The translations under genes and the position numbers were made by a program. This document shows positions 1-50,394 of a DNA stretch of 50,394 nt, piece by piece; position 1 is the stretch's first letter, and the number at the start of each line of letters is the position of its first letter. A model generated the notes under the pieces. It was given only the letters and a program-made list of their open reading frames with translations, made no database searches and was not told where the DNA came from. The DNA comes from an uncultured Bacteroidaceae bacterium (lineage in GTDB: Bacteria; Bacteroidota; Bacteroidia; Bacteroidales; Bacteroidaceae): NCBI GenBank assembly GCA_905234125.1, contig CAJOGQ010000009.1, forward strand, positions 1 to 50,394, read 5' to 3'.

Positions 1-286
1 GTTAAGTTTTTTTAACCCTTTTTCATTTTGTTGCATGACTCTTGCATTTTTTGAAAAATGAATCCCAAAAAATCGGGAACATAATGAAGAGTTTTGAGCT
101 ATAGTTTTGGAAGTATGAAGGGGTATTTTGAAACTATGCCCTACTGTCTAAATTGGGTGTTTTTGTGCCTAAAAGCTTAAAACTGCTAAAGTTTGTGTTT
201 TTTTACATTTTTAGCACGTTTGGAGCAGATTTTTAATATATTTGAAAAAGATGAGCGACATATTTCTCATAGAGGAAGCAAAACTC

Positions 287-316
287 CTCGATTTCTCGAT
301 TTCTCGATTCTCGATT
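287..316. repeat. CTCGATT heptamer array
   Basis: Four copies of CTCGATT in tandem; the first two are followed by one extra T, giving spacing of 8, 8 and 7 bp. It belongs to the group of short 7-bp-period arrays scattered through this window. Confidence 0.8.
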
Positions 317-348
317 GACGGACGTTTTTGCGGGAAAGGCGCTACACT

Positions 349-369
349 AAATGATAAATGATAAATGAG
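349..369. repeat. AAATGAT heptamer array
   Basis: Three tandem heptamers (AAATGAT twice, then AAATGAG) lie 8 bp beyond the stop codon of the TolC-like gene. The same unit occurs again at the other end of that gene, inside its signal-peptide coding region (1602-1636). Confidence 0.85.
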
Positions 370-377
370 AAAGGGCG

Positions 378-1652
378 TCAGCTGGTCTTGCGCCGATACT
401 CTGCCACGCGCATCTGGTAGGTGGCGCAGGCTGTGACCATCTGGCTCTGGGCTTGGGTGTAGAGGGTGATGGCATCGAGCAGGTCGGTCATGGTGGTGGT
501 GCCTGCGCTGTAGAAGATGTGTTGCATGCGGAGGTTTTCTTTGGCCGATTCTACTGAAGCTTTGGCGATGTCGATTTGCTTGTAAGCCTCTTCGAGATTG
601 TTCCATGCCGACTGGATGTCGATGGCCAGTTTCTCCTGAGCCTCCATGCGGTCATTTTCAGCTTGCAGACGTTGGAGCTTGGCTTTCTTGATGGCATGAC
701 TGCCTCCCCACCAGTCGCTGATGGGCACGGAGAGGGTGGCGAAAACTATACCGTTGGTGTTGTCGTGGCTGTCGATGGTGTAATAGAAGCCATTCACCCC
801 CACGGCTAAGGAGGGCAATAACTTGCCTCGTTCCATCTTCACATTCAGACGTTGCGCCTCTTCGTTCTTCTGCGAGAGTGCCAGTTCCTCACGGTTCTGT
901 ACGGATTCGTCCTTGTCTTTCAGATAGGTGAGGGGCAAGGAGCAAGGAGCAAGGGACGGGGCTTCAATGTCGCAGTCGCCCTCCGCAATCCCTGCTGTTT
1001 GTGCCAAAAGCATTTTCACGATGCAGATGCCGTTCTCCAGTTCGAGACGGTTGGAGGCAATCTCTTGTTGTTTCAGTTCCACTCGCAGAAGGTCGTTGTG
1101 GGTGATGACACCTGCATCGACGTAGTTCTTGGTGAGGCGATGCACCTCGTCGAGCTGTACCGTCACCGAGTCGAGGGTGGCAATGTTGCTTTGCAGGGAG
1201 ACGAGCTGCCAATAGTACTTCGCCACTTGCAGTTCGACGTTTTTCTCTGTCATCTGGAGTTGCAGCTGGTTCACCTCCTGCTGTAGGGTGGCGAGTTTGT
1301 TGCCGTTGATGATTTGTCCACCTTGAAAGAGGGGCTGTATGGCCATCATGCTGCCAACGAATCCCTTCTTCACCAAGGAGATGGGCATCTCATTCTCTCC
1401 TGCAGGCATGGAACCTTGGACGAGGTCTTCAAAACCTTGAAAACCGACCGCATTGGCACTCACCTGTGGGAAGAAGTGGGTGTAAGCCTTGGCCTTATCC
1501 TCCTTGGCCGACTCCACATTGAGACGGGCATTCTTCAACGTGCGATTGTTCTCCACAGCCTTCTGTTGTAACTGTTGGAGGGTGTATGTCTGCGCTGCGC
1601 TAAATGAAAAATGAAAAATGATAAATGATAAACTTATGCAGAACTTTTTCAT
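378..1652 (-). CDS. TolC-family outer membrane efflux channel
   Basis: Outer membrane component of a tripartite efflux system, about 424 residues. It has a signal peptide (MKKFCISLSF..., cleavage near SAAQ) followed by the two alternating helical/strand repeats typical of outer membrane efflux proteins, including the family-like starts 'TLQQLQQKAVENNRTLKNARL' and, in the second half, 'AQRLNVKMERGKLLPSLAVG'. I chose the ATG at 1652 because AAGGAT lies 6 bp before it; a TTG 21 bp upstream is in frame but less likely. It is the last gene of the adaptor-pump-channel operon, 23 bp after the pump. Two heptamer arrays lie inside the coding sequence: one encodes the hydrophobic core of the signal peptide, the other an 'APSLAPCSLPL' segment in mid protein. 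Family assignment is firm; the substrate cannot be told. Confidence 0.93.
   Translation of the reverse strand: MKKFCISLSFIIFHFSFSAAQTYTLQQLQQKAVENNRTLKNARLNVESAKEDKAKAYTHFFPQVSANAVGFQGFEDLVQGSMPAGENEMPISLVKKGFVGSMMAIQPLFQGGQIINGNKLATLQQEVNQLQLQMTEKNVELQVAKYYWQLVSLQSNIATLDSVTVQLDEVHRLTKNYVDAGVITHNDLLRVELKQQEIASNRLELENGICIVKMLLAQTAGIAEGDCDIEAPSLAPCSLPLTYLKDKDESVQNREELALSQKNEEAQRLNVKMERGKLLPSLAVGVNGFYYTIDSHDNTNGIVFATLSVPISDWWGGSHAIKKAKLQRLQAENDRMEAQEKLAIDIQSAWNNLEEAYKQIDIAKASVESAKENLRMQHIFYSAGTTTMTDLLDAITLYTQAQSQMVTACATYQMRVAEYRRKTS
927..961. repeat. AGCAAGG heptamer array inside TolC-like gene
   Basis: Five 7-bp units (GGTGAGG, GGCAAGG, AGCAAGG twice, GACGGGG). On the minus strand it reads in frame as a Pro/Leu/Ala/Cys-rich segment. 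Confidence 0.75.
1602..1636. repeat. AAATGAA/AAATGAT heptamer array in signal-peptide region
   Basis: Two AAATGAA, two AAATGAT and one degenerate unit in tandem. On the minus strand this encodes the Phe/Ile/Ser-rich hydrophobic core of the TolC-like signal peptide. Confidence 0.85.
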
Positions 1653-1675
1653 TGTTTTATCCTTATACTTCAATT

Positions 1676-4600
1676 CTATTTAGTTGATACTTTCCAATAA
1701 ACCACAGGGAGCATGGTGACGACCATGATGAGGGAGCCGATGCCACCTGCGAAGATGGTGACACCCACGGGCATCCAGAAGGAGGACTGGGCTATGATCA
1801 TCGGCACAACACCCACAGCAGTCGTGGCTGTGGTGAGGAAGATGGGCACCATGCGACGCTTGCCGGCTTCGTAGGCTGCCTGACGAACGGCCTTGTTGTA
1901 TGCTTCGCGGTCAACAGTCCAGTCTCCATGCTCAGCCACATACTTCTTGATCAGGTCGATGGCATGCTCGAAGATGAGAATCTCGTTGCGCATAATCATG
2001 CCCATGAGGGTGATGAGTCCGAAGATGGAGGTCAGTCCCAAAGCACGGTTCATCAGTCCGAGGCCGATGAGTGCGCCAGGAATCATCAGGGCTAAGGCCG
2101 CCATACAAATCGTGGTGATGCCATATTTCTTGAAGTTGAACAGCAAGAAGAAGAACACGATGACCATTGCGATGGCAATGCCTCCAAAGATCTGTGGCAA
2201 GGCTTCGTCGCCATATTCAATCTCGCCGCCCACCTCACAGCGGATGCCCTGTGGCAGCGTGATGTCTTCCTGCATGATGCGTGCAATCTCTTGTTCGACG
2301 GGCGCTGTATAGATGCCCTGCACGAACTGAGCCGTCACGGTGATGCAACGCTCGCCACCACGATGCACGATGCGGCTCTCGCTCCATTGAGGAGATACGT
2401 TGGCAATCTGACGCAGGGGAACGGTGGTGTTAGTTGAGAGTGGAGAGTTGACAGTTGATAGTTGGGAGGCTGCGGCAGACACCATTGATGTGGGCGACGC
2501 AATGCCGAGGTTGGCCACTTCGGAGAAAGTCATGTCGGCATCGTCCTTCACCACAATGGGAAGTTCATAATTACCCTCCCAAATCTGTCCCACACGCAGG
2601 TCGCAGGAGGTGGCGCTGAGTGACAATTGCGCTGTGGTGCGAGTGATGCCCAATTGGGCTGAGGTGACGGGGTCGAGCTTCACATTGATGATGGGATATG
2701 GCTGGTAGTAGTCGGTATGCACCCACTCCAATTCTGGCATCTTCCGCATGCGCTCCATCAGTCGTTCAGCCACTACATGCAGGGAGTCGAGGTCATCGCC
2801 GTAGAAGCGATACTCCAGTTCGTTCACCTCTAAATAGTCCAGTCGCTTGAACTTCACGTAGGCATTGGGGAAGGCCTCGCCCAACATGGGTTGATACTTC
2901 TCCAGAAGGCGAAGCGTGGCCTTGTCTGATGTCGTGTTCACGATGAATTGTGCATAGTTCTTTCCTGCCATCTGAGGTGCGTAGGCATCCATGAATCGAG
3001 GTGAAGAACACCCCATGAAGCCTGTGATGCCCACCACATCCTCGTCTTGTGCCAGCACATGACGCACAGAGTCGGCAATCACTTCGGTCTCAGCCAATCC
3101 CTTGCCATCGGGCAGGAAAATCTCGACAGCCAACTGGTCACGGTCGGCGTAGGGGAAGAGACGTATCTTCAGCGTTGGTGCAATGAGCGTGGAAACCAAG
3201 ATGACAGCGATGCCCCCAATGATGGTCGTCCACGGATGACGGAACGTCCAGTCGAGCACTCGGTCGTAGGTCTTCTGCACCCACTTTGTGATGGCGTTGC
3301 CGCCTGTTTTCACTTTGCCAGGCTTGATGATGCGCACTTCGAGGAAAGGAATCACCGTCACAGCCAAGAAAAGCGACGCCATCAGATTGATGGTAATCGT
3401 CCAGGGGAAATCTTCTAAACAGTCGTGGAACATACCCTTCATCGTGATGAGGAAGGGGAAGAAGATGGCGCAGATGCAGATGGTGGCGAGCATCATGGGC
3501 ATGAAGTACTGCTTGGCAGAATCGATGGCTGCCTGTTTGGGCTCATAACCCTTGTCGAGATACTCCAAATAGCCGTCAATCACCACGATGGAGTTGTCCA
3601 CCACCATTCCCAACACCACAATCAGCGCCGCCAAAGTCACGATATTCAGTTCGATGCCTGAAAGATACATGATGGACACAGATACAAATGTGCTCAATGG
3701 GATGGTGATGGCCGCCACGATGGCTGAACGCAAGGGGAACAGCACCATCATGACGAGGATGATGATAGCCATTGAGATGAGCAGGTCGCGCAGGAAATCG
3801 CTCACACTCATGCTCACCACTTTGGGCTTGTCGGCAATGCGTGTGATTTTCACATCCTCAGGCAGTTCTTCGGCTCGGAATGCGTCAAGCACACGTTCCA
3901 CTTCTTTGCCATACGCCACCACATTGTTGCCTGGTGTCATCTCCATCGACAGCAACACACAAGGATGCCCATCCTGTTCTATTCGGCTCGACATTGGTTC
4001 GTATTCCCTGACCACACGCGCCACATCCCTCACACGCGCCACCTTGCCTGTGGCAGGGTCGGAGAAGATGATTTGGTTGGCTATCTCCTCCTCTGAGTTC
4101 TCCTGAGTCTCCACATGGATGGGCACCTGTTGGTCATCATCGTCGATGCCGCCACTCAGGGTCGTGATGCCCTGGGCTTGCAGACGGGAGAAGAGCATCT
4201 GCTGACCGATGCCGTATGCCTGCAGACGCTGACGGTCGATATAAAGACTGATTTGCTCCTTCTGCTCACCAAACATCTTCACGTTGGCCACAGAGGGGAT
4301 GCGACGCAGACGGTCGCTTAAATCATCGCTGTATGTTTTTAGTTCACGATAACTGCGCTGGTCGCTCTCGATGGCGATGAGCAATGCGGAGGTGTTGCCG
4401 AAGTCGTCGTTCACCACGATGCCCAGCACGCCTGATGGCAATTGCGCCTTGAACGCATTCAGCCCATGCTTGATCTTGCTCCACACCTCGTCTTTGTTGT
4501 TCACGTCATCGTTCAGTTTCACCATCACGATGCACATGCCGTTCTGCGAGGTGGTGGTGGTCTTCACACGATTCACCTCGCCAAAGGTGAAGAGGTAACG

Positions 4601-4816
4601 CTCCAGCGGACGAGCCACCTGTTGCTCCACTTCCTCGCTGGTGGCACCAGGATAGATGGCAACCACCACACCCTGACGAATCGTGGCATGAGGAAACTCA
4701 TCCTTCGGCATATCCCACATACCAAAGATGCCCAGCACAAACAGGATGCCGATGATGAGCAACGATATTGAGTAGTGTTCCAATGGCCACTTCAGCCATT
4801 CCATCTTATTCTTCAT
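1676..4816 (-). CDS. RND-family efflux pump, inner membrane component
   Basis: Proton-driven resistance-nodulation-division transporter of 1046 residues, the usual length for AcrB/HAE1 relatives. The first transmembrane segment (about 15-33) is followed by a large periplasmic domain with the family motif 'IYPGATSEEVEQQV'. The central membrane block (340-500) contains 'VLGMVVDNSIVVIDGY'; Asp407 sits where AcrB has proton-relay Asp407, while the second AcrB Asp is Asn408 here. The second half repeats the fold and ends in four or more hydrophobic helices. The gene lies between adaptor and channel genes. Its ATG follows a 7-bp-repeat array with no clear Shine-Dalgarno site. A second in-frame array inserts a Ser/Thr/Asn/Leu-rich stretch at about residues 784-795, just before 'VPLRQIANV' in a periplasmic loop. 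Substrate unknown (drug, bile salt or similar). Confidence 0.95.
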   Translation of the reverse strand: MKNKMEWLKWPLEHYSISLLIIGILFVLGIFGMWDMPKDEFPHATIRQGVVVAIYPGATSEEVEQQVARPLERYLFTFGEVNRVKTTTTSQNGMCIVMVKLNDDVNNKDEVWSKIKHGLNAFKAQLPSGVLGIVVNDDFGNTSALLIAIESDQRSYRELKTYSDDLSDRLRRIPSVANVKMFGEQKEQISLYIDRQRLQAYGIGQQMLFSRLQAQGITTLSGGIDDDDQQVPIHVETQENSEEEIANQIIFSDPATGKVARVRDVARVVREYEPMSSRIEQDGHPCVLLSMEMTPGNNVVAYGKEVERVLDAFRAEELPEDVKITRIADKPKVVSMSVSDFLRDLLISMAIIILVMMVLFPLRSAIVAAITIPLSTFVSVSIMYLSGIELNIVTLAALIVVLGMVVDNSIVVIDGYLEYLDKGYEPKQAAIDSAKQYFMPMMLATICICAIFFPFLITMKGMFHDCLEDFPWTITINLMASLFLAVTVIPFLEVRIIKPGKVKTGGNAITKWVQKTYDRVLDWTFRHPWTTIIGGIAVILVSTLIAPTLKIRLFPYADRDQLAVEIFLPDGKGLAETEVIADSVRHVLAQDEDVVGITGFMGCSSPRFMDAYAPQMAGKNYAQFIVNTTSDKATLRLLEKYQPMLGEAFPNAYVKFKRLDYLEVNELEYRFYGDDLDSLHVVAERLMERMRKMPELEWVHTDYYQPYPIINVKLDPVTSAQLGITRTTAQLSLSATSCDLRVGQIWEGNYELPIVVKDDADMTFSEVANLGIASPTSMVSAAASQLSTVNSPLSTNTTVPLRQIANVSPQWSESRIVHRGGERCITVTAQFVQGIYTAPVEQEIARIMQEDITLPQGIRCEVGGEIEYGDEALPQIFGGIAIAMVIVFFFLLFNFKKYGITTICMAALALMIPGALIGLGLMNRALGLTSIFGLITLMGMIMRNEILIFEHAIDLIKKYVAEHGDWTVDREAYNKAVRQAAYEAGKRRMVPIFLTTATTAVGVVPMIIAQSSFWMPVGVTIFAGGIGSLIMVVTMLPVVYWKVSTK
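2432..2466. repeat. AGTTGAC-type heptamer array inside RND pump gene
   Basis: Five 7-bp units (AGTTGAG, AGTGGAG, AGTTGAC, AGTTGAT, AGTTGGG). It encodes, on the minus strand, 'SQLSTVNSPLST', the same peptide flavour as the linker of the LytTR regulator at 7317-7365. Confidence 0.85.
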
Positions 4817-4862
4817 AACCCTAAACTCTAAACTCTAAACCCTAAACTATCAACTCTCAACT
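4814..4862. repeat. Heptamer array filling the adaptor-pump spacer
   Basis: Seven 7-bp units (CTAAACT and variants, then ATCAACT, CTCAACT) run from the TAG stop of the adaptor gene up to the ATG of the pump gene, so the whole 44-bp spacer is repeat DNA. Confidence 0.9.
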
Positions 4863-5886
4863 AATAAATCACTTTTGTTCCCTCACTCAGCTTCTGATAC
4901 CCTTCAGTCACAATGCGTTGACCAATGCTCAGTCCATTAGTGACAGACACGTAGTTCCCCTGCGTGCCGCCAATCTGCACAGCGCTGCGATGAGCCGTAC
5001 TGTCTTGAGTGACTGTCCACACAAACAAGCTTCCGTCGGCCTTCTTCTGAATCGACGTCACAGGAATCGACTGGCTACTGAATCCTTGTGAACCATCTGT
5101 GACGAATCTCACGCTGGCCACCATGCCAGGCAACAACTTGCGGTCAGCGTTTGCCACATTGATTTTTACATCATACGTGTGTGTGAGCGCATCTGCTTGC
5201 ACACCTTTCTCTATCGTTCCTCCCTGATAACGCCCATCGATGGCTTCCACCTTGATGCTCGTGGGGGTGTTGGTCGTGATGCCTCCAATTTCAGCCTCAG
5301 GCACAGCCACTTTCACCTTCACGGTCGAGATGTCGAGAATGCTCACCACCGCCTGAGAGGGGAGGACAGTCTCTCCTGCACCAATCTGCTTACGTCCGAT
5401 GATACCGCTCACAGGAGCCGTCAGATGACAATCAGACAGATTCTTCTTGGCCATCTCCAATTGCGACTTGGCTTGCGCCACTTGGCTCTGTGTCTCCACC
5501 CACTTTATCTCTGCCAACGCTCGCTGATCGTACAGCTGCTTCATACGTGCATAGGCATCATTCGCCTGTGCCATCTGAGCCTGCGCATTACTGAGCATGT
5601 TGCGAGCTTGTGTGTCGTCCATCTCGGCAATCAACTGTCCACGACTCACAGCCTGTCCTTCGTCCACCAACACCCGTTTCACCACGCCCATGCTTGTGAA
5701 ACTGACTGCAGTGGCCTCGCTTTCCTCCACAACTCCTACGTACGTTTGGGCATTATCCACCATGCCTGGCGACACCACCAGGGTCTTCACTCTTATGGGA
5801 GCCTTTGAGGACTCCTCTTTTTGTCCTCCGCATGATGACATCAGAGCCATCACTATGGCGGCAATCCAGATTGTTTGCTTTCTCAT
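4861..5886 (-). CDS. RND efflux periplasmic adaptor lipoprotein (membrane fusion protein)
   Basis: Adaptor that links the inner membrane RND pump to the TolC-like channel; 341 residues. The N-terminus is a lipoprotein signal with lipobox ending at Cys19 ('MALMSSCGG'). Then come a barrel-sandwich half ('GVVKRVLVDEGQAVSRGQLIAEMD'), a coiled-coil hairpin (about 95-145, 'AQAQMAQANDAYARMKQLYDQ'), the second lipoyl half ('LTAPVSGIIGRKQIGAGETV') and a beta-barrel plus membrane-proximal domain to the C-terminus. The ATG at 5886 follows a minus-strand promoter element at 5916-5923. It is the first gene of the efflux operon and divergent to an AraC-type regulator, which is the likely controller. Family call is firm. 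Confidence 0.94.
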   Translation of the reverse strand: MRKQTIWIAAIVMALMSSCGGQKEESSKAPIRVKTLVVSPGMVDNAQTYVGVVEESEATAVSFTSMGVVKRVLVDEGQAVSRGQLIAEMDDTQARNMLSNAQAQMAQANDAYARMKQLYDQRALAEIKWVETQSQVAQAKSQLEMAKKNLSDCHLTAPVSGIIGRKQIGAGETVLPSQAVVSILDISTVKVKVAVPEAEIGGITTNTPTSIKVEAIDGRYQGGTIEKGVQADALTHTYDVKINVANADRKLLPGMVASVRFVTDGSQGFSSQSIPVTSIQKKADGSLFVWTVTQDSTAHRSAVQIGGTQGNYVSVTNGLSIGQRIVTEGYQKLSEGTKVIY

Positions 5887-5915
5887 TGTTTTCTTGTCTT
5901 GTCTGAAATTTTGTG

Positions 5916-5950
5916 CAAAGTAACAATGTTTTTAGGAGAAAAAGAACAAA
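5916..5950 (-). promoter_or_regulatory. Promoter of the efflux operon
   Basis: On the minus strand TTACTTTG (5916-5923) resembles the Bacteroidetes -7 box TAnnTTTG, with one mismatch, and is followed by GCAC. A TTTG (5947-5950) lies 23 bp upstream, slightly wider than the usual 19-21 bp. Confidence 0.5.
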
Positions 5951-6050
5951 TAAAACACTTCCATATTGTTCTATTTCTCTTCATTAGGTAGAATATAAGA
6001 CAAATAGAAATACAAAAAGGAGAAATAAAACAATGCTTTTTCTTCTAAAA
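5930..6050. promoter_or_regulatory. Nested inverted repeats, candidate operator of the AraC-type regulator
   Basis: Outer arms TTTTAGGAGAAAAAG (5930-5944) and CTTTTTCTTCTAAAA (6036-6050) are inverted copies with one mismatch. Inner arms TTGTTCTATTTCTC (5966-5979) and GAGAAATAAAACAA (6020-6033) are inverted copies with one mismatch. The outer arms lie just upstream of the -7 boxes of both divergent promoters, so bound protein could act on both. That the neighbouring regulator binds here is inference. Confidence 0.5.
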
Positions 6051-6054
6051 CACC

Positions 6055-6062
6055 TACCTTTG
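6055..6062 (+). promoter_or_regulatory. -7 box of the AraC-type regulator gene
   Basis: TACCTTTG followed by CACC, an exact match to TAnnTTTG, 32 bp before the start codon. No clear TTTG at -33. Confidence 0.65.
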
Positions 6063-6093
6063 CACCACAAACAATCAAATCAGTAATGGAACA

Positions 6094-6975
6094 ATGGAAC
6101 GAATCGATTTAGCATCCATTCCTCCCAAGGTGGAGGTTGACTATCAGGATAATGCTATTGCGTTGGTCAGCGACATCAAGAAAGTGCGCGAGCTTCAATC
6201 TGACACTTTCCTGCTTGACACATACCTTGCCGTGATTGTTCTGAACGGGAGCGGCACCCTCTATGTGGGCGATGAGGAATTTCGGGTGGAAAAGGGTGAT
6301 GTGTTTGTCAGCAAACCCGCCAACATCCTTGAAAAGTCGATGCTGAGCATGGACTTGGAAATTCGTGGCATCATCGTGTCGAAAGAGATGGTGGAGATGC
6401 TAATGAAGGAGGTTCATCTGAATCTGAACTGGGCAGTTCATGTCATGACCGCCAGCCATGATGTGGTGCGTGTGGATGAGGCCGAAATGCGCCGTCTATG
6501 CATGTACTACGATCTGCTGAACGACAAACTCAATGCCCCCAACTCCAATCGCAAGAGCGTGTCGTTGAAAGCCCTTTTGGTGGCATTCGTCAATGAGTTC
6601 ATCGAGGTGATGGAAGAGAACGACCATATCATGTTACGCCCCACCAACTACTCATCTGCCGAGTACATCTTCGAACGTTTCATCCATTTGCTCGAAGACC
6701 CCCATCAGCCTTTTGTCAGTGTGAACGAATATGCATCCCTGCTTCATCTCACGCCCAAATACTTCTCTTCGGTCTGCAAGAAGCTGTCTGGCAAGACGGC
6801 AAAGGAAATCATCCAAGAGGAAACCATCAAGCAGGCCAAACTCCTCCTCCGCGACAATAGCCTCAGCATCAAGGAGGTGGCCGACCGCCTCAACTTCACC
6901 AACCAATCCCACTTCGGCACCTATTTCCATCGCCACACAGGCCTTTCACCACAACAGTTCAGAGGTGAAAAGTAG
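6094..6975 (+). CDS. AraC-family transcriptional regulator
   Basis: DNA-binding regulator of 293 residues. The N-terminal half has a cupin-like sensor pattern ('VIVLNGSGTLYVGDEEFRVEKGDVFV', about 50-75). The C-terminal 100 residues form the double helix-turn-helix of AraC/XylS proteins: 'VNEYASLLHLTPKYFSSVCK' and, in the second motif, 'IKEVADRLNFTNQSHFGTYF' followed by 'HTGLSPQQFR'. The ATG at 6094 is the one in frame; an ATG 8 bp earlier is in another frame and stops at once. It is divergent to the efflux operon and convergent with the LytTR regulator (6 bp between stops). By position it probably controls the efflux genes and itself; the ligand is unknown. Confidence 0.92.
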   Translation: MERIDLASIPPKVEVDYQDNAIALVSDIKKVRELQSDTFLLDTYLAVIVLNGSGTLYVGDEEFRVEKGDVFVSKPANILEKSMLSMDLEIRGIIVSKEMVEMLMKEVHLNLNWAVHVMTASHDVVRVDEAEMRRLCMYYDLLNDKLNAPNSNRKSVSLKALLVAFVNEFIEVMEENDHIMLRPTNYSSAEYIFERFIHLLEDPHQPFVSVNEYASLLHLTPKYFSSVCKKLSGKTAKEIIQEETIKQAKLLLRDNSLSIKEVADRLNFTNQSHFGTYFHRHTGLSPQQFRGEK

Positions 6976-6981
6976 AAGAAA

Positions 6982-7728
6982 CTATTTGCCTAAAAATCTG
7001 GTGTCCAGATAGGATTGGAAGGCATCTTTGTAGAGGTCGCCAATGGGCAGGTAGGTGTTGGCATCCATGATGACGCGGTTTTTGTTCACCTCCTGAATCT
7101 TGGTGAGATTGATGATATAGGAGCGATGGATGCGCATGAAGTGGTTGGGCAGGAACTCTGAGATTTTCTTCATAGAAAGGAGGGTGATGATGGGTTTGGA
7201 CTGGTTGTCCAACCACACCTTCAGATACTCGCTCATGGCCTCGACGTAACGGATGTCGGAGATGCTCACCTTGACTATGCGGGAATCTGTCTTGAGGAAG
7301 ATGGTGTCGTCGTGGGAGTTGACAGTTGACGGTTGAGAGTTGACAGTTGAGAGTTGAGAGTTGAGAGGTTTTTCTTCTAACCGCTCTCGAAGACGATTGG
7401 CAGCCCTTTGGAACTCCTGCAGACCAAAGGGTTTCAGCAGGTAGTCAACAGCGTTGACACGGAAGCCATCGACAGCATATTCGGAATAGGCGGTGGTGAA
7501 GACGACGAGGGGAGGGGAGACGAGCGACTTGACGAAATCCATTCCGTTGAGGTCGGGCATGTTGATGTCGCAGAAGATGGCATCGACGGTGTCGTGTTCC
7601 ATGAACTGACGGGCTTCCAAAGCGCTTTGGCATTGGGAAGCGAGTTCGAGGAACGGAACTTTATTGATGTAGGCGACGAGTTGCTTGAGCGCCAATGGCT
7701 CATCGTCGATGGCAAGACAACGGATCAT
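6982..7728 (-). CDS. LytTR-family response regulator
   Basis: Response regulator of 248 residues. The receiver domain (1-120) has the acidic pair 'IDDEP', phosphoacceptor Asp54 in 'IFCDINMPDLNG', a conserved Thr in 'VVFTTAYSEYA' and Lys in 'DYLLKPF'. A linker (about 122-138) is encoded by seven 7-bp repeats and reads Asn/Ser/Gln/Thr-rich. The C-terminal LytTR DNA-binding domain (140-248) shows 'RYVEAMSEYLKVWL' and 'FMRIHRSYIINLTKI'. It follows the histidine kinase gene by 28 bp and is its obvious partner. Targets are unknown; the carbohydrate-binding protein upstream in the same operon is one candidate. Confidence 0.95.
   Translation of the reverse strand: MIRCLAIDDEPLALKQLVAYINKVPFLELASQCQSALEARQFMEHDTVDAIFCDINMPDLNGMDFVKSLVSPPLVVFTTAYSEYAVDGFRVNAVDYLLKPFGLQEFQRAANRLRERLEEKPLNSQLSTVNSQPSTVNSHDDTIFLKTDSRIVKVSISDIRYVEAMSEYLKVWLDNQSKPIITLLSMKKISEFLPNHFMRIHRSYIINLTKIQEVNKNRVIMDANTYLPIGDLYKDAFQSYLDTRFLGK
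7317..7365. repeat. AGTTGAC/AGTTGAG heptamer array inside response regulator gene
   Basis: Seven tandem 7-bp units (AGTTGAC three times, GGTTGAG once, AGTTGAG three times). It lies in frame in the linker between receiver and LytTR domains and is the longest coding array in the window. Confidence 0.92.
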
Positions 7729-7732
7729 GGAT

Positions 7733-7768
7733 ATTTACTATTTTACTATTTACAATCTACAATTTAAG
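7733..7768. repeat. ATTTACT-type heptamer array in kinase-regulator spacer
   Basis: Units ATTTACT, ATTTTACT, ATTTACA, ATCTACA and ATTTAAG fill the gap between the kinase stop codon (TAG, inside the array) and the response regulator start. Confidence 0.7.
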
Positions 7769-8920
7769 TGGGAGCGTTAACTCCACGGAATAGACATCTG
7801 CATCGTCGTGGATGCGGAGTGTGTAGTTGCTGTCGTAGAGCAGGTCAAGACGCTTGCGGACGTTGGCAAGCCCTACACCACCTGACTTCTCTCCTTCTGG
7901 GGAATTGGTTGGAACCTCTATTTTCGAGTTGCGGCAAGTGAAACAGAGGTGAGGGGTGAGCGGTGAAGGGTGAGAGATTTCCACTTTTATTTCGATGAAC
8001 GATTCATGCTGATAGCTGACGCCATGCTTGAAAGCATTCTCGATGAAGGTGATGAGTATGAGTGGAGGTATCTGACGGTCGGGAACTTCTGAAGGCAGGT
8101 CGAGCGTAATCTTCACCTTCTCCGTGTAGCGCAGTTGCATCAGCGTGACATAGTGGCTGATGAAGTCGAGTTCGCGAGAGAGTGGCACGCCCTGTTTGTT
8201 GCCCTCGTAGAGCACGAAGCGCATCATTTTCGACAACTCCACAATGGTGTCCTTCGCCTGCTCGGGGTCTATATCGACCAGCGCGTGGATGTTGTTGAGC
8301 GTGTTCATGAAGAAGTGCGGATTGATCTGATAGCGCAGGTATTCCAGCTGTTGTTCCAGATTCTTGTGCTCCAGTTCAGCCAGACGCTTGCGGTCTTCAC
8401 GATTGCGGAAATAGCCTTTGATGCCGAGGTTGGCGCCAAACATCAGGATGAGCACCACGACGGCCAGGATGTCGCGCTCTCCGACGATGGGAGGTGGCAT
8501 GCCTGGGCGATGCTCTGCACGAGGTGGTCTGTGTTGTTTGTCGAAGGGAGGCGGTTCGTGTCTGTCCCTCTGCTCCATTGGCGGTCTGTGATCTCGATGC
8601 TCACCAGCTTTAGGTCTGCTGGTGCATTGATAGAGCGTGAACGCCACGATGATGACAGCCATGATGGAGAAGTACGCCACGCGTTTGTTTCTGTACACCA
8701 GCTGTGGTGCCAGCAGGAAGTTATGGACGAGGAAGAGCAACAGGAATGGGACGAACAGTCGCCACACGCCAAGCACTTCTGTCCAGTCGAACAGGAGGTC
8801 AGGGTCACTTACCGTCCGCACATACAAACTCAGCAGGGGGGATGCGAAGAGCAATCCCCACACTGCCAAGTAAATCAGGTTTTCCTGTTTTGATTGTTTC
8901 ATCCAATGTATATGTCTCAT
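7757..8920 (-). CDS. LytS/YpdA-type membrane sensor histidine kinase
   Basis: Sensor kinase of 387 residues for the LytTR regulator. Four hydrophobic segments (about 16-36, 54-70, 83-97, 150-167) suggest cytoplasmic ends. The loop between segments 3 and 4 (about 101-148), predicted periplasmic, is rich in His, Pro, Arg and Glu, with at least five His. The His_kinase domain has phosphoacceptor His202 in 'YQINPHFFMNTLNNIHAL', and the C-terminal ATPase domain has 'LILITFIENAFKHGV' (N box) and 'GGVGLANVRKRLDLLY' (G box). An alternative start is the ATG at 8902 (MKQSKQ). A short heptamer array (7947-7974) is coded in frame inside the ATPase domain. The gene sits 33 bp after the carbohydrate-binding protein gene, so probably in one operon with it. 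Confidence 0.93.
   Translation of the reverse strand: MRHIHWMKQSKQENLIYLAVWGLLFASPLLSLYVRTVSDPDLLFDWTEVLGVWRLFVPFLLLFLVHNFLLAPQLVYRNKRVAYFSIMAVIIVAFTLYQCTSRPKAGEHRDHRPPMEQRDRHEPPPFDKQHRPPRAEHRPGMPPPIVGERDILAVVVLILMFGANLGIKGYFRNREDRKRLAELEHKNLEQQLEYLRYQINPHFFMNTLNNIHALVDIDPEQAKDTIVELSKMMRFVLYEGNKQGVPLSRELDFISHYVTLMQLRYTEKVKITLDLPSEVPDRQIPPLILITFIENAFKHGVSYQHESFIEIKVEISHPSPLTPHLCFTCRNSKIEVPTNSPEGEKSGGVGLANVRKRLDLLYDSNYTLRIHDDADVYSVELTLPLKL
7947..7974. repeat. GGGTGAG heptamer array inside kinase gene
   Basis: Four 7-bp units (AGGTGAG, GGGTGAG, CGGTGAA, GGGTGAG), reading on the minus strand as 'HPSPLTPHL' in a loop of the ATPase domain. Confidence 0.75.
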
Positions 8921-8953
8921 CTCTAATAACGTATGAAACAGGGATTTATTGTA

Positions 8954-10474
8954 TCAATGCCAACCTGGGAAACCGCCTCCGCCGGGGCCAAAGCCTCCAC
9001 CGCCTGGATTGAAGCCACCTCCACCACCTGTGTAGGAAGTGACGCTGACGGACGAACCACCTGTGAATGATGCTCCTGTATTGCCGACACCGTCGAATAT
9101 CTCTGTGCCGCCACTGACGCTGACACCGCTCTGGAGCGTGGGTTGCGAGGCACCAGAGACAACGAGCGTGCTGCCTCCGCTTGAGGGCGTCTTGAATGCG
9201 AACGTGTCATTGCCAACGGTCAGGGCATACCAGGTGTTCTTGCTCCATGAGTTGGCCGAATAGCACGACTGCGTGAGTTGGGCGCCGCTCTCCAATCCGC
9301 CGATGGCCACAATGGTGCCTCCCGTCACATAGAGTTTCTTCTGCTTCTCGCTGTTGGCGTCGATGGCCACCTCAGGCGATGAACTGCCGATGGCGTAGAT
9401 GAGTCCACCCTTGATGTAGCAGTTGCCGTTGGCATCGAGTCCGTCGTTGTTGGTGGCGCGGGCATAGACATAGCCGCCGCTGATGGTCAGGTCGCCAGCC
9501 GAATTGATGGCATCGTCCTTGGAATTGACGCAGACCTCGCCACCTGTGATGCGCAGTTCGCCCTTGCTCTCGATGCCCTCACCAGAGGAAGTGACGTAGA
9601 GTTTGCCACCCTCGATGTAGATGTTGCCAGAGTCTTCATCCTCATGGTCGGTGGTCTCGCCCGTCGAGGTGGTGCCGTCCAATTCGCATTGGATGCCTTC
9701 GTCGCCCGCACCGCTGATGGTGACGGTGCCACTCTGCATGAGGAAATACTCGTTGCAGTTGATGCCATCCTTCACAGCCGAAGTGACATTCAGCGTCAGG
9801 TTCTTCACGCTGATGTAGTCGCCACTCTTGATGCCGTGCTTCGTCTTGCCCGCCACGTTCAGCGTTCCGTTGCCTTGCAGTTGAATCTGTCCCTTGCTGT
9901 AGATGCAGCCTGTCTGCGAACCTTTGGCACCATCGGTCAGCGTGTTCACCGTGTTCTTCTTCGCGCTGATCTGGATGCGCTTGCCGTTGCTGATGTCGAT
10001 GGCCGCACCAGAAGGATTCGTCAGCGTCAGACCAGCCAGCGAAATGGTGCACTTATAAGAACCTGCGAGCGCGAACCCACCATTGGTCGTCGTGCCGCTG
10101 AGCGTGTAGGTGATTTCGTCGTCATCGACGTCATCTGTGTTCGTCTGCTCGATGCTGACATGTGCTCCGCTGATGGTGGCGTCCACATACTGAGCCACAT
10201 TGCCCGCCACCATCACGGTGGCCGATGTGCCGTCATAGCTGATGCCGACGTTGTTGTCCGTTACCTCCGAATCATCCACATTCATTGCGTCGATGTCGCT
10301 GAGTGCGAACGTCTTGCCCATGATGGTCAGGGTCGTTCCGTCGCCGTAAGTCATCTCGCCAGTTTCTGAGGCTGGGAACTGGTAAGTCACGTTGCCCACC
10401 TTCACGTTCAGTGTTTGTGCTGTGGCTGTGAGGGTCAGCATCAGGGCTGTGAGGATTGCAAATATCTTGTTCAT
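8954..10474 (-). CDS. Secreted beta-helix-like carbohydrate-binding protein (Cthe_2159 / DUF4353 type)
   Basis: Secreted protein of 506 residues with signal peptide (MNKIFAILTALMLTLTATAQ). From about 150 to 400 it carries repeated short strands of the form 'G-G-x-L-x-V-T-S-x-G-E-G-I' and 'GDLTISGGYVYARATNNDGLD', the pattern of the Cthe_2159-like carbohydrate-binding family, a right-handed parallel beta-helix with Ca sites in its known member. The last 26 residues are a Gly/Phe/Pro-rich tail (repeats of GGGGF). Its start codon overlaps the stop of the upstream small gene (ATGA), suggesting coupled translation, and the kinase-regulator pair follows. The glycan is unknown; the founding family member binds acidic polysaccharide, but I cannot transfer that. 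Confidence 0.82.
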   Translation of the reverse strand: MNKIFAILTALMLTLTATAQTLNVKVGNVTYQFPASETGEMTYGDGTTLTIMGKTFALSDIDAMNVDDSEVTDNNVGISYDGTSATVMVAGNVAQYVDATISGAHVSIEQTNTDDVDDDEITYTLSGTTTNGGFALAGSYKCTISLAGLTLTNPSGAAIDISNGKRIQISAKKNTVNTLTDGAKGSQTGCIYSKGQIQLQGNGTLNVAGKTKHGIKSGDYISVKNLTLNVTSAVKDGINCNEYFLMQSGTVTISGAGDEGIQCELDGTTSTGETTDHEDEDSGNIYIEGGKLYVTSSGEGIESKGELRITGGEVCVNSKDDAINSAGDLTISGGYVYARATNNDGLDANGNCYIKGGLIYAIGSSSPEVAIDANSEKQKKLYVTGGTIVAIGGLESGAQLTQSCYSANSWSKNTWYALTVGNDTFAFKTPSSGGSTLVVSGASQPTLQSGVSVSGGTEIFDGVGNTGASFTGGSSVSVTSYTGGGGGFNPGGGGFGPGGGGFPGWH

Positions 10475-10893
10475 TTTACTGCGATTTTATGGGTTCCTTG
10501 CTTCGTCTTGACAATATAAATTCCTTTGTGCATCTGGTCTTTCGAGATCTTGTGTCCCTGCAGGTTGTAGATTTCTGTGGCCTCGTCGATGATCATCTGA
10601 CTGCTTTCAACGGCTTTGATGTCAGCCGTTGTGGTTTCGTCAGTCGTGGAGAAATACATTTTGCTGAGGTTCGTGAGTGTGAACGTCTTGGAACCAGCCG
10701 TCAGCGTGGTGCCGTTGATGGTCAGCGGCAGCCCTTCGACCGCTACGGAAGCTTTTGTCCCGTCTGTCGTTTCAAAGGTCAGGTAAGTGAAATCATTTCC
10801 CTCTGTCGCTGCGAAGGGTAGGGGGTGGGTGGTGGCCAGCGTTGTCAGCATCCCTGCCGCCATGAGTAGTGAAAGCATGATTCTTTTCATCAT
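10471..10893 (-). CDS. Small secreted protein with C-terminal sorting-like tail
   Basis: A 141-residue protein starting MMKRIMLSLLMAAGM, with a signal peptide and no recognised enzyme domain. Start at 10893 (or 10890) is chosen because the signal peptide begins there and a consensus promoter lies 37 bp upstream; the frame is open further but would cross the promoter. The N-terminal part ('FTYLTFETTDGTKASVAVEGLPLTI') resembles the start of the downstream carbohydrate-binding protein, which has 'LNVKVGNVTYQFPASETGEM'. The last 35 residues ('EIYNLQGHKISKDQMHKGIY' followed by a basic strand) match the C-terminal tail found on several secreted proteins here. First gene of the operon. Function unknown. 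Confidence 0.75.
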   Translation of the reverse strand: MMKRIMLSLLMAAGMLTTLATTHPLPFAATEGNDFTYLTFETTDGTKASVAVEGLPLTINGTTLTAGSKTFTLTNLSKMYFSTTDETTTADIKAVESSQMIIDEATEIYNLQGHKISKDQMHKGIYIVKTKQGTHKIAVK

Positions 10894-10929
10894 CGTTGTA
10901 GTTGTTTTGTGAGTTATTGATTTTGGGTG

Positions 10930-10962
10930 CAAAGGTAATATAAATAAGGAGAACCAGCCAAA
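10930..10962 (-). promoter_or_regulatory. Promoter of the carbohydrate-binding/kinase operon
   Basis: On the minus strand TTTG (10959-10962), 21 bp, TACCTTTG (10930-10937): full match to the Bacteroidetes consensus. Confidence 0.8.
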
Positions 10963-11050
10963 TTCTTTCAACCAATCCCCCAATTTCTTCAACGAAACGG
11001 TGATGGATAAGAACTTTTTTGTCGCATGCATCAGGGCGAACCCAAGATGT

Positions 11051-11086
11051 AACGTGGGAAAAGATTTGTGAAACGTGGGAAAAGAT
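11051..11086 (+). promoter_or_regulatory. 21-bp-spaced direct repeat upstream of GH115, candidate operator
   Basis: Two identical 15-mers AACGTGGGAAAAGAT at 11051-11065 and 11072-11086, start-to-start 21 bp (two helical turns). It ends 19 bp before a TAACTTTG box. The spacing is that of tandem half-sites used by AraC-type dimers; the binding protein is not known. Confidence 0.6.
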
Positions 11087-11105
11087 GGGGTGGGGGAAAT
11101 GTGCG

Positions 11106-11113
11106 TAACTTTG
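11106..11113 (+). promoter_or_regulatory. Possible upstream -7 box for GH115
   Basis: TAACTTTG matches TAnnTTTG, directly downstream of the 21-bp direct repeat; no TTTG at -33, as expected for an activator-dependent promoter. Confidence 0.45.
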
Positions 11114-11183
11114 TAGGCGATAATGAAAATAGATGAAATGTGGTGTGTTTTTTGAGGGGAAGTGATAAAAAGATGGGGAGATA

Positions 11184-11215
11184 TTTGTACATGTGAAAAA
11201 AAAATCGTAAATTTG
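11184..11215 (+). promoter_or_regulatory. Promoter of the GH115-esterase operon
   Basis: TTTG (11184-11187), 20 bp, TAAATTTG (11208-11215). Transcription would begin near 11222, which makes the ATG at 11237, not the upstream in-frame starts, the usable one. Confidence 0.7.
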
Positions 11216-11236
11216 CAAATGAAAAATGGTCATCGT

Positions 11237-13741
11237 ATGGAACTGAAAAAAGCGTGTATATTTTGGGTGTGCATCTTGTGTTGTTTCTTGTCGGCTGGGG
11301 CAGTCGATTTGAAGAAGTGCCGCATTGTGGTGAGTGAGAATGAGGTGGCTTTGGTGCAGAAGATGAGTGTGGTGCTGAGTGAGGATATTGAAAGGGTGAC
11401 AGGGGTGAAGCCCGAGGTGACGCATGATATGAGTGTGTGTGCACCTGGTCTGAATGTGAATTCTGATGGGTCGTCCCTTCAATTGGCGGCATCTGTCCCA
11501 TGCGCGGTGGTGTTGACCACGGTGGAGCATGTGGAGCCTGTGGCCTCGATGTTGGGGATACCGATGAAAGACATTGACAACATCAGGGGAAAATGGGAGT
11601 GCTACAAGATTGTGACATACACCAATCAGTTGATCATCATTGGCAGCGATGCCCGTGGACTGGCATACGGCGTTCTGCATGTGAGCGAGAAGATTGGGGT
11701 GAGCCCTTGGTATTGGTTTGCTGATGTGCCTGTGGCGAAGAAGGCGAAGCTGGATTATCAGGAGAATTACACGTCGAAGGAGCCTACCATCAAGTATCGT
11801 GGTGTCTTCATCAATGATGAGGACTGGGGCTTGAAGACGTGGGCGGAGAAGAATTTTGAGAAGGAACTGGGTGATATTGGTCCCAAGACTTACGATAAGG
11901 TGTGCGAACTGCTGTTGCGTCTGAAGGGCAACATGCTGGCACCGGCTATGCACACCTGTACGGGGGCTTTCTATAGCCATCCAGAGAGTCAGGTGAAGGC
12001 GGCAGAGTGGGGCATCATGATTACGACGAGCCATTGCGAGCCGATGCTCTTCAACAATGCGGCTCCATCGGAGTGGAACAAGGAGAGGGATGGTGAGTGG
12101 AACTACCTGACGAACAAAGAGACCATCTGGAAGAAGTTTGATAACCGTCTGAGAGAGACGGCTCAGTATGACAATATCTACACGACGGGCATGCGTGGTT
12201 TGCACGATGAAGCCATGAAAGGTTCGACTGACAACAAGGTGAGGGCTCGCACGTTGGAGCAGGTGATGGCCGACCAGCGTCAGATTCTGGAGCGCCACAA
12301 GGGAAAGCCTGCGACGGAGATTCCTCAGATTTTTGTGCCTTATAAGGAGACGTTGGACATCTATGATGCTGGTCTGAAGGTGCCAGAGGACATCACCCTC
12401 GTGTGGCCAGACGACAACTATGGCTACATGAAGCGTGTAAGCAACGAGACGGAAAGGCAACGCAAGGGTGGAAGTGGTGTGTATTATCACCTGAGTTATC
12501 TGGGCACACCTCACGATTTCCTGTGGATTTCGACGATGGCTCCTGTGCTGATGTATGAGGAGCTGAAGAAAGCTTATGATGCTGGTGCTGACCGCTATTG
12601 GCTCCTGAATGTGGGCGACATCAAGCCGATGGAAATGGATATGACGCAGTTCTTCGAGATGGCTTGGGACTTGGAACGGTTTGACCTGAACGCTAAATCC
12701 TCCAAATCAGTTCATCCTAATCGTTATCAGGCTGGGTGGCTTGCTTCGATGTTTGGCAAGCAGTATGAGAAGGACTTCCAATGGGTGCTCGACCAGTATT
12801 ACCGTCTGGCTTGGCAACGCCGACCAGAGTTCATGGGCTATGAGTTGGAGTGGGACAACAATGAGAACAACCGTTTGCACGATACGGATTTCTCTTTCCA
12901 GACAGGTACTGCCCAGCAACGACTGGCTGACTACAAGGCCATCAGCGACAAGGTGGATGCCATTGAGAAAGCTTTGCCAGAGGATTTGCGTCCTGCTTTC
13001 TTCGAGATACTCAGCTACAGCGTGAAGGGTGCCTATCAGATGAACCTCAAGTTCCTGATGGCTCAGCAGAATCATGAGACAGGCAGCGAGGAATGGGCAC
13101 GCAAGTCGAGGGAGGCTAATGACAGCATCATGGCGCTGACTCATCAATACAACACGCAGCTGAATGGCAAGTGGAATCAGATGATTTCGGAGATTCCTCC
13201 AGGCTACACGGCTAAATATCACCTGATGCCGGAGTTTGTGTCGGCTCCTACAGACGCGTATAAACTTCCTGATACTCAGCAGAGAACAGAATTTGCCAAG
13301 AAAGTGGATTTGTCGAGCGTGAAGGTAAAAGCTCCTTTCCGTCTGATAGAGGGCTTGGGTACTGATTGGGTTGGCTTGCAGATGGGTGAACCCTTGAATG
13401 AGGTGCAGAATCCAGGCAGTTTGACATCGGGGCATATCGACCTGACGTTGGGCAATGATATGGAAGTGGGCGACTCCATCACGCTGTGTGTGTCGGTGGT
13501 GCCCTTCTGGCCAGTTGACTATGGAAGGAGCAATCGTCTGGGTGTGAGTGTGGATGGTTGTACGCCTGTGGTGTGTGAGAACCAATTCACGGAGTGGGGT
13601 TGGAGCTGGAAGTTGCAGGTATTGGAGAACAAGAAAGACTATGTGGTGACCTTGCCTCTCGAAAAGACGAAGAAGAGTCATACCCTCTCCCTCATCATTG
13701 GCGACCCAGGACAAATCGTACAAAGAATCACTTATAAGTAG
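11237..13741 (+). CDS. GH115 alpha-glucuronidase (xylan)
   Basis: Glycoside hydrolase of family GH115, which removes (4-O-methyl-)glucuronic acid side chains from glucuronoxylan, including internal ones. From the ATG at 11237 it is 834 residues with signal peptide MELKKACIFWVC...SAGA. The family signature 'KYRGVFINDEDWGL' is at 186-199, followed by 'RLKGNMLAPAMHT' and 'TTSHCEPML', and later 'VWPDDNYGYMKRVSN' and 'WLLNVGDIKPMEMDMTQFFE'. The last 150 residues form the beta-sandwich end usual for the family. The start was set by the signal peptide and the promoter at 11184-11215. The esterase gene follows after 42 bp in the same direction, the spacer starting with a short heptamer array at the TAG stop. 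Family assignment is strong from the motif set. Confidence 0.93.
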   Translation: MELKKACIFWVCILCCFLSAGAVDLKKCRIVVSENEVALVQKMSVVLSEDIERVTGVKPEVTHDMSVCAPGLNVNSDGSSLQLAASVPCAVVLTTVEHVEPVASMLGIPMKDIDNIRGKWECYKIVTYTNQLIIIGSDARGLAYGVLHVSEKIGVSPWYWFADVPVAKKAKLDYQENYTSKEPTIKYRGVFINDEDWGLKTWAEKNFEKELGDIGPKTYDKVCELLLRLKGNMLAPAMHTCTGAFYSHPESQVKAAEWGIMITTSHCEPMLFNNAAPSEWNKERDGEWNYLTNKETIWKKFDNRLRETAQYDNIYTTGMRGLHDEAMKGSTDNKVRARTLEQVMADQRQILERHKGKPATEIPQIFVPYKETLDIYDAGLKVPEDITLVWPDDNYGYMKRVSNETERQRKGGSGVYYHLSYLGTPHDFLWISTMAPVLMYEELKKAYDAGADRYWLLNVGDIKPMEMDMTQFFEMAWDLERFDLNAKSSKSVHPNRYQAGWLASMFGKQYEKDFQWVLDQYYRLAWQRRPEFMGYELEWDNNENNRLHDTDFSFQTGTAQQRLADYKAISDKVDAIEKALPEDLRPAFFEILSYSVKGAYQMNLKFLMAQQNHETGSEEWARKSREANDSIMALTHQYNTQLNGKWNQMISEIPPGYTAKYHLMPEFVSAPTDAYKLPDTQQRTEFAKKVDLSSVKVKAPFRLIEGLGTDWVGLQMGEPLNEVQNPGSLTSGHIDLTLGNDMEVGDSITLCVSVVPFWPVDYGRSNRLGVSVDGCTPVVCENQFTEWGWSWKLQVLENKKDYVVTLPLEKTKKSHTLSLIIGDPGQIVQRITYK

Positions 13742-13759
13742 TTTAGGGTTTAGAGTTTT
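13739..13759. repeat. Heptamer array at the GH115 stop codon
   Basis: Units TAGTTTA, GGGTTTA, GAGTTTT; the first three bases are the stop codon. The same unit sequence occurs on the minus strand in the array at 4814-4862. Confidence 0.7.
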
Positions 13760-13783
13760 CAAAATTAATAAATACTAATCATT

Positions 13784-15178
13784 ATGAAAAGAATCTTTTC
13801 CGTATGTGTGCTGATGCTCATCGTCACGATGGCATTTGCAGCGAAAGTTGACAAAGTCGTGAACATCTCTGTCAAAGATGATAACGGCAAAACAGAGACA
13901 CGCTCCTATAGGCTTTACGTACCCAATGGCGTGAAAGAAAACGCTCCGTTAGTGGTATCTCTTCATGGTGCTAATGGTAATCAATACGCAAATCGCCCGA
14001 TGACTACAGATGTAGCAGATGCAGAAGGCTTCATTGTGGTTTATCCACAGGGAAAAACGATTAACTTCTATCTTGCAGGTATGAACACGACGGGTTGGAA
14101 TTCTACAGGTGAGGATAATGCAGATGTTGAGTTTATCAAGGCTGTGATTGAAGATGTAGCCAAGAACTATTCCATCGATCGCAATCGCATTTACTGCTGC
14201 GGATTCTCTAATGGTGGTATGATGACCTATGCACTCTCCAACACGTGTAGCGACATCTTTGCCGCTTTTGCTTCTATTAGCGGATTACAAATGAATGAGT
14301 TTCACTTCCATCACACAGGTGTACGTCCAGTTCCATTCCTCCATATTCATGGAAAGGCCGATGATTTTGTGAAGTATTCATGCATGCCTGTCATTGTGGA
14401 TGAAATGGTGGCACGTATCGGTGCTAATCCTGTGGGTGTGAAGACTACGGCGAAAGGTAAGTATGACAAGAATGTGTATGAGGCAGCAGAAGGTGGTTTC
14501 CCCTATGTCTATTATGAAGTAGATGGTATGGGACATAACGACTTTACAAACAGTACCCCTGAAGGTAATTCGGCCAAGACCATGTGGAAGCACTTCCAGC
14601 AGTACACCCTCGATACTCCTTGTGATGCGACCCTCAAGTGGGCTCCCCGTATTGAGGAAGAAGGTTATGAACCCAAGAAGCATGGATGGATTATGAATGC
14701 AGGCACGACATTGCTTTCTTTTGGTCGTGATCAGCATAAGTCTGACAACAGTGACAACAATGTCTATCGCTCCTTCCAACTTGACAATGGTAACTATAAA
14801 CTTAGCTTCCATTCAGAGGGTGAGGCTGGCAAAACCATGACTGTGAAGATTCAGAAATTGTCTGGCAAGCGCAATGTGGTGCTTAACTCCACAGCCAGTG
14901 TTGGTGGAGATGCTGCTTTCGCCTTTAAGATTGAAGATGGTTGGGGTGAGTACAAATTTACTCTTACTCGTGAGAATGCAGCCGATGAGATAACCATCAC
15001 CAAACTCATGCTCACTACTGCTACAGACGAGGAAGTGTCGGCTCTTTCTGCTCCACAAGCAAAACGAGGTGGTCTGGAGCAGTCTTACACACTTTCAGGC
15101 ATTCCAACAGCTCAGCCTCAGCACGGCATCAATGTGGTGAAGGCTGGTGATGAAGTGAAGAAGGTGTTTGTGAGATAG
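13784..15178 (+). CDS. CE1-type secreted esterase (feruloyl/acetyl-xylan; PHB-depolymerase-like fold)
   Basis: Secreted serine esterase of 464 residues with signal peptide MKRIFSVCVLMLIVTMAFA. The alpha/beta-hydrolase domain (about 25-275) has the oxyanion segment 'PLVVSLHGANGN', nucleophile Ser142 in 'CCGFSNGGMM', a likely acid at Asp193/194 in 'HIHGKADDFV' and His251 in 'GMGHNDF', the LpqC/poly(3-hydroxybutyrate) depolymerase-like pattern of CE1 esterases. Residues about 280-420 form an extra beta-rich domain that could bind carbohydrate, and the end ('QSYTLSGIPTAQPQHGINVV' plus a basic tail) is like the C-terminal sorting tails on other secreted proteins here. Being behind GH115 suggests removal of ferulate or acetate from xylan; which ester is cut is open. 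Confidence 0.87.
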   Translation: MKRIFSVCVLMLIVTMAFAAKVDKVVNISVKDDNGKTETRSYRLYVPNGVKENAPLVVSLHGANGNQYANRPMTTDVADAEGFIVVYPQGKTINFYLAGMNTTGWNSTGEDNADVEFIKAVIEDVAKNYSIDRNRIYCCGFSNGGMMTYALSNTCSDIFAAFASISGLQMNEFHFHHTGVRPVPFLHIHGKADDFVKYSCMPVIVDEMVARIGANPVGVKTTAKGKYDKNVYEAAEGGFPYVYYEVDGMGHNDFTNSTPEGNSAKTMWKHFQQYTLDTPCDATLKWAPRIEEEGYEPKKHGWIMNAGTTLLSFGRDQHKSDNSDNNVYRSFQLDNGNYKLSFHSEGEAGKTMTVKIQKLSGKRNVVLNSTASVGGDAAFAFKIEDGWGEYKFTLTRENAADEITITKLMLTTATDEEVSALSAPQAKRGGLEQSYTLSGIPTAQPQHGINVVKAGDEVKKVFVR

Positions 15179-15224
15179 TTGACAGTTGATAGTTGACAGT
15201 TGATAGTTGACAGTTGACAGTTAA
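15176..15224. repeat. TAGTTGA/CAGTTGA heptamer array at the esterase stop codon
   Basis: Seven tandem units, TAGTTGA and CAGTTGA mostly alternating, beginning exactly with the TAG stop codon and running into the terminator hairpin. Confidence 0.93.
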
Positions 15225-15259
15225 GGCTAACGTTGAAGAGCGTTAGCCTTAATTATTTT
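15221..15259. terminator. Bidirectional intrinsic terminator
   Basis: Perfect 12-bp stem TTAAGGCTAACG / CGTTAGCCTTAA with an 8-nt loop, then TTATTTT on the plus strand. It lies between the convergent esterase and sensor genes. Confidence 0.85.
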
Positions 15260-15272
15260 CGTTAACTTACCA

Positions 15273-17186
15273 TTATAATTGTTTGTCAGGAAGCTCGACG
15301 ATGACTCGTAATCCATCTTTATATTCAGGGTCGATTTTGATGGAGCCTCCCAGATTGTTGACGTGTTGGCGAGTGAGTCCCAGTCCGATGCCCAGGCCTT
15401 CTGTGAAACTGTCGAGTTTGACAAAGGGCTCAAAGACGTGTTCCAGCTCTTCAGGAGGAATGCCTGGTCCACCGTCTTCTATCACAAATCGGATGTAGCC
15501 ATTATGAGTGTCAACGTGGAGACCCACGATGTTGTTAGGTGCAAACTTCTTGGCATTGAAGAGCAACTCACGCAGGATTCTGTGCATGTAGAGTGCATTG
15601 GTGTAGATGCACATGTCGTCAGGTATGGTGGTTGTGTAGTCCAAACGTACATCGTGAGGAATCATCTCCTTGAAGTCCTTGATGGACAGTTCCACCACGT
15701 CGTTCACATTCACAGCCTTAGACATGTCGTAAATCTTCTGGTCACCTCGCCAAGACACATCGAAGAGCATGTATGCCATACGTTTCACGGTGATGGCGTT
15801 CTGTTTCATGGTGTCAGTGAAATTGTCCTTCTCCTCTGTTGAAAGCAGTCCAAAGGTGTCACGCAACACCTGCATGAAGCCTGCAATGAGATTGAGAGGG
15901 GTGCGAATCTGCATCGACATGTCGTGGATGAAGATAGTCTTTCGTTGGTTGGCCTCTTCTTCCAGCATGTTGGCTTTGGTCAGCTTTTCGTTGCTCTTCT
16001 CCATCTCAGCATTCACTTCCTGAATGTGGTTGACCTGCTGACGGATGGTGTTCTGCATCTTGACGAAGCTGTTCTGCAGATTTCCCACCACGTCTGTACG
16101 CTTACTTGGAGGCAGGCTCTGGCTATAATTTCCGTCTGTGATATGACGTGCCTGCTTTGCCAATTCATTCAGAGGGTCGATGAAATGCTTGGTGATGCGC
16201 CAGCAGATGAAGAACATGAGCAACAGACCAGCAACAAGAATTCCTATCAGGAGGTAGGACAGGCGGTTGTAGCCTTCGAAGATGTCATCCTCTGGGCAGA
16301 CCATTCCGATGCTCCAAGGGGTGTTAGTGACTGGACGATAGAACACCAGACAGGGTTTACCGTTGATATTGACACGTATGTTGCCACTTTGACCTGTGGT
16401 CATCTCATGTCCCAAGGCAATGATTTCAGGACTCTTTTCACCATCTGAAGATTTGAAGATGCTCTCCTTGACGAGTTTCAAACGGTCTGGGTGTACGAAA
16501 TAATTACCATTTGAACCCAGCATGAAGCAGTAGGAGTTGGGATAGGGCTTGTTGGCAGAAATAGTCTTGGAGAGCCACTCGATGGAAAGGTCTGTGGCAA
16601 TGACTCCTATCATCTTGCTCTCATGATTTTGGATGGGCTTGCAGTAGGAGGTAATCATGACTGGCGATGAAAGTGTTCCCTCGTTGTAGTCGTTGTAGGG
16701 GTCAATCCAGCATGCTTCCTTCTTGGCGCTTGGGTTACTGTACCAAGGTTTCGCGTAGTAGTTGTATTTTCCCTCAATGACCGTTTTCAATTGGTCGCCC
16801 TGTCTGATGGTGTAGGCTGAGAAGTCGTGATCAAACTGGGGAAAGAAGCCTGGCTCCATTGTGATGGAACATCCGTTGATGTTTTTGCTCAGTTCAACTG
16901 TTCTTCGTGAAAAGTTGAGCAGAGAGTCAGGATACAGGTTCTCGAGGATGTGTGGTACGGCATTCTCAGTGACGGTTTCCACCTCCTTAAGGACTCCAGA
17001 CACACGTAGCTCCGTGTTGTCGAGCATGTTGGTTGCACGTGCCATTGCTTCGTCCTTCACCATCTCCCGTGAATGCTCGTAGAGGTAGCCCAGTGAGAGG
17101 GTGAACACAATGGTGACAACAATGAGGATGCCGAGGCAGAGTTTCAGTGCCAACGAACGGCTGATATGTAGAAATGGGCTTTTCAC
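15273..17186 (-). CDS. Membrane sensor with HATPase domain but no canonical phosphoacceptor His
   Basis: Membrane sensor of 637 residues: transmembrane helix (12-34), large extracytoplasmic Cache-type domain (about 40-300), second helix (309-329), HAMP (330-385), coiled coil (385-415), DHp-like helices (415-480) and HATPase_c (530-637). The ATPase boxes are intact: Asn544 in 'ELLFNAKKFAP', 'EDGGPGIP' at 570-577 and 'GLGIGLGL' at 597-604. The H box is not: the usual MSHEIRTPLN reads 'MSMQIRTPLN', with Met425 in place of the phosphoacceptor His and Gln for Glu. A His421 lies one helical turn earlier. Its start overlaps the stop of the upstream paralogous sensor gene (ATGA). It may be a pseudokinase, use His421, or serve as a partner in a hetero-complex. 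Confidence 0.88.
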   Translation of the reverse strand: MKSPFLHISRSLALKLCLGILIVVTIVFTLSLGYLYEHSREMVKDEAMARATNMLDNTELRVSGVLKEVETVTENAVPHILENLYPDSLLNFSRRTVELSKNINGCSITMEPGFFPQFDHDFSAYTIRQGDQLKTVIEGKYNYYAKPWYSNPSAKKEACWIDPYNDYNEGTLSSPVMITSYCKPIQNHESKMIGVIATDLSIEWLSKTISANKPYPNSYCFMLGSNGNYFVHPDRLKLVKESIFKSSDGEKSPEIIALGHEMTTGQSGNIRVNINGKPCLVFYRPVTNTPWSIGMVCPEDDIFEGYNRLSYLLIGILVAGLLLMFFICWRITKHFIDPLNELAKQARHITDGNYSQSLPPSKRTDVVGNLQNSFVKMQNTIRQQVNHIQEVNAEMEKSNEKLTKANMLEEEANQRKTIFIHDMSMQIRTPLNLIAGFMQVLRDTFGLLSTEEKDNFTDTMKQNAITVKRMAYMLFDVSWRGDQKIYDMSKAVNVNDVVELSIKDFKEMIPHDVRLDYTTTIPDDMCIYTNALYMHRILRELLFNAKKFAPNNIVGLHVDTHNGYIRFVIEDGGPGIPPEELEHVFEPFVKLDSFTEGLGIGLGLTRQHVNNLGGSIKIDPEYKDGLRVIVELPDKQL

Positions 17187-18694
17187 GATGTAGCTTCTGT
17201 TTTTTTGTTAGACGTAGTGGTTGTTTTCTTTCGAGGTGTCCTGAGCATCCTGTCGAGCAGGTCAGTCATGCTCTTCGTCTGTATGAGCACTTGTTCTGAC
17301 ATGGGTTTCAGCTGTTCAGGGGTGATGCTCTCATAGTGAGATCTCAGGTTGCTCATGATGGCGTCGATGGATTTGGCTGGTGCCACCATCTTGTCGGCAA
17401 TCTTGTGGATGAGCGACATTTTCATCTGATTTTCCTCTTCTGTCTGCTGATGGATGATGTTGAGTTCCTCATTGCGTCGTTGCAGGTTCTCAGAAAGCAT
17501 CTGGATTCTGTCTATGTGTTTCGACAAGGCAGTCTGCATCGCTCCAAAACTGTTTTGCAGGATGCCCACCTCATCCGCTTGGGTTGTGCTTGGAATGGGT
17601 TCTGAGAAGTCTCCTTCAGCGATGCGTTGTGCTGATTCAGCCAGCATGTTGAGTGGCTTCATGTTTTTCGACACGAAAATCATGAAGAAGCAGAGAATGA
17701 GCATGATACCCACCACAGTGACACCAATCATGTAGAAGAACAACCTGCGGTTTGAACCAAAGATGTCACTCTCTGGACAAACGATGCTGGCACTCCAGTG
17801 ACGGTTGTTGAGTGACTTGTAGAGCACATAGAATTCTTTTTCGTTCAGTGTCACAACACGGCAACCCTCTTCTCCTCTCAGCATGGACTCCACCAGACTG
17901 TCTGCACGTTCATCTCCATACTTCTTGACAACATCGCGCACCAGAGAGTTTTGAAATTTTGCGAGGTTGGGATGGATGAGGAAAGTACCCATCACGCCCA
18001 ACATGATACTGTAGGAATTAGGGTAGGGCTTGGTGCCGAGAATAGTATTCGACAGCCATTCCACAGCAATATCAGCACGCATCACACCTACTGTCCTTCC
18101 CTGACGGTCATGAATAGGCATGGAACAAGCCAACACTTTTGCTGTCACGTTATCATTGGGTGCATGAGGCATAATCCAGCAGGCTGTATTTTCCTGCTTG
18201 GGAATGTTGTACCAGTTATGTGCCACGTAAGGCAGAGGACAATTGTAGAAAGGCTCGATAGCCATCGGATTGTGGGTGGTCACAAGACTGTCACTCTTTT
18301 GGCTGGTACGATGGGTGTAGGTCATGTAGAACTCGCCTTTCTGAGGATAGTAGTTGGTTTCGAAGGCAATGGCACAACCCACGATGTTTTCATCGCTCTC
18401 CACAATTTTTCTGGAGTAGGCCACTATCGCTTCTGGGTCATCCAGATGATGCTCGACAGTCCAAAGTGTATTACGAGTATTCACTTCCACCCTGTTCAAC
18501 ATATTCTCAATGCGCAACACAGTTCCGTCCAGTGCCTCTTGGGCTTTTCCCAACGATTCATGCTCAAGGGTCTTTTCTGAGTAATGGAACATGATGCTGA
18601 TGGAAGCCACAAACAGAATCACCACAGATGTGAGTCCCCACAAACTCAGTTTTGTGGAGAGGTTCTTGTTGATATATTTTTTCAGTGCCGACAT
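17183..18694 (-). CDS. Paralogous membrane sensor truncated after the DHp-like helices
   Basis: 503-residue paralogue of the next gene, with the same order: transmembrane helix (18-37), Cache-type extracytoplasmic domain ('CWIMPHAPNDN', 'VMRADIAVEWLSNTI' and 'TKPYPNSYSIMLG' each have near copies in the other protein), second helix (318-341), HAMP (342-395), coiled coil and a DHp-like pair (424-482). It ends with a Lys/Thr-rich tail and has no ATPase domain. The H-box position reads 'LIHKIADKMVAP': no His at the canonical site, but His430 aligns with His421 of the partner. Overlapping stop and start codons indicate coupled expression. Its likely job is ligand sensing in a complex with the partner protein; this is inference. 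Confidence 0.85.
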   Translation of the reverse strand: MSALKKYINKNLSTKLSLWGLTSVVILFVASISIMFHYSEKTLEHESLGKAQEALDGTVLRIENMLNRVEVNTRNTLWTVEHHLDDPEAIVAYSRKIVESDENIVGCAIAFETNYYPQKGEFYMTYTHRTSQKSDSLVTTHNPMAIEPFYNCPLPYVAHNWYNIPKQENTACWIMPHAPNDNVTAKVLACSMPIHDRQGRTVGVMRADIAVEWLSNTILGTKPYPNSYSIMLGVMGTFLIHPNLAKFQNSLVRDVVKKYGDERADSLVESMLRGEEGCRVVTLNEKEFYVLYKSLNNRHWSASIVCPESDIFGSNRRLFFYMIGVTVVGIMLILCFFMIFVSKNMKPLNMLAESAQRIAEGDFSEPIPSTTQADEVGILQNSFGAMQTALSKHIDRIQMLSENLQRRNEELNIIHQQTEEENQMKMSLIHKIADKMVAPAKSIDAIMSNLRSHYESITPEQLKPMSEQVLIQTKSMTDLLDRMLRTPRKKTTTTSNKKTEATS

Positions 18695-18752
18695 GTGTTA
18701 AATTCGCTTGTGATCGATGAATTATGTAATGAAAACATCTATAAATGGGCGA

Positions 18753-18784
18753 CAAAGGTAAGAAAATTACAGATAACTTGCAAG
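18753..18784 (-). promoter_or_regulatory. Promoter of the paired sensors
   Basis: On the minus strand CTTG (18781-18784), 20 bp, TACCTTTG (18753-18760). Confidence 0.65.
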
Positions 18785-18822
18785 AAAATGCTGAAAAACT
18801 TTCTAAGTTGGCAAAAAAAAGG

Positions 18823-18830
18823 TAACTTTG
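18823..18830 (+). promoter_or_regulatory. -7 box of the YARHG/DUF3237/GH95/GH43 operon
   Basis: TAACTTTG followed by CC, 20 bp before the first start codon; no clear TTTG upstream. It is divergent to the sensor promoter, about 60 bp away. Confidence 0.55.
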
Positions 18831-18850
18831 CCGACAACTTAAAATAGCAG

Positions 18851-20056
18851 ATGCGTATGAAACTGAATTTTTTTGCTGTCACACTGTTGTGGTTGATGGC
18901 ACTCGTAGCAAGAGCCAATGATGGTGTTTATTTCGTGAATGGTAACCAGATTGTGCCTTTGCAGGAGACTGATGTGGAAGTTACCAAGGAGGTGCTGACC
19001 ATTAGTATCTGTGATGATGGTTATGCCCGCGTGGATGTGCTTTATGAGTTCACCAATCGGGGTCTGGCAAAGGTGGTGGATATGGGATTTGAGGCTGATG
19101 CTCCTTACAATTCTGATGACGATGCTGTGCAGAAGAGTGGCAAGCATCCTTACATTCATGATTTCACGGTCGAGATGAATGGTCAGTCTTTGCCCATCCG
19201 CAATTATGTGATGAAATCAGGCAACGATGAGGAAGATGCAGACTTTGTTCCGCTTGACCTCAACCTGTGGCGTGATCCAGGTGAAAACGATGATGAATGG
19301 ACAGGTCTTCTCAACAAGCAGACCAAAGAACACATCAATTATGCCTATGCTTATTGCTTCAAGGCCAACTTCAAGGAAGGTAAGAATGTGGTGCATCACA
19401 CCTACCGTTATAAAATGTCTGGTGGCATTTACCGTCATTTTGAGATTCCTTATTGGTTGATGCCTGCTATGCGTTGGGCTAATCATCAGATAGATGACTT
19501 CACCCTTCGCATCAAGGCAGAGAACACAGCTAAGCAGTTCAGCCTTCATAAGGGTGATAAGGATGAGAATATAGAAGATATGTGGAGACTGGCCACTTGG
19601 CGTTTGGTTGATGGAGCAGGTAAGATGCATGTTCTCAAAGACAAGTGGGACAATGAATATTATGAGTTCTCTCTGCGCAATGGCACTTATGAGTGGCATG
19701 TCAAGAATTTCCGTCCAACAGAGAATATTCTCATCACATCGCCAGAGTCTATGTTGTACTATCGCGATGACTTCAAGTTGGGACGTTTCTATGACCGTAC
19801 AGCTTCTGTGCTTGTTCCCTACGAACTGATGGAAGAGACGGATGATGGCCCCAAGTTCTCTACTGATGCTACAACAGAGGGAATCTTGAACAGTCGTATC
19901 TTGCGTAATCTTCCTTATGCCAATAGAGGTTATGTCTTCAAGGATCAGAAGTTGGCCAATTACTTCAAGTCTCTCTGGTGGTACATGCCTGACCCATCGT
20001 GGCAGCAGAGTACAGCTGATTTCACGGAGGAGGAGCAAGAGTGGATTAAGAAATAA
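18851..20056 (+). CDS. Secreted YARHG-domain-like protein
   Basis: 401-residue secreted protein with signal peptide (MRMKLNFFAVTLLWLMALVARA); the ATG at 18857 is an alternative start. Residues about 25-330 form a beta-rich domain with no family I can name ('ISICDDGYARVDVLYEFTNRG', then 'YEWHVKNFRPTENILI'). The C-terminus ('RILRNLPYANRGYVFKDQKL', then 'ANYFKSLWWYMPD') fits the YARHG domain, an extracellular domain of unknown role; the hallmark Arg-His is Asn-Arg here. It heads an operon with a DUF3237 protein, GH95 and GH43 enzymes (gaps 45, 20 and 40 bp). A role in binding or handling the polysaccharide is possible but not shown. Confidence 0.72.
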   Translation: MRMKLNFFAVTLLWLMALVARANDGVYFVNGNQIVPLQETDVEVTKEVLTISICDDGYARVDVLYEFTNRGLAKVVDMGFEADAPYNSDDDAVQKSGKHPYIHDFTVEMNGQSLPIRNYVMKSGNDEEDADFVPLDLNLWRDPGENDDEWTGLLNKQTKEHINYAYAYCFKANFKEGKNVVHHTYRYKMSGGIYRHFEIPYWLMPAMRWANHQIDDFTLRIKAENTAKQFSLHKGDKDENIEDMWRLATWRLVDGAGKMHVLKDKWDNEYYEFSLRNGTYEWHVKNFRPTENILITSPESMLYYRDDFKLGRFYDRTASVLVPYELMEETDDGPKFSTDATTEGILNSRILRNLPYANRGYVFKDQKLANYFKSLWWYMPDPSWQQSTADFTEEEQEWIKK

Positions 20057-20101
20057 CGGGTTTTTTCACACATTTATTACTAATACTAAATCAAATTGGA
20101 T

Positions 20102-20614
20102 ATGAAAAGAGTTATCTTTGGTATGCTGTTGGCACTGATGTCAAGTGTGGCAGTTTATGGACAAAATGCAGCCGATCAGACCACAATGCCCATTGAGTTT
20201 GTGATGAAACTGAAGGTGTCGTTAGGTCAAGCTTATTCAGTGGGTGAGACTCCCAAGGGCAGACGTACTGTCATTCCTATCACAGGTGGTACTTTCGAGG
20301 GACCGCTGTTGAAGGGAACTATCATTGATGGTGGTGCTGACTGGCAGTTGGCCAAGGGAAATCGCACAGAGCTGGAAGCTATCTACAGCATCAAGACTGA
20401 CGATGGTGTGTATATCCACATCCGCAATCGTGGTATCATCTGTAGTGGTCAGGATGCCAACGGACAACAGTCCTTCTATTTCAAGGCTGCTCCTACGTTC
20501 GAAGCTCCTGAAGACAGCAAATATGCGTGGTTGAACAATGCCCTCTTCATCTGTTCTCCTGAATGGGGTGGTGAAGGTGGAGGCATCACGCTGAATGTCT
20601 GGAAAATCAAATAA
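20102..20614 (+). CDS. Secreted DUF3237 protein
   Basis: 170-residue protein with signal peptide (MKRVIFGMLLALMSSVAVYG). The rest is a single DUF3237 domain with the typical 'GRRTVIPITGGTFEGPLLKG' and 'GGADWQLAKGNRTELEAIYS' and 'DDGVYIHIRNRGI'. The ATG at 20102 is chosen; an in-frame TTG 6 bp earlier is less likely. DUF3237 is a small beta-barrel family without a settled function, usually cytoplasmic and near sugar or aromatic acid metabolism; a secreted copy inside a glycan-degrading operon is unusual. Confidence 0.85.
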   Translation: MKRVIFGMLLALMSSVAVYGQNAADQTTMPIEFVMKLKVSLGQAYSVGETPKGRRTVIPITGGTFEGPLLKGTIIDGGADWQLAKGNRTELEAIYSIKTDDGVYIHIRNRGIICSGQDANGQQSFYFKAAPTFEAPEDSKYAWLNNALFICSPEWGGEGGGITLNVWKIK

Positions 20615-20634
20615 ACGCTCTATAAACACTCTAT

Positions 20635-23016
20635 ATGAAGAAAAGCTTTTTTATTGCCATCTTGGCACTCAATGCCGTTGTAGCTTTAGGTGCAACAGGC
20701 AAATCCACTGACAACACCCAACGTCTCTGGTATGACCGTCCTGCCGCTGTGTGGTTGGAGGCTCTTCCTTTGGGAAATTCCCGTATGGGCGCTATGGTGT
20801 ATGGTGGCACAGATACAGAAGAAATCCAACTCAACGAAGAGACTTTCTGGAGTGGTGGTCCTCACAACAACAATAGTACTGCTTCGTTGCAACGACTCAC
20901 AGAGGTGCGTAGCCTTATTTTTGATGGCAAGGAAAAGGAAGCCGAGGACATCATCAACCGTGATTTCATCAAAGGTCCTCATGGCATGCGTTTCTTGACC
21001 TTGGGCAGTCTCAATCTGAACTTTGGTCATAAGGAAGTCAAGGATTATGTGCGTGAGCTCGACCTTCAGACGGGTATCAACACCACTTCTTATCAGTGCA
21101 ATCAGGTGACATACACCCGTCGTGTGATGGCTTCTTTGGCTGATGGTGTGGTTGTCGTAAATGTGAAAGCCAGTAAGAAAGGTGCTTTGAACTTTGTTCT
21201 GTCTCATAAGTGTCAGTTCCCACTCACAGTGAAGGCTGAAGGGAAAACCTTGACGGCAACGATTCAGGGTGTGGAACAGGAAGGGATTCCAGCTGCTTTG
21301 ACAGCTCAATGCCGTACAGATGTGAAGGCTGATGGTACGGTGAAAGTGGATGGTGAGACCTTGAAGGTGGAAGGTGCTACAGAAGTTACCCTCTACATTT
21401 CTGGTGCCACCAACTTCGTCAACTACCATGATGTTTCTGGCGATGCTGCCAAGAAGAACGAACAGTTCCTTTCTGCTGCTGAGACCATGAACTTTGCTCA
21501 GTTGCTGAAGCGTCATTTGGCTATCTATCAGCAACAATACAATCGTGTCAATCTGACTTTGACCTCTTCTGAGAACAGTCAACTGCCTACAGACCAGCGT
21601 CTTGACAAGTTCTATGGCAGTACCGACATGGGTATGGTGGCTTTGCTCTTCAACTATGGCCGTTACCTCCTCATCTCTTCTTCGCAGAAGGGTGGTCAGG
21701 CTGCCAATCTTCAGGGTGTGTGGAATGACAAGCGCAATGCTCCTTGGGATTCCAAATACACCATCAACATCAATGCTGAGATGAACTATTGGCCTGCTGA
21801 GGTGTGCAATATCTCTGAAACGGCTGAACCTCTCTTCACAATGACAAAAGACTTGAGTGAGACAGGTGCTGAAACTGCCCGTGTCATGTATGGTTGTCGT
21901 GGTTGGGTAGCCCATCACAACACAGACCTCTGGCGTATTGCTGGTCCTATCGATGGTGCCGCTTGGGGTATGTTCCCCAATGGTGGTGGTTGGTTGACTA
22001 CTCATCTGTGGGAACATTATCAATACACGCTTGACAAGGATTTTCTGCGTGAATACTATCCAGTCATGAAGGGTGCTGCTGAGTTCTATCTTGATTTCAT
22101 GGTGGAGCGTGATGGTGAACTCTTGGTTGTTCCCAGCACATCTCCAGAACATGGAGGCAGAGGTAAGCAGTCCACCATTTGTGCTGCTTGTACGATGGAC
22201 AATCAGATTGTGCGCGATGTGCTCACTCAGGCTTTAGCTTCTGCTCAGATTCTGGATGTGGATGCTGATTTCCAGAAGAAGCTTCAGAGGGCTATCTCGA
22301 TGATTCCTCCGATGAAGGTGGGTCAGTATGGTCAACTTCAGGAGTGGCGTGAGGATTTGGATGATCCACGTGATGAACACCGTCACATCTCTCATCTCTA
22401 TGGCTTGTATCCTTCCAATCAGATTTCTCCTTACACGACTCCTGACCTCTGGAAGGCTGCTGGTGTGACACTCCAACAGCGTGGTGACCAAGCTACTGGT
22501 TGGAGTCTAGGTTGGAAGACCAACTTCTGGGCTCGTATGCTGGATGGCAATCATGCTTTCACGATTATCAGCAACATGTTGCGTCTGTTGCCCAATGAGG
22601 GTAGGGAACGTGAATATCCCAATGGACGTACTTTCCCCAATCTCTTCGATGCTCATCCACCATTCCAGATTGATGGTAACTTTGGTGTCACAGCGGGTAT
22701 TGCTGAGATGCTGATGCAGAGTGACCCCATCACGGCTCAACGTCCAGCCATCCATCTTCTTCCTGCTCTTCCTGATGCTTGGAAAGAGGGTAGTGTGTCA
22801 GGTCTTCGTGCTCGTGGAGGTTATGAAGTCAGTGTTGCTTGGGCTAACAACACACTGACCAAAGCTACTATTAAGGCTCAACAGGATGGTACACTCCGTC
22901 TTCGTTGTAAGGACACTCTCTCAGCCAAGGGTCTGACTCAGGTGGGTTCTCATGATGGCGTGTATGAATACGAGATGCCTGTTGTGGCTGGTCAGATAGT
23001 CACTCTAACTCATTAA
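20635..23016 (+). CDS. GH95 alpha-L-galactosidase or alpha-L-fucosidase
   Basis: Family GH95 inverting glycosidase, 793 residues, signal peptide MKKSFFIAILALNAVVALG. The N-terminal super-sandwich domain starts 'WYDRPAAVWLEALPLGNSRM' and is followed by the (alpha/alpha)6 catalytic domain. Visible catalytic residues: Asn378 and Asn380 in 'TININAEMNYWPAE', Glu505 in 'TSPEHGG' (general acid) and Asp680 in 'FQIDGNFG'. At residue 376 this enzyme has Thr where characterised alpha-1,2-L-fucosidases have His two residues before the catalytic Asn; Thr there is the feature reported for the alpha-L-galactosidase GH95 of a Bacteroides ovatus xylan locus. With xylan enzymes all round, L-galactose removal from complex xylan is the more likely role. 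Family is certain, specificity is inference. Confidence 0.92.
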   Translation: MKKSFFIAILALNAVVALGATGKSTDNTQRLWYDRPAAVWLEALPLGNSRMGAMVYGGTDTEEIQLNEETFWSGGPHNNNSTASLQRLTEVRSLIFDGKEKEAEDIINRDFIKGPHGMRFLTLGSLNLNFGHKEVKDYVRELDLQTGINTTSYQCNQVTYTRRVMASLADGVVVVNVKASKKGALNFVLSHKCQFPLTVKAEGKTLTATIQGVEQEGIPAALTAQCRTDVKADGTVKVDGETLKVEGATEVTLYISGATNFVNYHDVSGDAAKKNEQFLSAAETMNFAQLLKRHLAIYQQQYNRVNLTLTSSENSQLPTDQRLDKFYGSTDMGMVALLFNYGRYLLISSSQKGGQAANLQGVWNDKRNAPWDSKYTININAEMNYWPAEVCNISETAEPLFTMTKDLSETGAETARVMYGCRGWVAHHNTDLWRIAGPIDGAAWGMFPNGGGWLTTHLWEHYQYTLDKDFLREYYPVMKGAAEFYLDFMVERDGELLVVPSTSPEHGGRGKQSTICAACTMDNQIVRDVLTQALASAQILDVDADFQKKLQRAISMIPPMKVGQYGQLQEWREDLDDPRDEHRHISHLYGLYPSNQISPYTTPDLWKAAGVTLQQRGDQATGWSLGWKTNFWARMLDGNHAFTIISNMLRLLPNEGREREYPNGRTFPNLFDAHPPFQIDGNFGVTAGIAEMLMQSDPITAQRPAIHLLPALPDAWKEGSVSGLRARGGYEVSVAWANNTLTKATIKAQQDGTLRLRCKDTLSAKGLTQVGSHDGVYEYEMPVVAGQIVTLTH

Positions 23017-23056
23017 CACAAACATTTTTCACATTATTATATTATTATTAAGTACA

Positions 23057-25105
23057 ATGAAGAAACTACTTTCGATTCTTTTCTCATTCTGTGCCCTCAC
23101 AGCGTCGGCTCAGAATCCGTATCTCCCACTTTGGGAGCATCTGCCTGATGGTGAACCTCGTGTGTTTGAGGATCCAGACAATCCAGGCAAGTATCGTGCC
23201 TACATCATTGGTTCGCACGATGTGACCTACACAGCTTATTGTGGTAATGATGTGCGCATGTGGTCTGCTCCTGTTGAAGACCTCAGCCAGTGGCGTGATG
23301 AAGGTCCCATCTTCTCTCATTATGTAGATGGCCGTTGGGACACCATGTATGCTCCAGACCTTGTAGAGGTGAAAGACAAGACTACAGGCAAAAAGACCTA
23401 TTGGCTCTATCCCCACTCTCGTGGATGGCGTCGCACTCCTATGGTATGTAAGGGTGATCGTCCTGATGGTCCTTTCACTCCTGTCAACCTCACTCCTGAT
23501 GGCCGTCAGTGTGTGGAGGGTTCTCTGATTGACTTCGACCCCTCAGTGTTCATTGAGAACATCACTGACAAGAAAGACCCTGACTTCGACAAGGGTTATC
23601 GTGCTTATGTGTTCTATGGTTTCCAGCACTCTACAGCTGTTGAACTTGACCAGAACACCATGTATTCCAAGCGTCCAGGTACTGACCCCATTGACCCCTT
23701 CATCCCTGCCAGCAGTGCTGATGGTCGTCTGCTCGATAGGGCTGGTAGTGAGTATAAGGCACTCTACAAGGGTCAGAATCCTCTCGATTTCAACTTCTTC
23801 GAGGCTTCTTCCATCCGTCAGGTGGGTAACAAGTATGTGATGGTGTTCTCTGGCTACAGCGGTAAGGAATATGGACTGGGCAACACCAACTCTGCTCTTC
23901 GTTATGCCTTTGGTGATTCTCCTCTGGGTCCTTGGCGTTCAGGTGGTGTGTTGGTTGACTCTCGTGGTGTAGTCCTCAACGAGGATGGTTCCAAGCTGAT
24001 CACCACCAATGCAGGTCACAACACGCATGGTTCTTTGCAGGAAATCAATGGTCAGTGGTATGTGTTCTATCACCGTCCTCCACGTGGTTTTGGTAATGCT
24101 CGTCAGGCTATGGTTGCTCCCGTCAAGATTACATGGGACAAAAAGCCCGTTGCTCAGGGTGGGGTAGTGAAGATTACTGGTTACGACCCCTACACCAAGG
24201 ATAATGAGTGGACAGCCAAGGCTTCTGATGGCAACAACTACACAGGTGCTGAGGTGACTTCTGAGGGCTTCCAGATTTTTGGTCTTCCTCCTTACGCTTA
24301 CTATTCTGCCGGTTTGGCTTGCTTCATGTATGGTCCTAATGCCAATCAATACATGCAGGACAACCACGATGTGTGGAACAACTCCATGGATCTCGCTGGC
24401 ATTCAGAATGGTGGTATCATTGGTTTCAAATACTTTGGTTTTGGTGGTCTCGCTCAGGACACCAAGGGTGTGAAGGCTTTCGAAGGTACAAAGAAGGGTG
24501 ACAATACCAAGATTGGTCTCAATCTCACACCCAGCGGAAAGGGTGCTTTCAAGATTCACGTTAAGTTGGATGATCCTTGGAAAGGTCAGGAAATTGCTGT
24601 GGTGGATGTAGCTGCTAATGCAGAACAGAAAGCGTCAGTATATTATGCTGATGTAGCTGCTGTGGAAGGTCTTACAGGCAAGCGTGCCATCTATCTCGTT
24701 GCTGAAGGTCCTGAAATTCAACAGCCAGAACAGCCCCAGGGTCGTCCTCAGTGGGGTGGTGGAAGACCTCAGCAGGGTCAGCAGCGTCCACAGGGTCTTT
24801 TCGACCTTCATGGAATCAGCTTCTCCAAGGGTGCTCAACACTTGGCTCCTGTTGTACCTACAGTCACCATCTCTGTGGATGGCAAGGAAATCAAGATGCC
24901 AACAGCGCCTATGTTCTCAACCAATGACAATGGTTACATGATGGCCAACAACTATCAGGCATACGCTCCTCTCAAGGACAACTCTGTCATTGAGGCTAAG
25001 GCTTCCGTTCCAGGTGTTACCTTCGAGATTGGTAAGGTTGCCAATGAGCGTGCTGTGGTGAAGGCTACTTACAACGGTATGACCAAGAACTTCTTGATCA
25101 ACTGA
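23057..25105 (+). CDS. GH43-type glycosidase with C-terminal carbohydrate-binding-like region
   Basis: Secreted glycosidase-like protein of 682 residues, signal peptide MKKLLSILFSFCALTASAQ. The five-bladed propeller domain (about 20-375) has the likely catalytic base in 'FEDPDNPGKY' (Asp39/41), 'MYAPDLVEV', a pKa-modulating Asp161 in 'DFDPSVF' and a general acid Glu259 in 'FNFFEASSIRQVGNKYVMVF'. Residues 385-575 are beta-rich and resemble a CBM6-type module, interrupted at about 555-582 by a Pro/Gln/Gly/Arg-rich insert. A further domain closes the protein. GH43 enzymes of xylan systems are beta-xylosidases or alpha-L-arabinofuranosidases; I cannot set the subfamily. Last gene of its operon, followed by a terminator. 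Confidence 0.85.
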   Translation: MKKLLSILFSFCALTASAQNPYLPLWEHLPDGEPRVFEDPDNPGKYRAYIIGSHDVTYTAYCGNDVRMWSAPVEDLSQWRDEGPIFSHYVDGRWDTMYAPDLVEVKDKTTGKKTYWLYPHSRGWRRTPMVCKGDRPDGPFTPVNLTPDGRQCVEGSLIDFDPSVFIENITDKKDPDFDKGYRAYVFYGFQHSTAVELDQNTMYSKRPGTDPIDPFIPASSADGRLLDRAGSEYKALYKGQNPLDFNFFEASSIRQVGNKYVMVFSGYSGKEYGLGNTNSALRYAFGDSPLGPWRSGGVLVDSRGVVLNEDGSKLITTNAGHNTHGSLQEINGQWYVFYHRPPRGFGNARQAMVAPVKITWDKKPVAQGGVVKITGYDPYTKDNEWTAKASDGNNYTGAEVTSEGFQIFGLPPYAYYSAGLACFMYGPNANQYMQDNHDVWNNSMDLAGIQNGGIIGFKYFGFGGLAQDTKGVKAFEGTKKGDNTKIGLNLTPSGKGAFKIHVKLDDPWKGQEIAVVDVAANAEQKASVYYADVAAVEGLTGKRAIYLVAEGPEIQQPEQPQGRPQWGGGRPQQGQQRPQGLFDLHGISFSKGAQHLAPVVPTVTISVDGKEIKMPTAPMFSTNDNGYMMANNYQAYAPLKDNSVIEAKASVPGVTFEIGKVANERAVVKATYNGMTKNFLIN

Positions 25106-25199
25106 TTAGACAGAAATTTTGTTTTTCATTAATATTTATAAATTGTTATAATTAGAATTCGTATTTAGATTTAGGTTAGTAAAAGATTGTTATTTCTGG

Positions 25200-25234
25200 G
25201 CGGCACGGACAGTGATGTTAGTGCCGTCTTTTTT
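25200..25234 (+). terminator. Intrinsic terminator of the GH95-GH43 operon
   Basis: Stem CGGCAC / GTGCCG with a 14-nt loop, followed by TCTTTTTT, 95 bp after the GH43 stop codon. Confidence 0.75.
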
Positions 25235-25245
25235 ATATGGATAAC

Positions 25246-25473
25246 AAAAAAGCTTCCCTTCTCACGAAGGAAAGCCCTTTTGCTTACTAACTAATTACTA
25301 ATCATAAAACTATCTAATACTAACCATTTATTAACTACAATGTTTACGTCGATACGAAAACAATGACAAACCTTTATGAATCCAATCTATTTTACCTTGT
25401 GCTTTATGAGTCCAACCTAATTATACCTTATTATGAGTCCAATCTAATTACCTTGTGTCTTGTGTTCTAAATT
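25246..25473 (-). ncRNA. Putative leftward small RNA A (about 228 nt)
   Basis: No open frame of note. A minus-strand -7 box TACCTTTG (25480-25487) would start a transcript near 25474 that ends in a 10-bp hairpin (25252-25275) with a GTGA loop and six T (25246-25251). On the plus strand the hairpin lacks a T tract, so it serves leftward transcription. The 40012-side unit (39991-40081) has the same promoter block and the same hairpin with compensatory changes. Three tandem 27-30-bp repeats lie inside. Could regulate the flanking xylanolytic genes; no target is proven. Confidence 0.5.
25373..25457. repeat. Three tandem 27-30-bp repeats
   Basis: Units at 25373-25402, 25403-25430 and 25431-25457 share TTATGAgTCCAAtCTA and an ACCTTgTG end. 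They lie within the putative small RNA, which would therefore carry UUGGACUCAUAA-like segments three times. Confidence 0.8.
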
Positions 25474-25479
25474 CTGGTG

Positions 25480-25487
25480 CAAAGGTA
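25480..25487 (-). promoter_or_regulatory. -7 box of putative small RNA A
   Basis: TACCTTTG on the minus strand, followed by CACCAG; the flanking block TTCTGGTGCAAAG-TACGGA is conserved at 40079-40098. Confidence 0.5.
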
Positions 25488-25574
25488 CGGAGTTTTTGCG
25501 AGACAGGCTTTTTTTTATGTTTCGTATGTTTTCTTGAATGTTTCATGTTGAAAATTTCTTGCTGATTGGCTTCT

Positions 25575-25620
25575 TTTGTCGTGACAAATGTATCAAAACA
25601 GCAATAGGATGTAACATCCT
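25575..25620 (+). promoter_or_regulatory. Two palindromes upstream of the GH43-xylanase promoter
   Basis: TTTGTC-GT-GACAAA (25575-25588) and AGGATGT-A-ACATCCT (25606-25620) are perfect inverted repeats, the second ending 26 bp before the -7 box, at the place of the -33 element. Candidate regulator sites; the protein is unknown. Confidence 0.5.
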
Positions 25621-25646
25621 TGCAAATCGTTCCTGTGATTTATGCT

Positions 25647-25654
25647 TACCTTTG
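25647..25654 (+). promoter_or_regulatory. -7 box of the GH43/GH10-CE1 operon
   Basis: TACCTTTG followed by CACATG, exact consensus, 57 bp before the GH43 start; no TTTG at the proper distance. Confidence 0.65.
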
Positions 25655-25711
25655 CACATGAATTAACCAATTCGAACAAAATTTATCCAAAAATAATCAA
25701 AACTTATCAAG

Positions 25712-29615
<3,904 letters not shown>

Positions 29616-29640
29616 TACTTGCTGACTTAAAACCCAAAAA

Positions 29641-29670
29641 GGAGCATCCATTCGGGTGCTCCTTTTCTTT
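29641..29670 (+). terminator. Intrinsic terminator of the GH43/GH10-CE1 operon
   Basis: Nine-bp stem GGAGCATCC / GGGTGCTCC with loop ATTC and one T-G wobble, followed by TTTTCTTT. Confidence 0.85.
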
Positions 29671-29708
29671 TGTTCTGTGTTCAGTTTACTGATTTATACC
29701 CCTCCATT

Positions 29709-29876
29709 GCCAAGCGCCAAATTAGCCAAAAGCCAAATAAGAAAATAAGGCGATTTCACTCCCTATTATATTTATATATATATTATAGGGATATAAGTAA
29801 ATGGATAGGAACTATATAATATATAATCTCAGTCCATGAAATCCTTATTTGGCGTTTGGCGTTTTGGCATTTTTGC
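29709..29876. repeat. Imperfect inverted repeat rich in GCCAAA beside the transposase
   Basis: Left arm 29709-29757 contains GCCAAGCGCCAAATTAG, then GCCAAAAGCCAAATAAG and GATTTCA. The right arm 29836-29876, read on the other strand, contains GCCAAAACGCCAAACG, then GCCAAATAAGGATTTCA. The left arm has a 10-bp insert before GATTTCA. Between them is a smaller AT-rich palindrome (29761-29790, CCCTAT...ATAGGG). The position 3' of a REP-associated-type transposase suggests a mobile-element end or REP-like palindrome. Confidence 0.65.
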
Positions 29877-29899
29877 ACAAGTAACCACCATCAAAAATG

Positions 29900-30955
29900 T
29901 TAGCCACCGTGAGAAAGGCGTAAGCCTTTTACAGCCACATTGGTGGTATGGCTGATGCTACAAATAACCTCGGCCAGATGGTTGAGGTAATGGAAACGAT
30001 CGTAAGCACTTTCAAAGGTGGGCATGTCCTCAGGCCACGGGGCTAAAATAAGTAGCGAACCTGTGGCACATGCCTCGAAGCGAGTGCGCTCTGGCTTCCA
30101 GTATTTGCCAATTGGCTCGGCTTGTACGTGTATCAGGCGAAGCTTTTGTTCCAATGCCATGTTCTTTATCCGCTTCTCGCATTCTGAAATGCCAGGAGTC
30201 ACCAGCACGTCTCCACTCTTAGCAGCAGAAATCAGACGGTCGCACGTTGTTTTCCAGAAATCGGTGTTTTCTGTGGGTATGCCATTGGTACGGCGGTGGA
30301 AGAACACTTGGTGCTTTTCAGGCTGACGAAGCAATAGCATATTGCCGAAGGCACTGTAGCGGATACCGCCAATGACAATGCAGAGGGCACGCTGAAACAG
30401 GTCTGGATATTCATGACGCATCATGAAACGGCGTGGATTGTCACGGAGGTAGTGCTTCCAATTCCCCAGTTGTCTGTCGCGCATGAGGATATGATCGTTG
30501 TAGTTAGGCTCGAAGAGGGATGGGCGCGATGTTTCTCCTGAAGCTGATGCCTCAGGCACGGTGGCACACTCTGAACGAGGTGCAGTTGCTTCTGATAATT
30601 GCCACCAAGCACGACTGACACCGCCCTTAAATGCGCCGATGATGATACCAAGGTGCTTGCCTTTGGGTAATGGTTCGTTGATGCGGACAATCAAGTGCAG
30701 GTGGTCTGGCATAAGGCATACCTGCCAAATGTCCACCATCGGAAAGTGATGGTGTATCTTCGGGATCTCATGGCTCAGCACAGCCTGCCCAAGCGCTGAT
30801 GGTTGGAGGTGAGGTGCTTCGCCACCAGCTTTCGTGCTTCCGACAATCTCGCCAAAGACTAGTCGCCTGCCTGCAACCACCATGGTCACCTCGTATGTTC
30901 CTGGCACAGCGTAGTTATGCCCATGCATGCGTCGTGTCTGACAGCTTTCGTCCAT
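29900..30955 (-). CDS. REP-associated-type Y1 transposase with extra C-terminal domain
   Basis: Single-strand DNA transposase-like protein of 351 residues. The N-terminal domain (about 15-185) has the RAYT/IS200-like features: 'GTYEVTMVVAGRRLVFGEIV', the HUH motif His85-x-His87 in 'VCLMPDHLHLIVRI', and 'FEPNYNDHILMRDRQLGNWK' then 'YLRDNPRRF', with Tyr152 a candidate nucleophile. Residues about 200-351 form a second domain, 'SGDVLVTPGISECEKRIKNM' and 'RFEACATGSLLILAPWPEDM', whose alternating strand/Gly pattern suggests a Rossmann-like nucleotide-binding (SLOG/DprA-like) fold; this is tentative. It has its own promoter at 31000-31031, and an imperfect inverted repeat lies 24 bp beyond its stop. 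Single gene, opposite to its neighbours. Confidence 0.82.
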   Translation of the reverse strand: MDESCQTRRMHGHNYAVPGTYEVTMVVAGRRLVFGEIVGSTKAGGEAPHLQPSALGQAVLSHEIPKIHHHFPMVDIWQVCLMPDHLHLIVRINEPLPKGKHLGIIIGAFKGGVSRAWWQLSEATAPRSECATVPEASASGETSRPSLFEPNYNDHILMRDRQLGNWKHYLRDNPRRFMMRHEYPDLFQRALCIVIGGIRYSAFGNMLLLRQPEKHQVFFHRRTNGIPTENTDFWKTTCDRLISAAKSGDVLVTPGISECEKRIKNMALEQKLRLIHVQAEPIGKYWKPERTRFEACATGSLLILAPWPEDMPTFESAYDRFHYLNHLAEVICSISHTTNVAVKGLRLSHGG

Positions 30956-30999
30956 CTTCTATTTGAGTTTCTATATAAACATCAATAAAATATTCTTGG

Positions 31000-31031
31000 C
31001 AAAGGTACGCATTTCTGATGAGAAAAACAAA
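31000..31031 (-). promoter_or_regulatory. Promoter of the transposase-like gene
   Basis: On the minus strand TTTG (31028-31031), 20 bp, TACCTTTG (31000-31007): full consensus. Confidence 0.75.
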
Positions 31032-31166
31032 CTTCTTTTCATGAAAAAGTAAGAAAGTCACTTAGTCACCTCTATTCTCTCCCCTCCAATAACGCACCCT
31101 TATCGCCAAATAACCCGCCTCCGCTGAGAAATACTCGTGCCTTATTGAAAAAAGATGCAGAATTGT

Positions 31167-31197
31167 TTTGCCCGTTAACAAATTTTCACTACCTTTG
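31167..31197 (+). promoter_or_regulatory. Promoter of the lipoprotein gene
   Basis: TTTG (31167-31170), 19 bp, TACCTTTG (31190-31197): full consensus, about 44 bp before the ATG at 31241, which excludes upstream in-frame starts. Confidence 0.8.
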
Positions 31198-31240
31198 CCT
31201 CACATTATTATATATAATAGCTAACTCTAACAGAAGAATT

Positions 31241-31873
31241 ATGAAGAGATTTTACTTTTTTGTGGTGATGGGAATGGCTCTGATGAGCTGTTTGTGGTCT
31301 TGCACAGGCAAGAAGTCGCAAGGAAATGGAACATCTGATGGGGACTCTCTGGCAATGGATGTCAAAGGTCAGGATGATGGGGTGGTGTGGCAGGATGTGA
31401 GCGATGAGGATGCCATCGCTTTCATTGAGGATTTCTACAGCCATGCACCAGAGGAACCTGGTTCCTATGATTGGGATGAGGACATCCTGAAGAAATATCT
31501 GGCTCCAGCTGTGTTGGACACGCTCCACGCGAAGGTGGATGTGTATAGCCCGGGTGGAGAGGCTAAGTATGCCACTTGGTTGTTGACAGGCATTGATGAC
31601 TCTGAACAGGTGTATGTGAGCCGTGAGAACTTTGAGACGAGGAGGGTGGAAGATGGACGTTACATCAAACGCTTTGAGGTGTATTATTGGGCTGACGGGA
31701 TGTTGGACGGTGTGCAGGAACTCTTCTACACGGTGAAGAGCAATGGTGAGCAGCTTTTCATCACTCAGATAGACAGTCTGGACGAAAGTGGAGCTCAACA
31801 GGTGTGGGATATGCTGGAGGAAAGGAACCGTTGGCGTGAGATGGAAGGCCAGGAGATGGAAGATGATGAATAA
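31241..31873 (+). CDS. Hypothetical lipoprotein
   Basis: 210-residue protein with lipoprotein signal (MKRFYFFVVMGMALMSCLWS followed by Cys21). After a low-complexity Gly/Ser/Asp segment there is an acidic alpha/beta domain: 'DEDAIAFIEDFYSHA' and 'LKKYLAPAVLDTLHAK', then 'RYIKRFEVYYWADG'. This pattern is seen in DUF3828-like lipoproteins, but the match is weak. The C-terminus is very acidic and Met-rich. Start at 31241 is fixed by the promoter at 31167-31197 and AGAAGAA before the ATG. It stands alone, with a terminator behind it. Function unknown. Confidence 0.8.
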   Translation: MKRFYFFVVMGMALMSCLWSCTGKKSQGNGTSDGDSLAMDVKGQDDGVVWQDVSDEDAIAFIEDFYSHAPEEPGSYDWDEDILKKYLAPAVLDTLHAKVDVYSPGGEAKYATWLLTGIDDSEQVYVSRENFETRRVEDGRYIKRFEVYYWADGMLDGVQELFYTVKSNGEQLFITQIDSLDESGAQQVWDMLEERNRWREMEGQEMEDDE

Positions 31874-31907
31874 CTGCCGGAAAAGGTGATAGACAACCTC
31901 TACAAGC

Positions 31908-31957
31908 ATGCCTTCGATTAGGGTGTAATCCCTATGGAGAAGGCATGTTTTATGTTT
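31908..31957 (+). terminator. Intrinsic terminator of the lipoprotein gene
   Basis: Two-part hairpin: outer stem CATGCCTTC / GAAGGCATG and inner stem TAGGG / CCCTA, followed by TTTTATGTTT. Confidence 0.75.
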
Positions 31958-32000
31958 CATTTATATGCTGAAAATGTCCATTTTGCTGAGAAAACACGTT

Positions 32001-32030
32001 TTGTAACCTATTGAAAAATGCTTGTAACCT
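32001..32030 (+). promoter_or_regulatory. 21-bp-spaced direct repeat upstream of the 1183-residue protein gene
   Basis: TTGTAACCT at 32001-32009 and 32022-32030, start-to-start 21 bp, ending 29 bp before the -7 box. Same spacing as the repeat before GH115 (11051-11086), different sequence. Candidate activator site. Confidence 0.5.
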
Positions 32031-32059
32031 TAAAAAAAGTGGGTTAGGGAAAATCTCCT

Positions 32060-32067
32060 TAACTTTG
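32060..32067 (+). promoter_or_regulatory. -7 box of the 1183-residue protein gene
   Basis: TAACTTTG followed by CATC, about 92 bp before the start codon; no TTTG at -33. Confidence 0.55.
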
Positions 32068-32159
32068 CATCGTGAATTCTTCGTGAAAACTCACAGAACG
32101 TGTTTACAACTTATTTATATTAACATTTTAATTTACCTAACTAAACAAACTTTTCGCTT

Positions 32160-35100
32160 ATGAAAAAGATTAACTTAATGATCGCAGTTGGTCTGTTGTT
32201 CTCTGCTTCCATGCAGGCTCAGACGACTATTGCATCTTTGGGCTTTGAAAATGGCGACACTAAGTACACTACGCCGTATGCTTATACGCCTGGTGGTACT
32301 TATGGTAACTGGGTCAACAAGCAGGACGCAGACCGTTGGACTGAGCCTTCAAACAAAGTGGTTCACTCTGGGGAGTACAGCATGTTGATGGAGAACTCCG
32401 ACAACTATGTTGGTAACTCTTGGGATCGTGGCTTCATGGTGGGTAACCTCAAGCTGACTCCCAACACAAGCTATCGTGTAAGCTTCTGGGTGAAAGCTGA
32501 CGGCACTTATTATGATGCTGAGTCTGGCAATGAACTGCCTACTCGCATCAAGTCTTCCATGTCCATCGGACGTGAGTATTGTGACATGGCCATCTGTATC
32601 GCCAATGGTACTCGCTATGAGTACAACTTCACTGGCTTTGATGGTGAATGGCGTCACATCTCTTACCTGACTTACTTCATCGACAAGGACACTCAGGATG
32701 AGTACTGCTACAACTACACGGGTCTGGAAGATCCTGATGGTAATGTGGTTTGGCCTCGTGGCGCAGCTTTCCCAGATGACTACTTCATGATCATCAACTG
32801 CTACAACCCTGGTGAGTATGTCCTCGACGACATCAAGATTGAAGCTGGTGTGACTTTCAATGAGGCTGCTTTCAGTGAGAATGGTATCCGTCTTGACTTC
32901 GGTTATGCTACCAACATCGCTGACTTGGCTAAGGCCAGTGAGAATGAAATCTTGTCTCTGCCCTCTTCTTGTGTGTCTGCAACCATCAACGGTAAGGCTG
33001 TTCCCGCTGCTTATGTGGAAGGTCAGAAGGATGGTTACCTCTATGTTTTCTTTGCTGACGATGTGGAACTGAAGGAGGAGGACGACATCAAGGTTAGCTT
33101 CACTCCTGCTGCTGACTGCCCAATCATCTACACAAGCCCCAAGCGTCCAAGTGCTGACGTGGAGAGCGAGATGAAGGTGCTTGCTTTCAGCAACGAAACT
33201 GCTTACTACAATAGTTCTATCGACGCTCTTCCAGCTGTGTATGGTGCTCCAAGAGTGGTTGGCTCTGTTCCTGAGAATGAAAGCTTCGAGCTCGATCCTA
33301 ACACATTGAAGAACATTGCTGTTACTTACGACAAGGAACTGAACCTTGATCACGCAAGTGCTACATTGTATCTGAATGGTGTGACAAGAGACTACACCGC
33401 TAACATGACTCTCTCTGATGACAAGAAGACCATCAACGTGGCTCTGCCCACTAAGTTGGCTGACAACGAGTACACTATGATTCTTTCAGGTGTGGAGAAC
33501 ATCTACGGTGTTGAGGCTACTGAGCCAACCAACATCATCTTCGCAATTGGTAAGGATAAGGATGACACTCAGTCTGAGGTTGTTTACGCTTCTGACTTCG
33601 ACAATGACATGACTGATGGTGTGCCTCCAGGTTGGAACACTTACAACGAGGCTGGTTATCACCTCTATGGCTTCAACGATGAGGAGCGCACTTCACAGTA
33701 CAACTATGGTTGGGGTGGCAACCCTGGCGGTGGTGGTACCCGTCTGTATGCTGGTTTCTCTGGCGACTTCAACAAGGCTATGTACTGGGGTTCTCGTGGT
33801 ACACCAGAAGGTTATGCTGAGTATGGTTCACTCGTGAAGGACTATCTGAATCCTGATGGTACGCTGAGTGATGACACTCCAGATGACATCCGTGAGACTG
33901 CTTTGTGGCTTGAGGCTCGCAAGTACAACATCAGCTTCTTGATGGCTGCTTGGAAGGGAGAACCTACCTTCACCTTCACCCTCGAAGACCTGGATGGCAA
34001 TGTATATGCTAAGTTTGAGGATTATCTCGCAGCTCCTAACGTGAATGGTGTGAACGGCGCAACTGTAACAGGCTCTGTTAAGTGTGAGGCTGACTTCACA
34101 GTGGATCATGAAGGTTACTACGTGCTTCGCTTCACAGCTGCTCCAGCTCAGTGGCAGGAGTATCTGCTGGCCAACGTGAAACTCATCACCATGCCATCTA
34201 AGGCTTCTTACTGGAAGAGCGAATTGGCTAAGAAGGTGGAAGAGGTTGAGCCAACTCTCGATGAGGCTGCTAACTCTGACTACGATGGTGCAACAAAGAC
34301 TGCTTTGAAGGAAGATATTGCAAAGGCTAAGGCTGGTGGTTTCACTTCTGGTACTCAGATCAGCTCACTCATTGCTGAACTCGACGAACTGAACACCAAG
34401 ATGAAGGCTCGTATTGCTAACATCGACAGTTATAGTGAAGCTGTGCTCGAGGCTCAGATGGCTATCGAAGAGCTGGATGAGAAGTATCTGGGTTCTGCTC
34501 TCGTAGCTGAGGCTCAGACTATCATCAACACATATAAGGATGTAGATTCTAAGTCTCTCTCTGACGAGGAACTCGCTGAGGTTGCTCCTGCCTTGACTTC
34601 TGCCATGAACAAGGTGAAGAACGCCAAGAGCGCTATTGACTACCTCACTTACGGTGTGCAGATGGCTGCTGAGACTGCTGCAATGTTTGGTGCTGATCCA
34701 ACAGCTGGTTACAACGCTACTTCTGATGACCGTGCTTTGGCTGACAACTACAACACTCTGGCTACCATCGCTCTCTATAAGAAGATTGCTAACGGTGAAG
34801 ACCTCTCTGATTACATGACTCTCCTCTATGACCTCAACAAGATTGATGACAACGCTGAGGAAGGTGATGAGAATTACGACGAAGAAGGTCACCCACTTGT
34901 GGCTAAGGGTATCGAATTCACTGGTTTCATCCAGAATCCTAACTTCTACACAATGGGTACTACTGAGACTCCTGACTTCACAGGTTGGATCTACGAGCCA
35001 ATCACTGTGACTGACGGCGAAGGCAACACAACTACTGGTTCTGCAAGAATGACTGCTACTGCAAGTGCAGATAACCCAGTGAACATCGCTTCTCTCAATG

Positions 35101-35711
35101 CTTACGGTTCAAGTGCTGAGTATCAGTTCTATCAGGCTGTCAAGAATCTGCCTGTAGGTGTGTACACAGTTTACCTCGGCTCTCGTACTGCTCAGAAGAA
35201 CCAGCCAATTGGCGAAACTGATGAGTATGGTGTGTTCAACGCTCAGAACGAGGATGGTATTTGGGATAAGTACATCTACGCTCAGGTAGGCAATGCTATT
35301 AAGCAGATGTCTCCATTCGCTGTAGGTGGCAACAATGGTGTAGGTTTCGCTACAATTGTGAAGGACGTGACAGTGAAGGAAGGCGAGCAGCTGACTCTCG
35401 GTGCTACTGAGCACTACCTTTCTGGCAAGGCTTCTGGTCACAACTGGAACTTCGACCTGAACCAGTATGAGCCAGCAGACTTCTGGGACACCAACACTTA
35501 TGTTCGCGATGCTAAGCTCTTCTTCGTTGCTCCTCTTGAGGGTTACGACTATGCTAAGGCTGCTGCTGATCTGGAAACTGCCATCGAGAACATCGCAGTT
35601 ACTCCTGTCAAGGCTGTCAAGAAGGGTATCTTCAACGTGGCTGGTCAGAAGGTTGACGCAAGCTACAAGGGCATCGTTATCATCGACGGTGTGAAGAAGC
35701 TGCGCAGATAA
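32160..35711 (+). CDS. Large secreted multidomain protein, probable glycan binder
   Basis: 1183-residue secreted protein, signal peptide MKKINLMIAVGLLFSASMQA. Domains seen: a jelly-roll like CBM4/9 type (about 22-235, 'IASLGFENGD', 'HSGEYSMLMENSDNYVG', 'YRVSFWVKADG'); a mixed region; an Ig-like domain (365-470, 'VVGSVPENESFELDPNTLKN'); a second jelly-roll-like domain (475-680, 'DGVPPGWNTYNEAGYHLYGF'); a helical segment (685-850); and a third beta domain (905-1140, 'NLPVGVYTVYLGSRTA'). It ends with a tail, 'KGIFNVAGQKVDASYKGIVI' plus basic residues, of the kind read as a sorting signal for type IX secretion. No catalytic motif is recognised. It lies directly before the hybrid regulator, separated by a terminator, so it may be a surface binder or adhesin; this is inference. 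Confidence 0.78.
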   Translation: MKKINLMIAVGLLFSASMQAQTTIASLGFENGDTKYTTPYAYTPGGTYGNWVNKQDADRWTEPSNKVVHSGEYSMLMENSDNYVGNSWDRGFMVGNLKLTPNTSYRVSFWVKADGTYYDAESGNELPTRIKSSMSIGREYCDMAICIANGTRYEYNFTGFDGEWRHISYLTYFIDKDTQDEYCYNYTGLEDPDGNVVWPRGAAFPDDYFMIINCYNPGEYVLDDIKIEAGVTFNEAAFSENGIRLDFGYATNIADLAKASENEILSLPSSCVSATINGKAVPAAYVEGQKDGYLYVFFADDVELKEEDDIKVSFTPAADCPIIYTSPKRPSADVESEMKVLAFSNETAYYNSSIDALPAVYGAPRVVGSVPENESFELDPNTLKNIAVTYDKELNLDHASATLYLNGVTRDYTANMTLSDDKKTINVALPTKLADNEYTMILSGVENIYGVEATEPTNIIFAIGKDKDDTQSEVVYASDFDNDMTDGVPPGWNTYNEAGYHLYGFNDEERTSQYNYGWGGNPGGGGTRLYAGFSGDFNKAMYWGSRGTPEGYAEYGSLVKDYLNPDGTLSDDTPDDIRETALWLEARKYNISFLMAAWKGEPTFTFTLEDLDGNVYAKFEDYLAAPNVNGVNGATVTGSVKCEADFTVDHEGYYVLRFTAAPAQWQEYLLANVKLITMPSKASYWKSELAKKVEEVEPTLDEAANSDYDGATKTALKEDIAKAKAGGFTSGTQISSLIAELDELNTKMKARIANIDSYSEAVLEAQMAIEELDEKYLGSALVAEAQTIINTYKDVDSKSLSDEELAEVAPALTSAMNKVKNAKSAIDYLTYGVQMAAETAAMFGADPTAGYNATSDDRALADNYNTLATIALYKKIANGEDLSDYMTLLYDLNKIDDNAEEGDENYDEEGHPLVAKGIEFTGFIQNPNFYTMGTTETPDFTGWIYEPITVTDGEGNTTTGSARMTATASADNPVNIASLNAYGSSAEYQFYQAVKNLPVGVYTVYLGSRTAQKNQPIGETDEYGVFNAQNEDGIWDKYIYAQVGNAIKQMSPFAVGGNNGVGFATIVKDVTVKEGEQLTLGATEHYLSGKASGHNWNFDLNQYEPADFWDTNTYVRDAKLFFVAPLEGYDYAKAAADLETAIENIAVTPVKAVKKGIFNVAGQKVDASYKGIVIIDGVKKLRR

Positions 35712-35787
35712 GCATTTCTGAACAGAACCTTTTCATCTGAAAAAGAGAAATTTCCTCTTTTTAAGTACACAATATGGTTAGTAAAGC

Positions 35788-35817
35788 GGGGCAATCGTGA
35801 GATTGTCCCATTTTTTT
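35788..35817 (+). terminator. Intrinsic terminator with GTGA tetraloop
   Basis: Nine-bp stem GGGGCAATC / GATTGTCCC, loop GTGA, followed by ATTTTTTT. Shows that GTGA-capped hairpins with T tracts are a terminator style of this genome. Confidence 0.88.
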
Positions 35818-35848
35818 GTGTTTTTTTTGCATTTTTTCCCGATTTTCT

Positions 35849-35878
35849 TTTGTTTGTAATCCTTTTTCACTACCTTTG
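35849..35878 (+). promoter_or_regulatory. Promoter of the hybrid regulator gene
   Basis: TTTG (35849-35852), 18 bp, TACCTTTG (35871-35878) followed by CACTCC, 54 bp before the start. Confidence 0.7.
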
Positions 35879-35932
35879 CACTCCAAACACAAAAATTGTG
35901 TACTAACAATCGCTAACTAATATACTACCAAA

Positions 35933-38900
35933 ATGAAACGCCTTTGGGGATTCATCTTACTAACAGTGATTATGGGCATGTCAGCACTATATGCCCAGAA
36001 TGTTCTTTTTTACGGCTCAAAGCAGGGCTTGTCCAATTCCCGTATCCGCAATATCACGGAGGACAGCAGACACAATATCTGGTTGACCACCCAGAACGGA
36101 CTGAACCGTTATGATGGGGTCAAGTGGAATGTGTATCGTCATGAAATAGGCAATCCCCAGTCGTTGCTTTGGGATGAGACCACTTATGTGTTTCAGTATG
36201 AAGAGAACAAGATGTTGGTGGGCACAGGTGCTGGTGTGCAGATGTATGACTATGCCACCGACAAGTTCACAGACATCCCCTTCATCCGATTGGTTGGCGA
36301 TACAGTCAGGGCACGAACCATCAGCATCAATCGCATTCAGGACATGTCTGTGATGGCCTGTTTTGCAGGTTATGGCTGTGGTGAACTCTTCAAGGACAAG
36401 GATGGGAACTATAGCCTCCGTCAGACCATGCGCTATGACATGGATGGGGTGAGTCCTGTACGTTTCTATGAAGATAAGCACAAGAACCTCTGGATTGTGA
36501 ACGGACGTGATTCCCTCTTCAGACAAATCAAGCAGAATGAGGGTCGCAAATATGAAAACATGCATGTGGTGAGGACACTTTGTGAGAGCACCTCGGGCAC
36601 CTTGTATGCTTGCACCTACACGGAAGGAGTGTTTGTGTATGACCCAGAGAAAGACCAATTCAATCTGATATTGACTCCTGACGACTTGGGAGGCCCAGTG
36701 ATGAATATCAGGCCTTGGACAGACGGACGCATCTTTGTCAGCATTGATGGTGGTGGCATGCGCATCTATGAAGAGAAGACAGGTGCTCTTGTGAAGAACG
36801 CTATCATGGTGAAGGAGTTCGATTTCCTCACCAGCAATGTGGCTGACGCCATGAGCGACTCGTTTGGCAATGTGTGGGTGGGTGTCTATATGAAGGGCAT
36901 GTTGATGAAGCCTATCAACCAGTCGGCTTTTGAATATGTGGGACAGAACTCTATCGCTAAATGTACGATTGGACGCAATTCCATCTTCTCCATCGCTTCG
37001 TCAGTCAATTCCTCCATCTATAAGAATGGTATATGGGTGGCTGCCGACAATGACGGCTTGTATCTGATTTCTGAGGATGGTACGGCTTCGAGGCATTGGA
37101 CAAAATCCACCAATCCTGAGATGCCCCATGCCTTCACCGCTGTCTATGATACAGGTAATTCAGACGTGTTGTTGGGTACCTTCTACGATGGCTTCTGGCA
37201 GTTGAAGGGAGACCGTTTCTCTTGTTTGAGCAAAGAAATCACCCGCGTGTTTGATATTCGTCCGGCTGCAAAGGAGAATTGCTACTGGATTGCTTGTATT
37301 GGCGATGGTTTCTTCTACTACGACCATTCGACAGGAAAATCGATTCAATATACCCCTCATTATGATGACGAGGGTGGTACCGACATCATCGGCAATCCTT
37401 ACGTCTATTCTGTCCATCTCGTCAAGGACAAGCTCTTCATTGGCACAGCCGATGGTCTGACGGTGGCCTATCCTGACGCAGAGGGCATCATCAAGCGTAA
37501 GAGCACCAAGATGTTGGGACACAGCACCGTCCGTTACTTCTATTCGGCAGGAGGCAACACCGTGTGGGTGGCCACCAACGAAGGGTTGATCAAGTTAGAT
37601 GCCGAGACCCTCGAAATGCAGACCTATACAGCCAAGGATGGACTTCCCTCCAACAGCATCACCTCCATCATCTCCGATGGACACGGCAATCTGTGGATAG
37701 GCACGGACTATGGTCTGTCGAGAATGAACCTGAAGGATGGAACCTTCGCCAACTTCTTCTCTGAGGATGGTCTTCAGGAGAATGAGTTCAGCCGTGGAGC
37801 TGTGGCGTCACAAGGTGGCAAGCTCTATTTCGGTGGAGTGGGGGGGATCAGCTACTTCGACGTGAAGTCCATGCAGTCTTGGCAGAGCGAGGGACGTAAT
37901 TTCCGCCTGCGTTTGGTCGATGTGCTGGTAGGAGGAAAGGTCGTGCATGTGGGTGACATGTCTGGCAGTTACGAGATGCTGACAGGACTGATTGACGATT
38001 GTGAACGGGTGGACTTGTGTCATTCCGACAACCACTTCACGCTGGAGCTGGGTGTCCTGGGCATGAGCAATCAGCACGTCACTTATGAGTATAGCATCAA
38101 CAATGGTAAGTGGTTGGATCAGGGCGGCAACAATTCCCGCATCATCTTTGACAACTTGGAGCCCGGCAATTACACCATCAAGTTCCGTGCCACCGTGTCG
38201 GGTGTTGTGACTGACGAGCGCACCCTCTTGGCTGTGGTGCATCCAGCATGGTACGCCTCCATCTGGGCGAAACTGGTCTATTTCCTCCTCTTCGCGGCAG
38301 TTTGTTGGCTGATTTATGAGTATGTGAAACGTCAGGTTCGTCTGCGTCGCATCATGGCTCGCAATCGTCAGCAACGCGAACTCAACGAAGCTCGCGTCCA
38401 GTTCTTCATGAACATCAGCCATGAGATTCGCACTCCCATGACCCTCATCTTAGCACCGCTGGAACGACTCATCGGCTCCGACAAAGACCCGTGGCGTCAG
38501 CGCAACTACGGACTCATCAAGCAGAACTCGAAGCGCATCCTCCGACTCATCAATCAGATGATGGACGTGAGGAAGATAGAGCAGGGCAAGTTCTTGCTCG
38601 ACTACCGTCGGGTGGAACTGGTGGATTTCCTCCAGAACATTTACGACGTCTTCGTCACCAATGCCCAAAACCGGGGCATCACCTATACCTTCGAGCACGA
38701 TGTGGATCAACTGAAAGTGTTTGTTGACCCAGACAACATGGACAAGATCGTGATGAACCTCCTTTCCAATGCCTTCAAGTTCACGCCCGATGGCGGAAAC
38801 ATCAAGCTCTGTCTGAAATCAGGGGAAGGAGACTTCACGCTGAGTGTGATTGACTCAGGCGTGGGCATCAAACGCGAGGACAGGGACAAAGTTTTCGACC

Positions 38901-39976
38901 GCTTCTACTCCGCACAGCATCAGAACGGCTACATCGGTACAGGCATCGGACTCAACCTGACCTCCCTGCTCGTGAAGTTGCACAAGGGCACCATCCGTGT
39001 GGAGGACAATCCTGCAGGAAAGGGCACCGTTTTCGTGGTGCAGATGCCCGTGGGCGACGAATCCCTGCGCCGACCCAGTCTCCAGCCCGAAAACGTTTCG
39101 AACATCATTGATGGTCTTGGCTCCATCGACAAGGAAACTGAGGAATTGCTGACCATCGACAAGCCTACCGACACCCATCGCCGGAACGCTGTGCTGGTGG
39201 AGGATGATGAAGCCATCCGTCAGTATGTGCACAGCGAACTTTCCAAAGACCTCGTCATGCAGCTTTGTGGCAACGGACAGGAGGCCTGGGACTATATCGT
39301 CTCACATCCTGGCAAGGTCGATGTGGTCATCAGCGACATCATGATGCCCGTGATGGACGGCATGACCCTCTGCCAGAAACTCAAGTCCAACTTCAACACC
39401 AACCACATCCCCATCGTGCTCATCACGGCCTTGGGAAGCGACGCCGACCGCATAGCAGGCATCACCAACGGAGCCGACGCATACGTCTCCAAACCTTTCA
39501 ACATTGATGTCCTTCGCATGACCGTGCTCCAGCTCATGAAGTCACGTCAGCTTCTGCAGGGCAAGTTCCAGGCAGAGAAACAACAGGAGGAGCACATTGA
39601 CAAGGTGGAAATTGAATCGCCCGACGAGCACCTGATGAAGCGTGTGATGAAGGTCATCAACGAGAATTTGGACAACCCCGAACTCTCCGTCGAGATCATC
39701 GCCGACAAGGTGGGCATCAGCCGTGTCCATTTCTACCGCAAGATGAAAGATCTCACCGGCCAGGCTCCACGCGACTTCGTCAAGTATGTGCGTCTGAAAG
39801 AAGCCTCACGCATGCTTGCCGAGAAGAAGATAGACATCACAGGTGTCAGTGTCGCCACAGGCTTCAAGTCCCTCTCCGCCTTCTCCACCAACTTCAAGTC
39901 CCTCTATGGCGTCACGCCCACCGAATGGGTGCGACAGAATGTGGAGCAGGAAATGACCGAACAAAGTGAAAGTTAG
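35933..39976 (+). CDS. Hybrid two-component system sensor/regulator (HTCS)
   Basis: One-protein two-component system of 1347 residues that senses an oligosaccharide in the periplasm and activates glycan-use genes. Signal peptide (to about 21), a two-part beta-propeller of Reg_prop repeats ('GLSNSRIRNITEDSRHNIWL', 'GLPSNSITSIISDGHGNLWI'), a Y_Y_Y domain (about 700-770), one transmembrane helix (about 778-795), HisKA with His830 in 'NISHEIRTPM', HATPase ('LLSNAFKFTPDGG', 'DSGVGIKREDRDKVFDRFY', 'GTGIGLNL'), receiver with Asp1135 in 'VVISDIMMPVMDGM', and an AraC-type DNA-binding domain (about 1240-1340, 'LSVEIIADKVGISRVHFYRK'). All key residues are present. By location among xylan enzymes it is the likely xylan-responsive activator, as XynR-type proteins are in related species; the ligand is inference. 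Confidence 0.95.
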   Translation: MKRLWGFILLTVIMGMSALYAQNVLFYGSKQGLSNSRIRNITEDSRHNIWLTTQNGLNRYDGVKWNVYRHEIGNPQSLLWDETTYVFQYEENKMLVGTGAGVQMYDYATDKFTDIPFIRLVGDTVRARTISINRIQDMSVMACFAGYGCGELFKDKDGNYSLRQTMRYDMDGVSPVRFYEDKHKNLWIVNGRDSLFRQIKQNEGRKYENMHVVRTLCESTSGTLYACTYTEGVFVYDPEKDQFNLILTPDDLGGPVMNIRPWTDGRIFVSIDGGGMRIYEEKTGALVKNAIMVKEFDFLTSNVADAMSDSFGNVWVGVYMKGMLMKPINQSAFEYVGQNSIAKCTIGRNSIFSIASSVNSSIYKNGIWVAADNDGLYLISEDGTASRHWTKSTNPEMPHAFTAVYDTGNSDVLLGTFYDGFWQLKGDRFSCLSKEITRVFDIRPAAKENCYWIACIGDGFFYYDHSTGKSIQYTPHYDDEGGTDIIGNPYVYSVHLVKDKLFIGTADGLTVAYPDAEGIIKRKSTKMLGHSTVRYFYSAGGNTVWVATNEGLIKLDAETLEMQTYTAKDGLPSNSITSIISDGHGNLWIGTDYGLSRMNLKDGTFANFFSEDGLQENEFSRGAVASQGGKLYFGGVGGISYFDVKSMQSWQSEGRNFRLRLVDVLVGGKVVHVGDMSGSYEMLTGLIDDCERVDLCHSDNHFTLELGVLGMSNQHVTYEYSINNGKWLDQGGNNSRIIFDNLEPGNYTIKFRATVSGVVTDERTLLAVVHPAWYASIWAKLVYFLLFAAVCWLIYEYVKRQVRLRRIMARNRQQRELNEARVQFFMNISHEIRTPMTLILAPLERLIGSDKDPWRQRNYGLIKQNSKRILRLINQMMDVRKIEQGKFLLDYRRVELVDFLQNIYDVFVTNAQNRGITYTFEHDVDQLKVFVDPDNMDKIVMNLLSNAFKFTPDGGNIKLCLKSGEGDFTLSVIDSGVGIKREDRDKVFDRFYSAQHQNGYIGTGIGLNLTSLLVKLHKGTIRVEDNPAGKGTVFVVQMPVGDESLRRPSLQPENVSNIIDGLGSIDKETEELLTIDKPTDTHRRNAVLVEDDEAIRQYVHSELSKDLVMQLCGNGQEAWDYIVSHPGKVDVVISDIMMPVMDGMTLCQKLKSNFNTNHIPIVLITALGSDADRIAGITNGADAYVSKPFNIDVLRMTVLQLMKSRQLLQGKFQAEKQQEEHIDKVEIESPDEHLMKRVMKVINENLDNPELSVEIIADKVGISRVHFYRKMKDLTGQAPRDFVKYVRLKEASRMLAEKKIDITGVSVATGFKSLSAFSTNFKSLYGVTPTEWVRQNVEQEMTEQSES

Positions 39977-39990
39977 TAATAGGCATCAAC

Positions 39991-40081
39991 AAAAAAGCTA
40001 TCCTTCTCACGAAGAATAGCTTTCTCGACTAATTAACTAACTAACTAATTATTAACCTATTTATGCTTTACTAACTTTTTC
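39991..40081 (-). ncRNA. Putative leftward small RNA B (about 91 nt)
   Basis: Leftward unit between the hybrid regulator stop and a minus-strand -7 box TAACTTTG (40087-40094). It ends in a 10-bp hairpin (39997-40020) with GTGA loop and six T (39991-39996); the T tract exists only on the minus strand. Promoter block and hairpin match putative small RNA A (25246-25473), with a compensatory T-A to A-T change in the stem. No open frame is seen. It is convergent to the regulator mRNA end, so antisense effects on that mRNA are possible. Confidence 0.5.
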
Positions 40082-40086
40082 TGGTG

Positions 40087-40094
40087 CAAAGTTA
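40087..40094 (-). promoter_or_regulatory. -7 box of putative small RNA B
   Basis: TAACTTTG on the minus strand followed by CACCAG, in a block conserved with 25472-25491. Confidence 0.5.
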
Positions 40095-40355
40095 CGGACT
40101 TTTCACGACATAGACTTTCTCTTTTGTTTCATTTGCTTTAACATTCTGAACACGAACCCATTTTTTCAAATATGTATCATAATTGAAAATAAATGTAACA
40201 AAAAAACGAAGCCTCGCAATAAATTTCAGAAGAATTAGGGAAATAAGATCATTCGTTCCGCCGGAACTTGTTCTTAAAAACATGCCCTTTCCGCGCAAAC
40301 GCCCGTAAAAAGACAAAAGATAAAAAAGATGTTTTTACAACAAGAGCGTGACGAA

Positions 40356-40469
40356 TTACTCGTCATTCTCTTTGTTGTTCTCTTGGTTTTTCCTTTTCAA
40401 CTTCTGGACGTAGGAGACCAAGCCGAAGATGGAGCCGGCTAAGAGGAATGTTTGGGCGATGTACCTCCT
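40356..40469 (-). pseudogene. Possible 3' remnant of a small membrane protein gene
   Basis: An open stretch on the minus strand preceded by an in-frame TAA and without ATG reads 'YIAQTFLLAGSIFGLVSYVQ' and then a Lys/Asn/Glu-rich end before TAA. One hydrophobic helix with a charged tail looks protein-like, and AGGAGG precedes it, but no start codon follows at proper distance. Either a decayed gene or chance. Confidence 0.3.
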
Positions 40470-40513
40470 TTAGTGTGATGGATGGAGAAAGCGGAAGGGG
40501 GCATGAGTTGACA

Positions 40514-40583
40514 TTCGCAAAATGAATGAAGGGAATGGATGGGGTGTACACTCCTTTCCATTCCCTTCAACTCAACTTGCGAA
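40514..40583. other. Extended palindrome (cruciform-like)
   Basis: Perfect 12-bp arms GAAGGGAATGGA (40528-40539) and TCCATTCCCTTC (40557-40568), flanked by outer arms TTCGCAA (40514-40520) and TTGCGAA (40577-40583), and with a further palindrome GGGGTGTACACTCC in the loop. It lies 72 bp beyond the stop of the leftward helical-repeat gene and may end its transcript, though it has no clear T tract. Confidence 0.6.
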
Positions 40584-40654
40584 CTTTTAGCTTATATAAT
40601 TCGCAGCGAACTTAGAGCTCGACGTAGTCAAAGTTCAGTGATTTTCATTTGACA

Positions 40655-42835
40655 TCAGAAGGTGATGATGACTTTCTTGCCATCTTTCACATATATACCC
40701 ATCATGGTGGGCTTACCTGCGAGTCGGTGTCCATTCATGTCATACCACCCCTTTGCTTTAATGGTATCGTTGACAGGAGTGGCATTGATGTCTGTATAAG
40801 CCTCCAGATCTGCATAGGTCTTCTCGGCATCAGTCAACACGTTGTAGTTCGTTACGAGTTCCTTCTGCGTGTCAGTCAGGGCATCGTATGCTTCGCGTGC
40901 TGCATCGATGAGGGCTTTGCAGTCGTCGGTGTAGGCCACCTCTCCGATGTCAGCAATCTTGGCAATGACAGCATTGGCCGCAGCCTGATTGGCAGCTTGC
41001 TCAGCAGCAGCCTGGTCAGCGGCGGTTTTCAGATCTGCGTAGGTTGCCTCGGCATCGGTCAGCACGTTATAGTTTGTTACGAGCTCTTTCTGCGTGTCAG
41101 TCAGTGCATCGTATGCTGCACGTGAAGCATCGATAAGCGCTTTGCTCTCGTCGGTATAGGTCACCTCTCCGATGTCTGCAATTTTAGCGATGACGGCATC
41201 TGCGGCAGCCTGATTAGCAGCGGCTTGTTCGGCGGCAGCTTGCTCAGCAGCGGCTTGCTCAGCAGCAGCCTGGTCAGCAGCTGCTTTCAGTGCAGCGTAG
41301 GTTGCCTCGGCATCGGTCAACACTTCATCGTTGGTTACGAGTTCCTTCTGCGTGTCAGTCAGGGCATCGTATGCTTCGCGTGCAGCATCGATAAGCGCTT
41401 TGCACTCGTCGGTGTAGGCCACCTCTCCAATGTCAGCAATCTTGGCGATGACAGCATTGGCAGCAGCCTGATTGGCAGCGGCTTGTTCTGCGGCAGCTTG
41501 CTCAGCGGCGGCTTGCTCTGCAGCAGCCTGGTCAGCAGCGGCTTTCAGATCTGCGTAGGTTGCCTCGGCATCTGTCAGCATGTTGTAGTTCGTTACAAGT
41601 TCCTTCTGTGTGTCAGTCAGTGCATCGTATGCTTCGCGTGCTGCATCGATGAGGGCTTTGCAGTCGTCGGTGTAGGCCACCTTTCCGATGTCAGCAATCT
41701 TGGCAATGACAGCATTGGCCGCAGCCTGATTGGCAGCTTGCTCAGCAGCAGCCTGGTCAGCAGCAGCTTTCAGATCTGCATAGGTCTTCTCTGCATCTGT
41801 CAGCACGTTGTAGTTCGTTACGAGCTCTTTCTGCGTGTCAGTCAAGGCATCGTATGCTTCACGTGCTGCATCAATGAGCGCTTTGCTTTCGTCGGTGTAG
41901 GCCACCTCTCCGATGTCAGCAATCTTAGCGATGACAGCATCTGCGGCAGCCTGATCTGCTGCAGCTTGGGTGGCACCAGTGCTAATGGTGAGCGTAGTCA
42001 CGTCGTCGGACACCTCGTAAAATTTGCTGATGTCAGTCTCACTGAGTTTGATGTCCTTTAATATGATGGGGTACTCACCATCGGCCATGTTCTTGATGTT
42101 CACTTTGACGGTGGCTATCTCGCCAGATGTGCCGGTGAAGGTCTCGTCATACTGCGAGCCGCAGAGGAAACGGATGGCATCGTCGGCCTGCTCAGCTACG
42201 GTCAGCGTGTGCTCGTCATCTTCTGGCAGACGGGCTGCATTCAGCGATGCCGCAACCTTGCCCTTTGATGTCTTCACGGCGGTCATGCCGTCTGGAAGGT
42301 ACATGTCAAACTGAAAGCCGCGAATATCTGCCGTGTTGTTCATGCAGATGGAGAGTTCTATCTCAGTGACAATGGCAGGAGCCACATAGATGATGTTGTT
42401 GTAGTCTGTCACATCGGTGTCTTCAGTGGCAGAACTGACGGTGAGCTTTGTCACGACCTCGGACACCTCGTAGAACTTGCTGATGTCAGTCTCGCTGAGC
42501 TTGACGGCTTTCAGTGTGATGGGGTACTTGCCGTTGGACAGCCCCTTGATGTTGACCTTGATGGTGGCTATCTTGCCCGACGTGCCGGTGAAAGTCTCGT
42601 CATACTGCGAACCGCAGAGGAAGCGGAGGGCGCCGTCAGCCTGCTCGGCCACAGTCAGCGTGTGTTCGTCATCTTTGGACAGACGGGCTGCATTCAGCGA
42701 TGCCACAATCTTTCCTTTCGACGTCTTCACGGCGGTCATGCCGTCTGGAAGGTACATGTCAAACTGAAAGCCGCGAATATCTGCCGTGTTGTTCATGCAG
42801 ATGGAGAGTTCTATCTCAGTGGGCAGAAGCCACAT
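40655..42835 (-). CDS. Cohesin-like and helical-repeat surface protein (main open frame; 5' end frameshifted)
   Basis: The open frame codes for 726 residues, but its first codons (MWLLP) are an artefact of a frameshift: the signal peptide is coded in another frame just upstream (42816-42929). Content: two nearly identical 151-residue units with 'ADIRGFQFDMYLPDGMTAVK' and 'GTSGKIATIKVNIKGLSNGK', a beta-sandwich pattern like cohesin or related carbohydrate-binding domains; then five helical repeats of 75-86 residues with 'YTDESKALIDAAREAYDALT' and 'DTQKELVTNYNVLTDAE', joined by Ala/Glu/Gln-rich linkers; then a tail 'KGWYDMNGHRLAGKPTMMGI' plus a basic strand, like the sorting tails of other secreted proteins. 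The dockerin-like protein gene lies 58 bp upstream. Function unknown; a scaffold or adhesin is plausible. Confidence 0.75.
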   Translation of the reverse strand: MWLLPTEIELSICMNNTADIRGFQFDMYLPDGMTAVKTSKGKIVASLNAARLSKDDEHTLTVAEQADGALRFLCGSQYDETFTGTSGKIATIKVNIKGLSNGKYPITLKAVKLSETDISKFYEVSEVVTKLTVSSATEDTDVTDYNNIIYVAPAIVTEIELSICMNNTADIRGFQFDMYLPDGMTAVKTSKGKVAASLNAARLPEDDEHTLTVAEQADDAIRFLCGSQYDETFTGTSGEIATVKVNIKNMADGEYPIILKDIKLSETDISKFYEVSDDVTTLTISTGATQAAADQAAADAVIAKIADIGEVAYTDESKALIDAAREAYDALTDTQKELVTNYNVLTDAEKTYADLKAAADQAAAEQAANQAAANAVIAKIADIGKVAYTDDCKALIDAAREAYDALTDTQKELVTNYNMLTDAEATYADLKAAADQAAAEQAAAEQAAAEQAAANQAAANAVIAKIADIGEVAYTDECKALIDAAREAYDALTDTQKELVTNDEVLTDAEATYAALKAAADQAAAEQAAAEQAAAEQAAANQAAADAVIAKIADIGEVTYTDESKALIDASRAAYDALTDTQKELVTNYNVLTDAEATYADLKTAADQAAAEQAANQAAANAVIAKIADIGEVAYTDDCKALIDAAREAYDALTDTQKELVTNYNVLTDAEKTYADLEAYTDINATPVNDTIKAKGWYDMNGHRLAGKPTMMGIYVKDGKKVIITF
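40797..41970. repeat. Five tandem coding repeats (226-258 bp)
   Basis: Anchor positions 40815, 41041, 41297, 41555 and 41787 give periods of 226, 256, 258 and 232 bp. The length difference lies in the number of 15-bp units coding Ala-Ala-Ala-Glu-Gln in the linkers. Confidence 0.9.
41985..42820. repeat. Two-copy coding duplication, 453-bp period
   Basis: Two adjacent cohesin-like units are almost identical in DNA over long stretches; for example the CTATCTCAGT anchor is at 42358 and 42811, 453 bp apart. A recent in-frame duplication. Confidence 0.85.
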
Positions 42836-42929
42836 ATATGATGTTGTCGTAGGCTGTCACATCGGTGTCTGCTTTCACAGTAATCTGTGCCAGACAGAGC
42901 ATCGCAAACAGGGATAATATCTTTTTCAT
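42816..42929 (-). pseudogene. Frameshifted 5' end (signal peptide) of the cohesin-like gene
   Basis: From ATG at 42929 it reads MKKILSLFAMLCLAQITVKA, then 'DTDVTAYDNIIYVASA', and hits TGA after one more codon. The second repeat copy has 'DTDVTDYNNIIYVAPA' followed by six bases ATTGTC before ACTGAG; here only one C stands there. A 5-bp loss near 42821 therefore breaks the frame and separates the signal peptide from the rest. Confidence 0.85.
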
Positions 42930-42987
42930 TTTCGTTTGGGTTTGAAATGATTGAGCCTTAACTATTCATGACAAATATGTGAAAGAG

Positions 42988-43914
42988 TTACTTGCCATTG
43001 ATATTCCCGTAGAGGATGAGGTTCGCCACGCCGATATAGTCGCTCACGTCGATAACGCCATCGCCATTCACGTCGGCTGCTTTCTTGTTGAAGCCATTGG
43101 GGATGTTGCCAAGAATGTAGTTGGCAATACCAATATAGTCGCTCACATCCACCATACCATCACCAGTCGCATCGCCAATCAGAACCACTTCTTCTTCCTC
43201 CTCTTCACCTTTTCCAAGGGTACGAACGCGTTTGCTGGCGGCATTGTAGTACTTCAAGGTGACGCTCTCGCCTTCCTTGCGCTGGTAAACGGTCAGGGTT
43301 GCCGGTTGAGCGTTAGGAGTTGAGAATTGAGTGACACCACGGCACTTGTTGCCGACAAAGGCACCCACTATGTCTCCCTCAGCGGGGGTGATACCATCTG
43401 ATTTCAAGATGTCGGTGAGGTCAATGTTTTTCACCACGGGGAATTTTGGGGAGCCGAGGGTAAATGGTGGAATGAGATCCTCATCGAGGCCGAAGCCATC
43501 TTCCACGTTGTACGTGATGGTCTTCGAAAGGGAAAAGATTTGGTGGAGCTGGGCATTGTAGTACTTCAGGGTGACATCTATCTTTTCGCCGTTGGCCTCG
43601 TTGCCGAAGGCTTTCAGCAAGAAGGATGTGGCGTTGGTGTTGTCACCGCCCACAACGTAGGCGGGGCTGGCCAATCCACGCAGCTCGTTACCAACGAAGA
43701 TGGCCATCTGGTCGTTCTTTGAAACGTAGGGCTGGAGGGCCTCCTCAATCTTCACCAGCATCACGGTGAAGTTCTCGTAGTCAGAGGTGGTGGGAGCCTG
43801 CCAGTCAGGGCGCTTCTGATTGTAGCTCCAGTCGATTTGCCAGTCTGGGGCATCTTGGGCAAACACCTGGAGGGACAGGGTTGCCAACAGGATTAGTTGA
43901 AATATCTTTTTCAT
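42988..43914 (-). CDS. Secreted dockerin-like (EF-hand repeat) protein
   Basis: 308-residue secreted protein, signal peptide MKKIFQLILLATLSLQVFA. Two beta-rich units contain 'DQMAIFVGNELRGLASPAYV' and 'GDIVGAFVGNKCRGV', each followed by 'LKYYNA'; related units occur in the giant protein upstream. The last 63 residues hold two Ca-binding-loop repeats, 'GDATGDGMVDVSDYIGIANY' and 'ADVNGDGVIDVSDYIGVANL', the duplicated F-hand pattern of type I dockerins. A run of Glu precedes them. A heptamer array (43296-43330) is coded in frame. The gene sits between the LamG giant (50 bp) and the cohesin-like gene (58 bp), probably one operon. The dockerin could anchor it to a cohesin partner; not proven. Confidence 0.85.
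   Translation of the reverse strand: MKKIFQLILLATLSLQVFAQDAPDWQIDWSYNQKRPDWQAPTTSDYENFTVMLVKIEEALQPYVSKNDQMAIFVGNELRGLASPAYVVGGDNTNATSFLLKAFGNEANGEKIDVTLKYYNAQLHQIFSLSKTITYNVEDGFGLDEDLIPPFTLGSPKFPVVKNIDLTDILKSDGITPAEGDIVGAFVGNKCRGVTQFSTPNAQPATLTVYQRKEGESVTLKYYNAASKRVRTLGKGEEEEEEVVLIGDATGDGMVDVSDYIGIANYILGNIPNGFNKKAADVNGDGVIDVSDYIGVANLILYGNINGK
43296..43330. repeat. GAGTTGA-type heptamer array inside dockerin-like gene
   Basis: Five degenerate 7-bp units (GGGTTGC, CGGTTGA, GCGTTAG, GAGTTGA, GAATTGA), in frame as 'QFSTPNAQPATL' on the minus strand. Confidence 0.65.
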
Positions 43915-43964
43915 GACGTTTGTCTTTAAGGGGTCGCTGCGCCCAAGAACGCAGCGACCATTGG

Positions 43965-46900
43965 TTACTTCTTAATCACTACTTTACGATTATTATAGAT
44001 GTACACACCGGGATAGGTGGGCTTCTTTGAGAGTTGGATGCCACCTACGGTGTACCACTTGCCTTCTTGATAGTTGCCTACGATGTCTATGCCTGTCGTT
44101 TCACCAGAGAAGCTGATGGCGGTAGGCTCGTCGGGGCTGCCCACGATGGCATTGGCGCGGAAGGTCATCTGCTCATTGCTGTTGGCGATGATGTTGCCGT
44201 CGCGCTCAATAGCGAAGCGGATATCCGTCTGCTTTTCGCCACCGATGGTCAAGTAGAGCGGTTCAGTGTGGTCAACAGTTTCCTCGTTGACTTCAACCAC
44301 ACCGCAAGGCTCACCGTCTGCGTAAGCCACCAGTCGGTCACCGTCTTCGAGGTCGAAGCCTTCAACCACAGCGCAGACGTTCATCGTGAAGCGATGGCGC
44401 AGGGTCTCACCTGTTTCATCCTCTTCCACAGCACGCACGCGGCGGGCCTTCGCGGATGCTACCTCATCAGAGAACGTGCTGCTTGGCTCGTAGAATGGGT
44501 ACGTGAACGAGGCATTGCCTTCACCCTTGCGAAGCATCATGTAACCTTCGCCGGGCTTCATGTACTGCAGACTTCCACGCCAGCGTCCGGTATTGCCCGA
44601 CTTGGTGAAGTAGGCAAACTCCGTTTGGCTCTTGATGACGTCGCCTGTTTCTGCCTGATCGTAGTAGTCGCTCAGGGCGGTCTCCACAGTCAGGTTGATG
44701 GCAGGTGTGTAGCCGATGGCGTTCCAGCCCTGCTTCAGGTCAATGGTGCGCTCGTCCTGATCCTTGATGACGGTGCCACCGATTGGAATGTTGCAAGGCT
44801 CCTGAACCTTGATGGCATACGACTTCTTCGACGAGATGGCTATCTCCTCGGGGTTGTCTGTCGCTATCCATTGATTGCCCTTATAAGTCATCGTTAGGTT
44901 ACTGCCCATGTCGGTCACGATGTCGCCATTCTGCCAAGGCATGCTGGTGAGCAGCGTGTACATCTTGTCAAGCTGTTTGCTGCTGACGTTGAATGATACC
45001 CAGTTCCAACCCTTCTTCAGACTGAAGTTCTGTACAAAACCATCGCCGCCGTCGAAGCGTACAGGCTTATCGGTGCCCAGTACCGCCGACTTTTGGAACT
45101 TGATGGTCTGTTCTGGAGTCAACACAATCTCACGTCCAGTGCTGTACTGCCACAGACGGAATGTCAGCTCGCCGCCTTCAGTCTGATTGTCGTAAACGGT
45201 CAGGTACAGGCCATTCTCGCCAGTCAGGGTTGAGTGGGTGATGTTGGCAAAGCCGTGACATACGTTTTCTTTGTCGAATGCACCAACGATGTCGCGTGCA
45301 TCGGTGTCCAGTTCATTGTACAAATAGACCTGACCGCTGATGCTCATCGAGTGTTGCAAGAGGTTGCTATCCACGCTCTTTGCCCAGTCTGGCTGGTCAT
45401 CCTCCACTGTCAGGTTCAGGTAGAACGGCTCCGTAATGCCATCCTCGTCGGTCAGATAGATGATTTCGCTATACGAACCGACGTTCAGATCCTTGCTCAC
45501 CTTTGCCGTCACAGCATCCATGGTCAGCGGTGCTAGCGTGAGCCACTTCGGACAATTCTCCATCTTGTAGGTATGGGCAGAGGCGCTGTTGTTGAAGAAC
45601 GGCAGGTCGAGTTCCTCGGCTGAGCCGTACTTGATGGTGGTTTCCAGTTTGTTCACCATCCACTCTAAGCTGTTGTTGAACACATAGTAGCATGCAGTCT
45701 GTGGTGAAGCCAGTGTGTTGCCGTACTTGTCCTCTACCTCACGCAGCGTCACATAGATGGTGCGGTGGTTCAGTTTGGCGGCAGGCTCTTCGAGGGCTAC
45801 CATCACCTGGTTGCCCTTGCCGATGAAGCTGTACTTCAGGTTGGTCAGCTCCTCGTATGGCAGCACAGGAGCAGCCTGTGTAGCATCGATGTGGTTCAGA
45901 ACCACCTCCTGATCATCCGTAAACTCATACTTGCGTGCAGGAGTCTGTGTCGGCTTCTGCGTCTCTGGGTCGAGTTCATAGACGATGTTACCATCGGCGT
46001 CGCGCTCTATGACCTTACTATATGCATAAGGCACCATGACGATCGTGTTGTCCGTCTGCCGTTCCTGACGGTCGAAGCCCAGATAGGTCTTCAGACCAGC
46101 CTCGTCGCCGTTAGGACTCTTCTTGGCGAAGGTCTTGACGAGCGTCTCAGGCAGTGCCTGTGCGAAGAAGGCCAGTTCGTCGATGTTACCCTTCATGGCA
46201 TCGGTGCCGTCTTGTGCCTCTGCACTGCCGGTGGGTGTGTAGCGGCTTGCACCGATGAGCGGATAGCCGCCGCTGATGCCACCCAGATTGTCAGTCTCGA
46301 AGGTAGCGCACAGCTCCTGATCAACGTAGATGTTAGCCACGTTGTGGGCACGGTTCACCGTCATGGCGTAATGGTGCCACTGGTTGTCGCTCCAGTCGCC
46401 TGGAACCTCGATGGCGAAGCCGTTCGAACGATACATCAGCTTGTCGCCCTCAAATCCGAGGTGGAACTGGTTCTGGGCACCGTCGTCCTCCTTCAGGCCG
46501 CGACCGTTAGAGATCAGCGCGCCACGACCCTCTTCGTCAGTCTTGAACCAGAACATCAGCGTGTAGTCCTGCTCCTTCGTGCGATCCAGAGCCGATGGAG
46601 CCAGCTGCATGCCCTTGTCAGCCTTCTCCAAGTGCAGTGACATACCGCGTGGGATAGCCCAGTTGGCACCAATCAGTTTGGCGTTGGCACCCTGCGTCTT
46701 GTCCATCGCATAGTCACCCGAACCTTCATCCATCGGGTAGTAATCTACCAAGTCTTTCTCATAGCCTGTCAGACGGCGCTTGCCGTATGTCGTGCTGAGC
46801 AGTCCGCCATCCATGACGCGGTACCACAGGCGAGCCTCCATCATGCGGCCTTCGTAGTACTTGCTCTCCTTGCGGTCACTCTCGTTGGTGCGACCGAAAA

Positions 46901-49900
46901 TCAGCATACCAGTACCCTTATACAGGTTGTTCATCTTGTACGTACCAAGCGCATCACCGTTGTTGAAGAACGTCAGCGTGCTGTCCTGCTGGTTCAGGAC
47001 GAGAGCCACTTGTGTGAAGGTTCCCTTCTTGATGGCTTCCGTCGAAGTGAACTTCTGTTCGTTGACCACAGCCTGCAGCTTGAAGTCCTTGGTCAGCCAC
47101 AGTTGCAGTTTCTGACCATTGGTGCCGTGTGAGAACAGCGGCATTTCGACTCCCGTCTCAGTAGGCTTCACCATCAGGTCGATGGTCAGATCCTTACCTG
47201 TGAAGTTACGCTTGGCATCAGTCTCCATGCTGGCCTGTCCCGTGAACTGCACGCTCACCGTCTCAGAGATGTCGTTATTGTTCACCTCGCCTTTCACCTC
47301 GAAGTTGGTGCCGGCACGCAGGTAGTTATATTCGATGTCCTCCGAGAAGTTGAATATGATGTCGTCGTTCAGGGTGAGAAAACCGCTCTTCGGTTCGGGC
47401 ATGCCGAACAACTGCGGACGGCGTGTATCCTTCACACCGCTGATAATCTTCGATGGGGTGGTGAGGAACGAGTTGCCGTTGCGGCAGAAGACTACGGCGC
47501 GCAGGTCGTAAGGCTTCTCAATCACCCAGTCTTCACCGAAGAACTGCGTGACGATGTTGCCGTTCTCAGGAATCATTTCGCAGACGCCATTGGCACCAGC
47601 CATCAGCGTAGAGTCGGCATAATAGGAGCAGAGGTTCGTCCAAGCGTCATCGCCACGTTGCGACTCCTTATACTGGAACTCGATGTGGTCGAAGTTATGC
47701 TGGTGCTTGTCGAAGCCGTTGATGGTGACTGGGATGTACCAGCCGCGCTTGCTGTCCATCTGGGCCATCGTGTTGATGACCCACTGGTCTCCAGGCATGG
47801 CGATGTTCACGCCGCCGGCCTCACGCAGATAGTGTACGTCGAACGAAACATACTCCGTGGTGTGGTTGGGGTCGTTAGGCGACAGGATGCCCAGGCGCAG
47901 ACCCTCATAGTCGAAGCCGTCACCGACACGTACCTCAATGGTCTTCTCGGTTACGAAGGCCGGGTCGAGGTAGATCTCCGTACCGCTGGCGGTCAGTGGA
48001 TGACCGTCGATGGTAATCTTGGCACCGTTCGGGTTCGACTGGTCGTCTACGAACAGGCAGAACGGAGCACTGGCCTTGACAGCCTCAGGCTTCTCGCTCT
48101 CGTTGGCGAGATAGATCTTGAAGCGGGCAGCATCGTTGACCGATACACCGCTGACGCTCTGCTTGTCGAGGCGGATCTTCGGGTTGTTAATCTTCATGGT
48201 GCGCTGGTCAAGTACCGTACCGGCGTTCCATATCATCGTCGTGCGCTCGTCCTCCCATGGGTTGCAAGTAGCACCGCCACGGGTACGATAGACGAAGCCC
48301 TGCGGACCGAGGATAGCCATGGTCACCTCCTGCTCCAGCTGTTTCAGGATGTACTTCTGCTCCTTCTTGAACTTGTCGCTCATGAAGATAGTGACATAGT
48401 CTGTGTTGTCGTTCATCTTAGAGCCTGGGTCGTCGGGGATGAGTTCGAATTCTTCCTCCTCTTCCTCTTCATCGCCACCCAAGTCGGGCAATGCGACACG
48501 ATAGACATCCACGTTCAGATGGCTCAACTTGTCGGGAACGATGGTGAAGCTCTCCTTGCGGCTATAGGCCTTCTCTGAACCGTAGGTACCATCGCACTCT
48601 GAGGTCAGCACAGGCGTGAGCTTCCACTTGAACTTCGTACCACCGAAGCCAATCTCTGCCTCAGCACCAGTGGGCTCCTCTTCCTTCTCGGGATCCATCT
48701 TAGCACCGGGTTCTTCCTCCTCAACAGTTTGCAGTGCTTTCAGGATAGCCTCAAGAATCTGCTCACCGAGCATCTCAGTGGGATCCTTGTCCTCGTCGGG
48801 TTCGAAGAACATCGGATCGTCCGAGAATGGGAAGTGCAGCATCATGGCGTTCGTGAAGTTGGTCTCGAACGACTCGCTGTAGCTCACTGACTCAGCACCT
48901 GCCACGTCGTAGTTAGCCACGAGGTCATCAGCCGTCAGCTTCTCATATTCGTTCTGTGCAATCATCATCGACCAGCCGGCAATCAGCGCAGTCTTCTCCG
49001 AAATCTCGTCGGTGAAGTTCTGATCGGTAGTCTTCGGCAGGATAATGATGTAGTTCGTCGTATCGTTAGGCTCAGTCACCGTTGTGTTGTAGAGGGCATT
49101 GCCCACACCGAACAACGGATCCTGCGTATCGCGCAGCGACAAATAGACAGGACGCTTGGTCTTGTCAGCCATGGCCTGGGCCTCTTCGCGTGTACCGATG
49201 TACATCAGGCTCAGAATCTCCTTGGCCAGTTGCGGGATGACCTGCTTCAGGATGTGCTTCTGCGAGTAGATGAACTGTGACTCCAGTTTCGGACCGTAAG
49301 CCATCGACTCATCACGTACCAGGTGGTACTTGTTGCCTGCGGCATCGTAGCCCTCGGCAATATGTATCATCGAGCCATACGCACCGAACATGCCCAACAC
49401 TCCAGTAGGACCTTCGCCGGTGGTCAGACCTATGCGGCCAACCATGTGCTGGTACATCTCGTCGGGTAGGGCACGGATGGTTGACATCGGCATCACCTGG
49501 ATGTTCTGTACCATACCGATATAGAGGTCGGCATCAGCACCCACCATGTCAGGATCGCTGCTCGTAGAGATGTCGTTACTGGTGGTCATCGTGTACGAAT
49601 AGGCCTTGTTGCCCGTCATGTCGAATACGAACTCAGAACTGGTGGCGTCACCGTTCTCAGCGGTGAAGATGTCACCCGAGGCAGTACCGGCACCCATCGG
49701 AGCGGATACCGTACCGATATACGAGTTGGTCTTCTCGCCTGTGGCAGCGGTATATTTGATACCTGCCGACGCCTTCAGATCCATCTTGTAAGAGAAGTTG
49801 AGCGTAGAACCCTCAGAGAGTGTTGCCGTACTGTGTGATCCTGGCGGGTCGCGCAGGATGTCAAACAGCAGAGGTTGTCCGTTGGTCATCACGTCGATAC

Positions 49901-50394
49901 CTGTTCCGATGGGGAACATGTTGAGCACGAAGCCGTTCAGCGGGTCTGCCTCATACATCGTGCCGTCCTGCTCAGCGGTGAAGGTCACCGTCTTCAGGGC
50001 GTTCTCGCCAGAGAGCAGCTGTGCGGTCTGGTCAACACCCAGTTCAAAGACGGCCTGTCCATTTTCATCCAGCGGCAGGATCTCCCTGTTCATGCCGGCC
50101 TTCATGCCGTTCTGCATGGTAGCATAGCCACCGCTGACAGGAACGATATCCAGGCGCTCTGTTGTCGGGTCGTTGTTATAGCGATAGCTCTCAGCCACCT
50201 GTACCTGGATGTAGTACTTGCGCTCCAGGCTGAATACGGGATAGCCGAAGGTGTAAGCGGCACGTCCGTCAGCACCCTTGTAGGCCAGGGGCACCATAGC
50301 CCTGTCGCCTGCCAGATTGGTGGCGGCATAGGTCTTGTCGCCAAAGTAATCGAAGTTGTCGAAGCCCTGCTGCTTATAGGTCAGCTCGATGGGG
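43965..50394 (-). CDS. Giant secreted LamG-domain protein (5' end beyond the window)
   Basis: At least 2142 residues; the frame stays open to the window edge, so start and signal peptide lie outside. An N-terminal part of about 1000 residues has no family I recognise; it includes acidic runs ('GGDEEEEEEEFELIPDD') and long helical stretches. Two LamG/concanavalin-like domains follow in mid protein: 'LTIDLMVKPTETGVEMPLFS' and 'YTLMFWFKTDEEGRGALISN', the latter with 'DNQWHHYAMTVNRAHNVANI'. Further beta domains contain 'DARDIVGAFDKENVCHGFAN' and 'EDGDRLVAYADGEPCGVVEV', related to units in the dockerin-like protein. The end, 'GKWYTVGGIQLSKKPTYPGV' plus a basic strand, is a sorting-type tail. Probably a surface protein for binding or adhesion; first visible gene of the leftward operon. 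Confidence 0.85.
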   Translation of the reverse strand, partial: PIELTYKQQGFDNFDYFGDKTYAATNLAGDRAMVPLAYKGADGRAAYTFGYPVFSLERKYYIQVQVAESYRYNNDPTTERLDIVPVSGGYATMQNGMKAGMNREILPLDENGQAVFELGVDQTAQLLSGENALKTVTFTAEQDGTMYEADPLNGFVLNMFPIGTGIDVMTNGQPLLFDILRDPPGSHSTATLSEGSTLNFSYKMDLKASAGIKYTAATGEKTNSYIGTVSAPMGAGTASGDIFTAENGDATSSEFVFDMTGNKAYSYTMTTSNDISTSSDPDMVGADADLYIGMVQNIQVMPMSTIRALPDEMYQHMVGRIGLTTGEGPTGVLGMFGAYGSMIHIAEGYDAAGNKYHLVRDESMAYGPKLESQFIYSQKHILKQVIPQLAKEILSLMYIGTREEAQAMADKTKRPVYLSLRDTQDPLFGVGNALYNTTVTEPNDTTNYIIILPKTTDQNFTDEISEKTALIAGWSMMIAQNEYEKLTADDLVANYDVAGAESVSYSESFETNFTNAMMLHFPFSDDPMFFEPDEDKDPTEMLGEQILEAILKALQTVEEEEPGAKMDPEKEEEPTGAEAEIGFGGTKFKWKLTPVLTSECDGTYGSEKAYSRKESFTIVPDKLSHLNVDVYRVALPDLGGDEEEEEEEFELIPDDPGSKMNDNTDYVTIFMSDKFKKEQKYILKQLEQEVTMAILGPQGFVYRTRGGATCNPWEDERTTMIWNAGTVLDQRTMKINNPKIRLDKQSVSGVSVNDAARFKIYLANESEKPEAVKASAPFCLFVDDQSNPNGAKITIDGHPLTASGTEIYLDPAFVTEKTIEVRVGDGFDYEGLRLGILSPNDPNHTTEYVSFDVHYLREAGGVNIAMPGDQWVINTMAQMDSKRGWYIPVTINGFDKHQHNFDHIEFQYKESQRGDDAWTNLCSYYADSTLMAGANGVCEMIPENGNIVTQFFGEDWVIEKPYDLRAVVFCRNGNSFLTTPSKIISGVKDTRRPQLFGMPEPKSGFLTLNDDIIFNFSEDIEYNYLRAGTNFEVKGEVNNNDISETVSVQFTGQASMETDAKRNFTGKDLTIDLMVKPTETGVEMPLFSHGTNGQKLQLWLTKDFKLQAVVNEQKFTSTEAIKKGTFTQVALVLNQQDSTLTFFNNGDALGTYKMNNLYKGTGMLIFGRTNESDRKESKYYEGRMMEARLWYRVMDGGLLSTTYGKRRLTGYEKDLVDYYPMDEGSGDYAMDKTQGANAKLIGANWAIPRGMSLHLEKADKGMQLAPSALDRTKEQDYTLMFWFKTDEEGRGALISNGRGLKEDDGAQNQFHLGFEGDKLMYRSNGFAIEVPGDWSDNQWHHYAMTVNRAHNVANIYVDQELCATFETDNLGGISGGYPLIGASRYTPTGSAEAQDGTDAMKGNIDELAFFAQALPETLVKTFAKKSPNGDEAGLKTYLGFDRQERQTDNTIVMVPYAYSKVIERDADGNIVYELDPETQKPTQTPARKYEFTDDQEVVLNHIDATQAAPVLPYEELTNLKYSFIGKGNQVMVALEEPAAKLNHRTIYVTLREVEDKYGNTLASPQTACYYVFNNSLEWMVNKLETTIKYGSAEELDLPFFNNSASAHTYKMENCPKWLTLAPLTMDAVTAKVSKDLNVGSYSEIIYLTDEDGITEPFYLNLTVEDDQPDWAKSVDSNLLQHSMSISGQVYLYNELDTDARDIVGAFDKENVCHGFANITHSTLTGENGLYLTVYDNQTEGGELTFRLWQYSTGREIVLTPEQTIKFQKSAVLGTDKPVRFDGGDGFVQNFSLKKGWNWVSFNVSSKQLDKMYTLLTSMPWQNGDIVTDMGSNLTMTYKGNQWIATDNPEEIAISSKKSYAIKVQEPCNIPIGGTVIKDQDERTIDLKQGWNAIGYTPAINLTVETALSDYYDQAETGDVIKSQTEFAYFTKSGNTGRWRGSLQYMKPGEGYMMLRKGEGNASFTYPFYEPSSTFSDEVASAKARRVRAVEEDETGETLRHRFTMNVCAVVEGFDLEDGDRLVAYADGEPCGVVEVNEETVDHTEPLYLTIGGEKQTDIRFAIERDGNIIANSNEQMTFRANAIVGSPDEPTAISFSGETTGIDIVGNYQEGKWYTVGGIQLSKKPTYPGVYIYNNRKVVIKK

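Follow-up and report, generated by a model that had tools for sequence, protein, structure and literature searches.

The tandem arrays of 7-bp period described here most likely represent a single genome-wide repeat system with a genome-specific heptamer palette. Characteristic of them are the period itself, the palette, whole-array differences at orthologous sites, a block structure and a stop-free orientation within genes. The best explanation, to which we assign a probability of about 0.45, is that units are copied from existing arrays into new sites, that arrays grow there in register by blocks and that they are retained where they are harmless. The window (the whole stretch of 50,394 nucleotides that was analysed) belongs to a Prevotella-like draft genome rated 84% complete, in which genes were taken from longest-ORF calls. 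The earlier note on this DNA had described about a dozen period-7 loci with unrelated units and had argued from them against simple copying of one repeat and for a process that generates or favours steps of 7 bp; as a whole this interpretation is partly supported.

Arrays in the window

At the strict threshold, seven period-7 arrays were found in the window and none in any of 60 order-3 Markov shuffles; a looser threshold gave 11 arrays against a shuffle mean of 0.28 (maximum 2). The excess over a shuffled control, a comparison proposed in the earlier note, therefore holds. Among the loci listed there, strong lag-7 identity was found at 349 (16/17), 927 (18/21), 1602 (23/24), 2432 (24/30), 4814 (34/42), 7317 (39/44) and 15176 (35/40), and weaker identity at 7947 (16/21), 13739 (10/13), 7733 (19/27) and 43296 (18/28). 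The locus at 287 drops out of the dozen, as it matched better at lag 8 (16/22) than at lag 7 (11/23) and has period 8. TRF assigned period 7 to ten of the 12 places and period 8 to one, and did not list the remaining one. The coordinates given below are from TRF, and those of genes from ORFs, unless stated otherwise.

The octamer array at 287..316 (CTCGATTT, 3.9 copies) is followed by a TAAATGA array (3.6 copies, 348..372, plus strand) directly downstream of an outer-membrane efflux gene (378-1673, minus strand). Two arrays lie antisense within this gene: AGGAGCA (3.4 copies, 931..954, plus strand), a unit without stop triplet just ahead of the second OEP stretch (residues 256-427), and AAATGAA/AAATGAT (4.4 copies, 1602..1632, plus strand), which on the gene strand reads SLSFIIFHFSF, the hydrophobic core of an apparent signal peptide (MKKFCI..SAAQ). 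Within the RND pump gene (1676-4816, minus strand), the AGTTGAG/C/T array (5.3 copies, 2432..2468, plus strand) has the stop-free orientation and lies in a loop that is 9 residues shorter in most of the orthologues listed. The gap between the stop codon of the HlyD-like gene and the RND start codon is filled by an array (4817..4862, minus strand) reading AGTTGAG, AGTTGAT, AGTTTAG, GGTTTAG and so on along the coding strand. The linker joining the receiver and DNA-binding domains of a LytTR response regulator (gene at 6982-7728, minus strand) contains AGTTGAC/AGTTGAG (7.4 copies, 7316..7367, plus strand). A degenerate array with coding-strand unit AGTAAAT (7732..7766, minus strand; from TRF and lag-7 identity) sits in the gap from the histidine kinase stop to the response regulator start, and GGTGAGG (3.9 copies, 7948..7974, plus strand) forms a 5-residue insertion in the histidine kinase (7757-8920, minus strand) compared with loci L096 and L100. 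Farther along, a weak AGTTTAG array (2.7 copies, 13740..13758, plus strand) occupies the GH115/esterase intergenic gap, and an AGTTGAC/AGTTGAT array with alternating units and a 14-bp step (6.6 copies, 15177..15222, plus strand) begins in the esterase stop codon, with a hairpin coming after it. The degenerate TTGAG-type heptamers at 43296..43330 (plus strand), within a dockerin-domain gene (42988-43914, minus strand), were recognised by lag-7 identity and are absent from the TRF list (score 30). An octamer array in the GH43/GH10 intergenic gap (CGTTATCA, 4.4 copies, 27382..27416) was missing from the earlier note.

Contrary to what had been supposed, the units are not unrelated. Those at 2432, 7317, 15176 and 43296 and part of those at 4814 belong to the TTGA family; 4814 and 13739 share RGTTTAG, and 349 and 1602 share AAATGAN.

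Abundance, palette and structure of the units

A sample of 1,237,384 bases of the genome contained 146 period-7 arrays, with at most 15 for each of the periods 5, 6 and 8-13; among longer periods, 15 gave 8 arrays and 22 gave 38, periods 14 and 21 being multiples of 7. There were 126 exact lag-7 runs spanning 10 or more positions, against none in one Markov-3 control and 1 to 21 for the other primitive periods from 4 to 13, and thus period 7 was commoner than other periods and than in shuffled sequence, contrary to what the earlier note had named as evidence against its reading. The two features required of heptanucleotide SSRs, an excess over shuffles and period 7 as the most abundant class, were both found in these arrays. 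Three contigs of the sample (C79, C71 and C65) were picked for AGTTGACAGTTGAC matches, and 137 arrays in 1.196 Mb were left when they were removed. The preference for 7-bp steps was supported across 45 genomes of the genus, where the TTGA core recurred 2390 times at step 7, 343 times at step 8 and twice at step 6. Some genomes favour step 8 for the AGTT core (e.g., G048, with 356 matches at step 8 vs 21 at step 7).

The 146 arrays fell into 35 unit classes, four units accounting for 77 of them, and the unit had a stop triplet on one strand in 131. Identical units were found in 819 of the 10,585 pairs of arrays, against 12.6 (maximum 26 in 300 draws) when seeds were drawn from the local sequence and 26.1 (maximum 44) when only stop-bearing heptamers were drawn. 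The base after the stop triplet was hypervariable: in 114 TTGA arrays the mismatch rate was 0.239 there and 0.008 to 0.077 at the other positions. In the TTGA arrays of this genome the variable base matched at lag 2 in 53 of 74 cases (permutation 33.3, s.d. 3.7) and at lag 1 in 42 of 123 (permutation 54.4, s.d. 3.6); the lag effects in the other sampled genomes were not significant (lag 1 z -1.0, lag 2 z 1.5). The strings of three units shared among arrays of this genome (86 vs 78.0, s.d. 9.2) and those of four (13 vs 8.3, s.d. 2.8) were in no excess over permutation. Verbatim copying of long segments was thus not seen, and any copying must be unit-wise and switch often.

Independent slippage of a local heptamer, in which the preference for 7 would come from polymerase contact with about 7 nt of duplex, as a published proposal has it, is an unlikely source of the arrays. 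It would agree with the lead of period 7 over other short periods here, with the lead of step 7 over steps 6 and 8 in the genus, with the whole-unit differences among HU-HIG paralogues (3, 4 or 8 units come after the gene) and with the frequent start of arrays at a stop codon, where duplications are harmless. The distance from array start to first stop-codon base was 0-2 bases in 10 of 78 gene-end-facing arrays of this genome and in 21 of 71 in relatives. However, slippage predicts unit diversity at the level of the local sequence, and identical pairs outnumbered the local null about 65-fold and the stop-restricted one about 31-fold. Local slippage from random seeds is strained by this recurrence. 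Moreover, identical neighbours at lag 1 were rarer than by permutation both here and in relatives (not significantly in the latter), variation lay at one unit position, and step 8 is favoured for the AGTT core in some genomes.

Orthologous sites, placement and hairpin elements

The collections compared contain one genome per species. The 80 relative loci, after neighbours within 300 bp were collapsed, gave 120 arrays in 50 loci; all 80 surround one gene, and the same orthologous array could therefore be counted more than once (L001, L002, L069 and L070 were excluded from counts). Identical units made up 10.4% of the 163 within-genome pairs vs 2.7% by label permutation (maximum 6.7%, n=300), and for the 120 collapsed arrays the mean within-genome unit distance was lower than in all 300 permutations. 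The resemblance within genomes thus exceeds that between genomes and, together with the excess of identical units over local expectation, runs against the inference from unrelated units that one repeat was not simply copied; likeness within a genome and recurrence are as expected from copying or templating inside a genome. The whole-genome shares of TTGA, TTAG and GTGA arrays vary among 34 genomes (chi-square 1628, 66 d.f., a statistic inflated by overlapping matches). Two genomes of the genus, one of them rated 99% complete, had no match to the three array patterns, and some units, such as AAGTGAA, were found in several species.

At orthologous sites, whole arrays differ. The gap between the two efflux genes and the RND protein loop each have arrays of different units, or no array, depending on the species. 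In loci sharing about 88-91% DNA identity, the corresponding gap held ACATTGA in L092 vs AGTGAAT in L096, and no array in L087 vs AATGCAT/AATTCAT in L095. The response-regulator linker carries GGTGAGA in L100, no array in L096 and AGTTGAC in the window. The RND-loop array was present in 6 of 72 rows of a quick tree and required at least five changes; its carriers showed little clustering in the tree (a value as low arose in 55 of 500 shuffles), and one gain with many losses could be an alternative history. Carrier rows were picked by eye, with L082 and L143, which have other insertions there, left unmarked.

Within ORFs, where 48 of the 146 arrays lie, the stop-bearing strand was antisense in 34, sense in 4 and neither in 10, the corresponding numbers in relatives being 41, 12 and 8. 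At 3-prime ends the purine strand was the coding strand in 42 vs 22 cases here and 61 vs 22 in other genomes; 5-prime ends had no orientation bias (24 vs 29 and 21 vs 24). The word GCAAAGGTA, promoter-like in reverse, occurred no farther than 70 bp from 16 of the 191 arrays in an enlarged set, vs 0.75 expected, and at this distance no non-periodic 9-base word accompanied more than 16 of the 191. This set (1.51 Mb), from which the end-orientation counts of this genome also come, and the 20 core matches, 14 of which are in the part not chosen for matches, are biased upward because 16 of 20 stretches used for them were chosen for AGTTGACAGTTGAC matches. In another sample, most stretches of G045, G020 and G050 and one of G048 were likewise picked for matches.

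Such placement could suggest selected binding sites, i.e., that a protein or RNA recognises stop-triplet heptamers near gene ends or promoters and that the palette follows the recogniser of each species. The conserved core with one free position, the purine-strand bias at 3-prime ends and the enrichment of GCAAAGGTA are in line with this. We nevertheless consider it improbable, since the same site has other units or none in relatives, arrays occur within protein loops and linkers, two genomes match none of the three array patterns and no bias was seen at 5-prime ends.

A hairpin element of about 33 bp interrupts arrays, and the best unit match across the element was in register at 15 of 24 sites. 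Of 27 hairpin sites, 13, and thus not all, had an array on at least one flank, vs 6.4% of positions drawn at random from these loci. Of the 146 arrays, 21 had an inverted partner no more than 200 bp away, vs 5 at the control distance; a minority of arrays do belong to palindromic elements of MITE/REP type, and the idea that all arrays are arms of such elements was rejected. Filamentous cyanobacteria have short tandemly repeated repetitive sequences and small dispersed repeats, with hairpin repeats embedded in tandem heptamers. As generally described, these share with the present arrays the hairpin inside heptamers, although they belong to another phylum.

A dedicated telomerase-like enzyme with a short template and one degenerate position, to whose system the hairpin elements would also belong, might account for a single hypervariable position among otherwise fixed ones, for the 14-bp alternation, for the genome-specific palettes and for the hairpins in register. 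Its existence is nonetheless rather doubtful. The draft genome had no RVT_1 match at E<=0.001, neither candidate gene nor template RNA was found, and Rfam at curated thresholds gave no match in the seven hairpin-holding loci. In 45 draft genomes, the presence of a reverse transcriptase or a Y1 (HUH) transposase did not correlate with array load, nor did that of a Y-family polymerase, and thus none of the three was supported as a required factor. More speculative still is a parallel design in Bacteroidota and cyanobacteria, in which a templated system with a single degenerate position in its template, accompanied by a hairpin element, would write arrays of heptamers, sometimes octamers, from a palette particular to each genome. 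The cell would reuse these arrays as spacers between genes, as linkers of domains and as signal peptides.

It is very improbable that the arrays are contingency loci serving on/off switching of genes by copy number: copy number does vary between HU-HIG paralogues and in-gene arrays could cause frameshifts because 7 is not a multiple of 3, but the RND-loop array by eye has about five units in all six carrier rows (78-93% protein identity to the window protein), gaps of exactly 7, 14 or 21 amounted to 0/23 in period-7 context in close pairs (93,940 aligned bases, low power), and the arrays other than the 48 mentioned lie outside ORFs.

Origin of the arrays and relation to known heptamer repeats

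If units are copied from existing arrays, the copying would take place during replication or break repair, possibly by template switching of housekeeping replication and repair enzymes. Arrays would then likely extend in register by blocks of 14 to 21 bp, in line with the lag-2 matches of the variable base and the differing unit numbers after HU-HIG paralogues. Most arrays would be passengers tolerated in intergenic regions, linkers and loops, and some probably acquired a use, e.g., as signal-peptide cores. Plain copying leaves the hypervariable base after the stop triplet unexplained, and neither a donor site nor a target-site duplication nor homology at the junctions could be demonstrated.

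Heptanucleotide repeats are already known to be in excess in bacteria. Among prokaryotes, such an excess was found for long simple sequence repeats of this class, and polymerase contact was put forward as the reason for their 7 nt (Mrazek et al. 2007, described in PMC4679880 and PMC4692102); the passages describing this proposal report no test of it, and the earlier statement that no mechanism is established was fair. Those repeats, as described there, have the same period-7 excess and no known function, whereas the arrays studied here have a genome-specific palette, mostly a stop triplet, one variable position and whole-array differences between relatives. Direct repeats of TAACTGA occur in Beggiatoaceae, Cyanobacteria and five Bacteroidetes (MacGregor 2015, PMC4679880). 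According to the passages of that paper, they are likewise heptamers with a stop triplet in the unit, present in some Bacteroidetes, and form intergenic and start-codon arrays that are present or absent at one gap in relatives. In that system, as far as described, one unit dominates and single-base variants are rarely repeated, whereas here AGTTGAG, AGTTGAC and AGTTGAT all form arrays and are often mixed within one. TAACTGA, as a circular unit, was absent from the 35 classes of the 146 arrays. In Xanthomonas and Nostoc, the GGGNATC and GGGGA(C/T)T repeats are rich in G and fold into G-quadruplexes in vitro (Rehm et al. 2015, PMC4692102). In the account given there they are also heptamers with fixed and free positions, avoiding the coding strand inside ORFs and favouring it near 3-prime ends. 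However, their reported upstream bias to the non-coding strand was not seen here, and GGG is absent from both strands of the eight most frequent units, which account for 103 of the 146 arrays, although present in a few minor units (e.g., AGGGGCG). The heptanucleotide elements of Geobacter metallireducens, which have four or five heptamers in tandem at each of numerous sites, 49 of these in one family (PMC2700814), are similar as multi-site tandem heptamers, some within genes, but have one consensus per class and are read as regulatory, the passages mentioning no palette. A literature search turned up no previous account of arrays of this kind in Prevotella.

The excess of 7-base repeats was reported in 2007 with an explanation that, in the passages describing it, is untested, and this genus provides material to test it, i.e., array-rich and array-free genomes and orthologous sites with and without arrays. 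The signature of each unit, one free base and a 14-bp alternation, must be explained by any mechanism. Copying or writing of arrays into new sites, if it takes place, would steadily supply intergenic regions, domain linkers and signal peptides with new DNA, and would also lead to breaks in assemblies from an abundant group of gut bacteria.

Excess of period-7 arrays in the genome and its relatives

The window, contig C9 complete (50,394 bases), belongs to a draft genome of 2.695 Mb in 107 contigs. The earlier note had claimed degenerate 7-bp tandem repeats at 12 places, and a tandem-repeat finder (TRF) gave period 7 at 10 of them, while position 287 had period 8 and 43296 was not listed. In a direct lag test, seven places were strongly and four weakly period 7, with 287 again period 8. 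Under a strict threshold the window held seven arrays vs 0 in each of 60 shuffles, and in 1.24 Mb of the same genome there were 126 exact lag-7 runs vs 0 in one order-3 control. Chance does not explain the arrays. Degenerate arrays in this 1.24 Mb numbered 146 at period 7 vs 0-15 at periods 5, 6 and 8-13; the multiples 14 and 21 gave 109 and 53, and periods 15, 20 and 22 gave 8, 0 and 38.

The excess recurred in relatives, where 80 loci around one gene contained 132 period-7 arrays vs 36 at period 8, spread over 50 loci, with 30 loci lacking an array. The HlyD-like protein led to named relatives (top protein identity 84%) with the titles Prevotella, Prevotellaceae or Bacteroidales, and rumen samples were frequent among them. 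Arrays of the TTGA core family were present in 113 of 296 genomes drawn phylum-wide with a requested completeness of ≥90%. Among 45 genomes of the genus, the TTGA core occurred at step 8 in 27 and at step 6 in two. Octamer arrays (TTGAGTTT, TTGAAGAA) were numerous in some genomes (G048, G050, G020, G045), and neighbouring ones in the loci examined formed 19 inverted pairs and one direct pair. For the AGTT core, the control columns counted 356 step-8 and 21 step-7 matches in G048; a 67-kb sample of this genome, including one stretch selected for a match, held 11 period-7 and four period-8 arrays.

Unit palette and grammar

The 146 arrays fell into 35 circular unit classes, with 77 arrays in just four. 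Identical-unit pairs numbered 819 of 10,585, vs about 12.6 expected under a local null in which every array is seeded by some heptamer ≤150 bp away, and 26.1 with stop-triplet heptamers only. Arrays of the relatives mostly used other units. Different sites within one relative's genome shared identical units in 10.4% of 163 pairs vs 2.7% by label permutation (maximum 6.7% in 300), and a second calculation gave 10.2% within vs 2.5% between genomes. Whole-genome counts in the 45 genomes agree with the palette seen in the loci: TTGA/TTAG/GTGA matches were 164/34/19 in the genome studied here, 198/2/0 in G001, 0/0/36 in G053, 2/23/1 in G041, and 0/0/0 in both G023 and G004.

A stop triplet (TGA, TAA or TAG on one strand of the circular unit) was present in 131 of 146 arrays and in 123 of 132 in relatives, compared with 8,770 of 20,000 random genomic heptamers. 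The base after it was hypervariable. Mismatch to the array consensus there was 0.239 in TTGA arrays (n=114; other six positions 0.008-0.077), 0.164 in ATGA arrays (n=34) and 0.215 in TTAG arrays (n=41), which had a second free position (0.17). The most variable position of GTGA arrays (n=51; 0.114) lay one base further on, and the free position was less clear in TTAA, GTAA and ATAA arrays. In the TTGA arrays of the genome the free base alternated, matching at lag 2 in 53 of 74 cases vs 33.3 by permutation and at lag 1 in 42 of 123 vs 54.4. Across all arrays, identity between units was raised at lag 2 (z 3.4) in this genome and at lag 3 (z 3.6) in relatives, and both showed a decrease at lag 1 (z -2.2 and -2.1); these effects were not significant in other genomes sampled. 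Growth in 14- and 21-bp blocks fits better than repeated single-unit slippage.

Placement and turnover

By longest-ORF calls, 48 of the 146 arrays lay in ORFs, 56 in tandem gaps, 21 in divergent gaps, 11 in convergent gaps and 10 at edges. Of the arrays in ORFs, 34 had the stop-bearing strand antisense, four had it sense and 10 had neither (relatives: 41, 12 and 8). Of those in tandem gaps, 31 had it as the coding strand, 18 had it antisense and seven had neither (relatives: 41, 12 and 2). Near 3-prime ends the purine strand was coding in 42 vs 22 cases (other genomes: 61 vs 22), and no bias was found near 5-prime ends. In-gene arrays of the window occupied the response-regulator linker, a pump loop, a kinase loop and the stretch before the outer-membrane protein's second repeat. 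At a looser threshold, 46 of 199 in-ORF arrays from all loci examined started within the first 40 residues, start codons being uncertain, and about 11 of the 46 resembled signal peptides by eye; the first tenth of ORFs held 42 of the 199. The window array at 1602-1632 codes for the hydrophobic core of what appears to be the signal peptide of the outer-membrane protein, and similar cores occurred in L126, L088, L218, L012 and L083.

Orthologous sites differed in their arrays. The RND gene was present in 79 of the 80 loci, with its start placeable in 70, and 20 of these 70 had a strict array in the gap that follows the HlyD-like gene. By eye, this gap could be as short as 2-4 bp or be occupied from stop to start by heptamers, which belonged to at least eight unit families. 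In pairs of loci sharing about 88-91% DNA identity, L092 and L096 had different arrays in this gap, and L095 had one where L087 had none; the response-regulator linker had an array in L100 and none in L096. The RND-protein loop carried an array in six of 72 tree rows, in stop-free orientation and with varying units (e.g., AATTGAC in L088), where the aligned stretch of a solved relative is a short turn. On a quick tree at least five changes were required, and several independent gains or a single gain with many losses both fit.

In the linkers of L085 (response regulator) and L131 (outer-membrane protein), which receive heptamer arrays elsewhere, residues by eye resembled translated GC-rich dispersed repeats. 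Several contigs begin at a multi-copy gene family (L003, L049, L066, L020, L212; the L066 copy matches Pfam HU-HIG), and downstream of its copies lay 0, 3, 4 or 8 units of AGTTGAC, or else an interrupted array. Within a 726-residue ORF of the window (40655-42835, minus strand), repeats of 225-258 bp and of 15/30 bp were nested (40805-41955).

Hairpin elements and the origin of the arrays

In the genus, heptamer arrays were often broken at a unit boundary by a hairpin element of about 33 bp (CTTGGC-RA-GCCAAGCG...ACGAT; L231-L260, L212, L075, L097, L118, L127), whose first hairpin was common to two other 3-prime forms. A search with the first 14 fixed bases of CTTGGC-RA-GCCAAGCGTGCTAAAGATACGAT yielded 72 matches, distributed over 14 of the 45 genomes. 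In 30 loci inspected, 13 of 27 distinct sites were array-flanked on at least one side; for random positions within these loci the figure was 6.4%. For a stricter form, 15 of 24 distinct sites had their best cross-element unit match at the in-register offset (mean identity 0.55 vs 0.20-0.37 at other offsets), and several of the 24 had no clear array. In seven cases the sequence around the element looked, by eye, like an array built from the local palette. Rfam gave no match at its thresholds in seven loci that carry the element. Tandem heptamers with small embedded hairpin repeats occur in cyanobacteria and form a parallel. Hairpins of about 100 bp with heptamer arrays as arms (AGTGAAA-type, then ATCTAAGTTAC or similar) were found at L048:5848-5948, L018:965-1069, L037:13446-13542 and L202:9801-9915; TGCCATNCGG lay in the loop of three of the four, and also between octamer and GC-rich arms. 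The word GCATCGCGYHAG occurred 20 times in 1.51 Mb of the genome vs about 1.1 expected, in a sample partly selected for matches (14 of the 20 fall in 1.20 Mb not so chosen), near heptamer arrays or AT-rich or GC-rich inverted repeats (e.g., L066:7305, L012:8482, L029:6674). In flanks from the same genome, 16 of 191 arrays had GCAAAGGTA, the reverse of the promoter-like word TACCTTTGC, no more than 70 bp upstream.

A heptanucleotide repeat excess in bacteria and a polymerase-contact idea for the 7 nt have been published (Mrazek et al. 2007, as cited in PMC4679880 and PMC4692102). As described in these sources, the systems of Beggiatoaceae and others (PMC4679880) and of Xanthomonas and Nostoc (PMC4692102) each have one main unit, whereas the present genome has a multi-unit palette. 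In the literature searched, no genome-specific multi-unit palette with a free base after the stop triplet and turnover at orthologous sites was found.

The presence of RVT_1, Y1 transposase or Y-family polymerase does not track array load: the draft genome had no match to the first two, and the third had none in three array-rich genomes (G055, G003, G056). A conventional element with fixed flanks is unlikely for most arrays, because the best non-periodic 9-base word within 70 bp lay near only 16 of 191. The palette, together with the differences at orthologous sites, points to units copied from site to site, and long verbatim copying of arrays found no support in the genome. Since no tested enzyme tracks the load and long verbatim copies are unsupported, unit-wise template switching is favoured; plain copying does not explain why the base following the stop triplet is free. 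Housekeeping replication or repair would switch templates unit by unit, a step that we infer; the arrays would then enlarge in blocks, and purifying selection would set where they persist.
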